A stretch of DNA of 64,000 nucleotides from NCBI GenBank assembly GCA_029980465.1, contig JARYIJ010000001.1, forward strand, positions 1,885,749 through 1,949,748. Reading direction: 5' to 3'. The notes below the pieces were generated by a model. It saw only the letters and a program-made list of their open reading frames with translations, made no database searches and had not been told where the DNA came from. This DNA is from Pseudolabrys sp. GTDB taxonomy: Bacteria > Pseudomonadota > Alphaproteobacteria > Rhizobiales > Xanthobacteraceae. Positions 1 to 64,000 of the stretch are shown here, piece after piece; positions within the stretch are counted from its first letter, which is position 1, and every line of letters begins with the position of its first letter. The position numbers and the translations under genes were made by a program.

Positions 1-1
1 C

Positions 2-2914
2 CGGGCCGGCATTCGGCTCGATGCCTATCAGCTGCTACCGCTCCGCAAAGCATTGCGGTTGCCCCGAGTGAATCTCTTGATCGCAGACGATGTTGGCCTC
101 GGCAAGACAGTCGAGGCCGGCCTGGTGGCACGTGAGCTCCTATTGCGGCGGCGCATTGATTTTATGGTCATCACCGCACCGCCAGCAATGACCGTCCAGT
201 GGAAGGACGAACTTGAGAGCAAGTTCGGTCTATCGTTCGACATCGTCGATCGTGAGCGTGTGAGCGAGCTGCGGCGGCTTCGCGGTTTTTCTGTCAACCC
301 GTGGAGCACGGGGTCGCGATTCATTATTTCCCACAGCCTGCTGACCGAGGAGAACTACATAGCTGGCCTGCGTGATGTTCTTGGCGAGTTCCGGTCGCGC
401 GCATTATTCATAGTCGACGAGGCGCATCACGCAGCCCCATCCGGCGGCGCGCGATATGCAATATCCAGCCAACTTACGAGGGCCGTGCGCGAGCTCTCCG
501 AGCGCTTCGAGCATCGTCTGTTCCTGACCGCCACACCCCACAACGGCCATTCGAACAGCTTTTCGGCACTGCTCGAAATGCTCGATCCGCAGCGCTTCAC
601 GCGCGGCGTCGAGGTTCGCCCGCGGGACCTCGAACCGGTGATGGTGCGCCGGCTGAAATCGGACTTGAGGCGTCTCGGCGAAGCATTTCCCGAGCGAAAG
701 GTCGAAGCGATTCCGATTGCGGGCTTGCGCGAGGACACGCCGGAGCTCGATCTTTGGCGCCGCCTCGCCGACTATGGCGAGATGCGCAAAAAGCGCATTG
801 CCAAGCTGCCACCGCACAAGGCTGCACTTGCGAAGCTCTCCTTCGTCGGATTGCAGCAGCGGTTACTGTCCTCGATCCCCGCCTTTGTGCGCACATTGAA
901 AGCACACCGCAAGACACTACAGCGGCTGCTTGATGGGCAGCAGGAGCAGGTCATCGAGGCCGCGGCGCAAACGTTTGTCGACGGAAGCACAACTGACAAA
1001 ACCGAAGACCTAGGGTTGGAGGACGAACGGGCAGAAGCGTCGCTTGAAGTCGATGAGGAGATTGCGGCGGAAGCAGCAGCCGTTGTCGGGGCCGCCGATG
1101 CGTCGACCGCCGACTTGCGGGCGGAATTGGCTGCGGTCGACGACATGCTCGCGATAGCCGAACCTGCTGCCCTGAAGCCGGACGCGCGCGTACATTGGCT
1201 CGTGCAATGGATCAAAGCCAATCTGTTGTCTGGTAAAAATTGGAACGAGCGCCGGCTGATCATCTTCACCGAATGGGAAGACACCCGGCGTTGGCTCGAA
1301 CGGCGTCTCAAAGAGGCGCTGGCCGAAGCCGACCGGGTTGACGAGCGCATCGCAGTATTCACCGGCGCCACCGGCCAGGACCGCCGCGAGGAGGTGAAGG
1401 CTGCGTTTAATGCCGATCCGGCGAAGGAGCCGCTGCGTATTCTGATTTGCACCGATGCGGCGCGTGAGGGCATCAACCTGCAGACCTACTGCTCAGACCT
1501 CGTCCATTTTGATTTGCCGTGGAATCCCTCGCGCCTCGAGCAGCGTAACGGGCGCATTGACCGCAAGCTTCAGCCGGCCAAGCAGGTCTTCTGCCGCTAT
1601 TTCCGCTATGAGCAGCGCGAGGCCGACATCGTGCTTGAAGCGCTTGTCCGCAAGACCGACGTGATTCAGGACCAGCTTGGCTCTGCCGGCCAGGTCATCG
1701 AGAAGCGCATCAAAGACAGGATGGAGGCGGCCGGCATCGATCGCGGCGAAGCCAAGGCGCTCGCCAAGGCGATCGAGGAGGAAACCGACGCCGAACGACT
1801 GGCGCGCGCCCGGGCGGAAATGGATGACGAGGAGAAGGCTCGCTACGAACGCGTGGTGAAAGAGCAGCGGGACCTTCAGGACGCCCTGGAAAAATCACGT
1901 GAGCGCGTTGGCGTCGATACGCACGACCTCCAGCGCGTCGTCGGTGCTGCCCTGGCGCGCGCCGGGTTGTCGCTCGATTCCACGCGCGGCGAAACGGTCG
2001 GCAAGGCCGCCACCTTCAGGTTCGATCCGGACCACTTGGCGTTCGCCAAGGAGGCCGGCTGGCAAGATACGTTCGACGATCTGCGCGTGCGGCCGCGCAA
2101 ACGGGGCGAGCGCATCAACGAATGGCGCAAGAAAGTGCCGATCCGCGCGATTGCCTTCGAGCCGCCGCGCTTGCCGGACGGACGCGACGCGCCCGAGGTC
2201 GTCCAGGTCCATCTCGAACATCGGCTGGTGCGCCGGCTTCTGTCTCGGTTCATTTCGCAAGGATTCCAATCGGGCCTGTCGCGCATCTCGGTCATCGAAG
2301 GGCCAGGCGCGCAGCCGCGCCTCGTCCTCATGGGGCGGCTCGCCGTCTATGGCGCCGGTGCCGCGCGCCTGCACGAAGAGGTCATCCCGGTGACAGCGAT
2401 CTGGACCGAGGCGGAGCGACACATCAAACCGCTGCGGGCCCTCGGGGAAAGCGGCGAAGAGCGGACGCTCAATCAGCTTGAGGAGGCGTTGCGCGATTCT
2501 CGCGCGGCGCCAGCGATGGCCATTGGACGCATCCAGGCGCTGGTCGAGCGAGACATCGCCGACCTTGTTCCGACGCTTGAAAAGCTCGCCAACGAGCGCC
2601 TGGCGAAAGTCAAAGTCGATCTTGCCAAGCGCGGCGAAGCCGAAGCGAAGTCGCTCACCGAACTGCTGGACCAGCAACGCAAACGGATCGCCAAGGCCAA
2701 TTCGGATTTCGATCCCAACCAGCTGCTGCTGCCGGGCATCGCCGATGATGAGCGCCGAGAGCGCGAGGCCGACCGCCGCCATTGGCAAGGCCGGCTCATC
2801 CGTCTCGAAAAGGAAATCCGCGAGGAGCCCGCGCGCATCCGAGCCTCTTACGATGTGACCGCGCACCGGCTTGAGCCGGTCGGCCTGGTCTACCTCTGGC
2901 CGGCGACGGGTTGA
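2..2914 (+). CDS. drmD: DISARM SNF2-family helicase DrmD, 5' end outside window
   Basis: The reading frame is open from base 2, so the gene starts before the window; the first ATG is not its start. It encodes a large SNF2/helicase-superfamily 2 ATPase. Visible motifs are Walker A (GLGKTVEAG, about base 87), DEAH (VDEAHH, about 412), and the C-terminal helicase motifs V (DAAREGINLQ, about 1453) and VI (QRNGRIDR, about 1540). A long charged, coiled-coil-rich C-terminal part follows (about 1680-2880). In class-1 DISARM the SNF2 protein DrmD is encoded just before the methylase DrmMI, and here its stop overlaps the next start. The role is ATP-driven DNA translocation or remodelling in restriction of incoming phage DNA. 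The assignment rests on domain type plus gene order with drmMI, drmA and drmB downstream. Confidence 0.85.
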   Translation, partial: RAGIRLDAYQLLPLRKALRLPRVNLLIADDVGLGKTVEAGLVARELLLRRRIDFMVITAPPAMTVQWKDELESKFGLSFDIVDRERVSELRRLRGFSVNPWSTGSRFIISHSLLTEENYIAGLRDVLGEFRSRALFIVDEAHHAAPSGGARYAISSQLTRAVRELSERFEHRLFLTATPHNGHSNSFSALLEMLDPQRFTRGVEVRPRDLEPVMVRRLKSDLRRLGEAFPERKVEAIPIAGLREDTPELDLWRRLADYGEMRKKRIAKLPPHKAALAKLSFVGLQQRLLSSIPAFVRTLKAHRKTLQRLLDGQQEQVIEAAAQTFVDGSTTDKTEDLGLEDERAEASLEVDEEIAAEAAAVVGAADASTADLRAELAAVDDMLAIAEPAALKPDARVHWLVQWIKANLLSGKNWNERRLIIFTEWEDTRRWLERRLKEALAEADRVDERIAVFTGATGQDRREEVKAAFNADPAKEPLRILICTDAAREGINLQTYCSDLVHFDLPWNPSRLEQRNGRIDRKLQPAKQVFCRYFRYEQREADIVLEALVRKTDVIQDQLGSAGQVIEKRIKDRMEAAGIDRGEAKALAKAIEEETDAERLARARAEMDDEEKARYERVVKEQRDLQDALEKSRERVGVDTHDLQRVVGAALARAGLSLDSTRGETVGKAATFRFDPDHLAFAKEAGWQDTFDDLRVRPRKRGERINEWRKKVPIRAIAFEPPRLPDGRDAPEVVQVHLEHRLVRRLLSRFISQGFQSGLSRISVIEGPGAQPRLVLMGRLAVYGAGAARLHEEVIPVTAIWTEAERHIKPLRALGESGEERTLNQLEEALRDSRAAPAMAIGRIQALVERDIADLVPTLEKLANERLAKVKVDLAKRGEAEAKSLTELLDQQRKRIAKANSDFDPNQLLLPGIADDERREREADRRHWQGRLIRLEKEIREEPARIRASYDVTAHRLEPVGLVYLWPATG

Positions 2915-5900
2915 TCGCCATGGCGGCCGAGATCAAGCGCGATCCCGATCTGGAATGGCTGGATCACGTCCAGCCGGTCGGCCTGGTCGTGGCGCCGATG
3001 CTGCTGAAGGACCTTGGCCTCGCGCCATCGCGGCAAACCCAGGTCGACAGCGCGCAGGTCGCCGAGCACATCGAGGAGGACGAGAGCAAGCCGGCGCTGC
3101 GTGACCCTTGGCGCTTTGTGCACGACGTATTCGGCTGGGAGGTCGAGCATGTGGCCGGCAGTCCTGGCGGCCCCCAGCTGCCGGACGACGTGCATGTGCG
3201 CTTGCCGGAACATTCCACGACGCTCAGCCCCACCTGGGCGGTGAAGGAGCTTGGGCAATCCGAGCGGCCCTGGCAGCTGCTTGTGCGCATCGAGCCCGGC
3301 GTCGAACCGGACGCGCGCGGCACGCTCGACGGCTGGGAAGCGACGGCGCATCAGCGGTTCGAGCGCTTGCTGCGCGATACGAGCGTGTTCGCCGGCATAC
3401 TGATCTCCGACAAGGAGTTGCGCCTGATCTATGCGCCGCGCGGCGAAACATCGGGGCATTTGAGCTTTCCGCTGCGCGCGCTCGCCACCGTCGCAGGCCG
3501 GCCGATGCTTGGTGGCCTGAAACTACTGCTCGACTCATTTCGCTTGTTCGCGGACGCCGGCGACCGCCGCCTTCCCGCGCTGCTGAAGAAAAGCCGCGAG
3601 GCGCAGGCCGCCGTCTCCACGGCGCTCGCCGAGCAGGTGCTGGGCGCGCTGCACGAGCTGCTGCGCGGGCTTGATGCCGCTGCTCCCGACGTCATCCGCG
3701 ATCTCGCCCGACGCCGGCCCGGGCATCTCTATGAAGGCCTGCTCACCGTCCTGATGCGTCTCGTGTTCGTGCTCTATGCCGAGGACCGCGGCCTTCTGCC
3801 CTCGCGCAGCGACGGCCGCGCGCAGAAACTCTACGAGACTGGCTATTCGTTGCGCGGCCTCTACGACAAGCTCACCGGCGACGCTGCGCTCAATCCCGAC
3901 ACCATGGACGAGCGGCGCGGCGGCTGGGGCCAGCTGCTTGCGCTATTCCGGCTGATCCACAAGGGTCACCCGAGTCATTTCGTTCAGGCGCGCGGTGGCA
4001 AGCTGTTCGATCCCGATCAGTTTCCGTTCCTCGAAGGCCGCGCTGATGCGGCCGCCGCGCCCCGCGTCCTGCCCGTGTCCGACGGCTGCATCCTGCGGAT
4101 CCTCGAAGGCCTGATGACGCTCGCCGCAAAGGGCGGCGCCCGCGAGCGGCTGTCCTACCGCACGCTCGATGTCGAGCAGATCGGCTCAGTCTACGAGACC
4201 GTGATGGGCTTTACGGTCGAGACCGCGTCCGGGCGCGCGCTCGCCATCCGCGCCGGCAAGAACAACCGCACGCCGGTGTTCGTTGATCTCGACAAGCTCG
4301 CCGCCGCCAAGGGCAAGGACCGCGTCAAGTTCCTCAAAGAGGAAGCCGACCGCGGTCAACTCTCGGCGGGCCTTGCCAAGGCGGTGGAGGCTGCCAAGTC
4401 CGCGGCCGAGCTTGCCGCCGCCCTCGATCCGATCGTCGACGAGCGCGGTTCGCCCAAGAAGCACGAGATCGCCGCAGGCCTGCCGATCCTGCAGCCGACC
4501 GATGAGCGCCGCCGCACCGGCAGCCATTACACGCCGCGCAGCCTCACCGCGCCGATCGTCGAACATGCGCTGGAGCCGGCGTTCGCGCGGATCGGGCCCG
4601 ATGCGACGCCGGAACAGATTCTCGATCTGAAAGTGTGCGATCCGGCCATGGGTTCGGGCGCCTTTCTGGTCGAGGCCTGCCGCGCGCTTGCGGCGCGGCT
4701 GGTCGAGGCGTGGTCACGCTACCCCGAGAAAAAGCCGACCATTCCAACGGACGAGGACGCCGAGCTGCATGCCAAGCGGCTGGTCGCGCAGCGTTGCCTC
4801 TACGGCGTCGACAAGAACCCGCTTGCCACCGATCTCGCCAAGCTGTCGCTGTGGCTCGCCACGCTCGCGCGCGATCACGAGTTCACCTTCCTCGATCATG
4901 CGCTGAAATCCGGCGACAGCCTGGTGGGGCTGACGCAGGCGCAGATCGCGGCGGCGCATTGGGATACGTCAAAGCCCGGCCTGCCGCTGTTCCGGCGGCT
5001 GGTGCAGGACCGCGTCGCCGAGGCGATGAAGGGCCGCGCCGAAATCCAGGCCGCGCCCGACGACACCGCGCGCGCCATCCAGGAGCAGCGGCACCGCTCC
5101 TTGGAAGGACGGCTGAAGGACATCCGCCTGATGGGCGACGCTGTGATCGCGGCATTCTTCGCCGAGGACAAGCCGAAGGCGCGCGAGAAGAAGCGTGCGG
5201 AGGTCGAGAGCTGGTTGGGCGGATCACCAGTACCCTGGGACAAGCTCGCCGCCATGGCCACGACATTGAAGCAAGGCACGCATCAGCTCACGCCGTTTCA
5301 TTGGCAGATTGAGTTTCCGGAGGTGTTTGCGCGAGCCAATTGTGGATTTGATGCGATGGTTGGCAATCCCCCGTTTGCCGGCAAGAACAGCATAGTAGGG
5401 TCGAACCGCGAAGGCTATCTCGACTGGCTGAAAGCTTTGCACGAAGGCTCGCACGGCAACGCCGATCTCGTGGCGCATTTCTTTCGTCGTGCTTTCGCGC
5501 TGTTACGCGAAGGTGGCGCTTTCGGGCTGATCGCAACCAATACGATCGGTCAAGGCGACACGAGGGCAACGGGGCTTGTCGTGGTCCTTCGCGCCGGCGG
5601 AGCGATCAGCCGCGCCATCAAACGATTACAATGGCCGGGCGAGGCGGCTGTCGTGGTTTCCGTCGTACATCTAGTTAAAGGGCGGGTCCGTTCTCCTGTC
5701 CTCGGCGCCCGGCAAGTTTCACGCATTTCGGCCTATTTAGTCGAAGGTCAGATGGATGGCTCGCCGGAGCGCCTTGCCGCCAATATGCGGCAGGCATTCA
5801 TTGGATCGTATGTGCTCGGGATGGGCTTCACCTTCGATGATCAGGCCGCTGCAAAAGGCGAGGCTGAGGGTCTTGCAGCCATGCGTGCCTTGATCGCTAA

Positions 5901-6951
5901 CGATGCGCGCAACCAAGAACGTATCTTTCCTTACATTGGTGGCGAGGAAGTAAATGGCTCGCCCACGCATGCGCACCACAGATATGTAATCGATTTCATG
6001 GACTTCCCTCGGCAACGGGATGCCGCTTTGCCATCGTGGTTCAGCACAGGCGAGAAGGAACGTGACGCATGCCTACGAAAGTTTGTTGTGCCTTTGGATT
6101 ATCCTGCTCCCGTGGCAGCGGACTGGCCGGCCTTGTTGGAAATCATCGAGCGACGGGTCAAGCCAAATCGGCAAAGGCAGGGTTCAATCGTCAACCCAGA
6201 ACGCTGGTGGATGCATGCAAGATCAGCCACTAATCTGAGACCAGCTATGGCCTCGCTCGAACACGTACTGGCGCTTTCTCGCGTGTCGCCCCAGCTCGGC
6301 ATCGCAAGGTTGCCATGCGGGATGGTTTTTGCTGAATCGATGGTTGTCTTCGCTTTCGAGAATTTCGCCGCCTTCACGATGCTCCAAGCGCGCGTCCATG
6401 AAATCTGGGCGCGGTTTCTTTCCTCGTCTATGAAAGATGATTTGCGTTATGCTCCCTCTGATTGCTTTGAAACCTTTCCGTTTCCGTCTGGCTTCAATAT
6501 TTCTCCAAGTCTCAAAACAACTGGCCAAATCTACTACGACCACCGCGCAGCGCTCATGGTCGCCCGCAACGAGGGCATGACCAAGACCTACAATCGCTTC
6601 CACGACCGAACCGAGACCGCCGCGGACATCCAGCGCCTGCGCGAGCTGCACGCCGCCATGGACCGCGCCGTGCTCGAAGCCTACGCCGCGGGCGCCAGCA
6701 CCGCGGACGAGGCAAGAGCCTGGCGCGACCTCGCCGCGCGCGCCGCGCCGGTCTTCCTCGACGAGACCAACGAGGATGACCACACCTATCAGGGCCGCCT
6801 GTTCTGGCCCTCCGACTTCCGCGACGAAGTCCTCGCCCGCCTGCTCGCCCTCAACGCCGAACGTCACGCCGAAGAATTACGCCTCGGCATCGCGCCTGGG
6901 ATGAAGGGTAAGGCAGTGGAAGATGACGAGGACGATGTCGATGTAGAGTGA
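2911..6951 (+). CDS. drmMI: DISARM class-1 adenine-specific DNA methyltransferase DrmMI
   Basis: This is a 1,346-residue protein with the large type IIG/Eco57I-like methylase layout. The SAM-binding motif I is DPAMGSGAFLVEA (about residue 576) and the catalytic motif IV is NPPF (about residue 818), typical of N6-adenine methylases. In DISARM, DrmMI methylates host sites so that self DNA is spared. The start is either TTG at 2911, overlapping the drmD stop, or ATG at 2920; either way the two genes are translationally coupled. The stretch from about 5,640 to 6,540, after motif IV and probably the target-recognition region, is visibly less GC-rich than the sequence on either side, which suggests recombination of a specificity domain. 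The length and neighbours fit DrmMI well; the recognition sequence cannot be predicted. Confidence 0.87.
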   Translation: MIAMAAEIKRDPDLEWLDHVQPVGLVVAPMLLKDLGLAPSRQTQVDSAQVAEHIEEDESKPALRDPWRFVHDVFGWEVEHVAGSPGGPQLPDDVHVRLPEHSTTLSPTWAVKELGQSERPWQLLVRIEPGVEPDARGTLDGWEATAHQRFERLLRDTSVFAGILISDKELRLIYAPRGETSGHLSFPLRALATVAGRPMLGGLKLLLDSFRLFADAGDRRLPALLKKSREAQAAVSTALAEQVLGALHELLRGLDAAAPDVIRDLARRRPGHLYEGLLTVLMRLVFVLYAEDRGLLPSRSDGRAQKLYETGYSLRGLYDKLTGDAALNPDTMDERRGGWGQLLALFRLIHKGHPSHFVQARGGKLFDPDQFPFLEGRADAAAAPRVLPVSDGCILRILEGLMTLAAKGGARERLSYRTLDVEQIGSVYETVMGFTVETASGRALAIRAGKNNRTPVFVDLDKLAAAKGKDRVKFLKEEADRGQLSAGLAKAVEAAKSAAELAAALDPIVDERGSPKKHEIAAGLPILQPTDERRRTGSHYTPRSLTAPIVEHALEPAFARIGPDATPEQILDLKVCDPAMGSGAFLVEACRALAARLVEAWSRYPEKKPTIPTDEDAELHAKRLVAQRCLYGVDKNPLATDLAKLSLWLATLARDHEFTFLDHALKSGDSLVGLTQAQIAAAHWDTSKPGLPLFRRLVQDRVAEAMKGRAEIQAAPDDTARAIQEQRHRSLEGRLKDIRLMGDAVIAAFFAEDKPKAREKKRAEVESWLGGSPVPWDKLAAMATTLKQGTHQLTPFHWQIEFPEVFARANCGFDAMVGNPPFAGKNSIVGSNREGYLDWLKALHEGSHGNADLVAHFFRRAFALLREGGAFGLIATNTIGQGDTRATGLVVVLRAGGAISRAIKRLQWPGEAAVVVSVVHLVKGRVRSPVLGARQVSRISAYLVEGQMDGSPERLAANMRQAFIGSYVLGMGFTFDDQAAAKGEAEGLAAMRALIANDARNQERIFPYIGGEEVNGSPTHAHHRYVIDFMDFPRQRDAALPSWFSTGEKERDACLRKFVVPLDYPAPVAADWPALLEIIERRVKPNRQRQGSIVNPERWWMHARSATNLRPAMASLEHVLALSRVSPQLGIARLPCGMVFAESMVVFAFENFAAFTMLQARVHEIWARFLSSSMKDDLRYAPSDCFETFPFPSGFNISPSLKTTGQIYYDHRAALMVARNEGMTKTYNRFHDRTETAADIQRLRELHAAMDRAVLEAYAAGASTADEARAWRDLAARAAPVFLDETNEDDHTYQGRLFWPSDFRDEVLARLLALNAERHAEELRLGIAPGMKGKAVEDDEDDVDVE

Positions 6952-6973
6952 TCGTGCCAGCGCAGAGTAGCCG

Positions 6974-8392
6974 ATGCCAATCTGTAGTCGATGCGGCAAT
7001 GAAATTGAATTCCGCTACATAGACGGCCGCTGCATCCCATTGCATTTTGATGGCGGATGCAGCGGGTCCGCGCGCTCGGATGTTTACGATTACGCCGGCT
7101 ACAACCGAAGCAAAGAAAGCAGCTGCTTTCAAACGAAATGCCCCGAGTGCAAGAAGCCGGTCTACTTCATCCGTCACAACGGCGGCAGCGTTTGGATCGA
7201 TCCACCGTTGGGACCGCCCTGGTACAAGCATCCTTGCATGGACAAAACCTACGTGGCGGCGAAAGGCATTCGCTCGTCGGCCGTGCCAGAATCCGCTCTT
7301 GCAAAATTCAAGCAACGCGAGGGTCTCATCATCGGAGTCGTGACGGAGGTCGAGGCGTCTGCGTCGAAACAATGCTCGTTGATCACGATCGAAACCGGGA
7401 AGGACGTGAGCATTGTGCTTTTGATGAAGAACAATGCCGGTTTCCTCGTTGGGAGCCTCGTTCTATATGACCAGCGCGGCAAGAGCGTCTCTTGGGTCGA
7501 GAACGACAGCTACACTTTCCGCGTCATCGCCCGTCTCAAACCTCGTTTCATTCGACCGGATTTGCTAGCGCTGCGGATCGAATGCCCTGAGTGCAATGCC
7601 ATGATCGCGACAGGCGATATCGCGGAACACATGAAGCGGCAGCATTGGTTTCCTCGAAGATTCGATCTGGATCGGTATCCGGATCAAAGCGCGCCGGTGA
7701 AGCATGCGGGCGGTGCAGTTCGCAGCAATAAGGCGAAGCCTGCGGCCCCGCAACGCATTTGCCCCAATCCGTCGCGATGGAACGACGTACACAAGCAACT
7801 GGTCAATTACGCCGAGGCGCATTCCTGTCGTCCGAGCAGGCCGCCTGCACCGCTCATTCTGGCGGGGTGGGCCTACAGCAACGACACCGAGAAGATGCAC
7901 AGGTGGAAAGAGACCGTCGATTGGGCGTCCGCCAATGGCTGCGCCGAGATCGTCAAAGCAGTTTCAGATCAAGATTTATACAAGGTCGAAGAGCCGACCA
8001 CTTATTCAATCGGTCCGATGGGCGGCCCGTGTTACCGCCAATGGGATACCGAAGCCAAGGTGAGGCCGCCCGAGGAAGAGTTGGCGAAGCATTTCGAATA
8101 TCTGTCGGCTCATTGGGTTGATGTCGCAGGATTGGACCTTTCAATGGTTACACGCCCCGTAGCATTCACGGGCAAAAAAGCGCGGCGCTTGCTGGTGCAG
8201 GCTGAAGGTGAGGCCATCCCGCCGTGGGGAGGATGGTTCGATCGATCGACGGAAGAGGCGAAGCGACGCACCTTCACCCGATTCCGTTCTGCGGTTAATA
8301 AGGCAATCGCTCCACATGAAGTGGATCATATCGATTTTGTCACCGACGAAGAGCAGGCCCGTGCATCGCCTCCGATAACTTCTGCCGGATGA
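6974..8392 (+). CDS. zinc-ribbon protein of unknown function in the DISARM locus
   Basis: This 472-residue protein begins 22 bases after drmMI. The N-terminal 90 residues hold repeated Cys pairs (CSRCGNE near residue 4; CPECKKP near residue 58), and a second CPEC with a distal HMKRQH (residues about 204-223) resembles a C2H2 finger. The middle section (about 105-190) is predicted beta-rich. Such pairs usually bind zinc and contact nucleic acid or protein. I do not recognise the family. Because it is directly downstream of drmMI on the same strand, it probably belongs to the first DISARM transcript as an accessory protein, but that role is inferred from position only. Confidence 0.6.
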   Translation: MPICSRCGNEIEFRYIDGRCIPLHFDGGCSGSARSDVYDYAGYNRSKESSCFQTKCPECKKPVYFIRHNGGSVWIDPPLGPPWYKHPCMDKTYVAAKGIRSSAVPESALAKFKQREGLIIGVVTEVEASASKQCSLITIETGKDVSIVLLMKNNAGFLVGSLVLYDQRGKSVSWVENDSYTFRVIARLKPRFIRPDLLALRIECPECNAMIATGDIAEHMKRQHWFPRRFDLDRYPDQSAPVKHAGGAVRSNKAKPAAPQRICPNPSRWNDVHKQLVNYAEAHSCRPSRPPAPLILAGWAYSNDTEKMHRWKETVDWASANGCAEIVKAVSDQDLYKVEEPTTYSIGPMGGPCYRQWDTEAKVRPPEEELAKHFEYLSAHWVDVAGLDLSMVTRPVAFTGKKARRLLVQAEGEAIPPWGGWFDRSTEEAKRRTFTRFRSAVNKAIAPHEVDHIDFVTDEEQARASPPITSAG

Positions 8393-8408
8393 AAGTGGAT
8401 CGATATCC

Positions 8409-9113
8409 GTGGCTCGATTGAACCCAAATTATGGTAGCGAGCTTCACCTTCTCCGAATGCTTGGCCGTCATCGCGAACATTTTATCCGAAAGGTCTGCGA
8501 AGCGACGCGGGCTGAGCATGTTGAATGGCTCGATTTCCCATCGGGCGAGATGCGCCGGGACAAGCAAGGAAACATCCTGTGGGATCGGGAATGGCATCAG
8601 CTGCAATTCCTGCCGGCGGCCGACCCTGCTAGAAAGGCGTGGGAGACGGCTTGGCCGACGCATCGAACGGGTCACAACTGGGATGCGGTCGGCCGTCTTC
8701 GTTTTGGTGCGGCGCATGAATGGCTGCTCGTCGAAGCCAAAGCCAACGTCGAAGAGATCTTGTCCGGCTGTCAGGCAGCCGATGCCAGGAGCGTCGCGCT
8801 AATTGGGCAAACTCTGAATGCGACCAAGGCGGCCCTCGGCGTAACGGCAAGCTGCGACTGGAAGCGGCCCTATTATCAGTTCTGCAACAGGCTGGCGGCA
8901 TTGCATGTTCTCAACCGCACCGGCACGCCGGCGCGGCTACTTTATGTCTACTTTTGCAATGATGTGGGCGACCAGCGCAGGACCTGCCCAGCGTCGGAGG
9001 AAAGCTGGCGGGCCGAGTTGGCGAAGCAGGACCAACATGTGGGCCTCGCAGTCGATCATCCCCTCCATGATCGCGTTCATAAGCTTTTTCTCGATGTACA
9101 GTGCATTGAATGA
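8409..9113 (+). CDS. PD-(D/E)XK-like nuclease candidate
   Basis: This 234-residue protein starts at a GTG, 16 bases after the zinc-ribbon gene. Residues about 95-118 contain HNWDAVGRL and then WLLVEAKAN. An acidic residue followed after a short beta-hairpin by E-x-K is the core signature of the PD-(D/E)XK nuclease fold. No membrane segment or signal peptide is visible. If the fold is right, it could supply a DNA-cleaving activity to this locus. The call is a motif-level inference; the protein could also be a catalytically dead member of the fold. Confidence 0.55.
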   Translation: MARLNPNYGSELHLLRMLGRHREHFIRKVCEATRAEHVEWLDFPSGEMRRDKQGNILWDREWHQLQFLPAADPARKAWETAWPTHRTGHNWDAVGRLRFGAAHEWLLVEAKANVEEILSGCQAADARSVALIGQTLNATKAALGVTASCDWKRPYYQFCNRLAALHVLNRTGTPARLLYVYFCNDVGDQRRTCPASEESWRAELAKQDQHVGLAVDHPLHDRVHKLFLDVQCIE

Positions 9114-9159
9114 GCTGCGGCGTCTACGCCGCGAGATTTGAGCTTTTGCCAGGGTAGGA

Positions 9160-10134
9160 ATGATGCCGATCAAGCTGACGGAGCTGATTGAGCGCGTTCC
9201 GCCGGCGGTGGAGGAGAAAGTCCGCCGCGTGCGGGATCAGGTGCAGCCCGCCGTCCGGGAAGCGCTCCGGGCGGAGTGCCGTCTGATGTTCCGAACGCCG
9301 GAGGAGGCCGAGCAGAAGCGGCCGGGTGCGCAAGTCCCGGTCGAGGTGGCGCCTGGCTATCCCGCAGTGCTCAAGGACGTTCAGTTTCCCGATGACTTCG
9401 AGCGCATCATGTTGCTCGGACGCTATCGAGCGTTGCTCGAACAGGCTCGTAGCGGGGCTTCGGGGCTCCTGAGGTTGCGCGACGAGCTTTTGGGCCGGCC
9501 GGAGCCGGACAAATGGGTTTCCGCGAGCGCAGCGGACCTGCAATCGGTCGCGAACTGGGCTGCGGCGCTACTCAAGGTGCTTGACCAACACGATCCCTTG
9601 AAAAAAGTGCTGTCCATTCGCGAGGACTTCCTCGGCATCTATCAGTATGACGCGAGCGACTTGCTCGCCGACGAAAGGGCGGTCAACCGCGCCACCATCC
9701 GGCTCTATTGGGGCGTCATCGGACTGGTATCGGAATGGTTCGGTTGTGGTATCGAGGATTTGGCGATTGTGGTGCTCACGCACGAACTGGCGCATGCCTA
9801 CACCCAGCTTGGCGCCGACATCGAAGGTCGTCGGTGGGCTGCGCCTTCCTTTGCCAAGGCTGAAACCGCGCTGAAGGAAGGCCTCGCGCAATACTACACG
9901 GATCGTGTGCTGCGCCGGCTGGAGCGCCGTTACGGCGGTGCGCTCAACGTCTTCCTCGGTCTGTTGCCCGGCCAGCCCGAACCGTATCGGGCTCATCAGC
10001 CGTGGGTAGAAACCTCATCACCGGAAGCCGTCCGCCGCGCCATGCTGGAAGTCCGCCGCTGGAACGAAGGCAAGTTGGCCGACTTCAACCGGCGTCTTGG
10101 CGCCGCGCAGAAGGAACTCGCTCCGAAGGCGTAG
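9160..10134 (+). CDS. HExxH metallopeptidase-like protein in the DISARM locus
   Basis: A 324-residue protein with a good ribosome-binding site (AGGGTAGGA) before the ATG. Residues 208-212 are HELAH inside a hydrophobic helix (VVLTHELAHAY), the HExxH zinc-protease signature. Glu240 in KEGLAQYY, 28 residues downstream, is well placed as the third zinc ligand, as in gluzincins. There is no signal peptide, so it should act in the cytoplasm. It does not look like the small ImmA/IrrE peptidases found elsewhere in the window, which have a different context. Its place between the nuclease-like gene and the drmA block suggests a protease that processes a regulator, effector or phage protein. That role is inferred. 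Confidence 0.6.
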   Translation: MMPIKLTELIERVPPAVEEKVRRVRDQVQPAVREALRAECRLMFRTPEEAEQKRPGAQVPVEVAPGYPAVLKDVQFPDDFERIMLLGRYRALLEQARSGASGLLRLRDELLGRPEPDKWVSASAADLQSVANWAAALLKVLDQHDPLKKVLSIREDFLGIYQYDASDLLADERAVNRATIRLYWGVIGLVSEWFGCGIEDLAIVVLTHELAHAYTQLGADIEGRRWAAPSFAKAETALKEGLAQYYTDRVLRRLERRYGGALNVFLGLLPGQPEPYRAHQPWVETSSPEAVRRAMLEVRRWNEGKLADFNRRLGAAQKELAPKA

Positions 10135-10203
10135 CGAGGGCGAGCGGCGGTGAACTATTCGGCCGTGAATCCGTTGTTAACTAGATCGGCGGAGGATCGA
10201 GTC

Positions 10204-10476
10204 ATGACGCGCGCCGAACTTGAGCGGGTCCGGGAATGGGCCTTGCAGAAGCTGGCCACGGGGCAAGAGCCCCCGTGGGCGTGGTATCAGTACATGAAGC
10301 TTCGCGAGACGCTCGACGCCATCCTCGCTGGAGTTGATGCGGTCACGCCGCAAACGGCGAATTCACCGCAAGAGGCGCCACGTCGGGGAACGCGTCTCCG
10401 ATTAGTGGAGGCCACGCGTTCGCCAGATAGCGCTCAACGCCATCGAGCTGATGAGCCGGTACAGCTGCCCATGTGA
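10204..10476 (+). CDS. small hypothetical protein
   Basis: A 90-residue ORF preceded by GGAGGA with good spacing; I chose the ATG at 10204 over an upstream in-frame start at 10150. The first 50 residues (MTRAELERVREWALQKL, then a PPWAWYQYMKLRETL stretch) look like a compact helical protein. The last 45 residues are low-complexity and lie antisense to the GIY-YIG-like gene, so the true conserved part is probably N-terminal. No function is recognised. It ends the first + strand block of the DISARM locus. Confidence 0.5.
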   Translation: MTRAELERVREWALQKLATGQEPPWAWYQYMKLRETLDAILAGVDAVTPQTANSPQEAPRRGTRLRLVEATRSPDSAQRHRADEPVQLPM

Positions 10477-10702
10477 CGCGCAGCTTGCCGTGCTTTTTGT
10501 AGGCCAGGATCGCGGCATCGCGACGATGAGCACCAAGGCGGCTTGCGATGTCTCCCTGGCCGATCCGGACCACCCGGCCCGGATTGCCCTCATGCCAAAT
10601 GACATACACGCCGTTTTTGGCCGTGACGGTTCCCAGATCGAGCAGCTCCAGGTCGCAGTAGTGACCGTCGTTGCCGCATTTCATCCAAGCTACTGAAATC
10701 AT
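10343..10702 (-). CDS. GIY-YIG-like nuclease-fold protein
   Basis: A 119-residue protein read against the DISARM genes. I started it at the ATG at 10702, which follows an AAGGGAA ribosome-binding site. Residues about 28-60 (NGVYVIWHEGNPGRVVRIGQG) match the beta-hairpin pattern of GIY-YIG proteins (GVYVI followed by VVRIGQG), and a later DGVERYLA segment carries a possible catalytic Glu. Its 3' end overlaps the 3' end of the small + strand gene by about 134 bases. It has its own promoter, back to back with that of the XRE-ImmA regulator. It could be a small endonuclease or a non-catalytic relative. Confidence 0.55.
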   Translation of the reverse strand: MISVAWMKCGNDGHYCDLELLDLGTVTAKNGVYVIWHEGNPGRVVRIGQGDIASRLGAHRRDAAILAYKKHGKLRVTWAAVPAHQLDGVERYLANAWPPLIGDAFPDVAPLAVNSPFAA

Positions 10703-10761
10703 TGAAGTTCCCTTTCTGGTGTCGGCGATGCATCGCATGCGCCGAATCGATCATTGCTATG

Positions 10762-10814
10762 CATATATCACGACGCAATAATTTCTTGCAAATTGACTTT
10801 CGCAAGGATATATC
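10762..10814. promoter_or_regulatory. divergent promoter pair sharing a palindromic -35 box
   Basis: On the + strand, TTGCAA (10786-10791), a 17-base spacer and TATATC (10809-10814) form a sigma-70-type promoter before the XRE-ImmA gene. On the - strand the same TTGCAA, which is its own reverse complement, is followed after 18 bases by TATATG (CATATA at 10762-10767) towards the GIY-YIG-like gene. The word ATATATCA occurs at both -10 elements and is a plausible operator half for the XRE protein. The elements are seen in sequence; their use is inferred. Confidence 0.55.
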
Positions 10815-10835
10815 AATGGCCTCCGGAGGCAATCG

Positions 10836-11939
10836 ATGACAACCAATCTGATCGGCGCGCGCATCAAGGCACTGCGCGAGGAGAGAGGCCTTTCCCAGGA
10901 TGATCTCGCGCGCATTTTCGGATTCAAGGACCGGCAAACCGTCTCCGCAATCGAAACCGGCGAACGCCGTGTATCGGCCGAGGAGCTTCTGACCGCCGTT
11001 GAGAAGCTCAATGCTTCGCTCGACTACTTCACCGACCCATTCCTGTTGGCCGGCGAAGGCAAGTTCTCCTGGCGCCGACATCCGAGAGTGGGACTTGAAA
11101 GCGTCAAGGCGTTTGAACGTGTCGCGGGTCGCTGGATTGCAGCGAGTCGAACGCTGGCGGACCAGGTGGGCAGGCCTGCGCCGATCTTGCGTCAATCCCT
11201 GAAACTCACTTCCCGAAGTAGTTTCGAGGATGCGATGGCAGCCGGCGAACGCTTTGCGCTCGAGTTCCAGCTAGGACCTATTCCTGCGGAGAAGCTCGCG
11301 GAGGTCATGGAGTGCCAGCTCGGCATCTTAGTGCTGATGGTGGATACTATCGATGGTGTCTCCGGCGCGGCATGTCGTCTTCCCGATCTCGATGGTGTGC
11401 TTATCAACCGTCACGAAGTAGCTGGACGACGCAATTTCGATCTTGCGCACGAGCTGTTCCATATCCTCACGTGGGACACGATGCCGCCCGAGTATCTTGA
11501 GGACGCAACCGAATACAGCAAGATTCGCGTAGAGCAGCTCGCGAATAATTTCGCGTCCGCACTGCTGATGCCGGAAGCGGCCCTCAAGGATTTTGAGCGC
11601 GCTTCGGCTGAAGGCGACATTGTTTCGTGGCTTAATGCGACGGCCGATAGGTTGCAGGTCACGGCAACCGCTTTGAAATGGCGGCTTGTCGCGTCGAAGC
11701 GGCTTGATGCTGCTCGGGCGCGAGCAGTTTCAGACGACGAGCTTCGCTACAATGGCCACGAGGGGCCGACCGGCGAGCCGCCGCCGTTATTCTCGAAATC
11801 CTTCATGGAGGTCCTGGGGCAAGCGATTAACGAAGGCCGCATTTCGGCGCGCCGTGCCGCCAACCTTCTCGATCTGACAATTGAGGACCTGGCCGATCTG
11901 TTTGAACGACATGCGGTCGAGGCGCCGCTAGACCTATAA
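10836..11939 (+). CDS. XRE-family regulator fused to ImmA/IrrE zinc peptidase
   Basis: A 367-residue fusion. Residues 1-65 form an XRE helix-turn-helix (LSQDDLARIFGFKDRQTVSAIE). Residues about 180-250 are an ImmA/IrrE-type peptidase with HELFH at 205-209 and the family's downstream EQLANNFASALLMP. The known role of such fusions is repression that is relieved when the peptidase domain senses stress or a partner. GGAGG precedes the ATG. It is the first gene of a block that continues into a PIN-domain gene, drmA and drmB, so it probably controls the DISARM core and itself. Confidence 0.8.
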   Translation: MTTNLIGARIKALREERGLSQDDLARIFGFKDRQTVSAIETGERRVSAEELLTAVEKLNASLDYFTDPFLLAGEGKFSWRRHPRVGLESVKAFERVAGRWIAASRTLADQVGRPAPILRQSLKLTSRSSFEDAMAAGERFALEFQLGPIPAEKLAEVMECQLGILVLMVDTIDGVSGAACRLPDLDGVLINRHEVAGRRNFDLAHELFHILTWDTMPPEYLEDATEYSKIRVEQLANNFASALLMPEAALKDFERASAEGDIVSWLNATADRLQVTATALKWRLVASKRLDAARARAVSDDELRYNGHEGPTGEPPPLFSKSFMEVLGQAINEGRISARRAANLLDLTIEDLADLFERHAVEAPLDL

Positions 11940-11955
11940 AATACATGAGCGCCCG

Positions 11956-12474
11956 ATGGCTCGTCACAGCGGTCCTGTCCTAGTGGACACAAATGTAATC
12001 CTTGAGTGCTGGCGGATTGATGCCTGGAAGGCGCTCGTGGGAGGGTATGGGGTCGAGACGGTGGAAGACTGCGTGATCGAAACTCAGACGGGCTTTCAGC
12101 GCCGACGTGCCGAGCAGCAAATCGACAATGCGCAATTGCGCGCCTCGCTGACGGCAGTTCAGAAGGTCGGAAACAAAGAATACGCCGCTGCCGCGGTGCG
12201 TGATGCGTTGTTCTCGTCACTCGATGTCGGTGAGCGGTCGCTTTGGGCGCACGCCCTGACGCGAAGCGAGGCATGGGTTCTGTGCGGTCCTGATAAGGCG
12301 AGTTTACGGCTCGGAGTACGGCTCGGTTTTCGCGACCGCTTGGTCGCGCTTGAAACGCTGCTGAATGACGTTGGCTTTCGATCGAAGGTGTCCCTGAGGA
12401 CCAATTACACCGCAAAATGGCACGCCCAGGCACTGAATGAAATCATCGTTTTGGAAGGGCCGAAACGCCCATGA
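11956..12474 (+). CDS. PIN-domain protein (putative ribonuclease)
   Basis: A 172-residue protein 16 bases after the XRE-ImmA gene. It opens with VLVDTNVILECW (acidic Asp at about residue 11), the beta-strand-1 signature of PIN nucleases; GERSLW near residue 93 and CGPDKAS near residue 113 supply further candidate acidic residues. The ribosome-binding site is weak, so it is probably translated by coupling. Its stop overlaps the drmA start (ATGA). A regulator gene followed by a PIN gene resembles toxin-antitoxin logic, but here both lead into drmA. Substrate unknown. Confidence 0.6.
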   Translation: MARHSGPVLVDTNVILECWRIDAWKALVGGYGVETVEDCVIETQTGFQRRRAEQQIDNAQLRASLTAVQKVGNKEYAAAAVRDALFSSLDVGERSLWAHALTRSEAWVLCGPDKASLRLGVRLGFRDRLVALETLLNDVGFRSKVSLRTNYTAKWHAQALNEIIVLEGPKRP

Positions 12475-15400
12475 CGCGATCAGTCGACATTCGCGCTAAG
12501 CTGGTGGACGTGTTCCGACGTGATCTTGTCGGGCCCGGCCCTCAAGATGCCGATCTGGCGACCGAGCGCCTCAGCGAGAATCCCTCGCGCTGGTATCTGA
12601 CGGGATTTCTGGCACCCGCGGATGATCCGCTGACTCAAAGCGGTCCGGATGAAGATGAGGAGAATCCTTCGGCACAGGAGGAGATGGAAATCGATGTCGA
12701 GGAGCCGGCGGATGAGGGCGCCGGTGGCGCGGCCGGCGATGCCGAGACGCCCGAGGCACCGAACACAAAACGACGCTTTCTCCCGTCATCGATCGGCTTG
12801 ACGGTACTCTTGCCGCCAGAGGTCACTCAAATCGAGGCGCGCGTCTGCTGGGGTGATTACCGTACTGAGCCGCCCCTGCACGAGGGCTTGTTTATCCCTG
12901 AGGAGTCGCAGGACAAAGACCGCGAGACGAAATCCAAAAAGAAAGAACAGGTCGAATGGGTGCGCGTGCCGCAAGAGCGTACGGTTCTTCTTCGCGTTCC
13001 CGTTGATGGCTTTCGCGGCGAGCCGCTCGTCGTCCCGGAAAGCGCAGCGCCGCAGCGCAAGGGCGGAGGTCTGGCGCTCGAAACTCATGCACGACTGTTC
13101 GACTACGACACACCGGACGGCAAGGAACAGGTCAGAGCCCTCACGGTGTTCGTAGTGAACCGCCGCGCAACGGTTCACCGTTTCTATGCTGACGTGAGCT
13201 ACGCTTTCCAAGCGCGACTCGAACTCGTTTGCCCGGAGGGCTTCCGGCCGCGGCGCGATTTGTCGGGCTACAAGTCGAATGATCCTGACATGCGGCTCGC
13301 CGATCTGCATTACCGTGATATTTGTGAGTATGCGGTGGGACGGAACGCTGCCGCATCGTGGGACCCCGCCGAGGAGAAATCTGGAAAGATCACGCGGGCG
13401 TGGACCGATCCCCTCCCGCAGGCAGAGGTTGAACGGGTGGCGCCGAACGAGGATGAGCCGCTCAAATCGCGCGTCATGTTTTCGATGGAAGCGCTTGCCG
13501 AGCGTGCGACAGCGGGCGGCGACTCATTGCGCGAGGCGCTTGCAGATCTTCCCGTGCTATATGCCGACTGGATCGCAGCCGAACGCAAGAAAATCGATGG
13601 TCTACCGGTGCGTCGCGGTGAGACGGCCGCGCGCCTCACTACGGATATGGAAGAGGCACGCCGCAGGATTTTAGAGGGCATCGATATTCTTGCCCAAAGC
13701 ACAATCGCTCGAACCGCTTTCAAGTTCATGAATTTGGCAGTCGCCATGGCTGCGAGGCGACGAAATGCAGAAGCAACGGGCGACCCAGCGACACAGGTAG
13801 CGCCAGAATGGCGTCCATTCCAACTCGCCTTCATCCTCTTGAATGTTGCGGGTTTGGCGGACCGCACGCATGCGGACCGCGAGATTGCCGATCTTCTGTT
13901 TTTTCCAACGGGCGGCGGCAAGACGGAGGCCTATCTCGGTCTTGCCGCCTTCGTGATTGCGTATCGCCGATTAACCGGACCTGGTGTGCTTGGCGCGGGT
14001 GTTGCCGTGATCATGCGGTACACGCTGCGACTGCTCACCCTCGATCAATTGGCTCGGGCCGCAGGCGTGATCTGCGCACTCGAACTCATGCGCGTGGATC
14101 CCAGCAATGTAAATGATAGGGGACGGCGCCAACTCGGCGACTGGCCGATCGAAATTGGACTTTGGGTTGGTTCAGATGCATCCCCTAACCGGCTTGGCCG
14201 CACGGGCGACGCCGACCAAACCACAGCAGTCGGACGAGTTCGCCGGTACAGAAACGGACAGGACAAGCGCGCGCCGGCGCCGATCAAGGCGTGTCCATGG
14301 TGCGGCACGCCCTTCAAGCCGGCATCCTTTGCCTGCGTGCCGAACAACGCCGCTCCGATCAACCTCGAAATCCGCTGTGCCAACACGGCCTGCGAATTCA
14401 CCCGTGATCGCCCACTTCCGATTCTCACCGTCGACGAACCCATTTATCGCCGTCTCCCAGCCTTCGTCATTGCGACGGTAGATAAATTCGCAAGTCTGCC
14501 TTGGGTCGGTGAGACGGGAGCGTTTTTCGGCCACGTGGACCGATTCGCCGATGGAGTTGGCTTCTATGGTGCCGCCGAGCCGGGCCGGCACGGTCAACCG
14601 CTTGATAATGGCTGGTCGCTCGATCCGCCCGATCTGATCATCCAGGACGAGCTTCACCTCATCGCCGGTCCCCTCGGCACCATCGCGGGCCTGTACGAAG
14701 CGGCAATTGATCAACTTGCGTCCCGCCACAAAGGCGGAAAGCGCATTCGGCCAAAAATTGTAGCTTCAACTGCTACCGTTCGGCGCGCAAGCGATCAGAT
14801 CAGCGCGCTGTTTGATCGTTCGCGCACCAGCATTTTCCCCCCGCCTGGAATTGATCGCACAGACAGTTTCTTTGCCCGAACCGTTCCCAGTACGGAAAAC
14901 CCAGCGCGGCTCTATCTCGGCATCGCTGCGCAAGGACGAGGGCCCAAGCTTGTGTTCTTGCGCTCTCTCACGACCTTGCTTGCTGCCGCTGCGGCGGCAT
15001 TCGAGGCAAACGCTGCGAATTCCGAGGCAGGCATCAATCCCGCTGATCCCTATATGACGGCGCTTTGTTATTTCAACGCGCTGCGGGAATTGGGTGGCGC
15101 TCGCCGAATTGTGGAAGACGAAGTCCGGGACCGTACCGAGCGCTACGGCACACAAAGGCGGCGTGTCGATCCGAAAGACAGTCCATTCGCCGATCGCAAA
15201 ATCAAACAGCCGATGGAAATCACGTCGCGCGTTTCGACCGATGACGTTGCAGAAGCGAAGCAACGCCTCGACGCGGTGTTCGGACGCGATGAGGAGCCGG
15301 TGGATGTCGCGCTTGCTACCAACATGATTTCAGTTGGTCTCGACATCTTGCGGCTTGGCCTGATGGTGGTTCAGGGTCAGCCGAAGACAGCGGCCGAATA

Positions 15401-16016
15401 TATACAGGCGACGAGCCGCATCGGCCGAGACTATAACCGACCCGGTTTGGTGTTGGTTGTTCTCAACTTGCACAAGCCACGAGACCGAACGCATTTCGAG
15501 CAGTTCGGGCACTTCCATCGCAGCTTCTATCGCTCAGTGGAGGCGACCAGTGTGACGCCTTGGGCGGCCCGCGCCCTCGATCGCGCGCTCGCTGCGCTCG
15601 TGGTTTCGGCATTGCGTCATGTGGATCCGACACTGACGCCCGACTTGGCGGTGAAGGAGCTCAAGAATTGTGCAGCTGCCCGGACAGCCGTGAGAGAGGC
15701 GATCCTTGAGCGCGCCCCTGACAAGGATATTCCCGGCGGGAAGGCTGCCCTTGGCGTGATGGTCGATGATCTTCTGGAGGCGTGGATGGCAACATCAGAC
15801 GAACAAGCGGCTGGTGGAAACGTCTTTGCTTATGCGCATAAGAAGAGCCCCCATCGGCTCTTGCACATGCCGCTCGCTCCGGAAATTCCAAACCTCAGTG
15901 TCACGCACAGGAAATTTCTGGCGGGGCGATCGATGCGGGACGTTGAACCAAGCGTAAGCCTCAATCCTCGTGATCCCCAGGGCCGCCCCATCGCCAATGC
16001 GGACGATCTCGCATGA
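12471..16016 (+). CDS. drmA: DISARM helicase DrmA
   Basis: A 1,181-residue superfamily-2 helicase. An acidic, low-complexity segment lies near residues 50-95. Walker A is PTGGGKTEAY (about residue 484), a DExH-like box is IIQDELHLI (about 724), and the C-terminal motifs are ATNMISVGLD and QATSRIGRD (about 950-985). A CPWCG...CANTAC zinc-binding insertion sits near residues 607-640. DrmA with DrmB forms the core complex of DISARM and binds or moves on unmethylated foreign DNA. The start codon overlaps the PIN gene and the stop overlaps drmB, indicating tight co-translation. Confidence 0.9.
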   Translation: MTRSVDIRAKLVDVFRRDLVGPGPQDADLATERLSENPSRWYLTGFLAPADDPLTQSGPDEDEENPSAQEEMEIDVEEPADEGAGGAAGDAETPEAPNTKRRFLPSSIGLTVLLPPEVTQIEARVCWGDYRTEPPLHEGLFIPEESQDKDRETKSKKKEQVEWVRVPQERTVLLRVPVDGFRGEPLVVPESAAPQRKGGGLALETHARLFDYDTPDGKEQVRALTVFVVNRRATVHRFYADVSYAFQARLELVCPEGFRPRRDLSGYKSNDPDMRLADLHYRDICEYAVGRNAAASWDPAEEKSGKITRAWTDPLPQAEVERVAPNEDEPLKSRVMFSMEALAERATAGGDSLREALADLPVLYADWIAAERKKIDGLPVRRGETAARLTTDMEEARRRILEGIDILAQSTIARTAFKFMNLAVAMAARRRNAEATGDPATQVAPEWRPFQLAFILLNVAGLADRTHADREIADLLFFPTGGGKTEAYLGLAAFVIAYRRLTGPGVLGAGVAVIMRYTLRLLTLDQLARAAGVICALELMRVDPSNVNDRGRRQLGDWPIEIGLWVGSDASPNRLGRTGDADQTTAVGRVRRYRNGQDKRAPAPIKACPWCGTPFKPASFACVPNNAAPINLEIRCANTACEFTRDRPLPILTVDEPIYRRLPAFVIATVDKFASLPWVGETGAFFGHVDRFADGVGFYGAAEPGRHGQPLDNGWSLDPPDLIIQDELHLIAGPLGTIAGLYEAAIDQLASRHKGGKRIRPKIVASTATVRRASDQISALFDRSRTSIFPPPGIDRTDSFFARTVPSTENPARLYLGIAAQGRGPKLVFLRSLTTLLAAAAAAFEANAANSEAGINPADPYMTALCYFNALRELGGARRIVEDEVRDRTERYGTQRRRVDPKDSPFADRKIKQPMEITSRVSTDDVAEAKQRLDAVFGRDEEPVDVALATNMISVGLDILRLGLMVVQGQPKTAAEYIQATSRIGRDYNRPGLVLVVLNLHKPRDRTHFEQFGHFHRSFYRSVEATSVTPWAARALDRALAALVVSALRHVDPTLTPDLAVKELKNCAAARTAVREAILERAPDKDIPGGKAALGVMVDDLLEAWMATSDEQAAGGNVFAYAHKKSPHRLLHMPLAPEIPNLSVTHRKFLAGRSMRDVEPSVSLNPRDPQGRPIANADDLA

Positions 16017-17905
16017 GCAAGAATGCTCAACGCCTAAGCCAAGTCGTATCAACCTTTGGGCCTGGAGCCATGGTTGACCTACCGACGCGCTCCGTTGTCG
16101 TCGGCGGCTTAGAGCTGTGGGACATGAGGGGCGACTCATTCAAAACAATTCCCGAACCGCGGCTCACCATGAGGTTGGAACAGCTGCTCAAGGAACAGGG
16201 GCGCCTTGGGGAAGCGAGAAGCTTGTCGTTGCGAACGCCACCAGTCAGCAATGGTATAGCCAACAATCTACCGAGCGGAGTGGCTGCGCCGGTCTTTCCA
16301 AGCTGGTTCGTGTGTGAACAGGTCGAGACTGCGACGGTCGGCAATAGGCCAGCGCGGCGGCGGCGGCTTGTGCGCTGGCAGGACCTCGATACGCGTGGGG
16401 GACGCCGGAAGTTCACATTTGACGACGGCAAGAAGTCAGATGTAACACCGATCCGATTCGTGTGTGCATGTGAGAAAGGCCACTTGCAAGACATCGACTG
16501 GAAGTGGGTGGTACACGGCAACCAGTCATGTCTCGAACCGATGTGGGTCGAAGAAATCGGGACCAGTGCAGACCCGGCCGACATGACTATTGTTTGCGGT
16601 TGCGGAAAGCAGCTGTCGCTCCAGGCTCTATTTCAACCGGGACGACCGGGAAACTGTCGCGGCGAGCGACCCTGGCTGTTGGACAGAGACCCGGATGGTT
16701 GCGATCAGAAGCTGAAGCTTCTCACGCGTACCGCCACAAACACCTATTTTCCACAAGTCTACACGGTCATCTCACTTCCAACCGAGGAGGACGAGCTGAC
16801 GAAGCTTGTCGATGAACTATCGGGCGAGCTGAGTAACGTCACGTCAGTCAATGACATTGCGGCGGCTAAGCGATTCAATTCCAAAGTCTCAGCCACGCTC
16901 GGATCGTACTCGGACGCCGATATTTTTGCTCGCCTGCAACGCATCCGCGAGGGCGCGAGAACTGATGCGCTTCGATCGCCAAAGCTCTCCGAGTTCGATA
17001 TTTTTGCCAGTGGTCGTGCTGAGATTGGTCAAAATCACCCGACGGCCAAGCTTTACGCTCAAACGCTAGAACGCGGATATTGGGCTGACCCGACTACCGG
17101 TCTTGATCTATCTGGCATCAAGAGCGTCGTCGCGGTGCACCGGCTTCGAGAGGTATCTTGCTTGTATGGATTTACGCGATTTGAAGCGGCACCGACGAGC
17201 GCCGATGGCGAACTTGAGGACATACAGCTTGCGGTGCGCGGGGCGCCAATCTCGCGGGATGCAGATTGGTTGCCGGCAATTGAACAATTTGGCGAGGGAA
17301 TCTTTATTCATTTCGATGAGGCCGCAATCGCGCAGTGGCTCAGGAGTGAAGCGACCGCACGCCGCAGCAATAAACTGATGGCCGGATACGGACACTGGCG
17401 TGCGCGATTCAGCGGAAAGGCGCCCAATTATCCTGGAACGGCCTATGTTCTGTTGCACAGCCTTTCACATGCGCTCATGGCGGAGATCGCGCTCGATTGT
17501 GGATATCCGGCCAGTTCTCTAAAGGAGCGTGTCTATGCTCTTGCCGGCGCGGAGTCAGACAGCGGCAATGATCGCTACGGAATTCTGATCTATACCGCGA
17601 CGGCGGGAGCTCAAGGCACCCTTGGCGGCCTCGTCGGGGCGACTCGGCGCTTTTCGCACATTCTCCGGAGTGCACTTGAGCGTTCAGCTATTTGCTCGAA
17701 CGACCCAATCTGCGCTGACCATGAACCGGATAATCGCAGCGGTGACCGCGCGACCCATGGCGCAGCTTGTCACGGGTGTCTGCTTATCGCGGAAACGAGC
17801 TGCGAGATGAGAAATCTATTTCTCGATCGCAATCTGCTTGTTCCGACTATGTCAACTGATGACTCGGCATTCTTTCAATCCTTCAATTCTTCTGCAGACG
17901 TCTAA
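16013..17905 (+). CDS. drmB: DISARM protein DrmB (DUF1998)
   Basis: A 630-residue protein with ATGA overlap to drmA. Cysteines in the N-terminal half (VCACEKGH near residue 146 and VCGCGKQ near 195) suggest zinc binding. The C-terminal part carries the DUF1998 pattern: LHSLSHALM, GILIYTATAGAQGTLGGLV, then a Cys cluster ending CHGCLLIAETSCEMRN followed by FLDRNLLVP. DrmB is the known partner of DrmA and is needed for DISARM protection. In many class-1 loci drmC (phospholipase D-like) follows; here the next gene is a phage gene on the other strand. Confidence 0.9.
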   Translation: MSKNAQRLSQVVSTFGPGAMVDLPTRSVVVGGLELWDMRGDSFKTIPEPRLTMRLEQLLKEQGRLGEARSLSLRTPPVSNGIANNLPSGVAAPVFPSWFVCEQVETATVGNRPARRRRLVRWQDLDTRGGRRKFTFDDGKKSDVTPIRFVCACEKGHLQDIDWKWVVHGNQSCLEPMWVEEIGTSADPADMTIVCGCGKQLSLQALFQPGRPGNCRGERPWLLDRDPDGCDQKLKLLTRTATNTYFPQVYTVISLPTEEDELTKLVDELSGELSNVTSVNDIAAAKRFNSKVSATLGSYSDADIFARLQRIREGARTDALRSPKLSEFDIFASGRAEIGQNHPTAKLYAQTLERGYWADPTTGLDLSGIKSVVAVHRLREVSCLYGFTRFEAAPTSADGELEDIQLAVRGAPISRDADWLPAIEQFGEGIFIHFDEAAIAQWLRSEATARRSNKLMAGYGHWRARFSGKAPNYPGTAYVLLHSLSHALMAEIALDCGYPASSLKERVYALAGAESDSGNDRYGILIYTATAGAQGTLGGLVGATRRFSHILRSALERSAICSNDPICADHEPDNRSGDRATHGAACHGCLLIAETSCEMRNLFLDRNLLVPTMSTDDSAFFQSFNSSADV

Positions 17906-17967
17906 GTTACCTAATTGGTTTTACGGTTTTGATCCTTTGCCTATTGAATGGATCGCTAGAGACATCT

Positions 17968-18237
17968 TCAGGGCCGTTCTAGGCGATCGACACGCCGCTC
18001 GATCGCATTGAGCCGCTCGTCCTGCCGCGCTGTCTGCACCACGACATTCGCGAGCTGCTGGAGCGTCGCTTCGATCTTGGCGACGCGCTGGTCGACGTTC
18101 TGCAGCTCCGCCTTCATTCCGAAGAATGCGGCCGTTCCCGCGACCACAAAGCTGATCGCCGTCAGAATGTGACCGTACGTGATTGTCCGATCGAGCAGCG
18201 GCTTGGGCTTTTTTGACTCGACTTGAGTGTCACCCAT
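17968..18237 (-). CDS. small membrane-anchored coiled-coil phage protein
   Basis: An 89-residue protein with one N-terminal transmembrane segment (about residues 23-42) and a C-terminal coiled coil (about 45-87; regular hydrophobic heptads with VDQRVAKIEATLQQL). Such small proteins are common at the end of phage lysis cassettes, next to holin and endolysin, but I cannot assign a spanin or antiholin role. It is the last prophage gene before drmB. Confidence 0.55.
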   Translation of the reverse strand: MGDTQVESKKPKPLLDRTITYGHILTAISFVVAGTAAFFGMKAELQNVDQRVAKIEATLQQLANVVVQTARQDERLNAIERRVDRLERP

Positions 18238-18252
18238 CAGAACACCTTCGGA

Positions 18253-18642
18253 TTATCGCCGGAAAATCCGCGCGACCTTCTCGATCGAGCGCCCGCCGAC
18301 GTAGGCTGTGATGATCAGGCCAGTCCAGTCAGCGACCATGCCGGTGATCGGATCGGTAGTGCCGAGGCCGAGCACCTTGTCCCAGACGATCACTTTCCAG
18401 AAATAGATGATCACCGGCGCTGCGAGCAGCGGCCGGATGATCGCCGTGTACCAGCGGCCCTGCTCCGCAATGATGATCTTAGACGCGTCGGCGCGGGCGG
18501 CGATCTCTGCCTCGATCTCCTTGGCGGCGAGATTGGCCGCAATACGGTCCTGCGTGTTCGCGGCATCAAGCTTCGCCTTGTAGGCATTGATCAGGCCGGA
18601 AACGACGGGGCCGCCGATCAGGCTCGCGAGCCAGGTCCACAT
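18253..18642 (-). CDS. phage holin, 3TM-like family
   Basis: A 129-residue protein; the ATG at 18642 is chosen because AGGAGAAG precedes it. It has an N-terminal hydrophobic segment (WLASLIGGPVVSGLI), a charged amphipathic helix (about residues 20-62) and two C-terminal hydrophobic segments (about 70-90 and 102-120). This matches holins of the 3TM family found next to GH108 endolysins. It would permeabilise the inner membrane for endolysin release. Confidence 0.7.
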   Translation of the reverse strand: MWTWLASLIGGPVVSGLINAYKAKLDAANTQDRIAANLAAKEIEAEIAARADASKIIIAEQGRWYTAIIRPLLAAPVIIYFWKVIVWDKVLGLGTTDPITGMVADWTGLIITAYVGGRSIEKVARIFRR

Positions 18643-18646
18643 GGCG

Positions 18647-19036
18647 TCACTTCTCCTGCGTCGCCAGCGACCCATTGCCAAGTTCGATTTCGTGGCGCCG
18701 GTCGGCAAGGTCACGGAAATATTTCATGACGGCGGTCACCGCGATCAGGATCAGCGGCCAGGCCCAGGACGGCACCTGTGCCGCGATCGAGCTCACATCG
18801 ACGCCGCTCACGATGGGCGCGAAGAAGTCGTAGCCGCTCACGATCGCGCTTGCTGCGATGACGATGGCGGACGAGAGCTTCTGCTTGATGCCGGCGAACT
18901 TCTCGCGCAGGGCGGCTAAGAAATTCTCCTCTTCCTGGTAGAGCTCGCGGAATGCCGGGCGCGACCTCAGGATCGGGCGAATCCAAAACCAGTAGACCGC
19001 AACAAGCGTTGCGGCCATCGAAATGAACAGCAGCAT
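18647..19036 (-). CDS. phage lysis-cassette membrane protein
   Basis: A 129-residue protein started at the ATG at 19036. It has a hydrophobic N-terminus (MLLFISMAATLVAVYWFW), a charged central helix, and two more hydrophobic stretches (about residues 58-76 and 90-108). Position between endolysin and holin suggests a holin-like or lysis-accessory role; no specific family is recognised. Confidence 0.55.
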   Translation of the reverse strand: MLLFISMAATLVAVYWFWIRPILRSRPAFRELYQEEENFLAALREKFAGIKQKLSSAIVIAASAIVSGYDFFAPIVSGVDVSSIAAQVPSWAWPLILIAVTAVMKYFRDLADRRHEIELGNGSLATQEK

Positions 19037-19050
19037 GGATGGTCTCCTGG

Positions 19051-19866
19051 TTAGGCGGTGGCGAGTACGGGGACGACGGGCGTTTCGGGGATGGCGGCTT
19101 CCTGCCGGCTCTTGTGCCAGCGGTTGAGCGCGTAGACCGAGCCGCCGCCGATCAGGCCGACGCCGCAGCCGAGCGCCGCGGTTTCCCAGGGATGAGCGAT
19201 GATCCAATCCGCGAAGCTGCCGCCGGCGGCGACCGGAGCGACTGTGCCGGTGCCGACGATCACCTTCTTTGCGGCGGCCGGGGTTGGGACAACGCCTTTT
19301 CCGGGGGCAGGTGCGGCGTCTGGAACGATCGAGGGCGTCGGCGCCTGTTGCGCGGCCATGCGCAGGCTGACGGATTTCACGGCCGTAACGCGCGCGCCCC
19401 AGCCCTTGCCGAACACCGGCCAGGTCTTCAGCCGCTTGAGGAAGGCCAGGCGCTCGTCATTGATGGCGATGACCAGCGCTTTCGGATCGCGCTTGGCGAC
19501 GGCGCGCAGCACCTCGTCGGTGACGACATGGGTGTTGTCGGAGAGGCCAACGACCCGGCGCAGCACCTTGCCGCTGCGGCCGATCCCGCTGTTCACGCCG
19601 TAGTCGAATACCGAGTAGTCGACGCCGGCCGGCAGCTCGTCGCAGCGCTGCGCATCCCAGTACCGCTTGCGGTAGATCGCCTTGGCTTCGCCGACCGTCA
19701 TGGCGCGCACGTCGGCGGCCGTGGCGCTCGGCTTCACGTGCTTGCGGTAGTCGTAGATCGTAATGCCGAAATTCGTCGGCCCGCCCGGGTCGGAGGGATG
19801 GTTGGTGTAGCCACCCTCGTGGGCGAGCAGGCACCGTAGCGCCTCGTCGTAGGTCGATGCCGCCAT
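19051..19866 (-). CDS. phage endolysin, GH108 lysozyme-like muramidase
   Basis: A 271-residue protein. The N-terminal 170 residues match the glycoside hydrolase 108 (Zlys/secretion-activating) family: LLAHEGGYTNHPSDPGGPTN, with the catalytic Glu in EGGY, then YRKRYWDAQRCDELP and a FDYGVNSG segment. A Pro/Ala-rich linker (about 180-215) leads to a C-terminal transmembrane segment (about 236-252, AALGCGVGLIGGGSVYAL), which would tether it to the membrane. It would cleave peptidoglycan at lysis. A terminator separates it from the tail operon upstream. Confidence 0.85.
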   Translation of the reverse strand: MAASTYDEALRCLLAHEGGYTNHPSDPGGPTNFGITIYDYRKHVKPSATAADVRAMTVGEAKAIYRKRYWDAQRCDELPAGVDYSVFDYGVNSGIGRSGKVLRRVVGLSDNTHVVTDEVLRAVAKRDPKALVIAINDERLAFLKRLKTWPVFGKGWGARVTAVKSVSLRMAAQQAPTPSIVPDAAPAPGKGVVPTPAAAKKVIVGTGTVAPVAAGGSFADWIIAHPWETAALGCGVGLIGGGSVYALNRWHKSRQEAAIPETPVVPVLATA

Positions 19867-19882
19867 GTCGGTTCTCCAAATG

Positions 19883-19904
19883 AAAAAAGCCGCCCGGAGG
19901 CGGC
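19883..19904 (-). terminator. rho-independent terminator before the lysis genes
   Basis: On the - strand, GCCGCC-TCCG-GGCGGC is followed at once by TTTTTT (A-run at 19883-19888 on the + strand). It lies between the small coiled-coil tail gene and the endolysin, so it should end or attenuate the tail transcript. Confidence 0.75.
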
Positions 19905-19935
19905 CTGGGTGAGGATCGAAAACGGGAAGACCGAA

Positions 19936-20157
19936 TCAGCCCGGCGGCGCATCCGGCTTGGCGTCACGCGGCTCGTTGGCCCTCGCGAGCTCGTCCTGGA
20001 GGGCATCGATGCGAGCGAGATGCAGTTCGTTCTGCTCGTTCGCCGCGGCCAGGTTGGCGGCGAGGTTCGCGGCGCGTTCCGACAGCACCTGGATCTGGGA
20101 TTGCAGCTCGCGGACGTAGCCGCGGACGCTGGTCGGCAGCACGATCTGCTCGGTCAT
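19936..20157 (-). CDS. small coiled-coil phage protein
   Basis: A 73-residue protein dominated by a helical coiled coil (residues about 12-60, with the internal repeat NLAANLAAANEQ) and a Pro-rich tail. It follows the tail-fibre gene by 14 bases. Possible roles are fibre chaperone or accessory, but nothing specific is recognised. Confidence 0.5.
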   Translation of the reverse strand: MTEQIVLPTSVRGYVRELQSQIQVLSERAANLAANLAAANEQNELHLARIDALQDELARANEPRDAKPDAPPG

Positions 20158-20171
20158 GACCTCTCCCTCAT

Positions 20172-21527
20172 TCAGGCGATACGGGCGCCGCAGAAGTTGT
20201 TGGTATTGGCGGCGACATAGCCGTCGTTGGTGATGAACTGGGTGCGCGCGTCGACCGTGTCGCCGGCGCTGAGCTTGAGTACCGCGGTCGTATGCAGGAA
20301 CGTGCCGAGGTCGACGATGGTCTTGGTCAGCACCTCGGACTGCGTGACGATCGAGCCGTTGAGATAGAAGGCGAGGTCGACCTCGGTCGGCAGCGTCGCG
20401 TTCTTCTTGAACACGAAATGCGCGCCGAAGAGGTAATAGCCCGCAACCGGCGCCACGAAATTGCTGTTTGCGGCGCTGAAGGCGTTCTGATCGTTATGAT
20501 TGGCGTTGTTGAAGCCGATCTTCGCCCAGGCGCCCGCCGCGTGATAGTCGTCGAAGTTCACATAGGCCGAGAATTTGGCGCCTTGCGTATGGTCGATCTT
20601 GCCGCTGCTCTTGTCGATCGTGAGCGCGGTGTAGAAGGTCGACGCATCGGGCGTGACCTTGACGGTGAAGTTATCATCAGCGAGCAGACCGAACAGCGCC
20701 CGGGTGCTGAAGTTGTCCTGCAGCGTGAAGCCCGCATCCTTGGCTGCTGCGCTCTTGTTGATGGTGACGCGCATGTCGCCGGAGGCATCCTTGTTGAACA
20801 GGATGCCGTCGGCGTTGACCGCGAGCCAATTGTTGGAGTCGGGCGAGCCGTTGATGCCGATGTGGCCGTTGCTCTTGTCGATGACGATCGCGGTCTTGAA
20901 CGCCGAGCCGTCGGGCGAGACTTTGATGGTGAAATTGTCATCCCCCAAAAGTCCGAACAGCGCGCGCGTGCTGAACGCATCCTGGAAATTGAACGCCGCA
21001 TCCTTGCCGGCGGCGCTCTTGTTCAGCACGATCCGCATGTCGCCGGTGCCGGGCGTCACATCGTCGTGGCTGAACAGCGCGGCGGTCGACTTGACCGCCA
21101 GCCGGTTGGTGCTGTCGGCTGCAGTTAGAATACCGAGCTTGGTCAGCGTGCCATTGCCGGCCGCCGTAATGGTCAAGTAGCCGCCCGCGGCGGCGAGGTC
21201 GGTCCATCCCGATCCGGTCCAGACCGTGAGCGCGCCGCTCGCCTCGTCGAAGCAGGTCCAGCCCTTCTTGGGGGTGAGCTTTACCCACTGGCCATTTGTA
21301 TAGAGCGCGATGTTGAGGTCCCAGGCAGCCCAGGCGCCGGTCGCGCCGGAGCCGGCCTTGTAGCGGTCGCCCTCGGCCGGCGAGCCGGGCGGCGCCGTGT
21401 GCATCGAGTCGATTACCGACAGCATGACGATCGCGTCGAGGATCACGATCGCCTGGTTGTGGGTGACGTGCTTCTGCGACTGGCTTGCCGCGATCAGCGG
21501 CATGCCGAGATGAGGCGTGTCGGTCAT
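20172..21527 (-). CDS. phage tail fibre: DUF2793 head, tandem repeats and C1q-like tip
   Basis: A 451-residue protein. The N-terminal 115 residues are a DUF2793 domain (LGMPLIAASQSQKHVTHNQA, WTCFDEASGALTVW). Two tandem copies of an approximately 75-residue repeat follow (about residues 165-310), each with NKSAA(G/A)KDA, FSTRALFGLL, DDNFT(I/V)KV and a TIDKS/VIDKS strand. The C-terminal 130 residues (KFSAYVNFDDYHAAGAWAKI to the end, with FVAPVAGYYLFGAHF) resemble C1q/TNF-like trimeric tips. It probably binds the host surface. Its start abuts the stop of the megatron gene. Confidence 0.75.
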   Translation of the reverse strand: MTDTPHLGMPLIAASQSQKHVTHNQAIVILDAIVMLSVIDSMHTAPPGSPAEGDRYKAGSGATGAWAAWDLNIALYTNGQWVKLTPKKGWTCFDEASGALTVWTGSGWTDLAAAGGYLTITAAGNGTLTKLGILTAADSTNRLAVKSTAALFSHDDVTPGTGDMRIVLNKSAAGKDAAFNFQDAFSTRALFGLLGDDNFTIKVSPDGSAFKTAIVIDKSNGHIGINGSPDSNNWLAVNADGILFNKDASGDMRVTINKSAAAKDAGFTLQDNFSTRALFGLLADDNFTVKVTPDASTFYTALTIDKSSGKIDHTQGAKFSAYVNFDDYHAAGAWAKIGFNNANHNDQNAFSAANSNFVAPVAGYYLFGAHFVFKKNATLPTEVDLAFYLNGSIVTQSEVLTKTIVDLGTFLHTTAVLKLSAGDTVDARTQFITNDGYVAANTNNFCGARIA

Positions 21528-24500
21528 TTATGGAACCGTTCTGGTCGCGCCGGTGCCGCGCCCATAGGCGAGGCTGACCTGATAGACGGAAAACTTCACC
21601 TGTGCCTGATTGCTGCCGAAGTCGGCAACCTGCATGGCCGAGGTGTAGAGGAAGCTCGGTTGGCCGACACGGGTGGTGCGCACGGCCGCGCCGGTGCCGA
21701 TGTTGACGATGTCGACGTCGTAGAGTTCGACCTCCTCGCCAAGCGGCACGTCCGGCGCTTCCCAGTTGTCACCGTCGATGCGGGTGCGGCGAATCCAGCT
21801 GAGCGTCCAGTCGGACGTGCTTAGGCTCCGAAGGCCTGCGAGCTGCACCGGACTGTACGGCCGCAAGCCCACGCCATCGAACGTGAACGATGTGACCTGG
21901 TAGGTCGGATCATCGATGGTCTTGGTCGAGGGACCCCATTTCCAGTTCCAAGGGTTATGCCGCTCGGTGACCGCGATCGAGGACTGCATGACGGTCGTAT
22001 CGAGCACCACGAACGGCGCCCCGGCTCCGACCGGATCGCGCATGGCGTATTCGCTGCCAAGCTGGCCGCGCAGCAGCCGCGTCAATTTGTATTGGTCCGC
22101 CGCAATCAGCTCGGCTGTCGCGAACTGCAGGATTTCCCACTGGCCGTCGGCGTTGCGGACCGCGCAGGTGTTGCCGCCGGCGAGCACGAACAGATCATCG
22201 AGCGAGGACAGCCCTTGGGTTGAGGGAATCTGGACAGTGAGGCTGTTCGCCATGTCCCAGTTCCAGAGCGGCCCGGAATAGAAATCGAACAGCGTCCTGC
22301 CGATGGCCGAGCGATTGATGACCAACTGGTCGAGCAGGTAGCCGCTGGTCGCGGGCGACCGGAACACGTTCACCCGCGCCCAGGGCTCGGCATAGGCGGC
22401 CAGGCGCGGGACGCCCGCCACCTCGGTCGGGGTCAGGACGGGTAAGTCCATGATCTCAAGCAGCGCCGGCCCGGGCTCGGTGACGGGTTTGGGCTGCCGG
22501 GTCGGCGGCGGGCCGTCCGAGGTGCCGTAGGTCGCCTCGTCGGTTCGCACGAGCTTGGCGGGGCGGCTGTATTCGAAGCCGACCGAATCGGCCCGCATCT
22601 CGAAGATGCGGCCATTGAGATCGAGATAGACCACATCGGTCGGTTCGATGGCGAAGGCCGACGGCGGCAGCGTCAGCTCGGCGCGCTCGCGCATCACCCA
22701 GGCATCGACCAGCAGCGCATCGACAATGCCCTGGGCTTCGGCGAAGTCGAACACGATGGCGGGCTGGAGCTCGATGGTCTTTTCGCTCGATCCGCGCAGC
22801 CGCCGCGCATAGACGTCGGCCGCCTGGAAATCATTATCCGGGTCGAGGAATTGCAGGTGCACGGTGCGCGGCAGCTCGGTTTCCTGCGCGCGGGTGAGGC
22901 TATAGAGGCCCTTGCTGTCGGCACCGGTGTCGACCAGCTGATCCAGCACAAACGTCTCGACCGCCGAGCCGCCGCGCTGCACGAATTTGATGAGGCCGCT
23001 CGATTCGCAGGCATCGAAGAAATAGAGCTGCATCAACGGCCCAAGTGCGGAGCGCGGGCTCATGACCTTGTCGATGAGGTAGCCGCGGACGATGCCGTTG
23101 ATGCCGGACACGTCCACGAAAACGCCGAGGCCGGCACAGATCTCGGCAACCACATCCGCAAGCGTCACCAACCCAAGCCGACCGGTGAGCCAATGGCCGC
23201 GGCGCCAGTTGGGGCCATCGCGCCAGACCAAGGAACTGTTCGGGTACTGCGGATAGGGCCGCGCGTCCCAGGTCCAGGCCCACATCGAGGCGCGGTCGAT
23301 CATCGGCGCGCCATAGACCAAGGACGTGGGATTGTGGCCGTTGGCCGGCTCCCAATAGGTCAGATGCGCTTCGAGGAATGCGCGCTGGATCAGGTCGTCG
23401 CGGCGTCCGGTCGAGAAGTACGGGTAAAAGCTCTCCGATGACTTCGGATCGTAAAAGACATTGGGCTGGTTGCTGCCCTTGTCGATCGCGGGACAGCCAA
23501 ACTCGGTGAACCAGATCGGCTTTGACTGCGGGACCCAGGCGGTCGGTAAGCCGCTCTCGATGCCGCCCGGTCGGTCGTAGTGCTGGTTCGCCCACCACTC
23601 ACGAAAATCCTTGTAGCGGAAGACCCACGACTTACCGTAGGCGCCGTCCGTGACGGTAGTGCGCGTTTGCGTTTTGCGGTCGTTGCTTGACGCATAGAAC
23701 CAGTCGAAAAGCTCACCGCCCTCGATGTTGCCTTGCAGGTAACCCTGGTCGTAGATCGACGGCGCGCCAGCTTGCGCGTCGAGATGCAGCCGCCCCGAGC
23801 GCCAGTCCGACAGCGGCATGTAATTGTCGACGCCGACGAAATCGACGTTCGCGCTTGCCCATAACGGATCGAGGTGGAAGTAAACGTCGTTCGAGCCGTC
23901 GCTTGGCCGGAAGTTCGCGTATTCGCTCCAGTCCGCCGCGTAGCCGACCTTGCAGCCCGCCCCGACGATCGCCTTTACGTCGGCCGCGAGCGCCGCCATC
24001 TTCGACACTGCCGGGAATGCCGACGCGCTCGATCGAACCGCGTTGAGGGCTACCATCTCGGAGCCGATCAGGAAGGCATCGACCCCGCCCGCCGCGACCG
24101 CGAGCTTGGCATAGTGCAGGATGAAGCGCCGATAGGACCATTCGGCCGGCCCGCTGTAGGGGATGGTGTCGCCGTTCCAGACGCCGAAGTCGGACGGCGC
24201 CGCGCTGCCGAAGAACGCGCCGACTTGCGTTCCCGCAGTCGCCGTTTTGTCGACCGTGCCGGCGTAGCCTGGCGCTGGCGAGCAGGTGATGCGGCCGCGC
24301 CACGGAAACGTCGGCTGCCCGTTGCTGGCGGCATTGTCGCTGTACGGATTCGGCAGACTGTTGCCGGCTGGAACGTCCATCATCACGAACGGGTAGAGCA
24401 CGACGCGGAAGCCGCGCGCCTTCAGCTCCGTGATGGCTTGGACAATCGACCGGTCGGCCGGCGCGCCGCCGAGCAGCGGGCCAAAGCTGTCGGAGGAGAC

Positions 24501-25466
24501 CACATCGGCGCTGCCGCGCGCAATCCCTGAGACCTGCCAGCTCCATGGCGTGTTTGCCTTGGCGGCGAATTCGATCTTCGGCTTGATCTCGCAATTGCCG
24601 CTGCGAAGATCGGTGCCGTGCCAGGCCACGACGAGCGAGACGGTATCGATGTTCGGGGCGCTGGACTGCAGCTGATCGAGAGAGACCAGGAAGTCCGCCT
24701 TGCCGATGCTGCCGTGCCGGTTCTCGGCGATCGTGTGGCCGAAGCCGTCATCGCGATACACCGTGTCGGTGGCATAAGCGAACTCGCCAAGGCTCGGAAT
24801 GAGCGTGACGCCGGTGAGAATGTCCTCGAGGCGAAGGCCGATTGCGTTCGGGCGGCGGATGACCTCGACGGTGATCTGGGGGATGCGATTGCCGAATTTT
24901 TCGACCGGCATCTCCTCGAACACGAGGTAGGCAAGCCCGCGGAACCCCGGCACGTTGCCTGAGCCTTCCACCGCCTCGATCTTCGGGTCGGCGCCTTGGG
25001 CTTCGTCGCCCTTGTAGAGCCGCCAGGTGAACTGCGACATGTCGAGCGGCTTGCCGTCCGCCCAAACGCCGCCAATGTCGATGATCGGCCCTTCGCAAAG
25101 CCCGAGCGCAAATGAGACATAATAAGTGTAGGTCGTCGTGGTCGTGGTGACGGTCTGTCCGCCACCGCCGCCGCCCTTGCCGCCACCGCCCTGCGTCTGG
25201 GTGGTCGTAGTCACGACCTCGCGGAAATTGGTGGCCCAGATCATCTGCGGGCTGACCCGCATGCGGCCGTAGACGCGAAGGACCGCCGCGCCCTCGCTTG
25301 AGGACGTGACAAACAGGCTGGTAAGCCGCGGGCCTTCCTCCTGGTTCTGGATCGGCCCCGGCGCGAAAAGCTTCTTGTCGATGAAGCCGCCGGCAAAGGC
25401 GCCCACAAGCGCGCCGATCGGCCCGCCGACCGCGTAGCCGGCGATCGACAGCACGAGCTGCGCCAT
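21528..25466 (-). CDS. GTA-type baseplate multidomain protein (megatron, TIM-barrel)
   Basis: A 1,312-residue protein equivalent to gp15 of the Rhodobacter gene transfer agent. It begins with a Gly-rich hydrophobic segment (YAVGGPIGALVGAFAGGFIDKK) and a poly-Gly loop (about residues 95-106). The central part is the GTA TIM-barrel-like domain, a glycoside-hydrolase-like fold (LIGSEMVALN, VGVDNYMPLSDW, PIWFTEFGCPAID). The C-terminal third is the phage tail-protein domain. It closes the tail tip and may degrade or bind surface glycans. It follows the NlpC/P60 gene by three bases, in the order seen in GTAs. Confidence 0.85.
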   Translation of the reverse strand: MAQLVLSIAGYAVGGPIGALVGAFAGGFIDKKLFAPGPIQNQEEGPRLTSLFVTSSSEGAAVLRVYGRMRVSPQMIWATNFREVVTTTTQTQGGGGKGGGGGGQTVTTTTTTYTYYVSFALGLCEGPIIDIGGVWADGKPLDMSQFTWRLYKGDEAQGADPKIEAVEGSGNVPGFRGLAYLVFEEMPVEKFGNRIPQITVEVIRRPNAIGLRLEDILTGVTLIPSLGEFAYATDTVYRDDGFGHTIAENRHGSIGKADFLVSLDQLQSSAPNIDTVSLVVAWHGTDLRSGNCEIKPKIEFAAKANTPWSWQVSGIARGSADVVSSDSFGPLLGGAPADRSIVQAITELKARGFRVVLYPFVMMDVPAGNSLPNPYSDNAASNGQPTFPWRGRITCSPAPGYAGTVDKTATAGTQVGAFFGSAAPSDFGVWNGDTIPYSGPAEWSYRRFILHYAKLAVAAGGVDAFLIGSEMVALNAVRSSASAFPAVSKMAALAADVKAIVGAGCKVGYAADWSEYANFRPSDGSNDVYFHLDPLWASANVDFVGVDNYMPLSDWRSGRLHLDAQAGAPSIYDQGYLQGNIEGGELFDWFYASSNDRKTQTRTTVTDGAYGKSWVFRYKDFREWWANQHYDRPGGIESGLPTAWVPQSKPIWFTEFGCPAIDKGSNQPNVFYDPKSSESFYPYFSTGRRDDLIQRAFLEAHLTYWEPANGHNPTSLVYGAPMIDRASMWAWTWDARPYPQYPNSSLVWRDGPNWRRGHWLTGRLGLVTLADVVAEICAGLGVFVDVSGINGIVRGYLIDKVMSPRSALGPLMQLYFFDACESSGLIKFVQRGGSAVETFVLDQLVDTGADSKGLYSLTRAQETELPRTVHLQFLDPDNDFQAADVYARRLRGSSEKTIELQPAIVFDFAEAQGIVDALLVDAWVMRERAELTLPPSAFAIEPTDVVYLDLNGRIFEMRADSVGFEYSRPAKLVRTDEATYGTSDGPPPTRQPKPVTEPGPALLEIMDLPVLTPTEVAGVPRLAAYAEPWARVNVFRSPATSGYLLDQLVINRSAIGRTLFDFYSGPLWNWDMANSLTVQIPSTQGLSSLDDLFVLAGGNTCAVRNADGQWEILQFATAELIAADQYKLTRLLRGQLGSEYAMRDPVGAGAPFVVLDTTVMQSSIAVTERHNPWNWKWGPSTKTIDDPTYQVTSFTFDGVGLRPYSPVQLAGLRSLSTSDWTLSWIRRTRIDGDNWEAPDVPLGEEVELYDVDIVNIGTGAAVRTTRVGQPSFLYTSAMQVADFGSNQAQVKFSVYQVSLAYGRGTGATRTVP

Positions 25467-25469
25467 CGG

Positions 25470-25946
25470 TCAGTCCATTACGCCCGGAAACTGGAACGCG
25501 TAGGCGATACGCCGCCGCCAGGCAGCCGGCAGCGCGTTCGCGGCCACCGCGTGGCGGTCATAGGCATGGATGATCGCGTCGGGACCCGAGACGATGGCAG
25601 CATGCTTGGCGGGACCGCGGTCCTTCACACGGATCAAGATCACGTCGCCCTCCTTGAGCAGCTCACCCTCGCGGAGCGGCGCGGCGTCGATCTCGACCAG
25701 GTGCCGGCGCGCGGCGTCGCGCAGGGTTTCCTGCCCGGTCTCCTCGGCCCAGTTCGGCGAATAGGGCGTGATCGGCTGCTTTTCGGGTCCGTAGAACACG
25801 CGATAGACGCCGCGAATAAGCCCGAGACAGTCGGCACCGGCGCCCTTGAGCGAAGCCTGGTGCCGATAGGGCGTGCCGATCCAGGAGCGGGTCTCCGCCA
25901 CGATCTCGGCGCGGCTAACCTTGGCCGCCGACTTTTGATCCGCCAT
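25470..25946 (-). CDS. NlpC/P60-family phage cell-wall peptidase
   Basis: A 158-residue protein started at the ATG at 25946, overlapping the end of the DUF2163 gene. The catalytic Cys lies in GADCLGLIRGV and the His in GPAKHAAIVSG, the NlpC/P60 arrangement. It corresponds to gp14 of the Rhodobacter GTA and would locally cleave peptide cross-links during DNA entry. Confidence 0.85.
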   Translation of the reverse strand: MADQKSAAKVSRAEIVAETRSWIGTPYRHQASLKGAGADCLGLIRGVYRVFYGPEKQPITPYSPNWAEETGQETLRDAARRHLVEIDAAPLREGELLKEGDVILIRVKDRGPAKHAAIVSGPDAIIHAYDRHAVAANALPAAWRRRIAYAFQFPGVMD

Positions 25947-26814
25947 CGTTAGCGTCTCCGGTGTTGGCATAGCTCGTCACCGCGTCGTTTCCGGGGATGT
26001 AGGGGAACCCGCGGAAGTTCGGGACGTTGGCAAAACGGTCGCGGCAGGTGGCGAGGCTCTTGTCGCAACCGGCCGTCACGCCGAACGTATCTCCGACCAC
26101 GATGTCGAACGGCATGGTCTCCCAGAGCTCGAACGAAACCTCGGCGCCGTTGTTGACGTGGAATTTGATTTCCATGATCGCGCCAGCATTGGCGCCGGTG
26201 AGCCACGCCACCTTGCCGCCGGTGAACCAGCCGTCCTGGTAGCCGTCGAGCCCGTTGGCTGAGAACGTGTGATTGGTGGCGACACCGTCCACCGTGCCGC
26301 TGCCCTTGTAGGTTGGCGAGTTGAGATCGACCGTACATCGGGCATCGCCGAGATCGGCGTCGCACGAGCGCTGGTAAAGTCGGCCGCGCTCCTGGTTGAG
26401 CGCATGCGAGAGGCCCCGCATCTCGGTCGTGAACGCATTGAGCCCCCGCGAAATCTCCCCGACCGAGCCGCAAAACACGATGTCGCGGTCATTGACGTCG
26501 CTCCAATCGACCAGGAACAGCGTCAACGACGCATTGTCGTAGAGACCGGCGGCCAAATCCGATTCGTTGAGATGGTCGCTCTGCAGCGCGCCCGCGATAT
26601 CCATGGTGTCGACGTTGAGCGCGAGCGTCTGCGTGACCGCTGACGCCGTCATGCCGGCAAGCCGCTCGTAAGTCGCCCCATCGAACGTCAGGTCCTCATC
26701 GTGATCGGTAAACCCAATCTTGACGCCATCCGTCCGCTGCAGCAGCCAGCAATGGCAGAACGTGGTGAGCCCGCTGGCGAGCTTGTCTCGCATCGAGGTT
26801 GACAGGTCGCGCAT
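25915..26814 (-). CDS. phage tail protein, DUF2163 (GTA gp13-like)
   Basis: A 299-residue protein with the DUF2163 N-terminal pattern (CWLLQRTDGVKIGFTDHDEDL) and C-terminal cysteines (CDADLGDARCTVDL, GCDKSLATCRDRFAN) that match the iron-binding hub protein of GTA tails. It forms part of the tail tip under the megatron. Its start lies 15 bases after the DUF2460 stop. Confidence 0.85.
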   Translation of the reverse strand: MRDLSTSMRDKLASGLTTFCHCWLLQRTDGVKIGFTDHDEDLTFDGATYERLAGMTASAVTQTLALNVDTMDIAGALQSDHLNESDLAAGLYDNASLTLFLVDWSDVNDRDIVFCGSVGEISRGLNAFTTEMRGLSHALNQERGRLYQRSCDADLGDARCTVDLNSPTYKGSGTVDGVATNHTFSANGLDGYQDGWFTGGKVAWLTGANAGAIMEIKFHVNNGAEVSFELWETMPFDIVVGDTFGVTAGCDKSLATCRDRFANVPNFRGFPYIPGNDAVTSYANTGDANDGGSKVGGQG

Positions 26815-26829
26815 GTTTGAGACCGGCCT

Positions 26830-27420
26830 CTATTCGCGGACCTCGACGAGGTCGATCTGCGAGACCACTTGCTGGTCGAAGGAGTTCGCTTGCACCGGCA
26901 AGTGATCGGTGTCGAAACGCGCAGGCACGTCGAACTCGAAAGTGGCAGTCGGGTTCGACCCTGGGCCGGATGCAAACGTGACCTGCCCGGTCAGGTAATC
27001 GATGCCGGTTGGCACAACCGGAGAGCCATCGACCATGACAATGACAGTGCCGACCACCGGCTTGGTGATGGTGCGGACATGCTGAAAGCCGCCGATGTCG
27101 TAGCGCTTGACCAATTGCCAGACGGTCGGCGTGATCTCGACCATCAACTGGTCGCTCGCGTCGTAGTCGTTCCAGTCCTTGAACCGGAACGAATAGGCCC
27201 GGCCCTTCACGACATGAAAGAACGCGATCACGTCGAGCATCTGCTCGCGCGTGCGGATGCCGGTCGAGATGTTCCATTTGCCGCGTGCGTTGGCCCACAG
27301 GACGTTGCGCTCCTCGGCGCCAGACGCGAGCGTCACCACATTGGTTGAAAATGACGGTCCACCCGTTGCCCCGCGCGCCACGTAGGGCGGGAACGAGATG
27401 TCGCGGAACGGCAGGGGCAT
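26830..27420 (-). CDS. phage distal tail protein, DUF2460 (GTA gp12-like)
   Basis: A 196-residue protein started at the ATG at 27420, the first Met of the conserved MPLPFRDISFPPYVARGA region; upstream in-frame codons belong to the antisense of the tape-measure end. The core (GRAYSFRFKDWNDY, ITKPVVGTV) matches DUF2460, the distal tail protein linking the tail tube to the tip. Confidence 0.85.
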   Translation of the reverse strand: MPLPFRDISFPPYVARGATGGPSFSTNVVTLASGAEERNVLWANARGKWNISTGIRTREQMLDVIAFFHVVKGRAYSFRFKDWNDYDASDQLMVEITPTVWQLVKRYDIGGFQHVRTITKPVVGTVIVMVDGSPVVPTGIDYLTGQVTFASGPGSNPTATFEFDVPARFDTDHLPVQANSFDQQVVSQIDLVEVRE

Positions 27421-27424
27421 TTTC

Positions 27425-30400
27425 TCAGCTTCCGCGCATGCCCATGCGCACCGCGCGCGCGAGGTCGGCCGCAACCTGCGTGCGGCTCGCCTGGAACGCA
27501 GCCGGGCTCGGGGTCTGGATCGTCACGTTGACCACGGGCGCGACCGGCATTGTGCCGCCCGCGCCATAGTTTCGCGCCTCGTCGCGGCTGAGCACCCGCT
27601 CGCCACGTTGCAGGATCGCCGGCACCTCGTCAGGCGATAGGAACGCGCCGTCGTGGAAACGCGGCGCGCCCCGGAACACGGCTGCCGGCAAGGCGGCTGG
27701 CCTTCCGTCGAGCCCCACAACCCCGCCTTCGTGGAATTTGAACCCCTTCAACAGGCCGCCGAGTAGCCCGCCAACATCACCAAGCGTGGTGAGATTGGTG
27801 CCGAACAGGAAGTTCTTGAGCGGATTGAGCACCGCAAGCTTGAGGATTTCCTTCTCGATGTCGGCAAGCGCCGCGCGTCCGGCATCGGCCCAGGACTTCC
27901 AATCAAGCTTGCCCTGCGCGATCAGGTCCGCGAAATGGTTGAAGGTGGTGTCCGTCATGCTCTGCAGGGACTGCATGGCGCCCTGCGAGCGGGCGAGCGA
28001 CTGATTGAGGCGCTCGATGTAGGCGGCATTGGCAAGGATCGCCTGGCCTTCGGCGCTGGCGAGGTCGATGCCCTTCTGGCGGAGCTGCTGCTCGGCCTGC
28101 AGCTGCGCGATGATGACGGCGCGCTGGGATTCGCCAATGCCCGCGAGGTCGATCTGCTTCTGGAGAAGCTCGACTTGGTTTCGCTGGTTTTCCAGCGTCT
28201 GCAGGGCCGCGGCGCGCGCCTGCTCGCCATGGAGACGCGCATAGGCGCCGCGCAGCGCATCGATCACGCGGCCGAGGGTCGCCTTGGCGTCACCCTCGGC
28301 GAGCGATTGCGCGATGATCAGCGGCCGAAGCGCCTGCTCGACCTGCATCTGGCGCTGCGCCTGCTCGGTCGAGAGCCGGCCGGCAAAAACGGCGTCGTTG
28401 AGCCGCCGCTGCGCCGCAGCTTCCGCAGTCAGATCGTTGACCGACTTGGCCGATTGCGCGGCCTGCTCGGCAATCTGCTCCCGCAGCAGATCGCGCGCCC
28501 GGCTCTCCACGTCGACGCCGTTCTGCACGGCCTCGGTCAACGCCTTGCGGCGGGCTTCGGCCTGTTGCGCAGCCGCGGCCCCTTTCAGCCAGGCATCTGC
28601 GAGACCAAGCGTCGCCTTGGTGTTGACGTCGAGGACCCGCGCCTGGTCGATCAGCGCCTGCGTCGCCTCGGCACGCGCCTTGGCACCGGCCCGCGTGATA
28701 TCGGCTTCCGCAATGGCCACCGGAATCGCCTGGCCGGCGAGTTCAAGCCGCCGCCGCTCTTCGGCGATGGCCGCCTTCTGCGCCGGGGTCTTGGCGGCCA
28801 ACGCCTGAATTTCGAGCTCGTCGAGACGGCGTGCCTTCTCGGCCGGATCGAGCCAGGTCTGGATCGCACGCGTGACCGCATCATAGGCGGTCTCGACCTG
28901 TCTGAGATCGGCGACCTTTTGCTTGACCAGCGGATCGTCGAGCGCGGTGCGGATCTGCGCCTCGCGCGCCCGCAGCGTCTGCAACTCTTCGAAGCCCGGC
29001 GTCAGCTCGCGCGCCACCGTGCCGGCGCGCACCGACAGCTCGTTGGCCTTCGCCTCCTTGGCACGGACCTGGATCGCGTCGAGCTTCGCCTCGATCTTGG
29101 TAATCTCGGCGTCGACCTGCGCCAGCATCCGCGTGTTGAAGTTGCGGGCCTGAGCGGCAAAGCGGGTTGGCGGGTTCTCGATCAACGCCTGCAGGCGCGC
29201 GCGTTCCTGCTGAAGCTCCTTGAGGCGTTCCTCGATCGGGGCGCCGTCCAATACCCGCGAAATCCCCCGGCCGAGCGCGTCGTAGGCATTCGAAGCCATC
29301 CGCCCGACGAAGTCCCAGGCGCGGCCGAGCGCCGTGGTCGCATCGGCGGCGTTGACGAGGCTTCCTTTGAGCGCCTCGAGCAGGACCCGCTGCGCAGCGG
29401 TGCGATCGTTGTGATCGGCAAGCGTGCGAACGTATTGCCGCGTCCGATCGTCGAGGAAGTTGAGCTTGGCGTTGAGCGCATCGGCGCCCTTGATCGGGTC
29501 GGCGAACGCTCCCGCCAACTCCTTGGCGGCGGTCGCAACGTCGGTGCCGGTGGTCGCCGCATAGTTCTTGGCGACCTTGATCAGGCCGTCGAAGTTGGAG
29601 ACCGCGATCCTGCCGGTCTGCAGGAACGCCGCCTCCATCTCTCGGGCCGCGGCGACTGACACACCGGCCGTAGACGCCGACCGTTCGGCGATGCGCTCGA
29701 TCTGACCGACGGTGGCGCCGGCAGCTCGGCCGGTGCCGCCGAGCGCGACCTCGAGCTCCTTCTGCGACTCGATGTAGCGGTAGTAGGAGTAGCCGACCGC
29801 AGCGCCGATGGCCGCAATGCCGGCGACCACCGCCATGGTGGGCGAGATCAGGCCCGTCAGACCCTTCCAGACACCCTGGAGCAGTCCACTGAGGCCGCCT
29901 TCGCCCAACGCAGCTGAGGCTTTGATGCCCTCGGTGGTCAGCACCCGCATCGGGCTCTGCCCAGAGATCAGCGCGTCGACCGTATGGCGCGCCGCAGAAC
30001 CCAGGATCAGGACCTGATTGGTGCTGAGCGCCGCGCTGCCGCCGTACTTCTCGATGACAGCCGCTGCTTCCTTGTAGCGGCTGTTGGCGAGCGCGACCGC
30101 CGCCGCATGCTCGGCCTGCGTGATCGCGCCGGCCTTGAACAGCGAGCCGGCTTCCGCGACGTCGCTGTTGAGCTTCTTCTGTGCGGCTCCAAGCGGATCG
30201 ATCTGCGCGCGCAGCGCCGAGGTTCTGGCTTCCAGATCTTCGGCGGCTCGGGCGGTTTCCTCGAAGACCGCGGCCGACTCGCGCGCCGACTTCGGCTGTG
30301 CCGTGTTGACGCCCAGGACCTGGTTGAAACTGCGCTGCGACTGATCAGCGGCGCCCGCCTGTCGCGCTGCCTCGGCCAGGCGTTGCAGGCGCTGGGTCTG

Positions 30401-30547
30401 CCGATCGGCGGCGGCACCGGTCGCGTCCATGTCGGCTGCAACGCCGCGGAACGCATCCTGTCCGGCCTTGCCGACTTCGTCGAAGGCGCGCTTGACGTCG
30501 GCCTTGCCCTCGACGCCGAGGCGGATCGAGACCTGTGTGGTGCTCAT
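27425..30547 (-). CDS. tail tape-measure protein
   Basis: A 1,040-residue, helix-rich, Ala/Gln-rich protein with long coiled coils, a hydrophobic segment near residues 225-258 (SPTMAVVAGIAAIGAAVGYSY) and a Gly/His-rich C-terminal region typical of tape-measure proteins. It starts with ATG overlapping the stop of the upstream chaperone frame (ATGA). It would set tail length and be ejected with DNA. It corresponds in place to GTA gp11. Confidence 0.85.
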   Translation of the reverse strand: MSTTQVSIRLGVEGKADVKRAFDEVGKAGQDAFRGVAADMDATGAAADRQTQRLQRLAEAARQAGAADQSQRSFNQVLGVNTAQPKSARESAAVFEETARAAEDLEARTSALRAQIDPLGAAQKKLNSDVAEAGSLFKAGAITQAEHAAAVALANSRYKEAAAVIEKYGGSAALSTNQVLILGSAARHTVDALISGQSPMRVLTTEGIKASAALGEGGLSGLLQGVWKGLTGLISPTMAVVAGIAAIGAAVGYSYYRYIESQKELEVALGGTGRAAGATVGQIERIAERSASTAGVSVAAAREMEAAFLQTGRIAVSNFDGLIKVAKNYAATTGTDVATAAKELAGAFADPIKGADALNAKLNFLDDRTRQYVRTLADHNDRTAAQRVLLEALKGSLVNAADATTALGRAWDFVGRMASNAYDALGRGISRVLDGAPIEERLKELQQERARLQALIENPPTRFAAQARNFNTRMLAQVDAEITKIEAKLDAIQVRAKEAKANELSVRAGTVARELTPGFEELQTLRAREAQIRTALDDPLVKQKVADLRQVETAYDAVTRAIQTWLDPAEKARRLDELEIQALAAKTPAQKAAIAEERRRLELAGQAIPVAIAEADITRAGAKARAEATQALIDQARVLDVNTKATLGLADAWLKGAAAAQQAEARRKALTEAVQNGVDVESRARDLLREQIAEQAAQSAKSVNDLTAEAAAQRRLNDAVFAGRLSTEQAQRQMQVEQALRPLIIAQSLAEGDAKATLGRVIDALRGAYARLHGEQARAAALQTLENQRNQVELLQKQIDLAGIGESQRAVIIAQLQAEQQLRQKGIDLASAEGQAILANAAYIERLNQSLARSQGAMQSLQSMTDTTFNHFADLIAQGKLDWKSWADAGRAALADIEKEILKLAVLNPLKNFLFGTNLTTLGDVGGLLGGLLKGFKFHEGGVVGLDGRPAALPAAVFRGAPRFHDGAFLSPDEVPAILQRGERVLSRDEARNYGAGGTMPVAPVVNVTIQTPSPAAFQASRTQVAADLARAVRMGMRGS

Positions 30548-30857
30548 TCGTTATCCCGGCCGTAGGCCCGAATGATGATCGGCTCGACTTCAGGGAGAAG
30601 TTCGACGAGGAGCGGGTTAAGCGCGCCCATGGCTTCGGCAAGCAGCAGCACGGCGCCGAAGTCGACCGCATAGACGCCGCCCATCACGGCGCGGACCTGC
30701 CCGGCGGCGCGCTTGAGCACGGCCCAGGCCACAATGCCGTCCGCTGTCTGTGGCGCGTGTTCGCGATAGGGACACGCAGCACATGATTCCGGGCACGCGG
30801 CGCAATAGCCCTCGCCCCCGCCGAAGTGCCATTCGGCGAGAGCGATCAGACGTTTTT
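30544..30857 (-). CDS. tail chaperone downstream (T-like) frame, expressed by -1 frameshift
   Basis: This frame has no good start of its own. It continues the frame of the upstream chaperone after a slip at A_AAA_AAC and encodes about 100 residues: RLIALAEWHFGGGEG, then a four-Cys motif (CAACPESCAACP), then a hydrophobic helical part ending at the tape-measure start. The arrangement is that of lambda G/GT: a short chaperone and an extended fusion made by frameshifting, encoded just before the tape measure. Confidence 0.6.
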
Positions 30858-31129
30858 TTCGGCGTCCTGCAGAAGCGCCGGCCCGACATAGAGACGGTCG
30901 ATGGCGTCGAACAGCGACCAGAGCTCGAGCGCGGCGTCGATTGTATCCTTCGTCGGTTCGACCGGATTGCCGTCGGCGTCGCCGATGCCCTCCCACGCGG
31001 CGATACCGGAATGCGCCAGCGAACGCGTGAAGGCGCAGCCGGCCTTCACCATGGCGTCGTCGCCGCCGGCGCGCAGCACGTCAGCGGCCGCCGTACGCGC
31101 CAGCAAGATGGCGGCGACGGAGATCGGGC
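30846..31129 (-). pseudogene. tail assembly chaperone (G-like), 5' end lost at a deletion
   Basis: The in-frame remnant reads from about ILLARTAAADVLRAGGDDAM to LLQDAEKNV and stop. Upstream of about 31,130 this frame runs out of frame through the terminase gene, so the native start is missing. The content and position (directly before the T-like frame and tape measure) fit a siphophage tail assembly chaperone. Initiation at the internal ATG of MVKAGCAF would leave about 60 residues. Confidence 0.6.
30852..30858 (-). promoter_or_regulatory. -1 ribosomal frameshift slippery heptamer A_AAA_AAC
   Basis: On the - strand the zero-frame codons are GAA AAA AAC GTC TGA, so the heptamer A_AAA_AAC lies two codons before the stop. 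A -1 slip continues as CGT CTG ATC GCT into the open downstream frame. This is the textbook signal and place for tail-chaperone frameshifting. Confidence 0.7.
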
Positions 31130-31875
31130 GGATCCGACGCCTCGTACTCGCGCTCGATCCTCGACAGGCCATGGATGGTCGGCGTCGAGCCGAGCAAGAC
31201 CTTTGAGCGCCACGAGAAGGTGCGCGTCCGTGCCTCGGCGAGCGCGACCGGATCGCCTTCCTCGTCGGCCGACGGCGGATAGGCATCGACCTCGTCGAGG
31301 AAGAGGTAGCGGGCCGGCATCGAGCGCAGGCCGACTGCGCTGTTCGCCCCGGTGATTACTAGAAGGCCTGCCGGAAACTCCTTGGACAGCACCGTGTTTC
31401 CGGCGTCGCGCGAGCGCGCGGGCTTGACCCGCTCGCGCAGCGCCGGGCTCTCGTTGACCAGCGGATCGATGCGTTGGCGCGAGAAGCGCTTAGCGAGCTC
31501 GACGGTGGGCTGCACCGCGAGCATCGGCCCCGGCGCATGATGGATGACGTAGCCGATCCAGTTGTTGCCGCCTTCGGTGAAGCCGACCTGCGCCGACTTC
31601 ATCACCACGATGCGCCGCGCCGGATGCGTGGGCGACAGCGCATCGATGATCGCCCGCATGTAGGGCGTGCGATCCGTGCGGTAGCGCCCTGGCTCGGCGG
31701 AAGCTCGCGGACTCAAGATCCGATGCCGGTCAGCCCACTCGGAAACCGTCAGCGCAGGGTCTGGCGTGAGCCCGTCGCGCCACGCTTGGCTGAGCTCCTC
31801 TGCGCCGTCGAACGCGAACAGGTCACCGGAATTCGGCTCGAATTTCGGCGAGCTCGGCGAGGTGACCGCGGACAT
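31081..31875 (-). pseudogene. phage terminase large subunit (GpA-like), truncated
   Basis: About 248 residues of a GpA-type terminase ATPase remain. The Walker A-like KSAQVGFTE, Walker B LFLDEVDAYP and LLGSTPTIHGLSRIE segments are intact, so the ATPase domain is nearly complete. After YEASD the frame enters the tail-chaperone DNA and stops 16 codons later. The whole C-terminal nuclease domain is gone (family length is usually about 600-680 residues). The ATG at 31875 overlaps the small-subunit gene by 53 bases. DNA packaging cannot work with this protein. Confidence 0.8.
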
Positions 31876-32380
31876 GCGCTTCGATGAGCTTCTGGACCGC
31901 GTGTGCTTCCACACCGAGGTCGGCTGCAATAAGGGCGGCGACCCGCGCCGGCCAGTTGACCCACGCGTCGCGTTCCTCGCGCGCCAGCCTGAACACCAGC
32001 GCGGTAGCACGGGCCCGATCGACGAGCTCACCCTTCATGCGCTGCAGGCGCAGCCGCGCGAGATGCGCCTTGGCAATCTCGTGCGCGGTGCGCGCCTGGA
32101 CGAAGGTGACGTTGCCGCCGGCGGGAAGCCCCTGCTCCTTCAGCGTCTCGCGCACGGAGCCAAGCGCTGCCTCGCCAACTGGGCGGAGCTTCTCTGCAGG
32201 CGCCTTCGGCTTTGACTTGGCGCGTCCCGGATCCGTGGAGCGCTGCCAAGCCGCGTCGGCTTTGGCGGGATCGATCGTGCCGTCCGGCTCCAGCGGGATA
32301 CGCCCGGCTTTCGCGGCTTTGAGCACGGCCACGTGGCTGACGCCACGCGCCTTGGCATAAGCGCGGATTGATAATCCCAT
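31823..32380 (-). CDS. phage terminase small subunit-like DNA-binding protein
   Basis: A 185-residue protein started at the ATG at 32380 (GLSIRAYAKARGVSHVAVLKAAKAG), the first Met of a recognisable winged HTH; the longer upstream frame is non-coding. The rest is helical (AHEIAKAHLARLRLQRMKGEL). It fits the Nu1-like terminase small subunits encoded just before GpA-type large subunits. Confidence 0.7.
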   Translation of the reverse strand: MGLSIRAYAKARGVSHVAVLKAAKAGRIPLEPDGTIDPAKADAAWQRSTDPGRAKSKPKAPAEKLRPVGEAALGSVRETLKEQGLPAGGNVTFVQARTAHEIAKAHLARLRLQRMKGELVDRARATALVFRLAREERDAWVNWPARVAALIAADLGVEAHAVQKLIEAHVRGHLAELAEIRAEFR

Positions 32381-32494
32381 GATTGTGCGGCGAACCAAGC
32401 AATCAAATGATCCGATTATTCGCTTGGCTCCGGGCCGAAGCAGCGCCTCTATGCCGCCATCACTGAACGGAGAATGCCCAGGAGGAGCATTACC

Positions 32495-32740
32495 ATGGAA
32501 GACTGGTCCGAGCTCACGCCTGCAGAGATTCGCGCCCGCGTCGCCGCCGCGCGCGAGCCGGCGCTGCGAAAATTCCTCGCGAACTGTGGCGCCCAAGTCC
32601 TGCCCGGAGAGACGCTCGAACAGGCGGTCAGGCGCGTCCAGCTCGTCATATTCGGAGTGATCCGGCACGCCGCCGAGACTGCGCTTCCCAACGAAACCTT
32701 CCAGCAGTCGATGGACCGCGTGCTGTCGCGCCGAGACTGA
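32495..32740 (+). CDS. small hypothetical phage protein
   Basis: An 81-residue ORF on the + strand. GGAGGAG seven bases before the ATG at 32495 decides the start over the in-frame ATG at 32474. It is an acidic helical protein (EDWSELTPAEIRARVAAARE; ETFQQSMDRVLSRRD). No family recognised. Confidence 0.5.
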   Translation: MEDWSELTPAEIRARVAAAREPALRKFLANCGAQVLPGETLEQAVRRVQLVIFGVIRHAAETALPNETFQQSMDRVLSRRD

Positions 32741-32764
32741 TTGGCTTCTTCCCCTCAAGGCTCT

Positions 32765-32784
32765 GCCCCGCCCTGATGCGGGGC
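32765..32784. terminator. GC-rich hairpin between small phage genes
   Basis: A perfect 7-bp stem GCCCCGC/GCGGGGC with a 6-base loop, 24 bases after the preceding + strand stop. There is no T-run, so intrinsic termination is uncertain. Confidence 0.35.
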
Positions 32785-32838
32785 TCGGGGTCGTAGAAGG
32801 GTCGCGATGGTCGCGCCCCGACTGCGAAGGAGCCGAAG

Positions 32839-33111
32839 ATGGCCAAGGCAAGCAAGGCGAAGACGTCTCAGAAGCGGAAGGTCCAAACCAAAACCAAGAC
32901 GACCGGCACACGCGCCAACAGCAAGCAGGCGCAACTCATCGAAATGCTGAAGCGTCCCGAGGGCGCCACGATCGAGGAAATCGTCAAGAAGTTCGACTGG
33001 CAGGCGCACACGGTCCGTGGCGCACTCGCCGGCGCTCTCAAGAAGAAGCTCGGATTGAACGTGCAGTCCGAGAAGGTCGAAGGCCGCGGGCGCGTCTACC
33101 GCATCGCCTGA
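32839..33111 (+). CDS. DUF3489 domain protein
   Basis: A 90-residue protein. The N-terminal 30 residues are Lys/Thr-rich; the remainder (SKQAQLIEMLKRPEGATIEE, then FDWQAHTVRGALAGALKKKLG) is the DUF3489 winged-helix-like pattern. Members are frequent in alphaproteobacterial prophages close to the terminase genes, as here. It probably binds DNA. GAAGGAGCC precedes the ATG. Confidence 0.75.
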   Translation: MAKASKAKTSQKRKVQTKTKTTGTRANSKQAQLIEMLKRPEGATIEEIVKKFDWQAHTVRGALAGALKKKLGLNVQSEKVEGRGRVYRIA

Positions 33112-33126
33112 ACTGAGACCGAATGC

Positions 33127-34455
33127 TCAAGCGCCGCCGGATGCGAGTCCGGCGGTGCTTTGCCGTTCATCCCTCAGCGCATCGAAGGTGCGACCATCGT
33201 CGGCAAGCGTCGCCTTCCCTTGTGCATGGCGCTGCCAGCGCTCAATGATGACATCGCAATAGCGCGGGTCGATTTCGATGCCGAGGCAGACGCGGCCGAC
33301 GGATTCGGCAGCGATGAGCGTCGAGCCGGAGCCCGCAAACGGCTCATACACGAGATCGCCTTTGGCGCTGTTGTTCACGATCGGCCGGCGCATGCATTCG
33401 ACCGGCTTCTGCGTGCCGTGTTCGGTGGCCTCGTCGCTCTCGCCGGTGGCGATGGTCCACAACGTCGTTTGGTCTCGTGCGCCCTGCCAGTGTCCGCTTG
33501 CCCCCTTGCGCACCGCGTAGAAGCACGGTTCATGCTGCCAGTGATAGTCACCGCGCGATAGCACCAGGCGCGACTTGGCCCATATGATCTGTGCCCTGAT
33601 CGCGAAGCCGCAGGCATCGAGGCTTTCTGCGACCGTGCGCGCGTGAATCCCGGAGTGCCAAACATAAGCGACTTCGCCCGGAAACAGGCTCCAGGCCTCG
33701 CGCCAATCGGCGCGGTCGTCGTTGTTGACCTTGCCGGGCCGCGCAGTCGAGGACACGCCGGACTCGACTCGCCAGTTGGGATCGTACTCAACGCCATAGG
33801 GCGGGTCGGTCACCATCAGGTGCGGATGAGCGCCGTCGAGCAGCCGGCCAACATCGGTCGCAACGGTCGCGTCGCCGCACAGCAGGCGATGCGCTCCAAG
33901 CAGCCAAAGGTCGCCGGGCCGGGTGACCGCCTGGGCGGGCGGTTCGGAGACTTCATCCTCTCCCTCCGCTGCCCCATCCCCGTTGAGGTCGTCGAACAGT
34001 CGATCGAGTTCGTCCTCGGCAAACCCGAGCAAGGCGAGATCGACGCCATCCTCCTTGAGCCGTTCCAGCTCGGCAGAGAGCAGCTCGTCATCCCAGCCGG
34101 CGTTGAGCGCAATCCGATTGTCGGCGAGCCGGAACGCGCGCGCCTGCGCATCGATCAGGTGGCCGAGCCGGATGACCGGGACCTGCTGTAAGCCAAGCCG
34201 CTTCGCAGCGACGATCCGGCCGTGTCCGGCGATGAGCACGCCACGCTCGTCCACCAGGCACGGCACGTTGAAACCGAACTCTGCAATCGAGCCGGCGATC
34301 TGCGCCACCTGCTCCTCGGGATGCGTCCTCGCGTTCGCCGCATAGGGCAGCAGTCGATCGATCGGCCAGAGCTCGACCTGCAGTACGTCACTCGTCGTCG
34401 GAGATTGCGACCCCGCGCGCTCGCGCGACCGCTTCGAAGGTTTGGCCTTCGCCAT
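33127..34455 (-). CDS. phage DNA methyltransferase with N-terminal ParB domain (copy 1)
   Basis: A 442-residue two-domain protein. Residues about 25-110 form a ParB/Srx-like domain (IAGHGRIVAAKRLG). The C-terminal part is a beta-class (IV before I) methyltransferase: catalytic DPPYGVEYD and, near the end, FAGSGSTLIAAE. DPPY suggests N6-adenine. Its start overlaps the end of copy 2 by 68 bases. Phages use such enzymes to protect DNA or to change its expression. The overlap and similarity to copy 2 suggest duplication and divergence. Confidence 0.85.
   Translation of the reverse strand: MAKAKPSKRSRERAGSQSPTTSDVLQVELWPIDRLLPYAANARTHPEEQVAQIAGSIAEFGFNVPCLVDERGVLIAGHGRIVAAKRLGLQQVPVIRLGHLIDAQARAFRLADNRIALNAGWDDELLSAELERLKEDGVDLALLGFAEDELDRLFDDLNGDGAAEGEDEVSEPPAQAVTRPGDLWLLGAHRLLCGDATVATDVGRLLDGAHPHLMVTDPPYGVEYDPNWRVESGVSSTARPGKVNNDDRADWREAWSLFPGEVAYVWHSGIHARTVAESLDACGFAIRAQIIWAKSRLVLSRGDYHWQHEPCFYAVRKGASGHWQGARDQTTLWTIATGESDEATEHGTQKPVECMRRPIVNNSAKGDLVYEPFAGSGSTLIAAESVGRVCLGIEIDPRYCDVIIERWQRHAQGKATLADDGRTFDALRDERQSTAGLASGGA
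33129..33160 (+). terminator. hairpin terminator after the DUF3489 gene
   Basis: AAGCGCCGCCGGA pairs with TCCGGCGGTGCTT (13-bp stem with one G-U pair, 6-base loop), and the right arm ends in a short T-run. It also covers the last codons of the convergent methyltransferase gene. Confidence 0.55.
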
Positions 34456-35776
34456 CGAGTTTCACTGGGTGATCAGGGAAGAGCTTGCGCCATCGCCGGA
34501 GCGCGACATCGACGTATTCGGGCGCGATCTCAATTGCCCTCATGCGCCGGCCGGCTCGTTCCGCCGCGATGATGGCGGTGCCCGAGCCGGCGAACGGCTC
34601 GTAGACGATGTCCCGTTCGTTGCTGTAGGCGCGCATCACGAATTCCGGCAGCGCGACCGGGAACACCGCGGGATGCTCGGTCTCGATGCCGCGCGCCTTG
34701 TGGCGCGTGATGCGGATGACGTTGTCCGGGATGCGCGTGTCCTGGACGCCCTGTCCGGCATGCGTCCATTCGCCGACATGCCCGTCCTTGTGGCGGATGC
34801 CGCCGTGCGTGTCGTTGACGTGACCGGCCCATTTGCAGGGCACGATCTTGTTCGGCTTGCGGGCCTTGCGATTGAAGTGAAAGACGAACTCGAAAGCCGG
34901 CGCTAGCCGGCCGTTCCAATCGCCTGGCAATCCCGGTCCCTGGTCCCAGGCGTAGAGTCCGAACCGGCGCCAGCCCTGCTCGCGCATCCATTCGAGCCAG
35001 GCCTGCCAATAGGGCTGCCACTCGTTGTCCCGGTGAATGAGACCGAGATTGACCAGGACCTGAGCGGCTTCCGTGGCCGGCAACGAGGCGAACACGCCGC
35101 GCATCAGGGTGTCCCAGTCACCGACGCCGCCCGTCGTGTAGTCCCGCTGGTTGCCGTAGGGCGGCGACGTGAAGACGAGCGCCGCGCGTTCGCCATTCAT
35201 TACGCGCGCCACGGTCGACGGGTTAGTGCCGTCGCCGCACAGCAGGCGGTGATGGCCAATCAGCCAGAGATCGTCGATACGCGAGATCGGCTCGCGAGGC
35301 GGTGCCGGCATCTCGTCTGCGGCATCCTCGCCAGCATCAGCGGTGGCTTCCTCCTCGCCCAGCGGCGCCATGAGCGCATCGAGCTCGGTCTCGGAGAAGC
35401 CGGTAAGCGCAAGATCGAAGCCTTCGCCATTCAGGGCGTGAAGCTCGGCCGCGAGCAGTTCCTCGTTCCAGCCGGCGTTGAGCGCGAGCTTATTGTCGGC
35501 GATGACGTAAGCGCGCCGCTGAGCCGGCGTCAGGTGACCGAGGACGACGACCGGCACCGTGTCGAGGCCAAGCTTGCGAGCAGCAAGCAGCCGGCCATGG
35601 CCGGCAACGATGCCACCCTCCGCGTCGACCAGGATCGGATTGGTCCAGCCGAATTCGACGATCGAGGCCGCGATCTGCGCCACTTGGTCGTCGTCATGAG
35701 TCCGGGCGTTATGCGCGTACGGGCTCAGCCGATCGAGCGGCCAATGCTCGACCGCGTCGGGCAGTCGCGGTTTCAT
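34388..35776 (-). CDS. phage DNA methyltransferase with N-terminal ParB domain (copy 2)
   Basis: A 462-residue relative of copy 1 with the same order: ParB-like domain (VAGHGRLLAARKLG), then the methyltransferase with motif IV TSPPYGNQRDY and motif I FAGSGTAIIAAERAG. TSPPY is typical of N4-cytosine or mixed amino-methyltransferases, while copy 1 has DPPY, so the two probably modify different bases or sites. It is the first gene of the - strand phage block that leads to the terminase. Confidence 0.85.
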   Translation of the reverse strand: MKPRLPDAVEHWPLDRLSPYAHNARTHDDDQVAQIAASIVEFGWTNPILVDAEGGIVAGHGRLLAARKLGLDTVPVVVLGHLTPAQRRAYVIADNKLALNAGWNEELLAAELHALNGEGFDLALTGFSETELDALMAPLGEEEATADAGEDAADEMPAPPREPISRIDDLWLIGHHRLLCGDGTNPSTVARVMNGERAALVFTSPPYGNQRDYTTGGVGDWDTLMRGVFASLPATEAAQVLVNLGLIHRDNEWQPYWQAWLEWMREQGWRRFGLYAWDQGPGLPGDWNGRLAPAFEFVFHFNRKARKPNKIVPCKWAGHVNDTHGGIRHKDGHVGEWTHAGQGVQDTRIPDNVIRITRHKARGIETEHPAVFPVALPEFVMRAYSNERDIVYEPFAGSGTAIIAAERAGRRMRAIEIAPEYVDVALRRWRKLFPDHPVKLDGEGQTFEAVARARGVAISDDE

Positions 35777-35808
35777 TCGGTTTGGTTCGGCGGTGTCCCG
35801 CGGCGGGT

Positions 35809-35925
35809 GGTAACTGGCTTCGGCGGGTTACCACGCGCGGTTACCAGGTCGGCCTAGCCAAGAAACGCGCGCCGTTGCGCGCCTCTAGGGCACACAGGCG
35901 CCAACCGCGGGTGGTAACTGGTAAC
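35809..35925. repeat. cluster of five GGTAAC/GTTACC words
   Basis: GGTAAC occurs at 35809 and 35913 and again at 35920; its complement GTTACC occurs near 35827 and 35840. The cluster is just upstream of the first ParB-methyltransferase gene. Mixed orientation and uneven spacing could mark a protein-binding region or a relic of a repeat-rich phage gene. The 434 bases between the methyltransferase and mer genes otherwise show no supported gene. Confidence 0.4.
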
Positions 35926-36075
35926 TCAGATTTTGTGGCTGGCGGTGGCGAATTTCCGGGCCATTGCCCCCCGCATACCATTTTGCGCCAGGGAGGACCC
36001 GTGCGTCGGTCTTGCTGATCGTCGAGCGCGCCTCGCCCGAGCTTGACGCGAAATTACGCTGAACCGGTCAACTGC

Positions 36076-36122
36076 GTCTCGCCGAAAAATGTCTCACCAA
36101 AAAATGTCTCACGTTCCAAAAT
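36076..36122. repeat. 15-bp tandem repeat, possible transposon end next to mer
   Basis: GTCTCGCCGAAAAAT (36076-36090) is followed directly by GTCTCACCAAAAAAT (36091-36105) and a partial third copy starting GTCTCACG. Short tandem words of this kind occur in the ends of several DDE transposons. It lies about 90 bases outside the mer block, so it may mark the edge of the inserted mer segment. No transposase remains. Confidence 0.4.
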
Positions 36123-36209
36123 GATCTTGACAGAAGAATCGGGTATTGAATCTCCGCTGCGCTCCATTGTTCCCGAAATCAGGTGGCAACACGGCCAAGT
36201 CGAGATCAG

Positions 36210-36596
36210 CTAGAAGCAATCCTTAGCACTACGAGAATCGCCCCACGCTTGTTCCGTAGCCCACCAAATGATCCAGCCGCCACCGACGATCAAAGCGGCA
36301 AGCGCGAGCCAACCGTAGAAGTTTGCTGACGCGAGGCCGGATGCAAGCACAAGCACAGGAAGGATCATGGCGAGATAGTACGGTCCCGTGTAGCGGCAGT
36401 GCGTGCGCCCGCAACGCTTTGCATTGAGGATGCACGCTGTGCCCATCCAAATGAGCGCAGCGGACCAAACGGCCGCGCGTGCCGACACCGGGGCGAACAA
36501 CGCAGCGACTACGGCACCTTTAGGGAGCCACCACGCGATGATGCTGCTATGGGCCTTACCGAGCCAGTCCCTCGCGGATTGGGCTGCAACGTTCAT
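36210..36596 (-). CDS. mer-linked membrane protein of unknown function
   Basis: A 128-residue protein starting four bases after the merA stop, so it is the last gene of the mer transcript. It has three to four hydrophobic segments (about residues 22-36, 42-55, 67-85 and 92-110) and a cytosolic or loop motif CGRTHCRYTGPYY (about 62-74) with two Cys and one His. Those thiols could handle Hg(II) or another metal. Not one of the standard MerC, MerE, MerF or MerT types that I recognise. Confidence 0.65.
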   Translation of the reverse strand: MNVAAQSARDWLGKAHSSIIAWWLPKGAVVAALFAPVSARAAVWSAALIWMGTACILNAKRCGRTHCRYTGPYYLAMILPVLVLASGLASANFYGWLALAALIVGGGWIIWWATEQAWGDSRSAKDCF

Positions 36597-36600
36597 TCAA

Positions 36601-38028
36601 CTACCCGGCACAGCAGGACAGTTTCGCGACATCTTTCTCGAATCCCAATGCCGCAAGCTTCAAGCCTTCGACGGTTGTGAGATACGGAAAGATCGCGTCG
36701 GCAAGATCGTTGGTCGTCAGACCCTGCTGGATGGCGAGCGCCGCAGTCTGAATGCTGTCGCTTCCTTCGGGCGCGAGAATGTGCGCGCCCAGGAGTTTGC
36801 GGTTCTTTCTGTCGGCAACAAGCTTGATGAGGCCGCGCGTATCTCGCGCCGCCAATGCGCGCGGCACGGCACTGAGGGGTAGCACGGACACTCTCACGTC
36901 ACGGCCGGCGGCTCGGGCCGCGCCTTCGGTCAACCCGACGCTTGCCACCTGCGGATCAGTGAATACGACCGACGGCATAGCCGTGTTGTCATAGCGCAGG
37001 CTGTTTCCGTTGAGAGCGTTCTTGGCCGCAAGCTTCGCACCGTAAGCAGCCATGTAAACGAATTGATCGTGGCCGGTGACATCGCCCGCCGCATACACGC
37101 CAGGGCGCGTGGTCTGCATTCGATCGTCCACCTGAATGCTGCCGTTTGCCGCTTGCGCGATCTTGGCTTCTCTCAAGCCAAGCCCCTCGACATTGGGGGC
37201 GCGACCCGTCGCAACTAAAATGCGCTCGGCTGTCAGCGTCGTATCCCGAGCTTCGCGCGTGACGACAAGAGCCGCTCCAGCTTCAGTCTGCCGCGCCTGC
37301 TTGTAAGTGACCCCGCACTCAAGAGCGATGCCTTCGTCTCGGAAATAGCCTGACAGAGCATCCGAGATTTCCGGCTCCGCCGCCGGCAACAGGTGGCTGC
37401 GGCAAACGACTGTGACTTTGACGCCCATGCGCGCAAACATCTGCGCTAGTTCAGCGCCGATGTAACCCCCGCCGATCACAAGCAATGACTTCGGGAGGCA
37501 TTCAAGGGATAGCGCGGTGGTGCTTGTCAGATACTCGACAGCATCAAGACCGGGGATCGAGGGCACTGCAGGCCGTGCGCCCGTGACGATGATAAGGCGC
37601 GGCGCCTTGATCAGATCGCCATTGATGGCCACGCCACCTTCGGCAAGGCGGGCCTGCCCTTCGACGTAAGAGATGTTGTTATAAGCCGGTAAAAGATCGG
37701 CGTATTTCGATTGGCGCAGGCTCGAAACGAGCTCGTCTTTCTGCTGGACGGTCGCTGTCCAATCGCCCACCTGCCCTTTGGCCCTGATGCCTGCGAAGCG
37801 CGCGGCGGCGCTGGCCTGATGCTGTGTCTCAGCGGCCCGGATTAGTGTTTTTGACGGCACGCAACCGATGTTGACGCATGTGCCGCCAAGAGTGCCATGA
37901 CCAATCAGAGCCACCTGCGCACCTTGTTCTGCCGCAGTGATCGCCGCCGAAAAGCCTGCCGACCCCGCACCGATGACGGCGAGATCAAATTGCTTGCCGC
38001 GATTTCCAGACGCGCAACAGTCACTCAT
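36601..38028 (-). CDS. merA: mercuric reductase MerA
   Basis: A 475-residue flavoprotein disulfide reductase that reduces Hg(II) to volatile Hg(0) with NADPH. I started it at MSDCCASG (38028), which overlaps the merF stop; upstream codons lie in merF. FAD-binding GAGSAGFSAA, redox-active GGTCVNIGCVPSKTL, the NAD-binding GGGYIGAELA and the C-terminal vicinal cysteines (LSCCAG) are all present. The N-terminal MerP-like metal domain found in many longer MerA proteins is absent, as in other short forms. Confidence 0.93.
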   Translation of the reverse strand: MSDCCASGNRGKQFDLAVIGAGSAGFSAAITAAEQGAQVALIGHGTLGGTCVNIGCVPSKTLIRAAETQHQASAAARFAGIRAKGQVGDWTATVQQKDELVSSLRQSKYADLLPAYNNISYVEGQARLAEGGVAINGDLIKAPRLIIVTGARPAVPSIPGLDAVEYLTSTTALSLECLPKSLLVIGGGYIGAELAQMFARMGVKVTVVCRSHLLPAAEPEISDALSGYFRDEGIALECGVTYKQARQTEAGAALVVTREARDTTLTAERILVATGRAPNVEGLGLREAKIAQAANGSIQVDDRMQTTRPGVYAAGDVTGHDQFVYMAAYGAKLAAKNALNGNSLRYDNTAMPSVVFTDPQVASVGLTEGAARAAGRDVRVSVLPLSAVPRALAARDTRGLIKLVADRKNRKLLGAHILAPEGSDSIQTAALAIQQGLTTNDLADAIFPYLTTVEGLKLAALGFEKDVAKLSCCAG

Positions 38029-38272
38029 GATTTGACGCCTTCTTTGCTGGCCCGCAGCACGCTTGAGCATTGATGCCGCGACGCCGGAGCCACAGGACGC
38101 AGCCGACCGCACCGGCAATCAGCACGGCTGCGATCAGCACGTATCCCGAATAGGAGAGCCAAGCTGCGAGCGCCGTCACGCTGATGCCCGCAATAATCGC
38201 TGGCGTGGCGCAGCAAACCACCGCAAGGGCGCCAACGAGCACTGCTCCAATTGTGGTACCGGCTGCTTTCAC
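38021..38272 (-). CDS. merF: mercury transporter MerF
   Basis: An 83-residue inner-membrane protein with two transmembrane segments. The first carries the vicinal Cys pair of mercury transporters (VVCCATPAII), and a second CC (ACCGPAKK) lies near the cytosolic C-terminus. It would pass Hg(II) to MerA. It lies between merP and merA and overlaps the merA start. Confidence 0.88.
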   Translation of the reverse strand: MKAAGTTIGAVLVGALAVVCCATPAIIAGISVTALAAWLSYSGYVLIAAVLIAGAVGCVLWLRRRGINAQACCGPAKKASNHE

Positions 38273-38279
38273 CGGAGGC

Positions 38280-38564
38280 TCAGCCTTTCGGAGAGGACGG
38301 ATAGCCGGCGTTCGTCGTCGCTGTCGTCAGCGCCTTCACGTTGGTCTTTGCGTCGTCGAAGGTCACGATGGCAGTCTTGTTTTTGAATGACACCGAAACC
38401 GCTTTGACACCCGGCACGGATTGCAGGCTCGATTTAACGGTGTGCGGGCACGCGGCGCAGTACATGTTCTGCACCGCGAGCGTCACCGTTTTTTCCGCTG
38501 CACGAGCAGACGAAGGACCGATGATGCCGAGCGAGAGCGTAACAGGGATGACGTACTTCATCAT
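38280..38564 (-). CDS. merP: periplasmic mercury-binding protein MerP
   Basis: A 94-residue protein with a signal peptide (MMKYVIPVTLSLGIIGPSSARA) and one HMA domain with the metal motif NMYCAACPHTV. It binds Hg(II) in the periplasm and hands it to MerT. It follows merT by 17 bases. Confidence 0.92.
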   Translation of the reverse strand: MMKYVIPVTLSLGIIGPSSARAAEKTVTLAVQNMYCAACPHTVKSSLQSVPGVKAVSVSFKNKTAIVTFDDAKTNVKALTTATTNAGYPSSPKG

Positions 38565-38581
38565 TTGATTTGCTCCATTGG

Positions 38582-38995
38582 TTAGGACAGCACGTAGGGG
38601 GCGACATAGTCGAAGGCCCAGGCGGCAAGAACAATGACGGTCGCCGCAATGAGCGCGATCTTAACGAATCTGTTAGGCAATGGCCGTGCGCAAGCCTCAC
38701 CCTCTGCACAGGCGACCTTTGACGAGCGATAGACCAACCAATAGCCGGTGCCGATGAAAGCGAGCGTGGCCGCAATGAAATACGGCTGATAGGGCGCAAG
38801 CTGCGTGAAGTTTCCAATCCATGCGCCACTGACACCAAGGCTAAAGAGAACGACCGGCAAAATGCAGCACGACGATGCGGCGAGCGCACCGATGATCCCG
38901 CCCGCCGCCGCCAGCTTTTGACCCTTGCCGGGCGAGGCGTTGGCAGGGCGATCGCTCAATGCAATAGAACCCATGGCGCTGCGCGTTTCGCTCAT
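38582..38995 (-). CDS. merT: mercury transporter MerT
   Basis: A 137-residue inner-membrane protein with three hydrophobic segments. The Cys pair SSCCILPVVLF is in the first, and a loop Cys pair (CAEGEACARP) lies between the second and third. It is the first gene of the mer transcript, directly after the operator. The first 28 residues are a polar extension; the ATG near residue 8 is an alternative start. Confidence 0.92.
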   Translation of the reverse strand: MSETRSAMGSIALSDRPANASPGKGQKLAAAGGIIGALAASSCCILPVVLFSLGVSGAWIGNFTQLAPYQPYFIAATLAFIGTGYWLVYRSSKVACAEGEACARPLPNRFVKIALIAATVIVLAAWAFDYVAPYVLS

Positions 38996-39021
38996 TTCGT
39001 TGTCCTCTCTGGATCGCGGGC

Positions 39022-39052
39022 GGTATACTTCCTGTAGTCACTACAGGAGCAA
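39022..39052 (-). promoter_or_regulatory. MerR-controlled mer promoter/operator
   Basis: Reading the - strand: -35 TTGCTC, a 19-base spacer containing the dyad CTGTAG-TGA-CTACAG, and -10 TATACC. The overlong 19-base spacer with a central dyad is the known MerR-type architecture, in which the activator untwists the DNA when Hg(II) binds. It lies between merT and the divergent merR. Confidence 0.85.
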
Positions 39053-39063
39053 GGCCGGTCACC

Positions 39064-39504
39064 ATGGGCTCGATCACAGATGCGCGAGCGGAAGCGTTAA
39101 CAATCGGTAATTTGTCGGAACTTACCGGCGTGAACATCGAGACAATCCGCTACTACGAGCGGATCAAGATGTTCCCGGCGCCGCCGCGCACAGCCGGTGG
39201 GCGTCGCGTCTATGACGCCACTCACCTTCGTATCCTGGCCTTTATCCGCCGGTCGCGGGAGTTGGGATTTTCTCTCGATCAGGTCCGCGCGCTGATTCGG
39301 CTCGGCGGCCCCGCAAAAGCCTCATGTCGGGAAGTTCGCGAAATCGCTTCGCATCATCTCGACGAGATTCGCGCCAAGATAGCTGACCTTCGCAAGCTGG
39401 AGCGGTTGCTGGCGAAGACAGTTGCGCGTTGCACTGGAACTACCGCACCAGAATGCCCAGTGCTTGACGTTCTCGACGTTCGTCGTCCGCCGGCTGAAGC
39501 ATAG
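39064..39504 (+). CDS. merR: mercury-responsive regulator MerR
   Basis: A 146-residue MerR-family activator/repressor. The N-terminal winged HTH reads LTIGNLSELTGVNIETIRYYERI; a long dimerisation helix follows. The three Hg-binding cysteines are seen as ASCREVRE, then ARCTGTTAPECPVLD. It is divergent from merT across the operator. Confidence 0.92.
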   Translation: MGSITDARAEALTIGNLSELTGVNIETIRYYERIKMFPAPPRTAGGRRVYDATHLRILAFIRRSRELGFSLDQVRALIRLGGPAKASCREVREIASHHLDEIRAKIADLRKLERLLAKTVARCTGTTAPECPVLDVLDVRRPPAEA

Positions 39505-39508
39505 AATC

Positions 39509-39937
39509 TCAAGCCTTGGCTCTTTCGACCACGAATCGCCGTGACCGCTTCCCCGGCACCCTCCGCCCGTTGAGCCGCCACGTGATCACGCTCAGCACAT
39601 ATTGCCAGCGCCGATGCGCGGTGGCGCGAGCGATACCGAACCGCCAGCAGATCATTTTCCATGGGGTGCGCTCGGCGCGCGCCCAGGCGAGCTTCGCATC
39701 CTCGGCTTCAAGCCACCGCAACCAGCCCAGTGTCTCCTCCATCCGCGTGATGGCATCGGGAGACGGAGGAGGACGCTTGAGGCGCTGAGGTTCCTGGCCA
39801 ACCAAATCGCTGAACTCGGCGAGCATCTTCGGCCACAGCGAGTAGTAGCCCTGCACGCGGACCTCGGGCAGACGCTTCATCACGTCGGCCGCCTCGTGCA
39901 GCCGCGCTTCGACACAAGCCGGCGTCCAATCAGCCAT
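39509..39937 (-). CDS. DUF6362 phage protein
   Basis: A 142-residue protein convergent with merR and only four bases from its stop. It has a helical N-terminus (MADWTPACVEARLHEAADVM) and an HTH-like segment (WKMICWRFGIARATAHRRWQ) that matches DUF6362 proteins of alphaproteobacterial prophages. Such genes usually sit near the ParB-methyltransferases, which here are 4 kb away across the mer block, so mer appears to be inserted between them. Confidence 0.7.
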   Translation of the reverse strand: MADWTPACVEARLHEAADVMKRLPEVRVQGYYSLWPKMLAEFSDLVGQEPQRLKRPPPSPDAITRMEETLGWLRWLEAEDAKLAWARAERTPWKMICWRFGIARATAHRRWQYVLSVITWRLNGRRVPGKRSRRFVVERAKA

Positions 39938-40121
39938 GGCACGCCTCCTTGTTCGATGATCGCTTCCCGTACAGTCTTCCCCCGAGTTGCCGGATCAGTT
40001 CACGCTCAGGCCAGGTGAGACGCTGATCGTCCGCGCTGACCACCAGGATGCCGTGCTCGTGCCAGCCCTCGCGCTTGACCTCTTCGGGCGGACGCCGGTG
40101 GCCGCCGTATCCCTTGGGCAT
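39930..40121 (-). CDS. small hypothetical phage protein
   Basis: A 63-residue protein (MPKGYGGHRRPPEEVKREGW start) overlapping the DUF6362 start. The longer frame upstream is antisense to the TSCPD gene and is discarded. Basic and short; possible DNA-binding, unassigned. Confidence 0.5.
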   Translation of the reverse strand: MPKGYGGHRRPPEEVKREGWHEHGILVVSADDQRLTWPERELIRQLGGRLYGKRSSNKEACHG

Positions 40122-40126
40122 CCACC

Positions 40127-40444
40127 TCACGGCTGCACCTCGAGAGCGATGAGATCGGCGAGTGCACCAATGACAGACGCGGGCGTCTTGCCGTCGCCGA
40201 GCCGCCCCATACTCGTCGCAAGCGCCGTGGGCTCGACGCCATGTTGCAGCAGAAGCGACAGCGCGATACAGGCATCGTCGAGGATGCCGTCCATGGCGGA
40301 GCCTACCTTGGCGCCGTGCGTGAACACTTCGCCGATGCGGCCGGTGCTCGGGTCGAAGCCGAACGTCACCGCATAGGACCGGCAGTCGTGCACGAACGTG
40401 GTCGTGACGCTTGGCCTGCGTTCGGGAAGGCGCTGCCGGCTCAT
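40127..40444 (-). CDS. TSCPD-domain-like phage protein
   Basis: A 105-residue protein. VTFGFDPSTGRIGEVFTHGAK, then ALSLLLQHGV and SMGRLGDGKTPASVIGALADL, resembles the TSCPD domain found at the end of class II ribonucleotide reductases, also present as a stand-alone phage protein. Function in phages is unknown. Confidence 0.6.
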   Translation of the reverse strand: MSRQRLPERRPSVTTTFVHDCRSYAVTFGFDPSTGRIGEVFTHGAKVGSAMDGILDDACIALSLLLQHGVEPTALATSMGRLGDGKTPASVIGALADLIALEVQP

Positions 40445-40487
40445 GGCGCGCCTCCGCGGAGCAAATTGGCATCAAGGGCGCGCGGCA

Positions 40488-40940
40488 TCACGGCACCCCC
40501 TTCAGCCAATCGGGCGATTCATTCAGCGGGGAACGTGGGGAACGTGCGTTATGACGTTCCCCGCCATGTTCCCCGTCGTAAGCGTCTGAACCAACACCGT
40601 TTTGGGAACGTGACGAACGTGGGGAACGTGTTTGCTCTTCTTTATTATTGTGTACGCGCGCGCGTGCGCGTAGGTCGGAAAAACGTTCCCCAGGTTCCCC
40701 ACGTTCCCCGACGCCTTGTCCATCAATGGGATAGGCCGGGGAATGTTGAGGGGAACGTTGCTCTAAAGCAGCCTGACGTTCCCCTTTCCCGAAATCGGAC
40801 GACTCCGAAAAACGTTCCCCACGTTCCCCATGTTCCCCTTCGAGCGTGAGCTGCCAGCGGCGCGCCTGATGGGAAACCCCGATCGCCCGGATGCGCGCTT
40901 TCAGTCCGGCGATGTCGAAGACCCGGTCGCGCATGCGCAC
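40488..40940 (-). CDS. phage ORF carrying dense GGGGAACGT repeats
   Basis: A 150-residue frame. The first 35 residues (RDRVFDIAGLKARIRAIG) look like real protein; the remainder is largely built from translated repeats (GERGER, RSPRSS, GEHGGER). Its N-terminus runs in from the CD-NTase gene in another frame, so the native phage gene may have lost its 5' part. It may be the end of a phage replication or regulatory protein. Low confidence in the start. Confidence 0.4.
   Translation of the reverse strand: MRMRDRVFDIAGLKARIRAIGVSHQARRWQLTLEGEHGERGERFSESSDFGKGERQAALEQRSPQHSPAYPIDGQGVGERGEPGERFSDLRARARVHNNKEEQTRSPRSSRSQNGVGSDAYDGEHGGERHNARSPRSPLNESPDWLKGVP
40528..40838. repeat. cluster of 9-bp repeats GGGGAACGT / ACGTTCCCC
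   Basis: Ten exact copies start at 40528, 40537, 40554, 40621, 40683, 40701, 40750, 40776, 40812 and 40821, with one-to-two-base variants at 40566, 40603, 40612, 40692, 40738 and 40830. Several are head-to-tail without a gap (for example 40603-40629, 40683-40709, 40812-40838), and both orientations occur. The density suggests iterons of a phage replication origin or binding sites of a phage protein. Confidence 0.75.
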
Positions 40941-41976
40941 GAGCGCTTTCCTGCAGCGTGTGGAGGTCAGCAGCGAAGCTCCGTAGCTCCTCCAAGAAGA
41001 CCCGCTGCTCAGCGAGCCCGGAAGGCCAGCGATCCGTCAATTCATCCTCGGGACAAACAGGGTTCACTTCGTATACGACCCGACCGGAACGTTCGGCGGC
41101 TTCGAGAACGCTGATGATGCACTCGACCTGATGAATCAGCTCGTCGGTGAGTGTCCGTGTCTGGTTGGCATTGCTGGCGACGTAATAGGCCAGGAGGACC
41201 GAAGGCGGGATGCGCAACCTCGAATGCCGGCGGTCGTAGGTGAGATTACGCCACCGCTTAATAAGCTGGAGGCAGATGAGGGCGCGGCTCTTGCGGTAAG
41301 CCGGCATCTGCGGAGGCACCGGATCAGCATCGGCTTTGGCAAGGGCTTCGAGGCGCATGCGCTCGTAGTCGAGAGACGCCTTCTCGAAGTACAGGCCAAA
41401 AATCTCCTCTGCCGGTGTCTTCGCAAGGAACCAGTGACCAAACCCATACGGATTCGCGAAGAGCCGTTGCTTGGGCTCCTTCGGGTCAGATGGTTTTGAA
41501 TGGAAGATGTAGCTGGTCCTCTCCTCGCGCCCAATCAGCCGCACTGCCGGAGTCACGTCAAGGTGCATTCCGTCGTAGTGGACGGTGCTGCATCGGGTCT
41601 TGCGCTCCGTCTTTTTGTAGTACCGTGAACCAGGCTCGCCGCGAATTGCCTCTTGCAAGGTCGCCAAAGCGATTTCCGGGTCGATGTTCGCCGGCCATTC
41701 GATCTGAGCCATGATGTCGATGTCGAATTCCGAATCGGTGGCATGGCGAGCAACGGTTGCGCCGATCAAGAACCCACCCTGTGGATAAAAAAGTTCGACA
41801 CAGCCGCTGAGCGGACTGTCATCCCGCTCAATCCATTCATTGATCGCCTCGTAATGCTCGACCGCTCTTTGGTAGTCGGTCGGGGTCAACTGGATGCGCA
41901 CGGCAATGTCGGTGAGCATCACGTCCAAGACGCTGTAGCTCGCTGTCTCCCGCAGAAAGCGGTCCGAGTAGTTCAT
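40723..41976 (-). pseudogene. CBASS-type CD-NTase (cyclic oligonucleotide synthase), 3' end replaced
   Basis: Residues 1-344 are a CD-NTase. Catalytic carboxylates are Asp85 and Asp87 (FDIDIM) and Asp140 (LDVTP). The usual G-S after the first strand reads QGGFLIGATV here, so Ser is replaced by Gly. The C-terminal helical part runs through VNPVCPEDELTDRWPSGLAE. After about QES (near 40,945) the frame leaves the family and translates phage repeat DNA (TWGTWGTF), giving 73 alien residues; relatives as I recall them continue about 60-70 residues. It would have made a cyclic nucleotide signal on infection; no effector gene follows. Confidence 0.75.
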
Positions 41977-42050
41977 CGTCTCACCCGCTTGTATGGACCG
42001 GTTCTTGCGGCCTGTCGGAAAGCGACGCCAGGGCCCCGGTGCTCGTTATC

Positions 42051-42239
42051 TCACTTGCGGCCGGCGCCGTTTTTCGTGGGGTCGACCAGGCGATAGCCCA
42101 TCCCCGGCTTCGGAGCCGGAGGCAGCGGCTCGTGCCTCACCACGGTCCGTTCTTTGCCGGTGTGGCCGCCGCGAGGGCCAATCAGCTCATATTGGCCGGA
42201 CCGAGGGGCTGTGCTGCCCGGCTTGAGGGGTCTGCGCAT
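42051..42239 (-). CDS. YjzC-like small protein upstream of the CD-NTase
   Basis: A 62-residue protein with LKPGSTAPRSGQYELIGPRG and a basic C-terminus, matching the short YjzC-like family (KPG-x-APxSGxYxxxGP). It is 75 bases upstream of the CD-NTase on the same strand, so it may be part of the same operon. Function is unknown. Confidence 0.6.
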   Translation of the reverse strand: MRRPLKPGSTAPRSGQYELIGPRGGHTGKERTVVRHEPLPPAPKPGMGYRLVDPTKNGAGRK

Positions 42240-42263
42240 CGGGATACCGCCTTTCGCTGTAGT

Positions 42264-42339
42264 ACGATTCTGTTCGATCTATATCGAACACACGCGCAAT
42301 CCTCTTGTCAAGCACGATTCTGTTCGGCATATATCGAAC
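42264..42339. promoter_or_regulatory. duplicated palindromic operators and promoter of the XRE/ImmA pair
   Basis: Two 26-base direct copies start at 42264 and 42314 (exactly 50 bases apart), each ACGATTCT followed by a palindrome (GTTCGATCTATATCGAAC and GTTCGGCATATATCGAAC). A promoter TTGTCA (42305-42310), 17 bases, CATATA (42328-42333) points to the XRE gene, with its -10 inside the second operator. The first copy is nearer the divergent YjzC/CD-NTase genes. Autorepression and control of both sides is the simple reading. Confidence 0.7.
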
Positions 42340-42369
42340 GCCCACTAAACCCACTCTCAGAGCCGCGAA

Positions 42370-42690
42370 ATGCCGTCATCACTTGGCGAGAAGATCAGGA
42401 AGCATCGCCAGGAGAAGGGGTATTCCCTGGACCAGCTGGCGGAGCTCACCGATTCGAGCAAGAGCTACGTATGGGAGCTCGAGAATCGCGATACCCGGAA
42501 ACCGTCGGCGGAAAAGCTGACCCGCATAGCGCAGGCGCTGTCCGTCACCACGGACTATCTTCTTGACGACTCGGCAGCCCCGAACGAAGGGGTCCTGAAG
42601 GAGGCCTTCTTCCGCAAATTCAACAAGCTCGATCCTGAGGATCAGCGGAAAATCGAGCAGCTGATCGATGTCTGGGGGAAGAAGCGTTGA
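42370..42690 (+). CDS. XRE-family transcriptional regulator
   Basis: A 106-residue protein. Residues 4-60 are an XRE HTH (IRKHRQEKGYSLDQLAELTD, then SSKSYVWELENRD). The stop overlaps the TTG start of the ImmA/IrrE gene, so the pair is co-translated. It most probably binds the duplicated palindromes upstream. Confidence 0.85.
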   Translation: MPSSLGEKIRKHRQEKGYSLDQLAELTDSSKSYVWELENRDTRKPSAEKLTRIAQALSVTTDYLLDDSAAPNEGVLKEAFFRKFNKLDPEDQRKIEQLIDVWGKKR

Positions 42691-43595
42691 AGCTGCCGAC
42701 AACACCCGAAGGTTGGGCGATCCATCTTTCCAAGCTTGTCAAGATTTTTCACGACGCTCATGGGCTAAATCGGTTTCCGATCCGTGTGGCGCCGATTGCC
42801 GAGGAGTATTCGCGAAACGTGTTTCCCGATGCGCCCATCACCATGGTGAAGGGGCTCGATCTTTCGGACAAGTTTGAAGGCATGCTGATGCCCAATCCAA
42901 ATCAGATCGGCGAGTGGGGTATCATCTACAACAGCGCAATTACGTCCAAAGGACGCATCAATTTCACACTGGGCCACGAACTCGGCCATTATCTGCTGCA
43001 TCGCCATCTCTCACCCGAAGGATTCCGCTGCTCCAGCCGAAACATGCTCGACTGGAAATCCGAACACGGGCAGGTCGAGGCACAGGCGAATACGTTCGCA
43101 TCTTATCTTTTGATGCCACTCGATGATTTTAGACAGCAGGTCCGCGGTCAAGAAATCAGCCTAGCACTCATGCGCTTTCTCTCGGAGCGGTATGAGGTAT
43201 CGATCACGGCTGCAATTCTGAAATGGCTCGGCATCACCGATAAGCGCGCAATGATAGTGATCGGCAGAGACGGCTTCATCGATTGGGCTTGGGGCAGCAA
43301 TCCGTTGTTCAAGTCAGGGATCTTCTATCGTGCGCGCCAGCAGACTGTCGCATTGCCGGAACAGTCGCTCGCCGCGCGACGAGACTCCTCGATCGATTCC
43401 CAAACCGGGGTTGTTCATCCCAAGGGTATCTGGATTGGCGACGAGGAAGTGCATGAGATGACCATCTTTGCTCCCAAGAGCAACATGACCATCACGCTTC
43501 TTCTATATGCCAACTCTCCGCCCGTACGTTTCCAAACATTCTTGGAAGACGACAACGACGACGTAGTCGAAGCATACGATCGCTTCGCGCGGTGA
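42687..43595 (+). CDS. ImmA/IrrE-family metallo-endopeptidase
   Basis: A 302-residue protein starting with TTG, overlapping the XRE stop. HELGHYLLH (about residue 97) is the zinc motif, and the downstream QANTFASYLLMP is the family's second signature. Such peptidases cleave or displace their XRE partner to relieve repression. A C-terminal part of about 120 residues of unknown fold is present. Confidence 0.85.
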   Translation: MKLPTTPEGWAIHLSKLVKIFHDAHGLNRFPIRVAPIAEEYSRNVFPDAPITMVKGLDLSDKFEGMLMPNPNQIGEWGIIYNSAITSKGRINFTLGHELGHYLLHRHLSPEGFRCSSRNMLDWKSEHGQVEAQANTFASYLLMPLDDFRQQVRGQEISLALMRFLSERYEVSITAAILKWLGITDKRAMIVIGRDGFIDWAWGSNPLFKSGIFYRARQQTVALPEQSLAARRDSSIDSQTGVVHPKGIWIGDEEVHEMTIFAPKSNMTITLLLYANSPPVRFQTFLEDDNDDVVEAYDRFAR

Positions 43596-43760
43596 AAGGC
43601 CGCGTCCACGTCACCGGCGGCTGCCAGTTGGCTCTGCGCGAAATCTGACCGCCCCAAGCGGACGTCGTGCCGCTGGTCGCTGCACGTCGGTGGAATCGCT
43701 GACTTTCCACAGCAAGATCGAATCACTCTGCTGAATCAACAGCTTAATCAAACGCGCGCG

Positions 43761-46700
43761 TTGACGATTCTTGTAAACCCAGCCATCGTCGTTGCAGAAC
43801 GAATCAGGTGCGCGCAGTTGCCGAATCCCAGGGCCTCAAAACACACCATCCGCTCACGCCGAGAGGCCCTTGGGCTGTCGCAAGCACAGATTGCCAAGCG
43901 GCTTGGCACCACCAAGTCTCTCTTGAGCCTCATCGAAAACGGCAAGCGTCAGCCAACGGAAGACCAAATAGCTGTGCTGGCGGAGGCATTACGAATTCCT
44001 CCAGACATCCTTCTCTTGGACGCGGGTCGACTTCCTACGGACGTCCGCGGCGTATTTCGAGCAAATGCCGCTGAAGCGGTGGCGGCTATCCGCCAGCGGA
44101 CTGAGGCACAGGCTGTCTCGTATCCGACCATCCCACAAAGGCTTCCTGTGCCCACGAACGTTCCCGTACCCGACTTGGCGCATTTGCTGCCCGAGCGAAT
44201 CGAGGTCCGCAAGACCTCGACCTCATATCGTGCGCACAGCTACCACACGAAAGTGCCACCCGAGGCTATCCAGCCCTTCATCCGCGCCTTCACTCGGCCC
44301 GGCGAAATGGTCTTCGATCCCTTCTGCGGCTCAGGAATGACCGGCGTTGCTGCGCTTATGGAGGGCCGCGATGCGCTGCTGTCTGATCTGTCGCCGGCTG
44401 CCGTCCACATTTCTCGCAACTACACCACATATTGCGATCCTAACGCGTTTGCCACAGCTCTTGCCGAGGTCGAGAAGCTCGTCTCCCCGACCATCGCCTG
44501 GCTTTACAAGCCTCTCGGCAGCAATCAGACGGTAGAGTACACGACCTGGAGTGACGTCTATCGTTGCCCCGCTTGCCGCGCCCGAATTGTTTATTGGGAT
44601 GTGGTGCAACGCGCAGGGGGTACCACTCCAGATCGGATTGAGTGCGTACGATGTGGTGCCGCTTCTCGTAAGACGGACCTAGAATGGGTGAGCGAGGAGC
44701 CCGTTCAAAGTCATACCTCGTGTGGATCGAATAGGATCGATTCCCACCAGCCGACGCGTAAAGAGCTTGCGCTCATTGAGGATGCGGCCAATGCGCCAAT
44801 TCCTTATTGGATTCCTGCTGTCCCTTTTGGCTCCGACCGCGAGATGTGGCGTGCAGCCCATCACGCCATGAAAATCACTGACGCTTCGGGCTTTTTCACG
44901 CGCCGCAATCTTCATGCGCTGGCCGCACTGCGGCACGCGATCATTGGTGCTGCCGATGGCAGGGTGCGCGAGGCGCTGATGTTTGCATTCACTGCCGCGG
45001 TCAATCGAGCGTCGCGGAGATACCAATGGAATGCAAAACGTCCGACGAATGTCATGACGGGTACACTCTACATTTCGTCTCTGAGGTACGAGTGGAATGT
45101 ATGGAGCCTGTTTAAGCGCAAGGCGGCCGACGTCTTGCGTTACTATCGCAGCTTTCCAAAGAGCGCCTCGACCATTGAAGTATTTCAACGATCAGCAACG
45201 GACCTCGACTGCATACCTGATCGTTCGGTTGACATGGTGTTCATGGACCCACCTTTCGGGTCGAACATTTTCTATGCAGATTCGTCCTTACTGTGGGAGG
45301 CATGGCTAGGCGATTTGACGGACGAGCGTGCTGAAATTGTCATCAATAAGCACCGAGCGGCAACGTCGGGCGGAAAGACATTAGAAGATTATCGCGATCT
45401 GATGGGTCGCTCCTTTGCTCACACGGCCCGGATTTTGAAGCGCGGCGGGCGCGCAGTTCTTGCATTCTCAAACTCTGATGACGCAGTTTGGGAGTCCGTC
45501 CAGAGGGCGCTTGGGGACGCAGGATTCGAAACCACAAGCGTACACCTGCTGAACAAGGGCCAGCCTTCCATCAAGGGTGTAAAGGGAGTCAACGGTAAAG
45601 AACACGTTACGACAATTGACTTGGTTCTTTGCCTAGAACTTCGGCGGACCCCAGTTCAGACTGCCGTCGCCTTTTCGCCTCCGCAGAGCGTCATCGACCA
45701 AGTCATTCGAGACGTACTGAGTGATCCCGACGCACGCGACGGTCACCGGACAGATGAAGTTTATTCCGCCGTAATTCGGGCAGTAGTGGAATCGAAGTAT
45801 TCAGTGGCCGGCATCACTATGCCTGGGATCGAGGCTCGGTGCGAAGCGCTTGGTGCCGTCGAGCGAGGCGGTCGATGGGCTCTGCCAGAGTCCGATTCAT
45901 CTCAGTCCACTGACTTCATTGCTGGATACCTTACCTCTCCCGGCTCGTTGCCAAACGGTGGCACGGGGGCCGCGATTGAAAAGCCGATAGGCCGCATCCG
46001 CGTCGCCGGCGGACGTAACAGTACTTTCTATCTGGCACACAGCTATCACACGAAGGTGCCGCCCGAAGCAATCCAGCCCTTCATTGAGCACTACACGAAG
46101 CCCGGTGACGTCGTGCTCGACCCGTTCTGCGGATCGGGCATGACCGGTGTCGCTGCCGCTCTCACGGGCCGCCGGGCCGTCCTTAACGACCTGTCTCCGG
46201 CAGCAGCGCATCTTGCTTGGAACCATACTCGGCCGTGCGATCCTCAAGCGCTTGTTGACGGGTTTGCCGCGATCGAGGCTCGGCTCTCAAAGAAGTTTCA
46301 AAGCCTCTATCGGACTACTCACACGGATGGACGTCCCAGTCTTATTTATTGGACCCTCTGGAGCACGCGGCATCGATGCACGATCTGCTCCCATGAGTTT
46401 CGCTTGTGGGACGTGATTGACCGCAGGTCCGGGCGGCTCGGCAAGACAGTCACTTGTCCGTCCTGCAATAATGATCTCCGCCGATCGCAGATCGGTAACT
46501 TAGGCTCTGCGCCGACCTGGATTGCTTACGAAACTCAGAACGGTGAGCGCGCCGAAAAGGAGGCCAGTCAAGAAGATATTGAACGAGCACTGAGCTTCAG
46601 TCGCGAAGCCATTCGCCACTGGTACCCCACCATCCCGCTTGCTCCCGATCGCGAGATGTACATTCGTTGTGCGCTCCAGCTTCAAGGCATCTCGTGTGTT

Positions 46701-47693
46701 GCCGATTTCTATACAGCGCGCAATCTCGCGGCACTGGCAATGCTTTGGCAAGAGATCATGGCTGTTCCCCAGGAGAGGGTGCGGCGCGCGCTGGCATTCG
46801 CGTTCACGAACACGGCTTGGCATGGCACGCGAATGCGCCGCTTTAATGCGCGCGGCGGGCAGCGGCCGCTGACCGGGACGCTCTACATTCCGCAACTGTC
46901 GTCTGAAGCGAACGTGCTGGAGGTTTTTCGTAACAAAATTGATCAGCTTCACCGCTACTATCGCAATTATCGGCCGCATGGAGCCGAGTTACCGGCAATC
47001 CTGCTCGGCAGCGCTACTGAGCTTTCGGGCCTCGCCAGCGAGTCGATAGATTACGTGTTCACCGACCCTCCGTTTGGATCAAACATCTTCTATGCGGACT
47101 GTAACCTGATTTGGGAATCTTGGTTGGGTCGTTTGACCGATACGGCTCGCGAGGCCGTCGTCAATCGTTCGCTCGCGCAAGAGAAGGGCGGCAAATCGCT
47201 CGCGACTTACGCAGATCTGATCGGCTCAGCAATGCGGGAAATTGCGCGAGTGCTAAAGCCGGAGGGTTGGGCGACCATTGTCTTTCACAACACCGACGCT
47301 GACGTATGGCAAGCAATTCGCGATGCGGCTGAAAGTGCGGGTTTTGCTTTCCACGAAGCTTCGGCGCTCGATCGACGCCAGCAAAGCCATAAGGGTTATA
47401 AAGGGCGATCAGAATCCGAGGACGTCGCGCATTTTGATGTTGTTTTCAATCTCCAGAAGACCAAAACAGTGGGCCGCAGGGCTCGCCCTGCAAACGGCAA
47501 AAAGCTCGATCTTGCGGTGCTAGTAGCGAGTCTGGCCTCTGATCCTGAGGTTGCTCAGCGGGGCCTCCAAGGGGTGCATGCTGAGGTAATGCGTCGTCTA
47601 GCCTCCGGAGGCACTGCCACATTCGTGAGTTACTCGGATGTCCGCGAACTCTGGGAGCGCTTCAGGATGCCAGCGGCGATCCCGGCCGAGTAA
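43761..47693 (+). CDS. HTH protein with two tandem DNA methyltransferase modules
   Basis: Up to 1,310 residues. An XRE HTH (about 29-85) is followed by two homologous modules. Each has SYHTKVPPEAIQPFI, motif I DPFCGSGMTG (about 186 and 787), a Cys4 zinc cluster (CPAC...CVRC; CTIC...CPSC), then motif IV DPPFGSNIFYAD (about 495 and 1100). This is an alpha-type order (I, long insertion, IV). Both copies keep the motifs, so both may be active. The start is uncertain: TTG at 43761, or TTG at 43818 with an AGGTG site, which I prefer biologically. The 3' end overlaps the convergent McrC-like gene by 32 bases. Confidence 0.8.
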   Translation: MTILVNPAIVVAERIRCAQLPNPRASKHTIRSRREALGLSQAQIAKRLGTTKSLLSLIENGKRQPTEDQIAVLAEALRIPPDILLLDAGRLPTDVRGVFRANAAEAVAAIRQRTEAQAVSYPTIPQRLPVPTNVPVPDLAHLLPERIEVRKTSTSYRAHSYHTKVPPEAIQPFIRAFTRPGEMVFDPFCGSGMTGVAALMEGRDALLSDLSPAAVHISRNYTTYCDPNAFATALAEVEKLVSPTIAWLYKPLGSNQTVEYTTWSDVYRCPACRARIVYWDVVQRAGGTTPDRIECVRCGAASRKTDLEWVSEEPVQSHTSCGSNRIDSHQPTRKELALIEDAANAPIPYWIPAVPFGSDREMWRAAHHAMKITDASGFFTRRNLHALAALRHAIIGAADGRVREALMFAFTAAVNRASRRYQWNAKRPTNVMTGTLYISSLRYEWNVWSLFKRKAADVLRYYRSFPKSASTIEVFQRSATDLDCIPDRSVDMVFMDPPFGSNIFYADSSLLWEAWLGDLTDERAEIVINKHRAATSGGKTLEDYRDLMGRSFAHTARILKRGGRAVLAFSNSDDAVWESVQRALGDAGFETTSVHLLNKGQPSIKGVKGVNGKEHVTTIDLVLCLELRRTPVQTAVAFSPPQSVIDQVIRDVLSDPDARDGHRTDEVYSAVIRAVVESKYSVAGITMPGIEARCEALGAVERGGRWALPESDSSQSTDFIAGYLTSPGSLPNGGTGAAIEKPIGRIRVAGGRNSTFYLAHSYHTKVPPEAIQPFIEHYTKPGDVVLDPFCGSGMTGVAAALTGRRAVLNDLSPAAAHLAWNHTRPCDPQALVDGFAAIEARLSKKFQSLYRTTHTDGRPSLIYWTLWSTRHRCTICSHEFRLWDVIDRRSGRLGKTVTCPSCNNDLRRSQIGNLGSAPTWIAYETQNGERAEKEASQEDIERALSFSREAIRHWYPTIPLAPDREMYIRCALQLQGISCVADFYTARNLAALAMLWQEIMAVPQERVRRALAFAFTNTAWHGTRMRRFNARGGQRPLTGTLYIPQLSSEANVLEVFRNKIDQLHRYYRNYRPHGAELPAILLGSATELSGLASESIDYVFTDPPFGSNIFYADCNLIWESWLGRLTDTAREAVVNRSLAQEKGGKSLATYADLIGSAMREIARVLKPEGWATIVFHNTDADVWQAIRDAAESAGFAFHEASALDRRQQSHKGYKGRSESEDVAHFDVVFNLQKTKTVGRRARPANGKKLDLAVLVASLASDPEVAQRGLQGVHAEVMRRLASGGTATFVSYSDVRELWERFRMPAAIPAE

Positions 47694-49284
47694 GCAGAAC
47701 CGTCAGTAACTCGCGCAGCATACCGCTCGGATCAGCGGCGGTCGGCCTGAGGGGAATGGCCCCAACACCATCTGCATTGGCGATGCTCCCGGGCGCGTTT
47801 CGCTTGGCGCCCGAGCGCTCAAAAAACACGAATTCCGTGCCAGGGTACAGCACAGATGCTGATCGCAGATTGCTTATGGCATCGCGATAGGTATGCATCT
47901 TGTATAGGTCCACCCGCTTGTACGTGGCCGGATCGTCATCGGGATCGTTCTCAGCGACGTCAAACCGATCGAGTCGATACTTGGCATCAAAAGCATGAAG
48001 TGCGTCACCGACCTTCAAGATGACGTCTGGACGCAGCGGTGTGGAATAGGCAGTTCGGTTCGATCGTCGGAAAGTTGGATTGAACGAGATCGATATATTG
48101 GGGCCAACCCCGGTTGACAGACCTAAGCTGAGGCTTTCTCCGAGCTCATCGCGGCGTACCGCCACTTCACCAGACAGCCGGCGACCAGTTATGTTGACGG
48201 TGGCCTCAAGCAGTTTGAGGAAGCTCCAGTACTCATAAAGCGTCGCCACATCCCTCCCTTCGAGGATCCGGACTGTCTCGGTGGCGCTCAACGGCAACGA
48301 GACGTGAGCAGTCAAGCCGGTCCAGAAGCTGAAAACCTCTCGGTATCCATCTGCCTTCGCGAGAGCCTGTGTGGGTGAGTGAAATCCAGCGAGGCGACCC
48401 GCCTCGGTCAGGAATGGTACAGCAGCGCTCTGCTCCAAGATACCAAGCATCAAGCGGCAGTCAGCCTTTAGTGACTCGTGCAGCGCCGGGTGATCGACGA
48501 ACCGATACACCAGCGCCAGACACTCGCCGATCACATGCCTGACGAAACGGTTCTCGGGGGTGTCGAAAGACAGCTTTCCACGCGGAGCCGCTACACGCGC
48601 CGGGAAATGCTTGGTAGGCGGATCGCCGAAGGTCAGCTTGGTTGCTAGCGCGCCTGCTGACACGGCTACTGCCGGCGAAACAGGAACAAGACGTTCCAGC
48701 CGAGAAAAAATTGATTGGACGGCTCTGTGATCCAACCGCCTCACCCGACTTACTTCCACAACCGGTCGCTCTGGCTCGAAGCGCCGAGTTGGATTGCGTT
48801 CGATGATCTGTAGAAAGTCCTGCAGTCGTTGGCCCGGTCGTTCCCTTAACAACGCTCGGCGCAAGAACTGCAGTTGATGATACGGCACTGGCGCATGACG
48901 CAGATGATCTGACGTGCTCTCAAAGCCCGTTGGAGCGCGCCAACCAAATATGAGTGATGACGCGAGGCTAGATACTTCTTCCAGGAGCCGAGATACGCCA
49001 CCAGGGCCAATCTTTGTCGAGACGACCTCGACCGTGACTCCAGCAATTTCACTGCGGCCAACGAAATTGCCGAAAGAAACCAATGCGATGTTGCGACCAA
49101 CGAGCTCGCTACCCAATTCCTTTAGGCGAAGAGATTCGAGCGCAGTTAATTCTCGTTCAAATGAAAGCACATATTGGACGCGCTCCTCAAAAGCGATGGT
49201 GTCGCCGCTTCGCGCTGAAAGCGTCTCATCCTGATCTTTGCGGCGGAATCGGAAGACAACGGGCGTGCCCATCGGCGAGTTCAC
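47662..49284 (-). CDS. McrC-like nuclease: DUF2357 and PD-(D/E)XK domains
   Basis: A 540-residue protein. The N-terminal and central parts match DUF2357 (KLSFDTPENRFVRHVI). Near residues 425-450, RPDVILKVGD followed by AFDAKYRLDR gives the PD-(D/E)XK catalytic triad (D...D-x-K). In McrBC-like type IV systems this subunit cuts DNA once the GTPase partner translocates. Its ATG overlaps the stop of the McrB-like gene (ATGA). Confidence 0.8.
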   Translation of the reverse strand: MNSPMGTPVVFRFRRKDQDETLSARSGDTIAFEERVQYVLSFERELTALESLRLKELGSELVGRNIALVSFGNFVGRSEIAGVTVEVVSTKIGPGGVSRLLEEVSSLASSLIFGWRAPTGFESTSDHLRHAPVPYHQLQFLRRALLRERPGQRLQDFLQIIERNPTRRFEPERPVVEVSRVRRLDHRAVQSIFSRLERLVPVSPAVAVSAGALATKLTFGDPPTKHFPARVAAPRGKLSFDTPENRFVRHVIGECLALVYRFVDHPALHESLKADCRLMLGILEQSAAVPFLTEAGRLAGFHSPTQALAKADGYREVFSFWTGLTAHVSLPLSATETVRILEGRDVATLYEYWSFLKLLEATVNITGRRLSGEVAVRRDELGESLSLGLSTGVGPNISISFNPTFRRSNRTAYSTPLRPDVILKVGDALHAFDAKYRLDRFDVAENDPDDDPATYKRVDLYKMHTYRDAISNLRSASVLYPGTEFVFFERSGAKRNAPGSIANADGVGAIPLRPTAADPSGMLRELLTVLLTRPGSPLAS

Positions 49285-51863
49285 TTGAAGAACGAGACGA
49301 AACCGAATCCGCGTAGCGCATCGAGCATTTCGACCGTACGGCGATAGGACTTGGGCAGGGCCGCGCTAGCCGCTGGATCAAACTCTTCGAGATTGACGTC
49401 ACCTGCCGGAAGCTTCAGATCGCGCAGGTACAAACACAGCTTGGACAGTGGAGCTTCCAGCTTTGCTCTATTGCCAGACAGTCGCGGCAGCAATTTCTGG
49501 AGCACAGCTGCGTCCAGAGCTCGCTGCCAGTCGGCATCGGTGGCCCGCTCGGGAAGGATGTCATTGTAGATAGTCATAAACAGCGCCGCCTCATTAGCCG
49601 CTCGGTACCCGAGATGAAGCCGCGCTTCCTCCAAGATGCCATTGATCGCAACTAGATGTTTGTGAGTTCCGATCGGGAGTCGTCCAAAGTCCTCGGCGGT
49701 TGCAAGCCGGAATGGAAGCAGTGTTTCCGGGAAACGATAGTTTGCCGCACCACCACTGCCGGACGTGCCGGCTCGCAGCTGGTCCAGGTTGACCTCGTCA
49801 AACTCGATGACCATAGCGCGATCAAGCACCTTCGGGCTGAAGCCGAAGGTCGTTTCATCGACGTTGACGGTGCCCGTGACGACAAGATTTGTGGGCAAAG
49901 TAAGCATTGCTGGAACAGACACAGTTACGGTGGTGCCGTCGGGATTAGACACTTGGGCATCCATCGCATCCTTTGAACGATGCAACGGAACTGGCTGCTG
50001 TGAAACCGTGCCATCCGGGCGCAATCTGCGGCTTTCAGCGCAGGACAGCCAGTCAGAAAAATAGTGTTCGACCCGCGCAAGATTCATCTCATCAAGCAGC
50101 ATGAAGTAACGTGGCGCCGCTGACCTATCGGATGCTGCTGCGAGCGCCTGATCGGCGCGCAGGATTAAATCGAGAGCCTGTGTCGACTCGTAGCTTCCCG
50201 TAATAGGATTGACGAAGCCAAGTATGGATTGGTTGTCGATCCAATCTGGTCGTACTGCAACCAGGGCGAACCTTTTTGGATCGGGTGCTCCCCTGCCTGG
50301 CACAAATACGAATTTATCACCGGGCGCTGGTTCGCTTGATGCCGACGCGGCAGTCGCAGTCGCACTGTAGTATTCGGCGACCAGCTCCGCCAATTTGGAT
50401 TTCCCAGTACCGCTGATCCCCGCCAGTATGACAAATGGTTTCGTGAGCAGCGCAGCTATGTAGCGTGCGAGTAGGTCGGCCTCGAATGGGAATCCTTGAG
50501 CTCGGCAGTAATCAACGATGGTTGATTCTCCAAGGTTCGGACTCGCTGATTTGGCCTGTTCGGCGGTCATCGTCCCGCGTAATACCGCTTGGTGGTTCAT
50601 CAGGTAGGCAGGAAGCATCGCCGGGCTCATCGTGACGATGTCCGCTTGCCCAAAATTAGCTGTCTTAGTCAGATGGTGGACACCTTTATCGTGCCCCGCC
50701 TGGATGTCCGCCTCTTTAACTTGCACAGAGGGTGATCCTCGCTCACCGCCCGACGTCTTATCAATCCACCGTTCCAACCAGCGCCGATCATAAGCAATGA
50801 TCGAATCTCTGTCGCGCGAATAGCCGACCAGCAGATCGGTGGTGCCGTCCTTATCAATATCAGCAAGCGAGCTGGGGCCATTCGTGATTTGAATCCGAAA
50901 CTCGTCCGCTGCACGTACCGTTGGACCGCCCCCACCGTGGGTGACGTCAAAGGCCCACAGCCGATACCGGCGTACGTCCTTTCCGGTGTGCCACTCAACC
51001 ACGACCGGGTTTCGGTGGCTTGTCGGCTGCTCGCTGCACTGGAAGCCAGCTTTGGCAAACCCAGTCATCATCGCTTCTACATCTTCGAGTGTTAGTGCCA
51101 TGGTCCCTCTGGGAATAAGTGCAGTGAGAGCCCGAACTTCGTCGTCGCTGAGGGCGAAGTTAGTGCCCTGCGGCGCTTTCAAAATCGTCATGTTGTGAAG
51201 GACCGGATGTTTGCGAAGATCGACGCGGCTTATCCGATCCTTGAGGACGCGTTCGACACGAAGCAGTACTCGTAGCTGCTCACCGGCGAATTTGTCTGCA
51301 TCGCGAACAAAATCGGCTTCCTGCGGATTGTCACCGCGGAGTGCTGGTCCCTCGATGACTTGGGCGACAGCAATGATGCCTGCATCAGAACCGCCTTCCC
51401 AAAGGAAAACGGTATCGCCCTCCTTGATATCGTCCTTGTGCTGCTTCACAAGCCAAGTGAGCTGACCGAGCGCCTGTACTGCGCCCTGCAAGTCATACAA
51501 ACCTGGATTGGCTTGAAATATCCAAGCTCGTGACGGTGCATCACTGCCCGTAGCGGGTATCCCCGGCGTATCGGCAGACAGGCCGTCAGACATGCTGAAG
51601 CCAAGCTGCTCCAGCACATGGCTTACGGTCTCTTCTCCGCCCGAAAACTCATTAGGCTTGAGGGGGCCACGATCCGGAAATTGATGGCCGTATGCAACGC
51701 CGGCAATCGCCTTGGAATCGTAATGGTGATCACCGTGTTCAATGAAGATGTGACGGGCGGGGCCAAAGCCATATTTCTTCAGGAAGGCCTCTCGTCCCAG
51801 GTCATCGAACTCTTTGATAGCCGCCAAGACAGCGTCGCGGCTCGACAGTTCACTTAACGCCAT
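49281..51863 (-). CDS. McrB-like GTPase with EVE modified-base reader domain
   Basis: About 860 residues from the ATG at 51863; further in-frame ATGs upstream (to 51977) are possible. Residues 8-92 resemble the ScoMcrA-type N-terminal head domain. Residues 112-252 are an EVE domain (AWIFQANPGLYDL, EGDTVFLWEGG), a reader of modified cytosine. Residues 256-405 are an unassigned domain. From about 460 comes the McrB AAA+ module: Walker A GISGTGKSK (482-490), LLDEMNLARVEHYFSDWL and VTGTVNVDETT as the sensor/GTP signature. It would recognise modified DNA and drive the McrC-like nuclease. Confidence 0.85.
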   Translation of the reverse strand: MALSELSSRDAVLAAIKEFDDLGREAFLKKYGFGPARHIFIEHGDHHYDSKAIAGVAYGHQFPDRGPLKPNEFSGGEETVSHVLEQLGFSMSDGLSADTPGIPATGSDAPSRAWIFQANPGLYDLQGAVQALGQLTWLVKQHKDDIKEGDTVFLWEGGSDAGIIAVAQVIEGPALRGDNPQEADFVRDADKFAGEQLRVLLRVERVLKDRISRVDLRKHPVLHNMTILKAPQGTNFALSDDEVRALTALIPRGTMALTLEDVEAMMTGFAKAGFQCSEQPTSHRNPVVVEWHTGKDVRRYRLWAFDVTHGGGGPTVRAADEFRIQITNGPSSLADIDKDGTTDLLVGYSRDRDSIIAYDRRWLERWIDKTSGGERGSPSVQVKEADIQAGHDKGVHHLTKTANFGQADIVTMSPAMLPAYLMNHQAVLRGTMTAEQAKSASPNLGESTIVDYCRAQGFPFEADLLARYIAALLTKPFVILAGISGTGKSKLAELVAEYYSATATAASASSEPAPGDKFVFVPGRGAPDPKRFALVAVRPDWIDNQSILGFVNPITGSYESTQALDLILRADQALAAASDRSAAPRYFMLLDEMNLARVEHYFSDWLSCAESRRLRPDGTVSQQPVPLHRSKDAMDAQVSNPDGTTVTVSVPAMLTLPTNLVVTGTVNVDETTFGFSPKVLDRAMVIEFDEVNLDQLRAGTSGSGGAANYRFPETLLPFRLATAEDFGRLPIGTHKHLVAINGILEEARLHLGYRAANEAALFMTIYNDILPERATDADWQRALDAAVLQKLLPRLSGNRAKLEAPLSKLCLYLRDLKLPAGDVNLEEFDPAASAALPKSYRRTVEMLDALRGFGFVSFFK

Positions 51864-51930
51864 ACTCGTTGCCCCCCGCACGGGCGGGACCATGATCTCC
51901 GCCATCTCGTCGTGAGTGCAGCCACTGCGG

Positions 51931-51959
51931 AGTATAATCGCGAAAGTTGATTCGACCAA
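51931..51959 (-). promoter_or_regulatory. promoter of the McrBC-like operon
   Basis: On the - strand TTGGTC, a 17-base spacer and TATACT, about 70 bases before the McrB start at 51863. The 275 bases between this gene and the GHKL ATPase hold no other gene. Confidence 0.5.
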
Positions 51960-52137
51960 CCCATTGCACTCACACACATTTTCGACTTGTGGGATGCGTC
52001 CTTAACGCGCCTACTGAGATCGTGGGAGCCGGTCGCGCGATGCGAGTGAAAGCTTCAGCATGCCACAAGCCAAAATCATGGGGTCATGTTGAGGGGAGCG
52101 GGTCCATTGCGTCACAACCGACCCGCCCCCGCTCGTT

Positions 52138-54021
52138 CTATGCTGCGGTCTTTTTACGCCCCAGCTTGCCCAGCCGTTGCGCGATCAGGCTCTCTTCAGC
52201 CAACAGCCCCATCAGGGCGACGGTCAAGGCAGCCTCAGAGCGATACTGTTCGTCGAGGTCTTCTTCCGGGACGTGCTTCGCGAGCTTCTGTGAGTGCGCG
52301 ATTTTGCAGACGGCAACCTCGCCATAGGTGTCCTGCACGATCTTCTCGACCTCCTGCGCATAAACGTCCGGATACTGCGCTTGGTGGTATTTGATCGCTT
52401 CGAGCAAGATCGGGCAGTCGCGATTCATGAGGACCGTGGGACCTTGCGGATCGGTCGGCACCCAGGATGCGAGGTGCCAAGGATTTTCGAACTCGTCCTT
52501 GCCGACATAGGTGAAACGCGGCACGTCCACGGCAACTTCACGCTCAACGCCTTGACCGTTACCGCCGGGCACTGCGCGGAGCCGGATGACGTGAATGCGG
52601 CGCTTCCGCTTCCTCTTATGGGGGGCAGGATTCGGGTTCGGGTCCGGATTGGGATCGGGACGGTCAACAACCTGAGCTTCTTCGTTCGTCGGCGTAGCGT
52701 CGACCCCCTCCTTGGTGTCCGTCTTCAAACGCTGGACGAGTTGAGTCGTGATCCAACGGCTCCCAAACTTGTCCTGGAGACGCTTGCGATACTCCTCATC
52801 GGTGAGGGTGTTCGGCCCATCGCCGCGCGCCTTCAAGATGGCCTCGCGGATTTCCTCAGGCATCAATTCAGAGAACTCGTTGCCCCAGTCGGCCAAGGGT
52901 ACAAGAGCACCCTTATCGCCGTTACCGGTGAAGATGACGCGGTTGCGGCTCTGGTCGGGATGGATGCCCCACATGCCGACTTGCGGATCGAAAAGCTGGG
53001 GCTCCAACACAATGAAGAGGTTTTGCTGAACCTTCGCGTCGGCCACCCCGAACCAGCGGAAGTGAGCCTTGTGAGCGGTGAGCTCGAAGAGTTCATCCTT
53101 ATACTTAACTGCAATGTAGCCGGGCTTCTTTGCGTACGAGTGAATAGCCGGGCGCTCGCCTTCCCAAAGGTACCAGTGTGCGTTGACGCGCTTTTGGTCC
53201 AACGGCACAACGCCGACCGCAGTGAGCTTGCCATCCTTGCCAGTAATATCGGCGAGATAGTACTTCGCGCCCATGATGCGCCGATTGTTCGGACGGCGGG
53301 CGTCGTCGCGATCATCGGGTCCAGTCGGCCATGAGGTCTTGCGCTCATTGCGCAACTCAACGACGACCACATCCATGTTCGTCAAATCCCAGAAGCGGCT
53401 GTTGAGATAGACTGACAAGCCCTTGATGGCGTTCTCACCGGCCTTCGGATTCCCAAGAATCGTGTCGGGTGCTTCCTCGCTGCCGAGCAGCACGATTGTT
53501 GTGCCGTGAGCCCGCGACCACTCTGGAGCCACAGTGCTCCAGTTAACGCCATCACCCCAGTCCACTTCGGCGGGATTGATGACGTAGGTGGTCCCCTTTT
53601 CGCTCTGAAACTCGACAAGCTCATATTCGGCGCTGTCGGGATCGAGCTCGATCTGGATCATCGAGGCCTTGCCATCCTTATACGAGATGACGACGACGCC
53701 CTCCGGATTCCACGGCAGCGATGCTATCTTCGCGCCAACCCCGAAATTGTCGTGTACACCGCCGATGCGCTTCGCCCCTTCTCCAAGTGTGGAGAAGAAA
53801 CGCAGCAGCTCGTCCTTCGACATGCCCGAGCCGTTGTCGCTGATGGTGCGGTGGTAGACGCCGAGCTTTTCGACGGCCTGCCACTCGATACCGAATTCGA
53901 CTTTGGTGGCGCCGGCTTCGCCCGCGTTCTTCAAGAACTCACGGGCCCACTGATAATTACCGCATGCCTCAAACATGCGGTTGACAAAGTGAGACGCGCC
54001 AACGATGGCGAGTTTCTTCAT
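52138..54021 (-). CDS. GHKL-type ATPase (HSP90/MORC-like) of probable defence function
   Basis: A 627-residue cytosolic protein with an AGGAGAGAG site before the ATG. The GHKL boxes are visible: N box FLKNAGEAGA, G1 DNGSGM (62-67) and G2 GVGAKIA (94-100). About 250 residues of transducer-like fold follow. A Pro/Asn/Asp linker (PNPDPNPNP) and a basic patch KRKRKRR (about residue 475) lead to a separate C-terminal domain. It is not a histidine kinase: no H box or sensor. Stand-alone GHKL ATPases of this size occur in phage-defence islands; here it follows the McrBC-like operon on the same strand. Confidence 0.65.
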   Translation of the reverse strand: MKKLAIVGASHFVNRMFEACGNYQWAREFLKNAGEAGATKVEFGIEWQAVEKLGVYHRTISDNGSGMSKDELLRFFSTLGEGAKRIGGVHDNFGVGAKIASLPWNPEGVVVISYKDGKASMIQIELDPDSAEYELVEFQSEKGTTYVINPAEVDWGDGVNWSTVAPEWSRAHGTTIVLLGSEEAPDTILGNPKAGENAIKGLSVYLNSRFWDLTNMDVVVVELRNERKTSWPTGPDDRDDARRPNNRRIMGAKYYLADITGKDGKLTAVGVVPLDQKRVNAHWYLWEGERPAIHSYAKKPGYIAVKYKDELFELTAHKAHFRWFGVADAKVQQNLFIVLEPQLFDPQVGMWGIHPDQSRNRVIFTGNGDKGALVPLADWGNEFSELMPEEIREAILKARGDGPNTLTDEEYRKRLQDKFGSRWITTQLVQRLKTDTKEGVDATPTNEEAQVVDRPDPNPDPNPNPAPHKRKRKRRIHVIRLRAVPGGNGQGVEREVAVDVPRFTYVGKDEFENPWHLASWVPTDPQGPTVLMNRDCPILLEAIKYHQAQYPDVYAQEVEKIVQDTYGEVAVCKIAHSQKLAKHVPEEDLDEQYRSEAALTVALMGLLAEESLIAQRLGKLGRKKTAA

Positions 54022-54475
54022 AACTCTCTCCTGATCACTAGTGCTCTAGGGTTCGGGTCTCGCCTTATCCGCGTTCGACATGGGTACATGGCGGCAGCAG
54101 ATTCAGTGAGACGGAGGTTCCATAGCACCGCGAAGTTCCACAGGAAAGGGCATGGTCGACACGCTTGACTGGGCGCGCCATCGATCTGCGTGGTTTTGAG
54201 GGTCAATTCGGGGGCGCGGTGGTGCGGCGGAACGAAGGCACACCGTCAAACCTCTGGAGCCCACCCCAAACGGGGACTGCTGCGATGGTCACTAATCCCT
54301 TGAGAATCATCTAGAAAAATTGCGTCGGCGACGCTGCCCCTGCGCCGGTTTCGGTGTTTCGACCGTATTTCAACCGGCTAGCGGCATATGGTGGATCGCA
54401 TCGAGGGACAAAGATGGCGTGCGGGGGGACAGCAGCCTTGGCTGGCAAACGCATATCCATAAACAAGGGGGCACG
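54022..54475. other. intergenic region between divergent genes
   Basis: About 450 bases between the GHKL ATPase start and the small + strand gene. I see no supported coding frame, repeat or RNA; short frames on both strands lack ribosome-binding sites. It should hold the two divergent promoters, but I could not pick convincing -35/-10 pairs. Confidence 0.4.
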
Positions 54476-54898
54476 ATGGCGACGCCAGTACGGATTGATA
54501 CCCACATCCGATTAGCAGCGATGCGGCAGATTCACTGCGCAATTGAGCATCTACATCGTGGCGACTACGAATGCGCAATCACGCTGGCGGGCGCAGCAGA
54601 AGGGATGCTGCCTGACCCCGATCAGCCGACTTTCCGCCAGAAGGTCAAGGCGCTCTCGCAGAAACCTGAGATCCAAGCCGCGGGAGGGGCGACTGGCCCG
54701 AACGACTACATCAATTGGCTGAAGCATGGCACGCTGAATGGCGAGAGGATCGGGAACGCAACAATACCAGCAGACGAGGCGCCGGCTGTGATTTGGCGTG
54801 CGATCACAAAGTACCAAGCGGTTTATAACGACCGCTCACCGCAGATGCTCAGCTTTGAGAAATGGGCGCGGGAATGGTTGCAGAGCGAGAATGCATGA
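54476..54898 (+). CDS. hypothetical helical protein
   Basis: A 140-residue protein; AAGGGG lies seven bases before the ATG. It is mostly helical (HIRLAAMRQIHCAIEHLHRG, YECAITLAGAAEGMLPD) with a C-terminal EKWAREWLQ. The first 50 residues, with a helix pair typical of small nucleotidyltransferase-associated or HEPN-like proteins, invite a fold search, but no catalytic motif is seen. It is divergent from the GHKL ATPase. Function unknown. Confidence 0.55.
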   Translation: MATPVRIDTHIRLAAMRQIHCAIEHLHRGDYECAITLAGAAEGMLPDPDQPTFRQKVKALSQKPEIQAAGGATGPNDYINWLKHGTLNGERIGNATIPADEAPAVIWRAITKYQAVYNDRSPQMLSFEKWAREWLQSENA

Positions 54899-54941
54899 TT
54901 ACGCCTCTGCATGTATTGATGACGTGGCTAGCCCCGGTCCA

Positions 54942-54974
54942 CGCGCCCGGCTGCTAACGTGACAGCCGGGCGCG
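54942..54974. terminator. strong 12-bp hairpin between convergent genes
   Basis: CGCGCCCGGCTG pairs perfectly with CAGCCGGGCGCG around a 9-base loop. It sits 44 bases after the + strand stop and before the - strand ParB-like gene end. No T-run follows on either strand, so it may act as a bidirectional structural terminator or a recombination or replication structure. Confidence 0.45.
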
Positions 54975-55141
54975 GGCGGCTGACCGTATATAGGATCAGC
55001 CTGGTGGGCTCCGAACGGGTTCGCCGCCATCCCCACCGCCGCGCTTGATCCGCCCCACAGTGCGGCTTCTCCCGCGGTCCCCGCGCTTATCGGGTCCGGG
55101 TCCCCATCAAGGCAATGTTCAATTCGGCCGACGGACACCCA

Positions 55142-56041
55142 CTAGGCAGCTACCGTTTCGGTGTCGGCGAGCTTCTGAAATTCTGTCAGGATGTCCTGGT
55201 GGTGCTGCGCGAGGTAGCGGACCACGCGCGCATTGCTGAGCAGTTTCGCGATGTAGCCGTTGGTCAGCACCAGATCGAGATGGTCTGCACCGTATGATTT
55301 CTCCGCGATCCTAAACTCTCGCTGCAGACTGACCGACTCGCGCTCCATCATGGCGATCTGCTCGTCCGTCAGGCCTCTGACGTGCTTGGGTTTGCCTTGC
55401 TCCACGAGCTGCGCCTGTGGTGTGGCAGCAACCAGCGATTTCGCATAGTTGGTCGTGAACTTGTTCATCGCCACCATCAGCTCTGCCGCCTCGATCTGAC
55501 GAAGCGGCAACATCTTCTTGAGTTCTGTGAAGGTGTTGATGGCGATGTGCTTATCCTTGAGAATGTCGGCCACCTCCGGACAGATGCCCTCTAGCAGCCG
55601 GCGCTTTCGGATGATGTTTTGCACATCAACGTTGAGCGCTTTGGCGATGCGATCTTCAGGCACTCCACGCTCGACTGCTTTCACGATCATCCGGTGTTCT
55701 TGGATCATCGCCAGGCGATTGACGCGCTTGTTGTAGGTGTATGCCTCATCATCGGTCGAAATCAGACACGTCACTTCGTTGCGGCCCATATCCTTCAGCA
55801 CATCGATCCGTAAGTGCCCATCGAGCAGGAGATACTTTCCGGGCTCGCCACGGTCGCGCGCCACAACCGGCGGCTCGACCAGGCCGATCTCGCGGATGGA
55901 GGCCGCGATCTGGGCATACTTCGGGGTCTTCTTGACTGCAGAGGACACGATTTTGAGGGGAACGATTTGATCGATCCCTATCCGCAATCGGGCTTCCTCG
56001 AAGCCGATCGTGACGGCCGATGATGCAGCTCTTCGCGTCAT
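55142..56041 (-). CDS. RepB/ParB-like protein (second of the pair)
   Basis: A 299-residue protein. Residues about 20-100 form a ParB N-terminal domain with LLLDGHLRIDVLKDMG in place of the usual GxRRxxA box, followed by an HTH-like centre (GVPEDRIAKALNVDVQNIIR) and a C-terminal region like plasmid partitioning RepB proteins. The start follows the other ParB-like gene with no gap. No ParA is encoded, so it is not a classical partition system. Confidence 0.75.
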   Translation of the reverse strand: MTRRAASSAVTIGFEEARLRIGIDQIVPLKIVSSAVKKTPKYAQIAASIREIGLVEPPVVARDRGEPGKYLLLDGHLRIDVLKDMGRNEVTCLISTDDEAYTYNKRVNRLAMIQEHRMIVKAVERGVPEDRIAKALNVDVQNIIRKRRLLEGICPEVADILKDKHIAINTFTELKKMLPLRQIEAAELMVAMNKFTTNYAKSLVAATPQAQLVEQGKPKHVRGLTDEQIAMMERESVSLQREFRIAEKSYGADHLDLVLTNGYIAKLLSNARVVRYLAQHHQDILTEFQKLADTETVAA

Positions 56042-56042
56042 C

Positions 56043-56942
56043 TTATCCCCCGGGCTGTGCCTCTAACCTCAGAGCAATATTTTTTGGCAGCGTGTCGATC
56101 GCCTCGGCGCGCAGCAGCGTCACGAAATTCTCATCGGCAAACAGTTTGCGGAGCGCCTCCGTCACAAACACGAGCCGATTGCGCGTCGTTTCAGCCTTGC
56201 GAATCAACAAGCGCTTACGGTCGACGTCCTCTTGGTAGGCCCGAATGAGCGCGTTTGACGACAAGGGTCGCTCGCGACGCTTGCTGTTCTGCCCATTGAT
56301 CTTCAGGCCCTTGCCGCGCCTCTGGCGCTGCTCGACCAGACGTCTGGCGGCAATCAGCTTGTGACCGCGCAGGAGCTTCTTTTCGTACGCTTGCTGGAGG
56401 ATCGCTTGGGTCTCGTTATCTGACGCGGATGCAATTTCGACCGCGATGCTGACCGGGATTTGTCCAGCTTCGACCGCACGTAGCAGTCGATGCTCGCCGT
56501 TCTTCAGCAGCCGCAGCACGGCCCTGACGTATTCGATCGTGAGACCAGTCTTGTGAGCGATGGCCGTGTCATTGTAGCCGCGCTTCCTGAGACCCTCGAT
56601 GTCGTGAAGCAGGTCGATAGCGCGGTGCTGCCGGCGGGCCAAATTCTCCACGAGGCTCATCACCATGCAATCTTCGGTGTCCGCATTCACCACGATTGCA
56701 GGAATTTCGTGTTGTCCGAGCGCTTGGTAGGCCTCCAACCTACCTTGGCCACAGACCAGATCGTAACGTACCCCGTCGGGATCATCCCGCCGAGTGACTG
56801 TGATCGGCCGCTTCAGTCCAATTTCGGCGATGTTAGATACGATCTCGGCAAATACCCTTTTGTTCCGAACGCGCGGATTGATCACCGTCACGCGATCGAT
56901 GGGGATCATTTCGATTACTTGTGGGTCCGAGTGGTCGTTCAT
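56043..56942 (-). CDS. ParB/RepB-like protein (first of the pair)
   Basis: A 299-residue ParB-fold protein with the nucleotide-contacting CGQGRLEAYQALG and an ENLARRQHRAIDLL box, then an HTH (YNDTAIAHKTGLTIEYVRAV). Its ATG overlaps the stop of the recombinase (ATGA). It is clearly different in sequence from its downstream neighbour, so this is a heterotypic pair. Confidence 0.78.
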   Translation of the reverse strand: MNDHSDPQVIEMIPIDRVTVINPRVRNKRVFAEIVSNIAEIGLKRPITVTRRDDPDGVRYDLVCGQGRLEAYQALGQHEIPAIVVNADTEDCMVMSLVENLARRQHRAIDLLHDIEGLRKRGYNDTAIAHKTGLTIEYVRAVLRLLKNGEHRLLRAVEAGQIPVSIAVEIASASDNETQAILQQAYEKKLLRGHKLIAARRLVEQRQRRGKGLKINGQNSKRRERPLSSNALIRAYQEDVDRKRLLIRKAETTRNRLVFVTEALRKLFADENFVTLLRAEAIDTLPKNIALRLEAQPGG

Positions 56943-58513
56943 GCGACCTCCTGCAATGTCGCGCGAGCCGCCAAGGCGAAGAAGGCATCGAGGGTTTCAA
57001 AGCGGTACGCATCGAGCGAAACGCCGTTGTCTTCAGCGAGCCTCACGTTTGGCACTGTCATGTCGATGCGAGGCAGCAGGTAGTAATCGAGTGCGTTCTG
57101 GTTTGGCTCGTCCATCCGCACTGCCACCGTAATGTCGGGCCATAAGCCAACATCGAACCGTATCTTCCACCGGCGTGATCCGGTTGAGGTCGTGAGACAC
57201 CGCACCACGACAACTGATGCCGTAAACTCGCGGTTGATTGTCAGGAGATCGCTTTCGGGATCTTGCTCGACCAGGCCACCGGCCTGACGAATGCCGGTGA
57301 CGGTATCCGTCACGATCTGCGGATGCATCCGACGAAGCGTCCGATTGATTTCGACATATCGATAGTCTCGATCGGGCGCAAACCCGACCAGCTGGTAGGC
57401 ACGAAGCAGACTGCCGAAGCGGCTCTGATAGGCGCTACTTGATGGCAGGTTCTCGCTTTCATCGATGAGCAGGCCTGATAAGTAGCCGCGGTCCTGCAAG
57501 AGCTGTTGCAGAGCTTTGAGCATCTCTTCGTCAGACAGCCGAAGCGACCGCGCGTGGATGATGGCTTGGGCGGCGTCAAACATTGTTCGATCAACGATGG
57601 CCTTGAAGGCTCCATCGGCTCGAATCCACATGGCGGGCAAATTATGAATACGCTTCCGTTTCAGTTTGAATGACGCGCGATTCCAGACGTTGTTGCCAAT
57701 GTATTTTTCGTTGATCAGGATTTGATGGACCGTACCGCGAGTCCAGGAACGACCAAGATCGGTCACAACGCCCCGTTCGTTGAGCGCATCAGCAATCTCG
57801 CTCTCAGTCTTCTTCTCCGAAACGAAAGACCTGTATATCCAGCGGACGATTTCGATTTCTTCAGTGGGACCGGGGACGAGCACCACCCGGTCGGTCTGGA
57901 TGCTCTTGTGCGCGCCTCGAGCAAGCTCGCCCTTAGGCGCGCCACTTTGATCAATCAGGCTACGTCGTAACCCAAATCCTGGCGGGCCACCCTGGCGGTA
58001 GCCAAGTTCGATGAGGCGGCATTGGCCCGTGAATACTTTGACCGAGAGCTCGCGGCTGTACTCTCCGGCCATGGCACGCTTGACGCCTTTGACGATGGTC
58101 GAAACTGGACTGCCATCATTCTCGAACTGCTCCGCGCAATACTGGACGCTGATACCGGCTCTCTTGCAGATGTATTCGTAGTAAGCGCTCTCATCGGCAT
58201 CCTGGAACCGTCCCCAGCGGCTGACGTCGTAAACCAATATCGCAGTGAAGTCCGTGGCACCTGATTGTACGTCATCGATCAGACGTTTCAGGGCATCGCG
58301 CCCGTCAAGTCGGAGGCCGCTCTTGCCCTCGTCCGCATAGGTGCGGACGATTTCAATACCCCGCCTTGCAGCGTACTGCCGGATTGCCTCGGCCTGATTT
58401 TCCGTAGAGTACTTTTGATGATCGGTGGACATCCGAACGTATTCGGCTGCCCGCACGATGACTGCTGAGGGAGAGCCGCTGCCGTTCGATTCTCGGTCGC
58501 TCCGACGGTCCAT
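56939..58513 (-). CDS. large serine recombinase
   Basis: A 524-residue recombinase. The resolvase catalytic domain is N-terminal: nucleophile Ser in YVRMSTDHQKYSTENQ, Arg in VYDVSRWGRFQDADES, and a GEYSRELS motif. A recombinase domain follows (GYRQGGPPGFGLRR, HQILINEKYIGNNVWN). It lacks an obvious zinc-ribbon cysteine set. It probably integrates or excises the surrounding element and is the first gene of a three-gene operon with the ParB-like proteins. Confidence 0.85.
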   Translation of the reverse strand: MDRRSDRESNGSGSPSAVIVRAAEYVRMSTDHQKYSTENQAEAIRQYAARRGIEIVRTYADEGKSGLRLDGRDALKRLIDDVQSGATDFTAILVYDVSRWGRFQDADESAYYEYICKRAGISVQYCAEQFENDGSPVSTIVKGVKRAMAGEYSRELSVKVFTGQCRLIELGYRQGGPPGFGLRRSLIDQSGAPKGELARGAHKSIQTDRVVLVPGPTEEIEIVRWIYRSFVSEKKTESEIADALNERGVVTDLGRSWTRGTVHQILINEKYIGNNVWNRASFKLKRKRIHNLPAMWIRADGAFKAIVDRTMFDAAQAIIHARSLRLSDEEMLKALQQLLQDRGYLSGLLIDESENLPSSSAYQSRFGSLLRAYQLVGFAPDRDYRYVEINRTLRRMHPQIVTDTVTGIRQAGGLVEQDPESDLLTINREFTASVVVVRCLTTSTGSRRWKIRFDVGLWPDITVAVRMDEPNQNALDYYLLPRIDMTVPNVRLAEDNGVSLDAYRFETLDAFFALAARATLQEVA

Positions 58514-58625
58514 AACGCGGATTCACTCACTCATTGACCGTGCAGTTCTCACATGCCGGCTTCATGCGAACCGGTCGTGCCTCCTCCCCCTTGGGCGACA
58601 AGCTTAGTATCGAGGAGGCGGAAAC

Positions 58626-59009
58626 ATGTTGCCGAAAACGGGCAAGCTCTTGCCCAAGCGAGACGGGAGAGGGCCTTCCAAGCTAACCTACGCTGCGGCA
58701 GTAGCGGCCGCGCTGCGCACTGAACTCGGTGACAGCCACCGCGCAATCAAGATCGTGATGAAATGGACCGGAGCCAGCGAGCGGACGGCTAAGAACTGGT
58801 TGACCGGGGCACGCGGTCCGACCGGCGAGCACTTGGTATCGCTCGTGCGCCATTCCGACGCGACGCTGGAAGTCTTCCTGCAGCTTGCGGGACGCGAGGC
58901 GTCCCTCGTTTCCGTGAATTTGGCCTACGCGAGATCGCAGCTCGCCGAGGTCCTTGGCTCAATCGATAATCTGCTGGCGAACGGACAACGACAGCATGCT
59001 GATCGCTAG
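58626..59009 (+). CDS. small HTH-like protein divergent from the recombinase
   Basis: A 127-residue protein with GGAGGCGG before the ATG. The central segment (WTGASERTAKNWLTGARGPT) looks like a helix-turn-helix; the basic N-terminus (KTGKLLPKRDGRGPSK) fits DNA binding. Position, divergent from the recombinase across about 110 bases, suggests a regulator or recombination-directionality factor. Not proven. Confidence 0.6.
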   Translation: MLPKTGKLLPKRDGRGPSKLTYAAAVAAALRTELGDSHRAIKIVMKWTGASERTAKNWLTGARGPTGEHLVSLVRHSDATLEVFLQLAGREASLVSVNLAYARSQLAEVLGSIDNLLANGQRQHADR

Positions 59010-59185
59010 ACGCCTTGAGCTGAGCTGACCGATCGCAAATGTCGGTTACAGCCCGTGCTTGCGAAAAGCCAGAATTCTCTTCTGTCGCGTGTGGGTTTGG
59101 TTATGATGTCAGTCTATGCCCTCCACCCCCGTCTGTTCGGCCCGCGCGCCCAGGGGTGGGGGCGGTGCTGTCGGGAGGAGAGCCG

Positions 59186-61918
59186 TTGCCCCATCGCCAA
59201 AATGACCTTGCGGCCGCAACGAGCGAGGCTGCCAAGCCACCCTCCCAGGACGAGCACCTCGGGGACATTGCCCAAAAGAGCCTCGACTTTTTTGAGGAAG
59301 CGGCCGGCGCCGCCCAGGAAGCGCTCGGCGAGGAGCGACGCCCGGGCATGAACGTCCTGGCGGTCGTAAACACCCTGACCGCAGAAAAAGCTGTCCGCAA
59401 TCTGGAGGGCATGAATGAAGCGCGTCGGCGCGAGTTGCGCGTGTTGAGCACAGAGCCGGCCATCGCGCGGATTGTCGCCGAAGACGAACACGGCAAGCGC
59501 AAGACCTATTTCATTTCACGTGCAACGCCCCACACTAAGCCGCGCGACGGCAGTGCTGCGGCGAGTTACCGGGCGCCCATTGGCCGGCTGGCGGCCTTGC
59601 CAGTCGGCGGCGATCTCGATGTGCGGACGCCTGCGGGCGTCGTAAATATGGCAGTCGTTGAGCGCGCCCTTTTGCGGCCGGCGCATAGGGACGGAGAATG
59701 GGATTCCGTCAATTCAGCGTTGCAAGGCGAGACGTATGGACCGCTTACGATCACCTCGTTCAGAGAATTTCTGCGGCTGCGGGGCGTTACAGCTGAGGAG
59801 GCGGATCTTCTCGAAGCGGCGCTCGCCGAAGACCGTGCTGCCGGGATTGTGGCGGAAGGCCTGCGGCGCAATGCCATCACGAAAATGGAGCTGCGCGATC
59901 AGGCAGTTCTTGATCAATACCAGGACGAAATCTTCCGTCTTCCGCTCGACACTCGTCTGGTCATTCTCGGACCACCCGGCACCGGCAAGACGACGACACT
60001 CATCAAACGTCTCGGTCTGAAGCTCGACCATGAGTATCTGACCGACGAGGAAAAGGACCTGGTTGCCACGACGGCAGCGGGTTCGGCGGGGCACGCGCGA
60101 AGCTGGATCATGTTCACGCCGACCGATCTACTCCGGCAATACGTCAAGGAGGCGTTCGCACGCGAAAACATCGCGGCGTCGGATGAACACATCTCCACCT
60201 GGGATGATTTCCGGCGCGACACGGCGCGGCATCGGTTCGGTATTCTGCGCTCCGGCGCAGGGGGCGGAATCTTTGTGATGAAGGATGATGCGCCGTCGCT
60301 GCAAGAGACAACGCTCGCACTACAGCGGGAATGGTTCGCCGATTTCGACGGATGGCAGAGTGAGTATTTCTGGAATGATCTGCGCACGAACGCGCAGGCC
60401 CTCAACGGCCATAAGGATTCAGGGATTGCGCGCCTTGGTGCACAGTTGCTGGAGACGTTGCCGGGAACATTATCCGGTACCAATGCCACTGCGTTCCCAG
60501 CGCTCGCCGCCGTTGCCGACGAGGTCCAGACTCTCATCGCGCGCCTGAGGACCTCAACAGATGCAACAATCCGAACGGCGATCGGGCAAGAACTGAGGAA
60601 AGACAAGACATTCCTCAACCAACTGGCCGATTTTGTCGCGACCTTAGCAGATACTGACGAAGGCGAGGACGAGGACGGCGAAGGAGAAGAGGATCGGCGT
60701 CCGATTCGCGTAGGCAAGGATGCGGCCGTCGATGCGCTCATGCGTGCTATTCGGGGCAAGGCGCGCGCCAAAGCCATGGGTCGCGCACTCAATCGCGAGA
60801 CGCGGAACGGGCGCATCATCGAATGGTTGGGGGATCGCGGTCTTTCTGATAGCGACCTCCTTCCGATTGGTGAAAGCATCCAGGTGCAATCTGCGGCCCG
60901 CCGCTTCGTTAATCCGTTGCAGCGGTACTATTCTGGCCTTCCCGGCCGCTATCGGCGGTACCGCCGCGCGCGGCAGGGGGAAGGGCGCTGGTACAGCACT
61001 GGGGATTTTCCGGCGAGCGATGTGCATCCGCTCGAGGTCGATCTCATGCTGCTGGCCTTGCTCAAGGCCGGTCGAAGCATGCTCGAAGACCGTCGGATCG
61101 CACGCGCGTTTGCGCAAGGCGAGTATCGCCCGCTTGCGCCGATCCGTGAGCTGTATCGGACGCAAGTCGTCGTCGATGAAGCGACAGATTTCTCGCCCAT
61201 CCAGCTCGCGTGTATGGCGCAACTTAGCGATCCTGCAGCCAGCGCGTTTGTTGCTTGCGGCGATTTCAATCAGCGCATCACATCCTGGGGCAGCCGCTCC
61301 GATGCCGATCTTAAGTGGGTGTATCCGGATTTCGAAATCCGCGCGATCACCGTCACGTACCGGCACAGCCGCCAGCTCAATGAACTTGCCCGCAGCATCG
61401 CCCACCTGTCGGCACCAGAGACGCCCGAAGCGCAGCTTCCGCCGCGGACCGACAATGAAGGATTCAAACCGGTGCTGGCTACTGGGATAGGAGATCATGC
61501 GGCGATCGGTGCATGGCTATCGGCACGCATTGAGGAAATCGAACGTCTCTCAAAAGAGCTGCCGCCCATCGCCGTGCTAGTTAGCAACGAGGATGAGGTC
61601 ATTCCGCTCGCCGACTATCTCAACGGAGTTCTTCGCGGAAAGAATATCCGAGCCGTGCCTTGCTCGCGGGGCCAGCTTGCCGGCCAGGACAACGACGTAC
61701 GCGTGTTCGACGTCCAGCACATCAAAGGGCTTGAGTTCGAGGCGGTGTTTTTCGTCGGGCTCGACCGGTTGGCGGAACGCTATCCGGACCTGTTCGAGAA
61801 GTACCTATACGTCGGCGCAACGCGCGCGGCGATGTTCCTCGGCATGACCACCAGCGCGCCAAGCCTCCCTGACCAGATGCGTGCGATCGAGGATCATTTC
61901 GGGCCCAAATGGCCCTAG
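59186..61918 (+). CDS. UvrD/Rep-type superfamily-1 helicase
   Basis: A 910-residue protein. I start it at the TTG at 59186 because GGAGGAG precedes it; the open frame reaches back to 59039 but without a site. Residues about 100-200 (a YRAPIGRLAALPVGGDLDVR stretch) faintly resemble the C-terminal fold of Gre factors. Then come Walker A GPPGTGKTTTL, motif II VVVDEATDFSP (DEAT rather than DEAD/DEXQ) and motifs V/VI (VQHIKGLEFEAV, YVGATRA). It may act in repair or at stalled transcription complexes. A role in defence is possible but not shown. Confidence 0.78.
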   Translation: MPHRQNDLAAATSEAAKPPSQDEHLGDIAQKSLDFFEEAAGAAQEALGEERRPGMNVLAVVNTLTAEKAVRNLEGMNEARRRELRVLSTEPAIARIVAEDEHGKRKTYFISRATPHTKPRDGSAAASYRAPIGRLAALPVGGDLDVRTPAGVVNMAVVERALLRPAHRDGEWDSVNSALQGETYGPLTITSFREFLRLRGVTAEEADLLEAALAEDRAAGIVAEGLRRNAITKMELRDQAVLDQYQDEIFRLPLDTRLVILGPPGTGKTTTLIKRLGLKLDHEYLTDEEKDLVATTAAGSAGHARSWIMFTPTDLLRQYVKEAFARENIAASDEHISTWDDFRRDTARHRFGILRSGAGGGIFVMKDDAPSLQETTLALQREWFADFDGWQSEYFWNDLRTNAQALNGHKDSGIARLGAQLLETLPGTLSGTNATAFPALAAVADEVQTLIARLRTSTDATIRTAIGQELRKDKTFLNQLADFVATLADTDEGEDEDGEGEEDRRPIRVGKDAAVDALMRAIRGKARAKAMGRALNRETRNGRIIEWLGDRGLSDSDLLPIGESIQVQSAARRFVNPLQRYYSGLPGRYRRYRRARQGEGRWYSTGDFPASDVHPLEVDLMLLALLKAGRSMLEDRRIARAFAQGEYRPLAPIRELYRTQVVVDEATDFSPIQLACMAQLSDPAASAFVACGDFNQRITSWGSRSDADLKWVYPDFEIRAITVTYRHSRQLNELARSIAHLSAPETPEAQLPPRTDNEGFKPVLATGIGDHAAIGAWLSARIEEIERLSKELPPIAVLVSNEDEVIPLADYLNGVLRGKNIRAVPCSRGQLAGQDNDVRVFDVQHIKGLEFEAVFFVGLDRLAERYPDLFEKYLYVGATRAAMFLGMTTSAPSLPDQMRAIEDHFGPKWP

Positions 61919-62200
61919 ACCGTCGCGGCCGCGGGCTGCGCCCAATTTCGCACGAATTCGCGGGCTACCGCGGGATTACGAGGAGAAGGTTTATTTATCG
62001 GTTCTCTCCCTCCGCCAGCTTCATTCGCTAAACAAGCGTCCCGCACTCGCCAGCGACGAAATTCCTTTTGGCTTCCGAAGGTTTTGCGGAAGCTCATCCG
62101 AACCTCGGACCCACCCGTCCGTCCGTCTCTGTTTGCCCGAACCTCGCCTTGAGAGGTCATCCTATTTTGCCAGAGTGCAATGATATAGCCTAGGGCTTCC

Positions 62201-62863
62201 ATGTACTGGAGGGGGCGTGCGTTGCGAGCAATCATTTTGGCGGTCGTTGCAGTGGCAAGCGGTCTGACCGCTTCCCATGCTCAGTCGCGACAGTTCGAAC
62301 ACCAGATGAACTTGTGCGACACGGGTTCGGCGGATCAAAAGATCAGCGGTTGCACCGCTGTCATCCGATCGGGAAAATTCGACGCAAATGGAACGGCAAT
62401 GGCCTATTTCTCGCGCGGTAATGCTTACAAGAGCCGGGGCGATTTTGATAACGCGATCGCCGATTACACTCAAGCGATCCGCATCAGCCGCAAGCCGTTT
62501 CAGGGTGCCATCATCAACCGCGCCAATAGTTACGAGGAGAAAGGTGATCTCAACCACGCGATCGCCGATTACAGCCAGGCGATTCAGATCTGGCCAGACT
62601 TCGCAAGAGCATGGTGGTTACGAGGTCTGGTTTATTACGCCAATGGTGACTACGACCGCGCCATTGCCGACTACGATATCGCAATCAAGAAGACGCAAAA
62701 CCAATCAGACAAGGCGTATGGCCTCTATATTCGTGGCCTGATGAAGCTAAAGACGAGCAACGCGACGGGTCGTGCCGATATCGCTGAGGCCGAGGCGCTG
62801 AAGCCCGATGTCGCCGGCTCCTTGCCGAAATGGGTTACGAAATACATGGCGCGCCCCCAATAG
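62201..62863 (+). CDS. exported TPR-repeat protein
   Basis: A 220-residue protein with an N-terminal hydrophobic signal (AIILAVVAVASGLTASHA) and at least three tetratricopeptide repeats with the GDFDNAIADYTQAI, GDLNHAIADYSQAI and GDYDRAIADYDIAI cores. An alternative start is the TTG at 62222 behind GGAGGGGG. Probably a periplasmic scaffold; no specific partner visible. Confidence 0.75.
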   Translation: MYWRGRALRAIILAVVAVASGLTASHAQSRQFEHQMNLCDTGSADQKISGCTAVIRSGKFDANGTAMAYFSRGNAYKSRGDFDNAIADYTQAIRISRKPFQGAIINRANSYEEKGDLNHAIADYSQAIQIWPDFARAWWLRGLVYYANGDYDRAIADYDIAIKKTQNQSDKAYGLYIRGLMKLKTSNATGRADIAEAEALKPDVAGSLPKWVTKYMARPQ

Positions 62864-62872
62864 AACGTCCCA

Positions 62873-63106
62873 ATGTTGAATAATTTTAATCGCAGAACAA
62901 AGGGTATCCTCCTCGGTTTCGGGATGATCCTGCTTGGCATCGCGACATCGATCTATGGGTACTTCGATGACATCTGGTCGCACGATCTGTACAGGCTGCT
63001 GCTCGCTGAGCGATATGCATGGCTCCATGTCGTACTTTGGACGCTCGGGGGATCAGGGGTGATGCTCTGGTACATGCTAAAGGGCGCAGCGAACGATAAG
63101 CCCTGA
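62873..63106 (+). CDS. small two-helix membrane protein
   Basis: A 77-residue protein 9 bases after the TPR gene. Two transmembrane segments (about residues 11-29 and 48-69) flank a loop with DDIWSHDLYRLL. No family recognised. About 280 bases without a gene follow. Confidence 0.5.
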   Translation: MLNNFNRRTKGILLGFGMILLGIATSIYGYFDDIWSHDLYRLLLAERYAWLHVVLWTLGGSGVMLWYMLKGAANDKP

Positions 63107-63384
63107 CGCCGAGAAGTCGGGCGCCGCTACATCTTCAATGAGGTCATCAGTAAGCCCGCCAGGACGGTGGTGTTTGTCGGCCAGGCGCAGAGACGCGTGA
63201 TCGTGCCGTGGAGCGATTTGGGGGTTGCGCGGCGGAGCCGTTAACATACGCCTCAAATCGCGCTGGCTGACGTTCGTCTCCCGCGATGCCGAGTGGCGCC
63301 GCAACGAGATCGGCCACTTCGCCAGTGGCGGTGTCAAAGTTACGTGGTGAAATCCGGCGAATGCACTTGATGATGGAGTTCGAC

Positions 63385-63804
63385 ATGCTGCTCAAACGGT
63401 TCTTTTTGGCACCTCTCGCTTTCCTCGTCCTGCTTGCCTCTCATGACGTGAGCTTGGCTTCCAACTTCGACGGTTCGTGGAATGTCAGGCAGGTCTGTCC
63501 CAGAGCGAAGGACGGCGCATCTGCGTATGCCTGGAGTTACGTAGCGCGTGTGAAGGACGGCACTATTGAGGCAAACTATGCGCCAAAGATGGGCTCGATC
63601 CGGCTCCGTGGCGCCATCAAGCCCGACGGCACCTCCGAACTAACCGCCGACGGCGTGACCGGCCCGTCCGAATACTCTGTTGGTCACGTGGCGCAGGGTT
63701 CTCCGGTGCACTACCACATCAGGGCCAAATTCGACGCTACGCGCGGTAGGGGGGAGCGCGTTGAGCAGCGGCAGTGCAGCTTCACTTTCACAAAGGCGCA
63801 CTGA
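63385..63804 (+). CDS. secreted small protein
   Basis: A 139-residue protein from the ATG at 63385, chosen for the GGAG seven bases upstream and because it gives a clean signal peptide (MLLKRFFLAPLAFLVLLASH, cleavage near VSLAS). The mature part is beta-rich (FDGSWNVRQVCPRA; GTIEANYAPKMGSIRLRGAI), like small lipocalin-type secreted proteins of Rhizobiales. The remaining 196 bases to the window end hold no supported gene. Confidence 0.65.
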   Translation: MLLKRFFLAPLAFLVLLASHDVSLASNFDGSWNVRQVCPRAKDGASAYAWSYVARVKDGTIEANYAPKMGSIRLRGAIKPDGTSELTADGVTGPSEYSVGHVAQGSPVHYHIRAKFDATRGRGERVEQRQCSFTFTKAH

Positions 63805-64000
63805 ACGGCTCGAACCTTTAGCGCCTGTCCAGAGCCTCTCGTTGGTTGAGGTCGCGCGACTGAGGGGGCGCCCGCGATGGTCAAGAACGGATCGCTGGCT
63901 TCGGCAAAGCCGTCGAGCCAGGCGCTGTTGTAAGTGAGGCCCGCAGCGGCTGGACCGAGGCGCTAGGGTCGTGTCGCCGAGACCTCCGCCAATTCTGATG

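Follow-up and report, generated by a model that had tools for sequence, protein, structure and literature searches.

The window, by which we mean the whole stretch of 64 kb analysed here (G000:C1:1885749-1949748), belongs to a genome of 3.77 Mb in two contigs and carries on its plus strand the genes drmD, drmMI, drmA and drmB of a class 1 DISARM locus. The first of these, encoding the SNF2-like helicase DrmD, occupies positions 2..2914, and its 5′ part lies beyond the window edge: the reading frame opens upstream at G000:C1:1885441, as read in L002, which by arithmetic gives ∼1073 codons. DrmD scored 900 bits against the NCBIfam model NF038317 (cut-off 610). The adenine methyltransferase gene drmMI follows at 2911..6951; its product contains Eco57I and MmeI Pfam domains and was matched by the PADLOC DrmMI model with 1238 bits over residues 11-1329 of 1346. 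Further downstream lie the helicase gene drmA (12471..16016), with 1109 bits against NCBIfam DISARM_DrmAS (cut-off 950), and drmB (16013..17905), which encodes a DUF1998/MZB protein and reached 538 bits against NCBIfam DrmB_fam (cut-off 240). The class 1 core pair, DrmA with DrmB, was in this way recognized by exceeded NCBIfam cut-offs, and DrmD and DrmMI by the NCBIfam DrmD and the PADLOC DrmMI model, respectively, all four genes being present in order and three of them lying over curated cut-offs. These model tests confirmed the initial annotation, in which the same gene set was described as split by a block of 5.5 kb. The block reaches from the end of drmMI (6951) to the start of drmA (12471) and holds seven ORFs, A to G. 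Also in line with that annotation, no drmC was visible at the window locus, the ORF list containing no PLD gene after drmB, and the gene following drmB proved to be phage-derived and on the opposite strand, as minus-strand phage genes come next. Phage genes in fact flank the DISARM locus, with Sak4-like and endolysin genes upstream and holin-like, endolysin and tail genes downstream, and a large serine recombinase gene and two RepB/ParB-like genes are located 5′ of drmD (L002:11599-15010).

The last two genes of the block, F and G, immediately precede drmA. Gene F (10836..11939, plus strand) encodes a protein of 367 aa in which an XRE helix-turn-helix is fused to an M78 (ImmA/IrrE) peptidase. 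Both Pfam HTH_3 (1.2e-13) and Peptidase_M78 (1.1e-11) exceeded their cut-offs, identifying the product as an Xre-HTH/HExxH M78 fusion and bearing out its first description as an XRE-ImmA protein. The HELFH sequence of F is kept in all 12 of the DISARM copies compared below. By sequence, F weakly matches IrrE chains (E 0.003-0.008), and among the PADLOC models it scored 59 bits with capP and 22 bits with capH, with RmrA ahead at up to 75 bits. Gene G (11956..12474, plus strand) overlaps drmA by 4 bp and encodes a protein of 172 aa with a predicted PIN fold, for which 2037 relatives were found. Its acidic residues D11, E42, D90, E93 and D113 are retained in 11 of the 12 DISARM copies, and the fold and the conserved acidic site together uphold the earlier assignment of a PIN gene adjacent to F. 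PIN proteins mostly cut RNA. Both genes show the signature of purifying selection, with dN/dS values of 0.08-0.14 for F and 0.07-0.16 for G in six pairs (Nei-Gojobori), values that are rough in three of the pairs because dS exceeds 1 there.

We compared 22 loci with drmD, drmMI, drmA and drmB, namely the window locus, ten from related genomes (L045-L054), eight from wider searches (L068-L070 and L072-L076) and three plasmid loci (L061-L063); L028 and L047 represent the same contig and were counted once. Some of these loci are imperfect: drmD is partly matched in L062, drmMI is split by an IS element in L063 and lies in two frames in L072, and drmA is truncated in L076. The loci L071 and L055-L057, which have drmA-like genes without notable drmD or drmMI matches, were included in the drmA tree and stand outside the 22. 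F-G was found immediately 5′ of drmA in 12 of the 22 loci (window, L047, L049, L050, L052, L053, L054, L061, L062, L063, L074 and L076), which amount to fewer independent cases since they include three close pairs; the plasmid loci L061-L063 are positive by construction because they were found by searching with G. Among the genomes found by DrmA itself, above the DrmAS cut-off, 8 of 19 carried F-G. With L047 derived from a Hyphomicrobiales genome and L063 from an Acetobacteraceae plasmid, the DISARM copies of F-G span more than one order.

When the search was started from the PIN profile, matches were obtained in 8 of 199 related genomes and in 6 of 397 genomes of the order; scoring was confined to each genome's best candidates (up to 17 and up to 8, respectively). 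In nine of the ten distinct PIN-positive genomes the PIN gene was located beside drmA. In the tenth, G090 (L077), no drmA was found on the 12.6-kb contig, and this pair was therefore counted outside DISARM; 2.9 kb upstream of its F gene there is a remote match resembling drmMI (26%). On plasmids, three of the five PIN matches were in DISARM, and both matches on viral contigs were without a drm gene within the fetched stretch. This brings the PIN-family loci in DISARM to 12 of the 17 found by scoring the best candidates per genome, a count in which F-G pairs outside DISARM may be underrepresented because it covers those candidates only and the 2037 relatives of G come without context.

Within the 12 DISARM loci the arrangement is tight. 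F and G are separated by 6-16 bp in every case, the overlap of G with drmA is 4 bp in 11 loci and 1 bp in L062, and the spacing between drmA and drmB ranges from -4 to +12 bp in 11 loci. F-G-drmA-drmB accordingly forms a close co-directional string in all loci except L076, in which drmA is truncated and drmB follows 3.7 kb on. The tree of F+G and the tree of drmA agree in the groups (window, L047), (L063, L074), ((L050, L061), (L052, L076)) and (L053, L054), and differ in the position of L049. In three of the five loci of the window's drmA clade that are without F-G, drmMI nearly abuts drmA (69, 105 and 213 bp); since drmMI runs nearly into drmA there, a switch at this position would be unnecessary for DISARM in general.

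Upstream of F we identified a predicted F operator at 10775..10807 (plus strand), consisting of the half-site GCAATAA (10775-10781), TCTTGCAA (10784-10791) and GCAAGG (10802-10807). Its core, TCTTGCAA-N10-GCAAGR, was present before F in all 12 loci with at most one of the 14 fixed bases mismatched, as searched within 160 bp of F, aligned on the F start codon and scored with A at the last base. The motif ends 13-28 bp upstream of F, and the upstream half-site GCAAnA is present in 11 of the loci. Identity across the 12 loci was 0.97 for the fixed bases, 0.41 for the spacer and 0.29 for the 40 bp upstream (-60 to -20 of the motif). When 500 first-order random sequences per locus were searched as a control, none matched with one mismatch or fewer. 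The longer pattern matches once in the 64 kb and never in 100 shuffled versions, and the core, at one mismatch or fewer, has its sole match in its own genome at 10784-10807. Furthermore, the ten DISARM loci without F-G showed no motif on the coding strand within 700 bp before drmA, the best sites having 4-6 mismatches. The exact core occurred 23 times in the 199 related genomes, 8 times at F-G loci and 15 times elsewhere (reversed pattern: 5), and the core motif alone is therefore not exclusive. Among the five F-G pairs outside DISARM, an exact copy of the motif is present in L065 and one whose spacer is 1 nt longer in L086, and the other three are without a clear motif (L064 and L085 at most degenerate, L077 none). 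As two of these five pairs carry the same kind of site, the motif appears to belong to F. F and the motif look like an autoregulated repressor-operator unit that moves together, partly also outside DISARM.

A promoter-like pair, TTGCAA and TATATC spaced by 17 nt (10786..10814, plus strand), was read by eye and overlaps the predicted operator. This pair was unlisted in a promoter scan, which found a different one (1 versus 1.8 expected from shuffles). The search of the window yielded no forward terminator between ORF D and F, and transcription could thus read through from drmD-drmMI.

We propose that F-G and the upstream motif probably form an autoregulated switch, which separates the expression of drmA-drmB from that of drmD-drmMI. 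F would likely be an autorepressor acting at its own motif, giving G-drmA-drmB a promoter separate from that of drmD-drmMI. The minus-strand ORFs that lie between drmMI and F in 5 of the 12 loci (window, L047, L050, L061 and L063) fit a break between two such units. By analogy with CapH/CapP and IrrE/PprI-DdrO, ssDNA or DNA damage at infection could lead the protease half of F to inactivate the repressor, conceivably through F cleaving itself or another F copy, upon which the levels of G, DrmA and DrmB would rise. Being made together with DrmA, G might serve as an RNase contributing a further layer, be it of attack or of growth arrest. Responsiveness to ssDNA has been reported for PprI/IrrE M78 proteins (PMC10904395) and for CapP (PMC13373217).

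The component parts are of known kinds, and it is their arrangement inside DISARM that differs. While the window locus has the genes of class 1 DISARM in order, its drmMI and drmA are separated by F-G, the motif and a cargo slot, and drmC is absent from it. In CapH/CapP of CBASS and other immune operons, HTH and M78 peptidase likewise stand ahead of immune genes; F, in contrast, is one fused protein, is followed by a PIN gene and is located with it in the middle of DISARM. Because repressor and protease are fused in one protein and not separate as in CapH and CapP, we did not file F under that system. Fused Xre-COG2856 proteins, many of them predicted to share an operon with PIN or RelE toxins, were described by Makarova in 2009 (PMC2701414), where the passages on these pairs do not place them in DISARM, whereas the PIN gene of the window overlaps drmA. 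The HTH of F also finds, by sequence, the RM C proteins C.AhdI and C.BclI, which are small (74 and 77 residues in the matched chains) and without a protease domain; C proteins time the expression of methylase versus endonuclease, as stated in PMC13373217. RptR-controlled type I RM islands resemble the window locus in having a repressor and a conserved operator ahead of a defence operon (PMC12255303), but RptR belongs to another protein family, and the account of it in that paper, as far as considered here, mentions no protease or PIN. According to PMC13373217, immune operons, DISARM included, are controlled by CapH/CapP or CapW; since such control and the Xre-COG2856/PIN pairs (PMC2701414) have already been described, we regard the arrangement as a variant and not as a new kind. 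In the literature searched, we found no DISARM in which an F-G pair with its motif stands between the methylase and helicase genes.

The proposed autoregulated switch would bear on how DISARM avoids self-harm and on how its parts are timed. Constitutive DrmAB restrained by autoinhibition has been proposed (PMC9142583); the presence before drmA of a conserved repressor-protease together with the motif and a coupled PIN gene would, if true, imply transcriptional control too in this branch. The 40-bp DNA site and the two genes offer direct objects for a test.

Conceivably, F-G could instead be a toxin-antitoxin addiction pair that keeps the DISARM element in the cell, F restraining G and loss of the locus setting G free, with the operon shared with drmA as a by-product. 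In PMC2701414, operons that join fused COG2856-Xre genes to PIN toxin genes are regarded as probably a novel type of toxin-antitoxin system. Plasmids and viral contigs carry relatives outside DISARM (L064, L065, L085 and L086), three plasmids carry DISARM with F-G, and the window locus itself is adjoined by recombinase and RepB genes. A pure addiction pair, however, would have no need to occupy one constant position, nor to have a stop codon that overlaps drmA in every one of the 12 loci. Moreover, F-G largely tracks the drmA tree, and G of L063 has lost a catalytic Asp, yet F and the motif are retained there. We consider this explanation possible but rather doubtful.

It is less likely still that G is a nuclease effector which replaces DrmC and is recruited by DrmAB to phage nucleic acid, F being merely its regulator. 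DrmC was scored by PADLOC for 10 chosen ORFs and judged from ORF lists only at the remaining loci. It was located directly after drmB in L046, L068, L072 and L073, that is in four of the five loci of a sister clade, which is a separate drmA clade. In the 17 loci of the window's drmA clade, mostly judged from ORF lists, no DrmC was seen, with the stretch of L076 ending inside drmB and that of L047 reaching 0.7 kb past it. Among the compared loci, F-G is found only in the drmA clade where DrmC is unseen, G overlaps drmA, and a nuclease recruited by DrmAB has been proposed (PMC9142583), all of which would suit a replacement. However, the five loci of the same clade without F-G are also without DrmC in the stretch covered, so that no nuclease needs replacing. 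The mostly RNA-cutting nature of PIN proteins likewise speaks against this role, as does a weak DrmC-like protein encoded elsewhere in the genome (G000:C1:3246109-3246960; 48 bits versus a cut-off of 133). Since DrmC was seen after drmB only in the four loci of the sister clade and is reported to be dispensable and often missing (PMC9142583), the absence of drmC is unremarkable; it is common in the window's clade and nothing special. The genome also contains a second, divergent DISARM-like set (G000:C1:3240393-3248660), to which the weak DrmC-like protein belongs.

The remaining genes, A to E, are exchangeable cargo located between drmMI and the F promoter, outside the proposed switch. Gene A (6974..8392, plus strand; 472 aa, 84 relatives) encodes a possible zinc-binding protein, for which all zinc-finger matches in Pfam stayed below cut-off. 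Gene B (8409..9113, plus strand; 234 aa) is PD-(D/E)XK nuclease-like by its motif, the core WDAVG...LVEAKA, which is retained in L040 and L087; it is without a Pfam match. Gene C (9160..10134, plus strand; 324 aa) encodes a predicted HExxH metallopeptidase. ORF D (10150..10476, plus strand; 108 aa), an ORF only, is uncertain and had no relatives in the loci compared. Equally uncertain is ORF E (10343..10738, minus strand; 131 aa), antisense to the 3′ end of D, which appears GIY-YIG-like by eye, is without a Pfam match and gave no relative in the plasmid search. Over the 12 F-G loci, the distance from the end of drmMI to F ranges from 332 to 3885 bp, and the contents vary. Besides C, the slot of L047 holds two minus-strand ORFs, one of them DUF2188-like. 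A family of 207-223 aa is common to L049, L052, L074 and L076, and the DUF2188-like minus-strand gene to L050 and L061, being annotated in L063 too. L061 also contains a gene whose annotation reads phospholipase D family and which is matched by no DrmC model. In L054 the slot contains an ORF of 342 aa with relatives among the ORFs of L048, which is itself devoid of F-G. A single hypothetical gene is annotated in L062, and L053 contains little.

The reading of all seven genes, A to G, as one accessory module that alters DISARM action is highly improbable and largely refuted by these cargo differences: the genes are contiguous in the window, and among the matches listed A and G relatives seem, by eye, to share the length of the longest contig and its source three times (8319, 3529 and 11507 bases; C shares 8319), so that A may accompany F-G elsewhere, but C is all that remains of the cargo in the sister locus L047, other F-G loci have different cargo or almost none, and C relatives occur with other defence systems in other phyla. 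Of the initial proposal that the insert may be a regulated accessory module, for which recurrence of the same set in several unrelated genomes was to count as support, the regulated-looking part stood, in that F-G recurs in several unrelated genomes and is constant in 12 DISARM loci; its unity did not, as A-E are replaced or nearly absent elsewhere. Genes between drmMI and F-G can thus be exchangeable cargo and call for caution.

Relatives of gene C were found at 17 loci of the genome collection and on one plasmid, 18 in total, of which 16 are only remotely similar (search listings: 29-40% identity). The close relatives with context are those of L028 (69%) and L034 (61%), of which one belongs to a DISARM locus; the majority of close relatives are proteins from metagenomes that come without gene context. 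A drmA gene was present in 1 of the 18 loci; occurrence mostly without DISARM, named at the outset as speaking against an accessory role, therefore applies to gene C as far as seen and not to F-G, for which DISARM accounts for 12 of the 17 PIN-family loci found. By PADLOC or NCBIfam scoring, the neighbours of gene C relatives include BREX in L036 and type I RM in L031. DrmMI-like methylases were found in L030, together with DruE- and DpdE-like helicases, and in L043. L044 has a helicase accompanied by a type IIG-like methylase. Including the DISARM copy L028, the gene C relative lies beside defence or methylase systems in 6 of the 18 loci, and 11 of the 18 are unclassified. Joined to the proposed autoregulated switch, a slot of this kind allows a wider picture, which we offer tentatively. 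A widespread DISARM branch might provide two-stage immunity, in which the methylase and DrmD are kept ready and an ssDNA-sensing repressor-protease withholds DrmAB and a translationally coupled PIN RNase; infection would then arm DrmAB and release an RNA-cutting arrest module, and the slot would collect exchangeable helpers shared with BREX and RM. In L066, an SNF2-like helicase adjoins the gene C relative.

In the plasmid-borne DISARM locus L063, an IS5 element interrupts drmMI, and the PIN-fold protein G has lost its catalytic Asp, yet the XRE-M78 fusion F and its upstream motif, the predicted F operator, are intact. The F-G pair was also found outside DISARM, at L077:6423-12239, where it lies 3′ of a distant match to a DrmMI-like methylase (26% identity). 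This arrangement hints at a possible role of the pair in other methylase systems as well.

The interval between drmMI and F contains a recurrent cargo, a family of 207-223-aa proteins encoded in loci L049, L052, L074 and L076, which starts with MGGISD at the N terminus in L049, L052 and L074. A Pfam search with the L049 copy gave no match. The protein of gene C, the predicted HExxH metallopeptidase in this interval of the window (9160-10134), had no Pfam match over the cut-off. The gene C family, which is also represented in L028-L044 and L066, repeatedly adjoins methylase-based systems, among them BREX, type I RM and DISARM-like ones, across several phyla, and is possibly an unnamed defence helper.

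Just 3′ of drmB in L045, a convergent prokaryotic Argonaute-like gene was detected (L045:1-1326; PADLOC pAgo_I, 590 bits); judged by eye, an ORF at the locus end of L074 resembles this gene.

The genome of the window carries a second, divergent DISARM-like set at L060:11394-19661 (G000:C1:3240393-3248660), consisting of a DrmA-like protein that scored 262 bits, below the cut-off, a DrmB-like protein, a methyltransferase and a weak DrmC-like PLD protein.

Immediately upstream of the window's drmD, a serine recombinase and two RepB-like genes are located (L002:11599-15010). Prophage genes, including two endolysins of one family, a Sak4-like gene and tail genes, flank the DISARM island on both sides (the L002 side and window positions 17968-38118), and no attachment repeat was found. 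The island may reside inside one prophage or between prophages. Two adjoining phage genes on the minus strand (window positions 33127-35776) each combine a ParB-like domain with a DNA methyltransferase.
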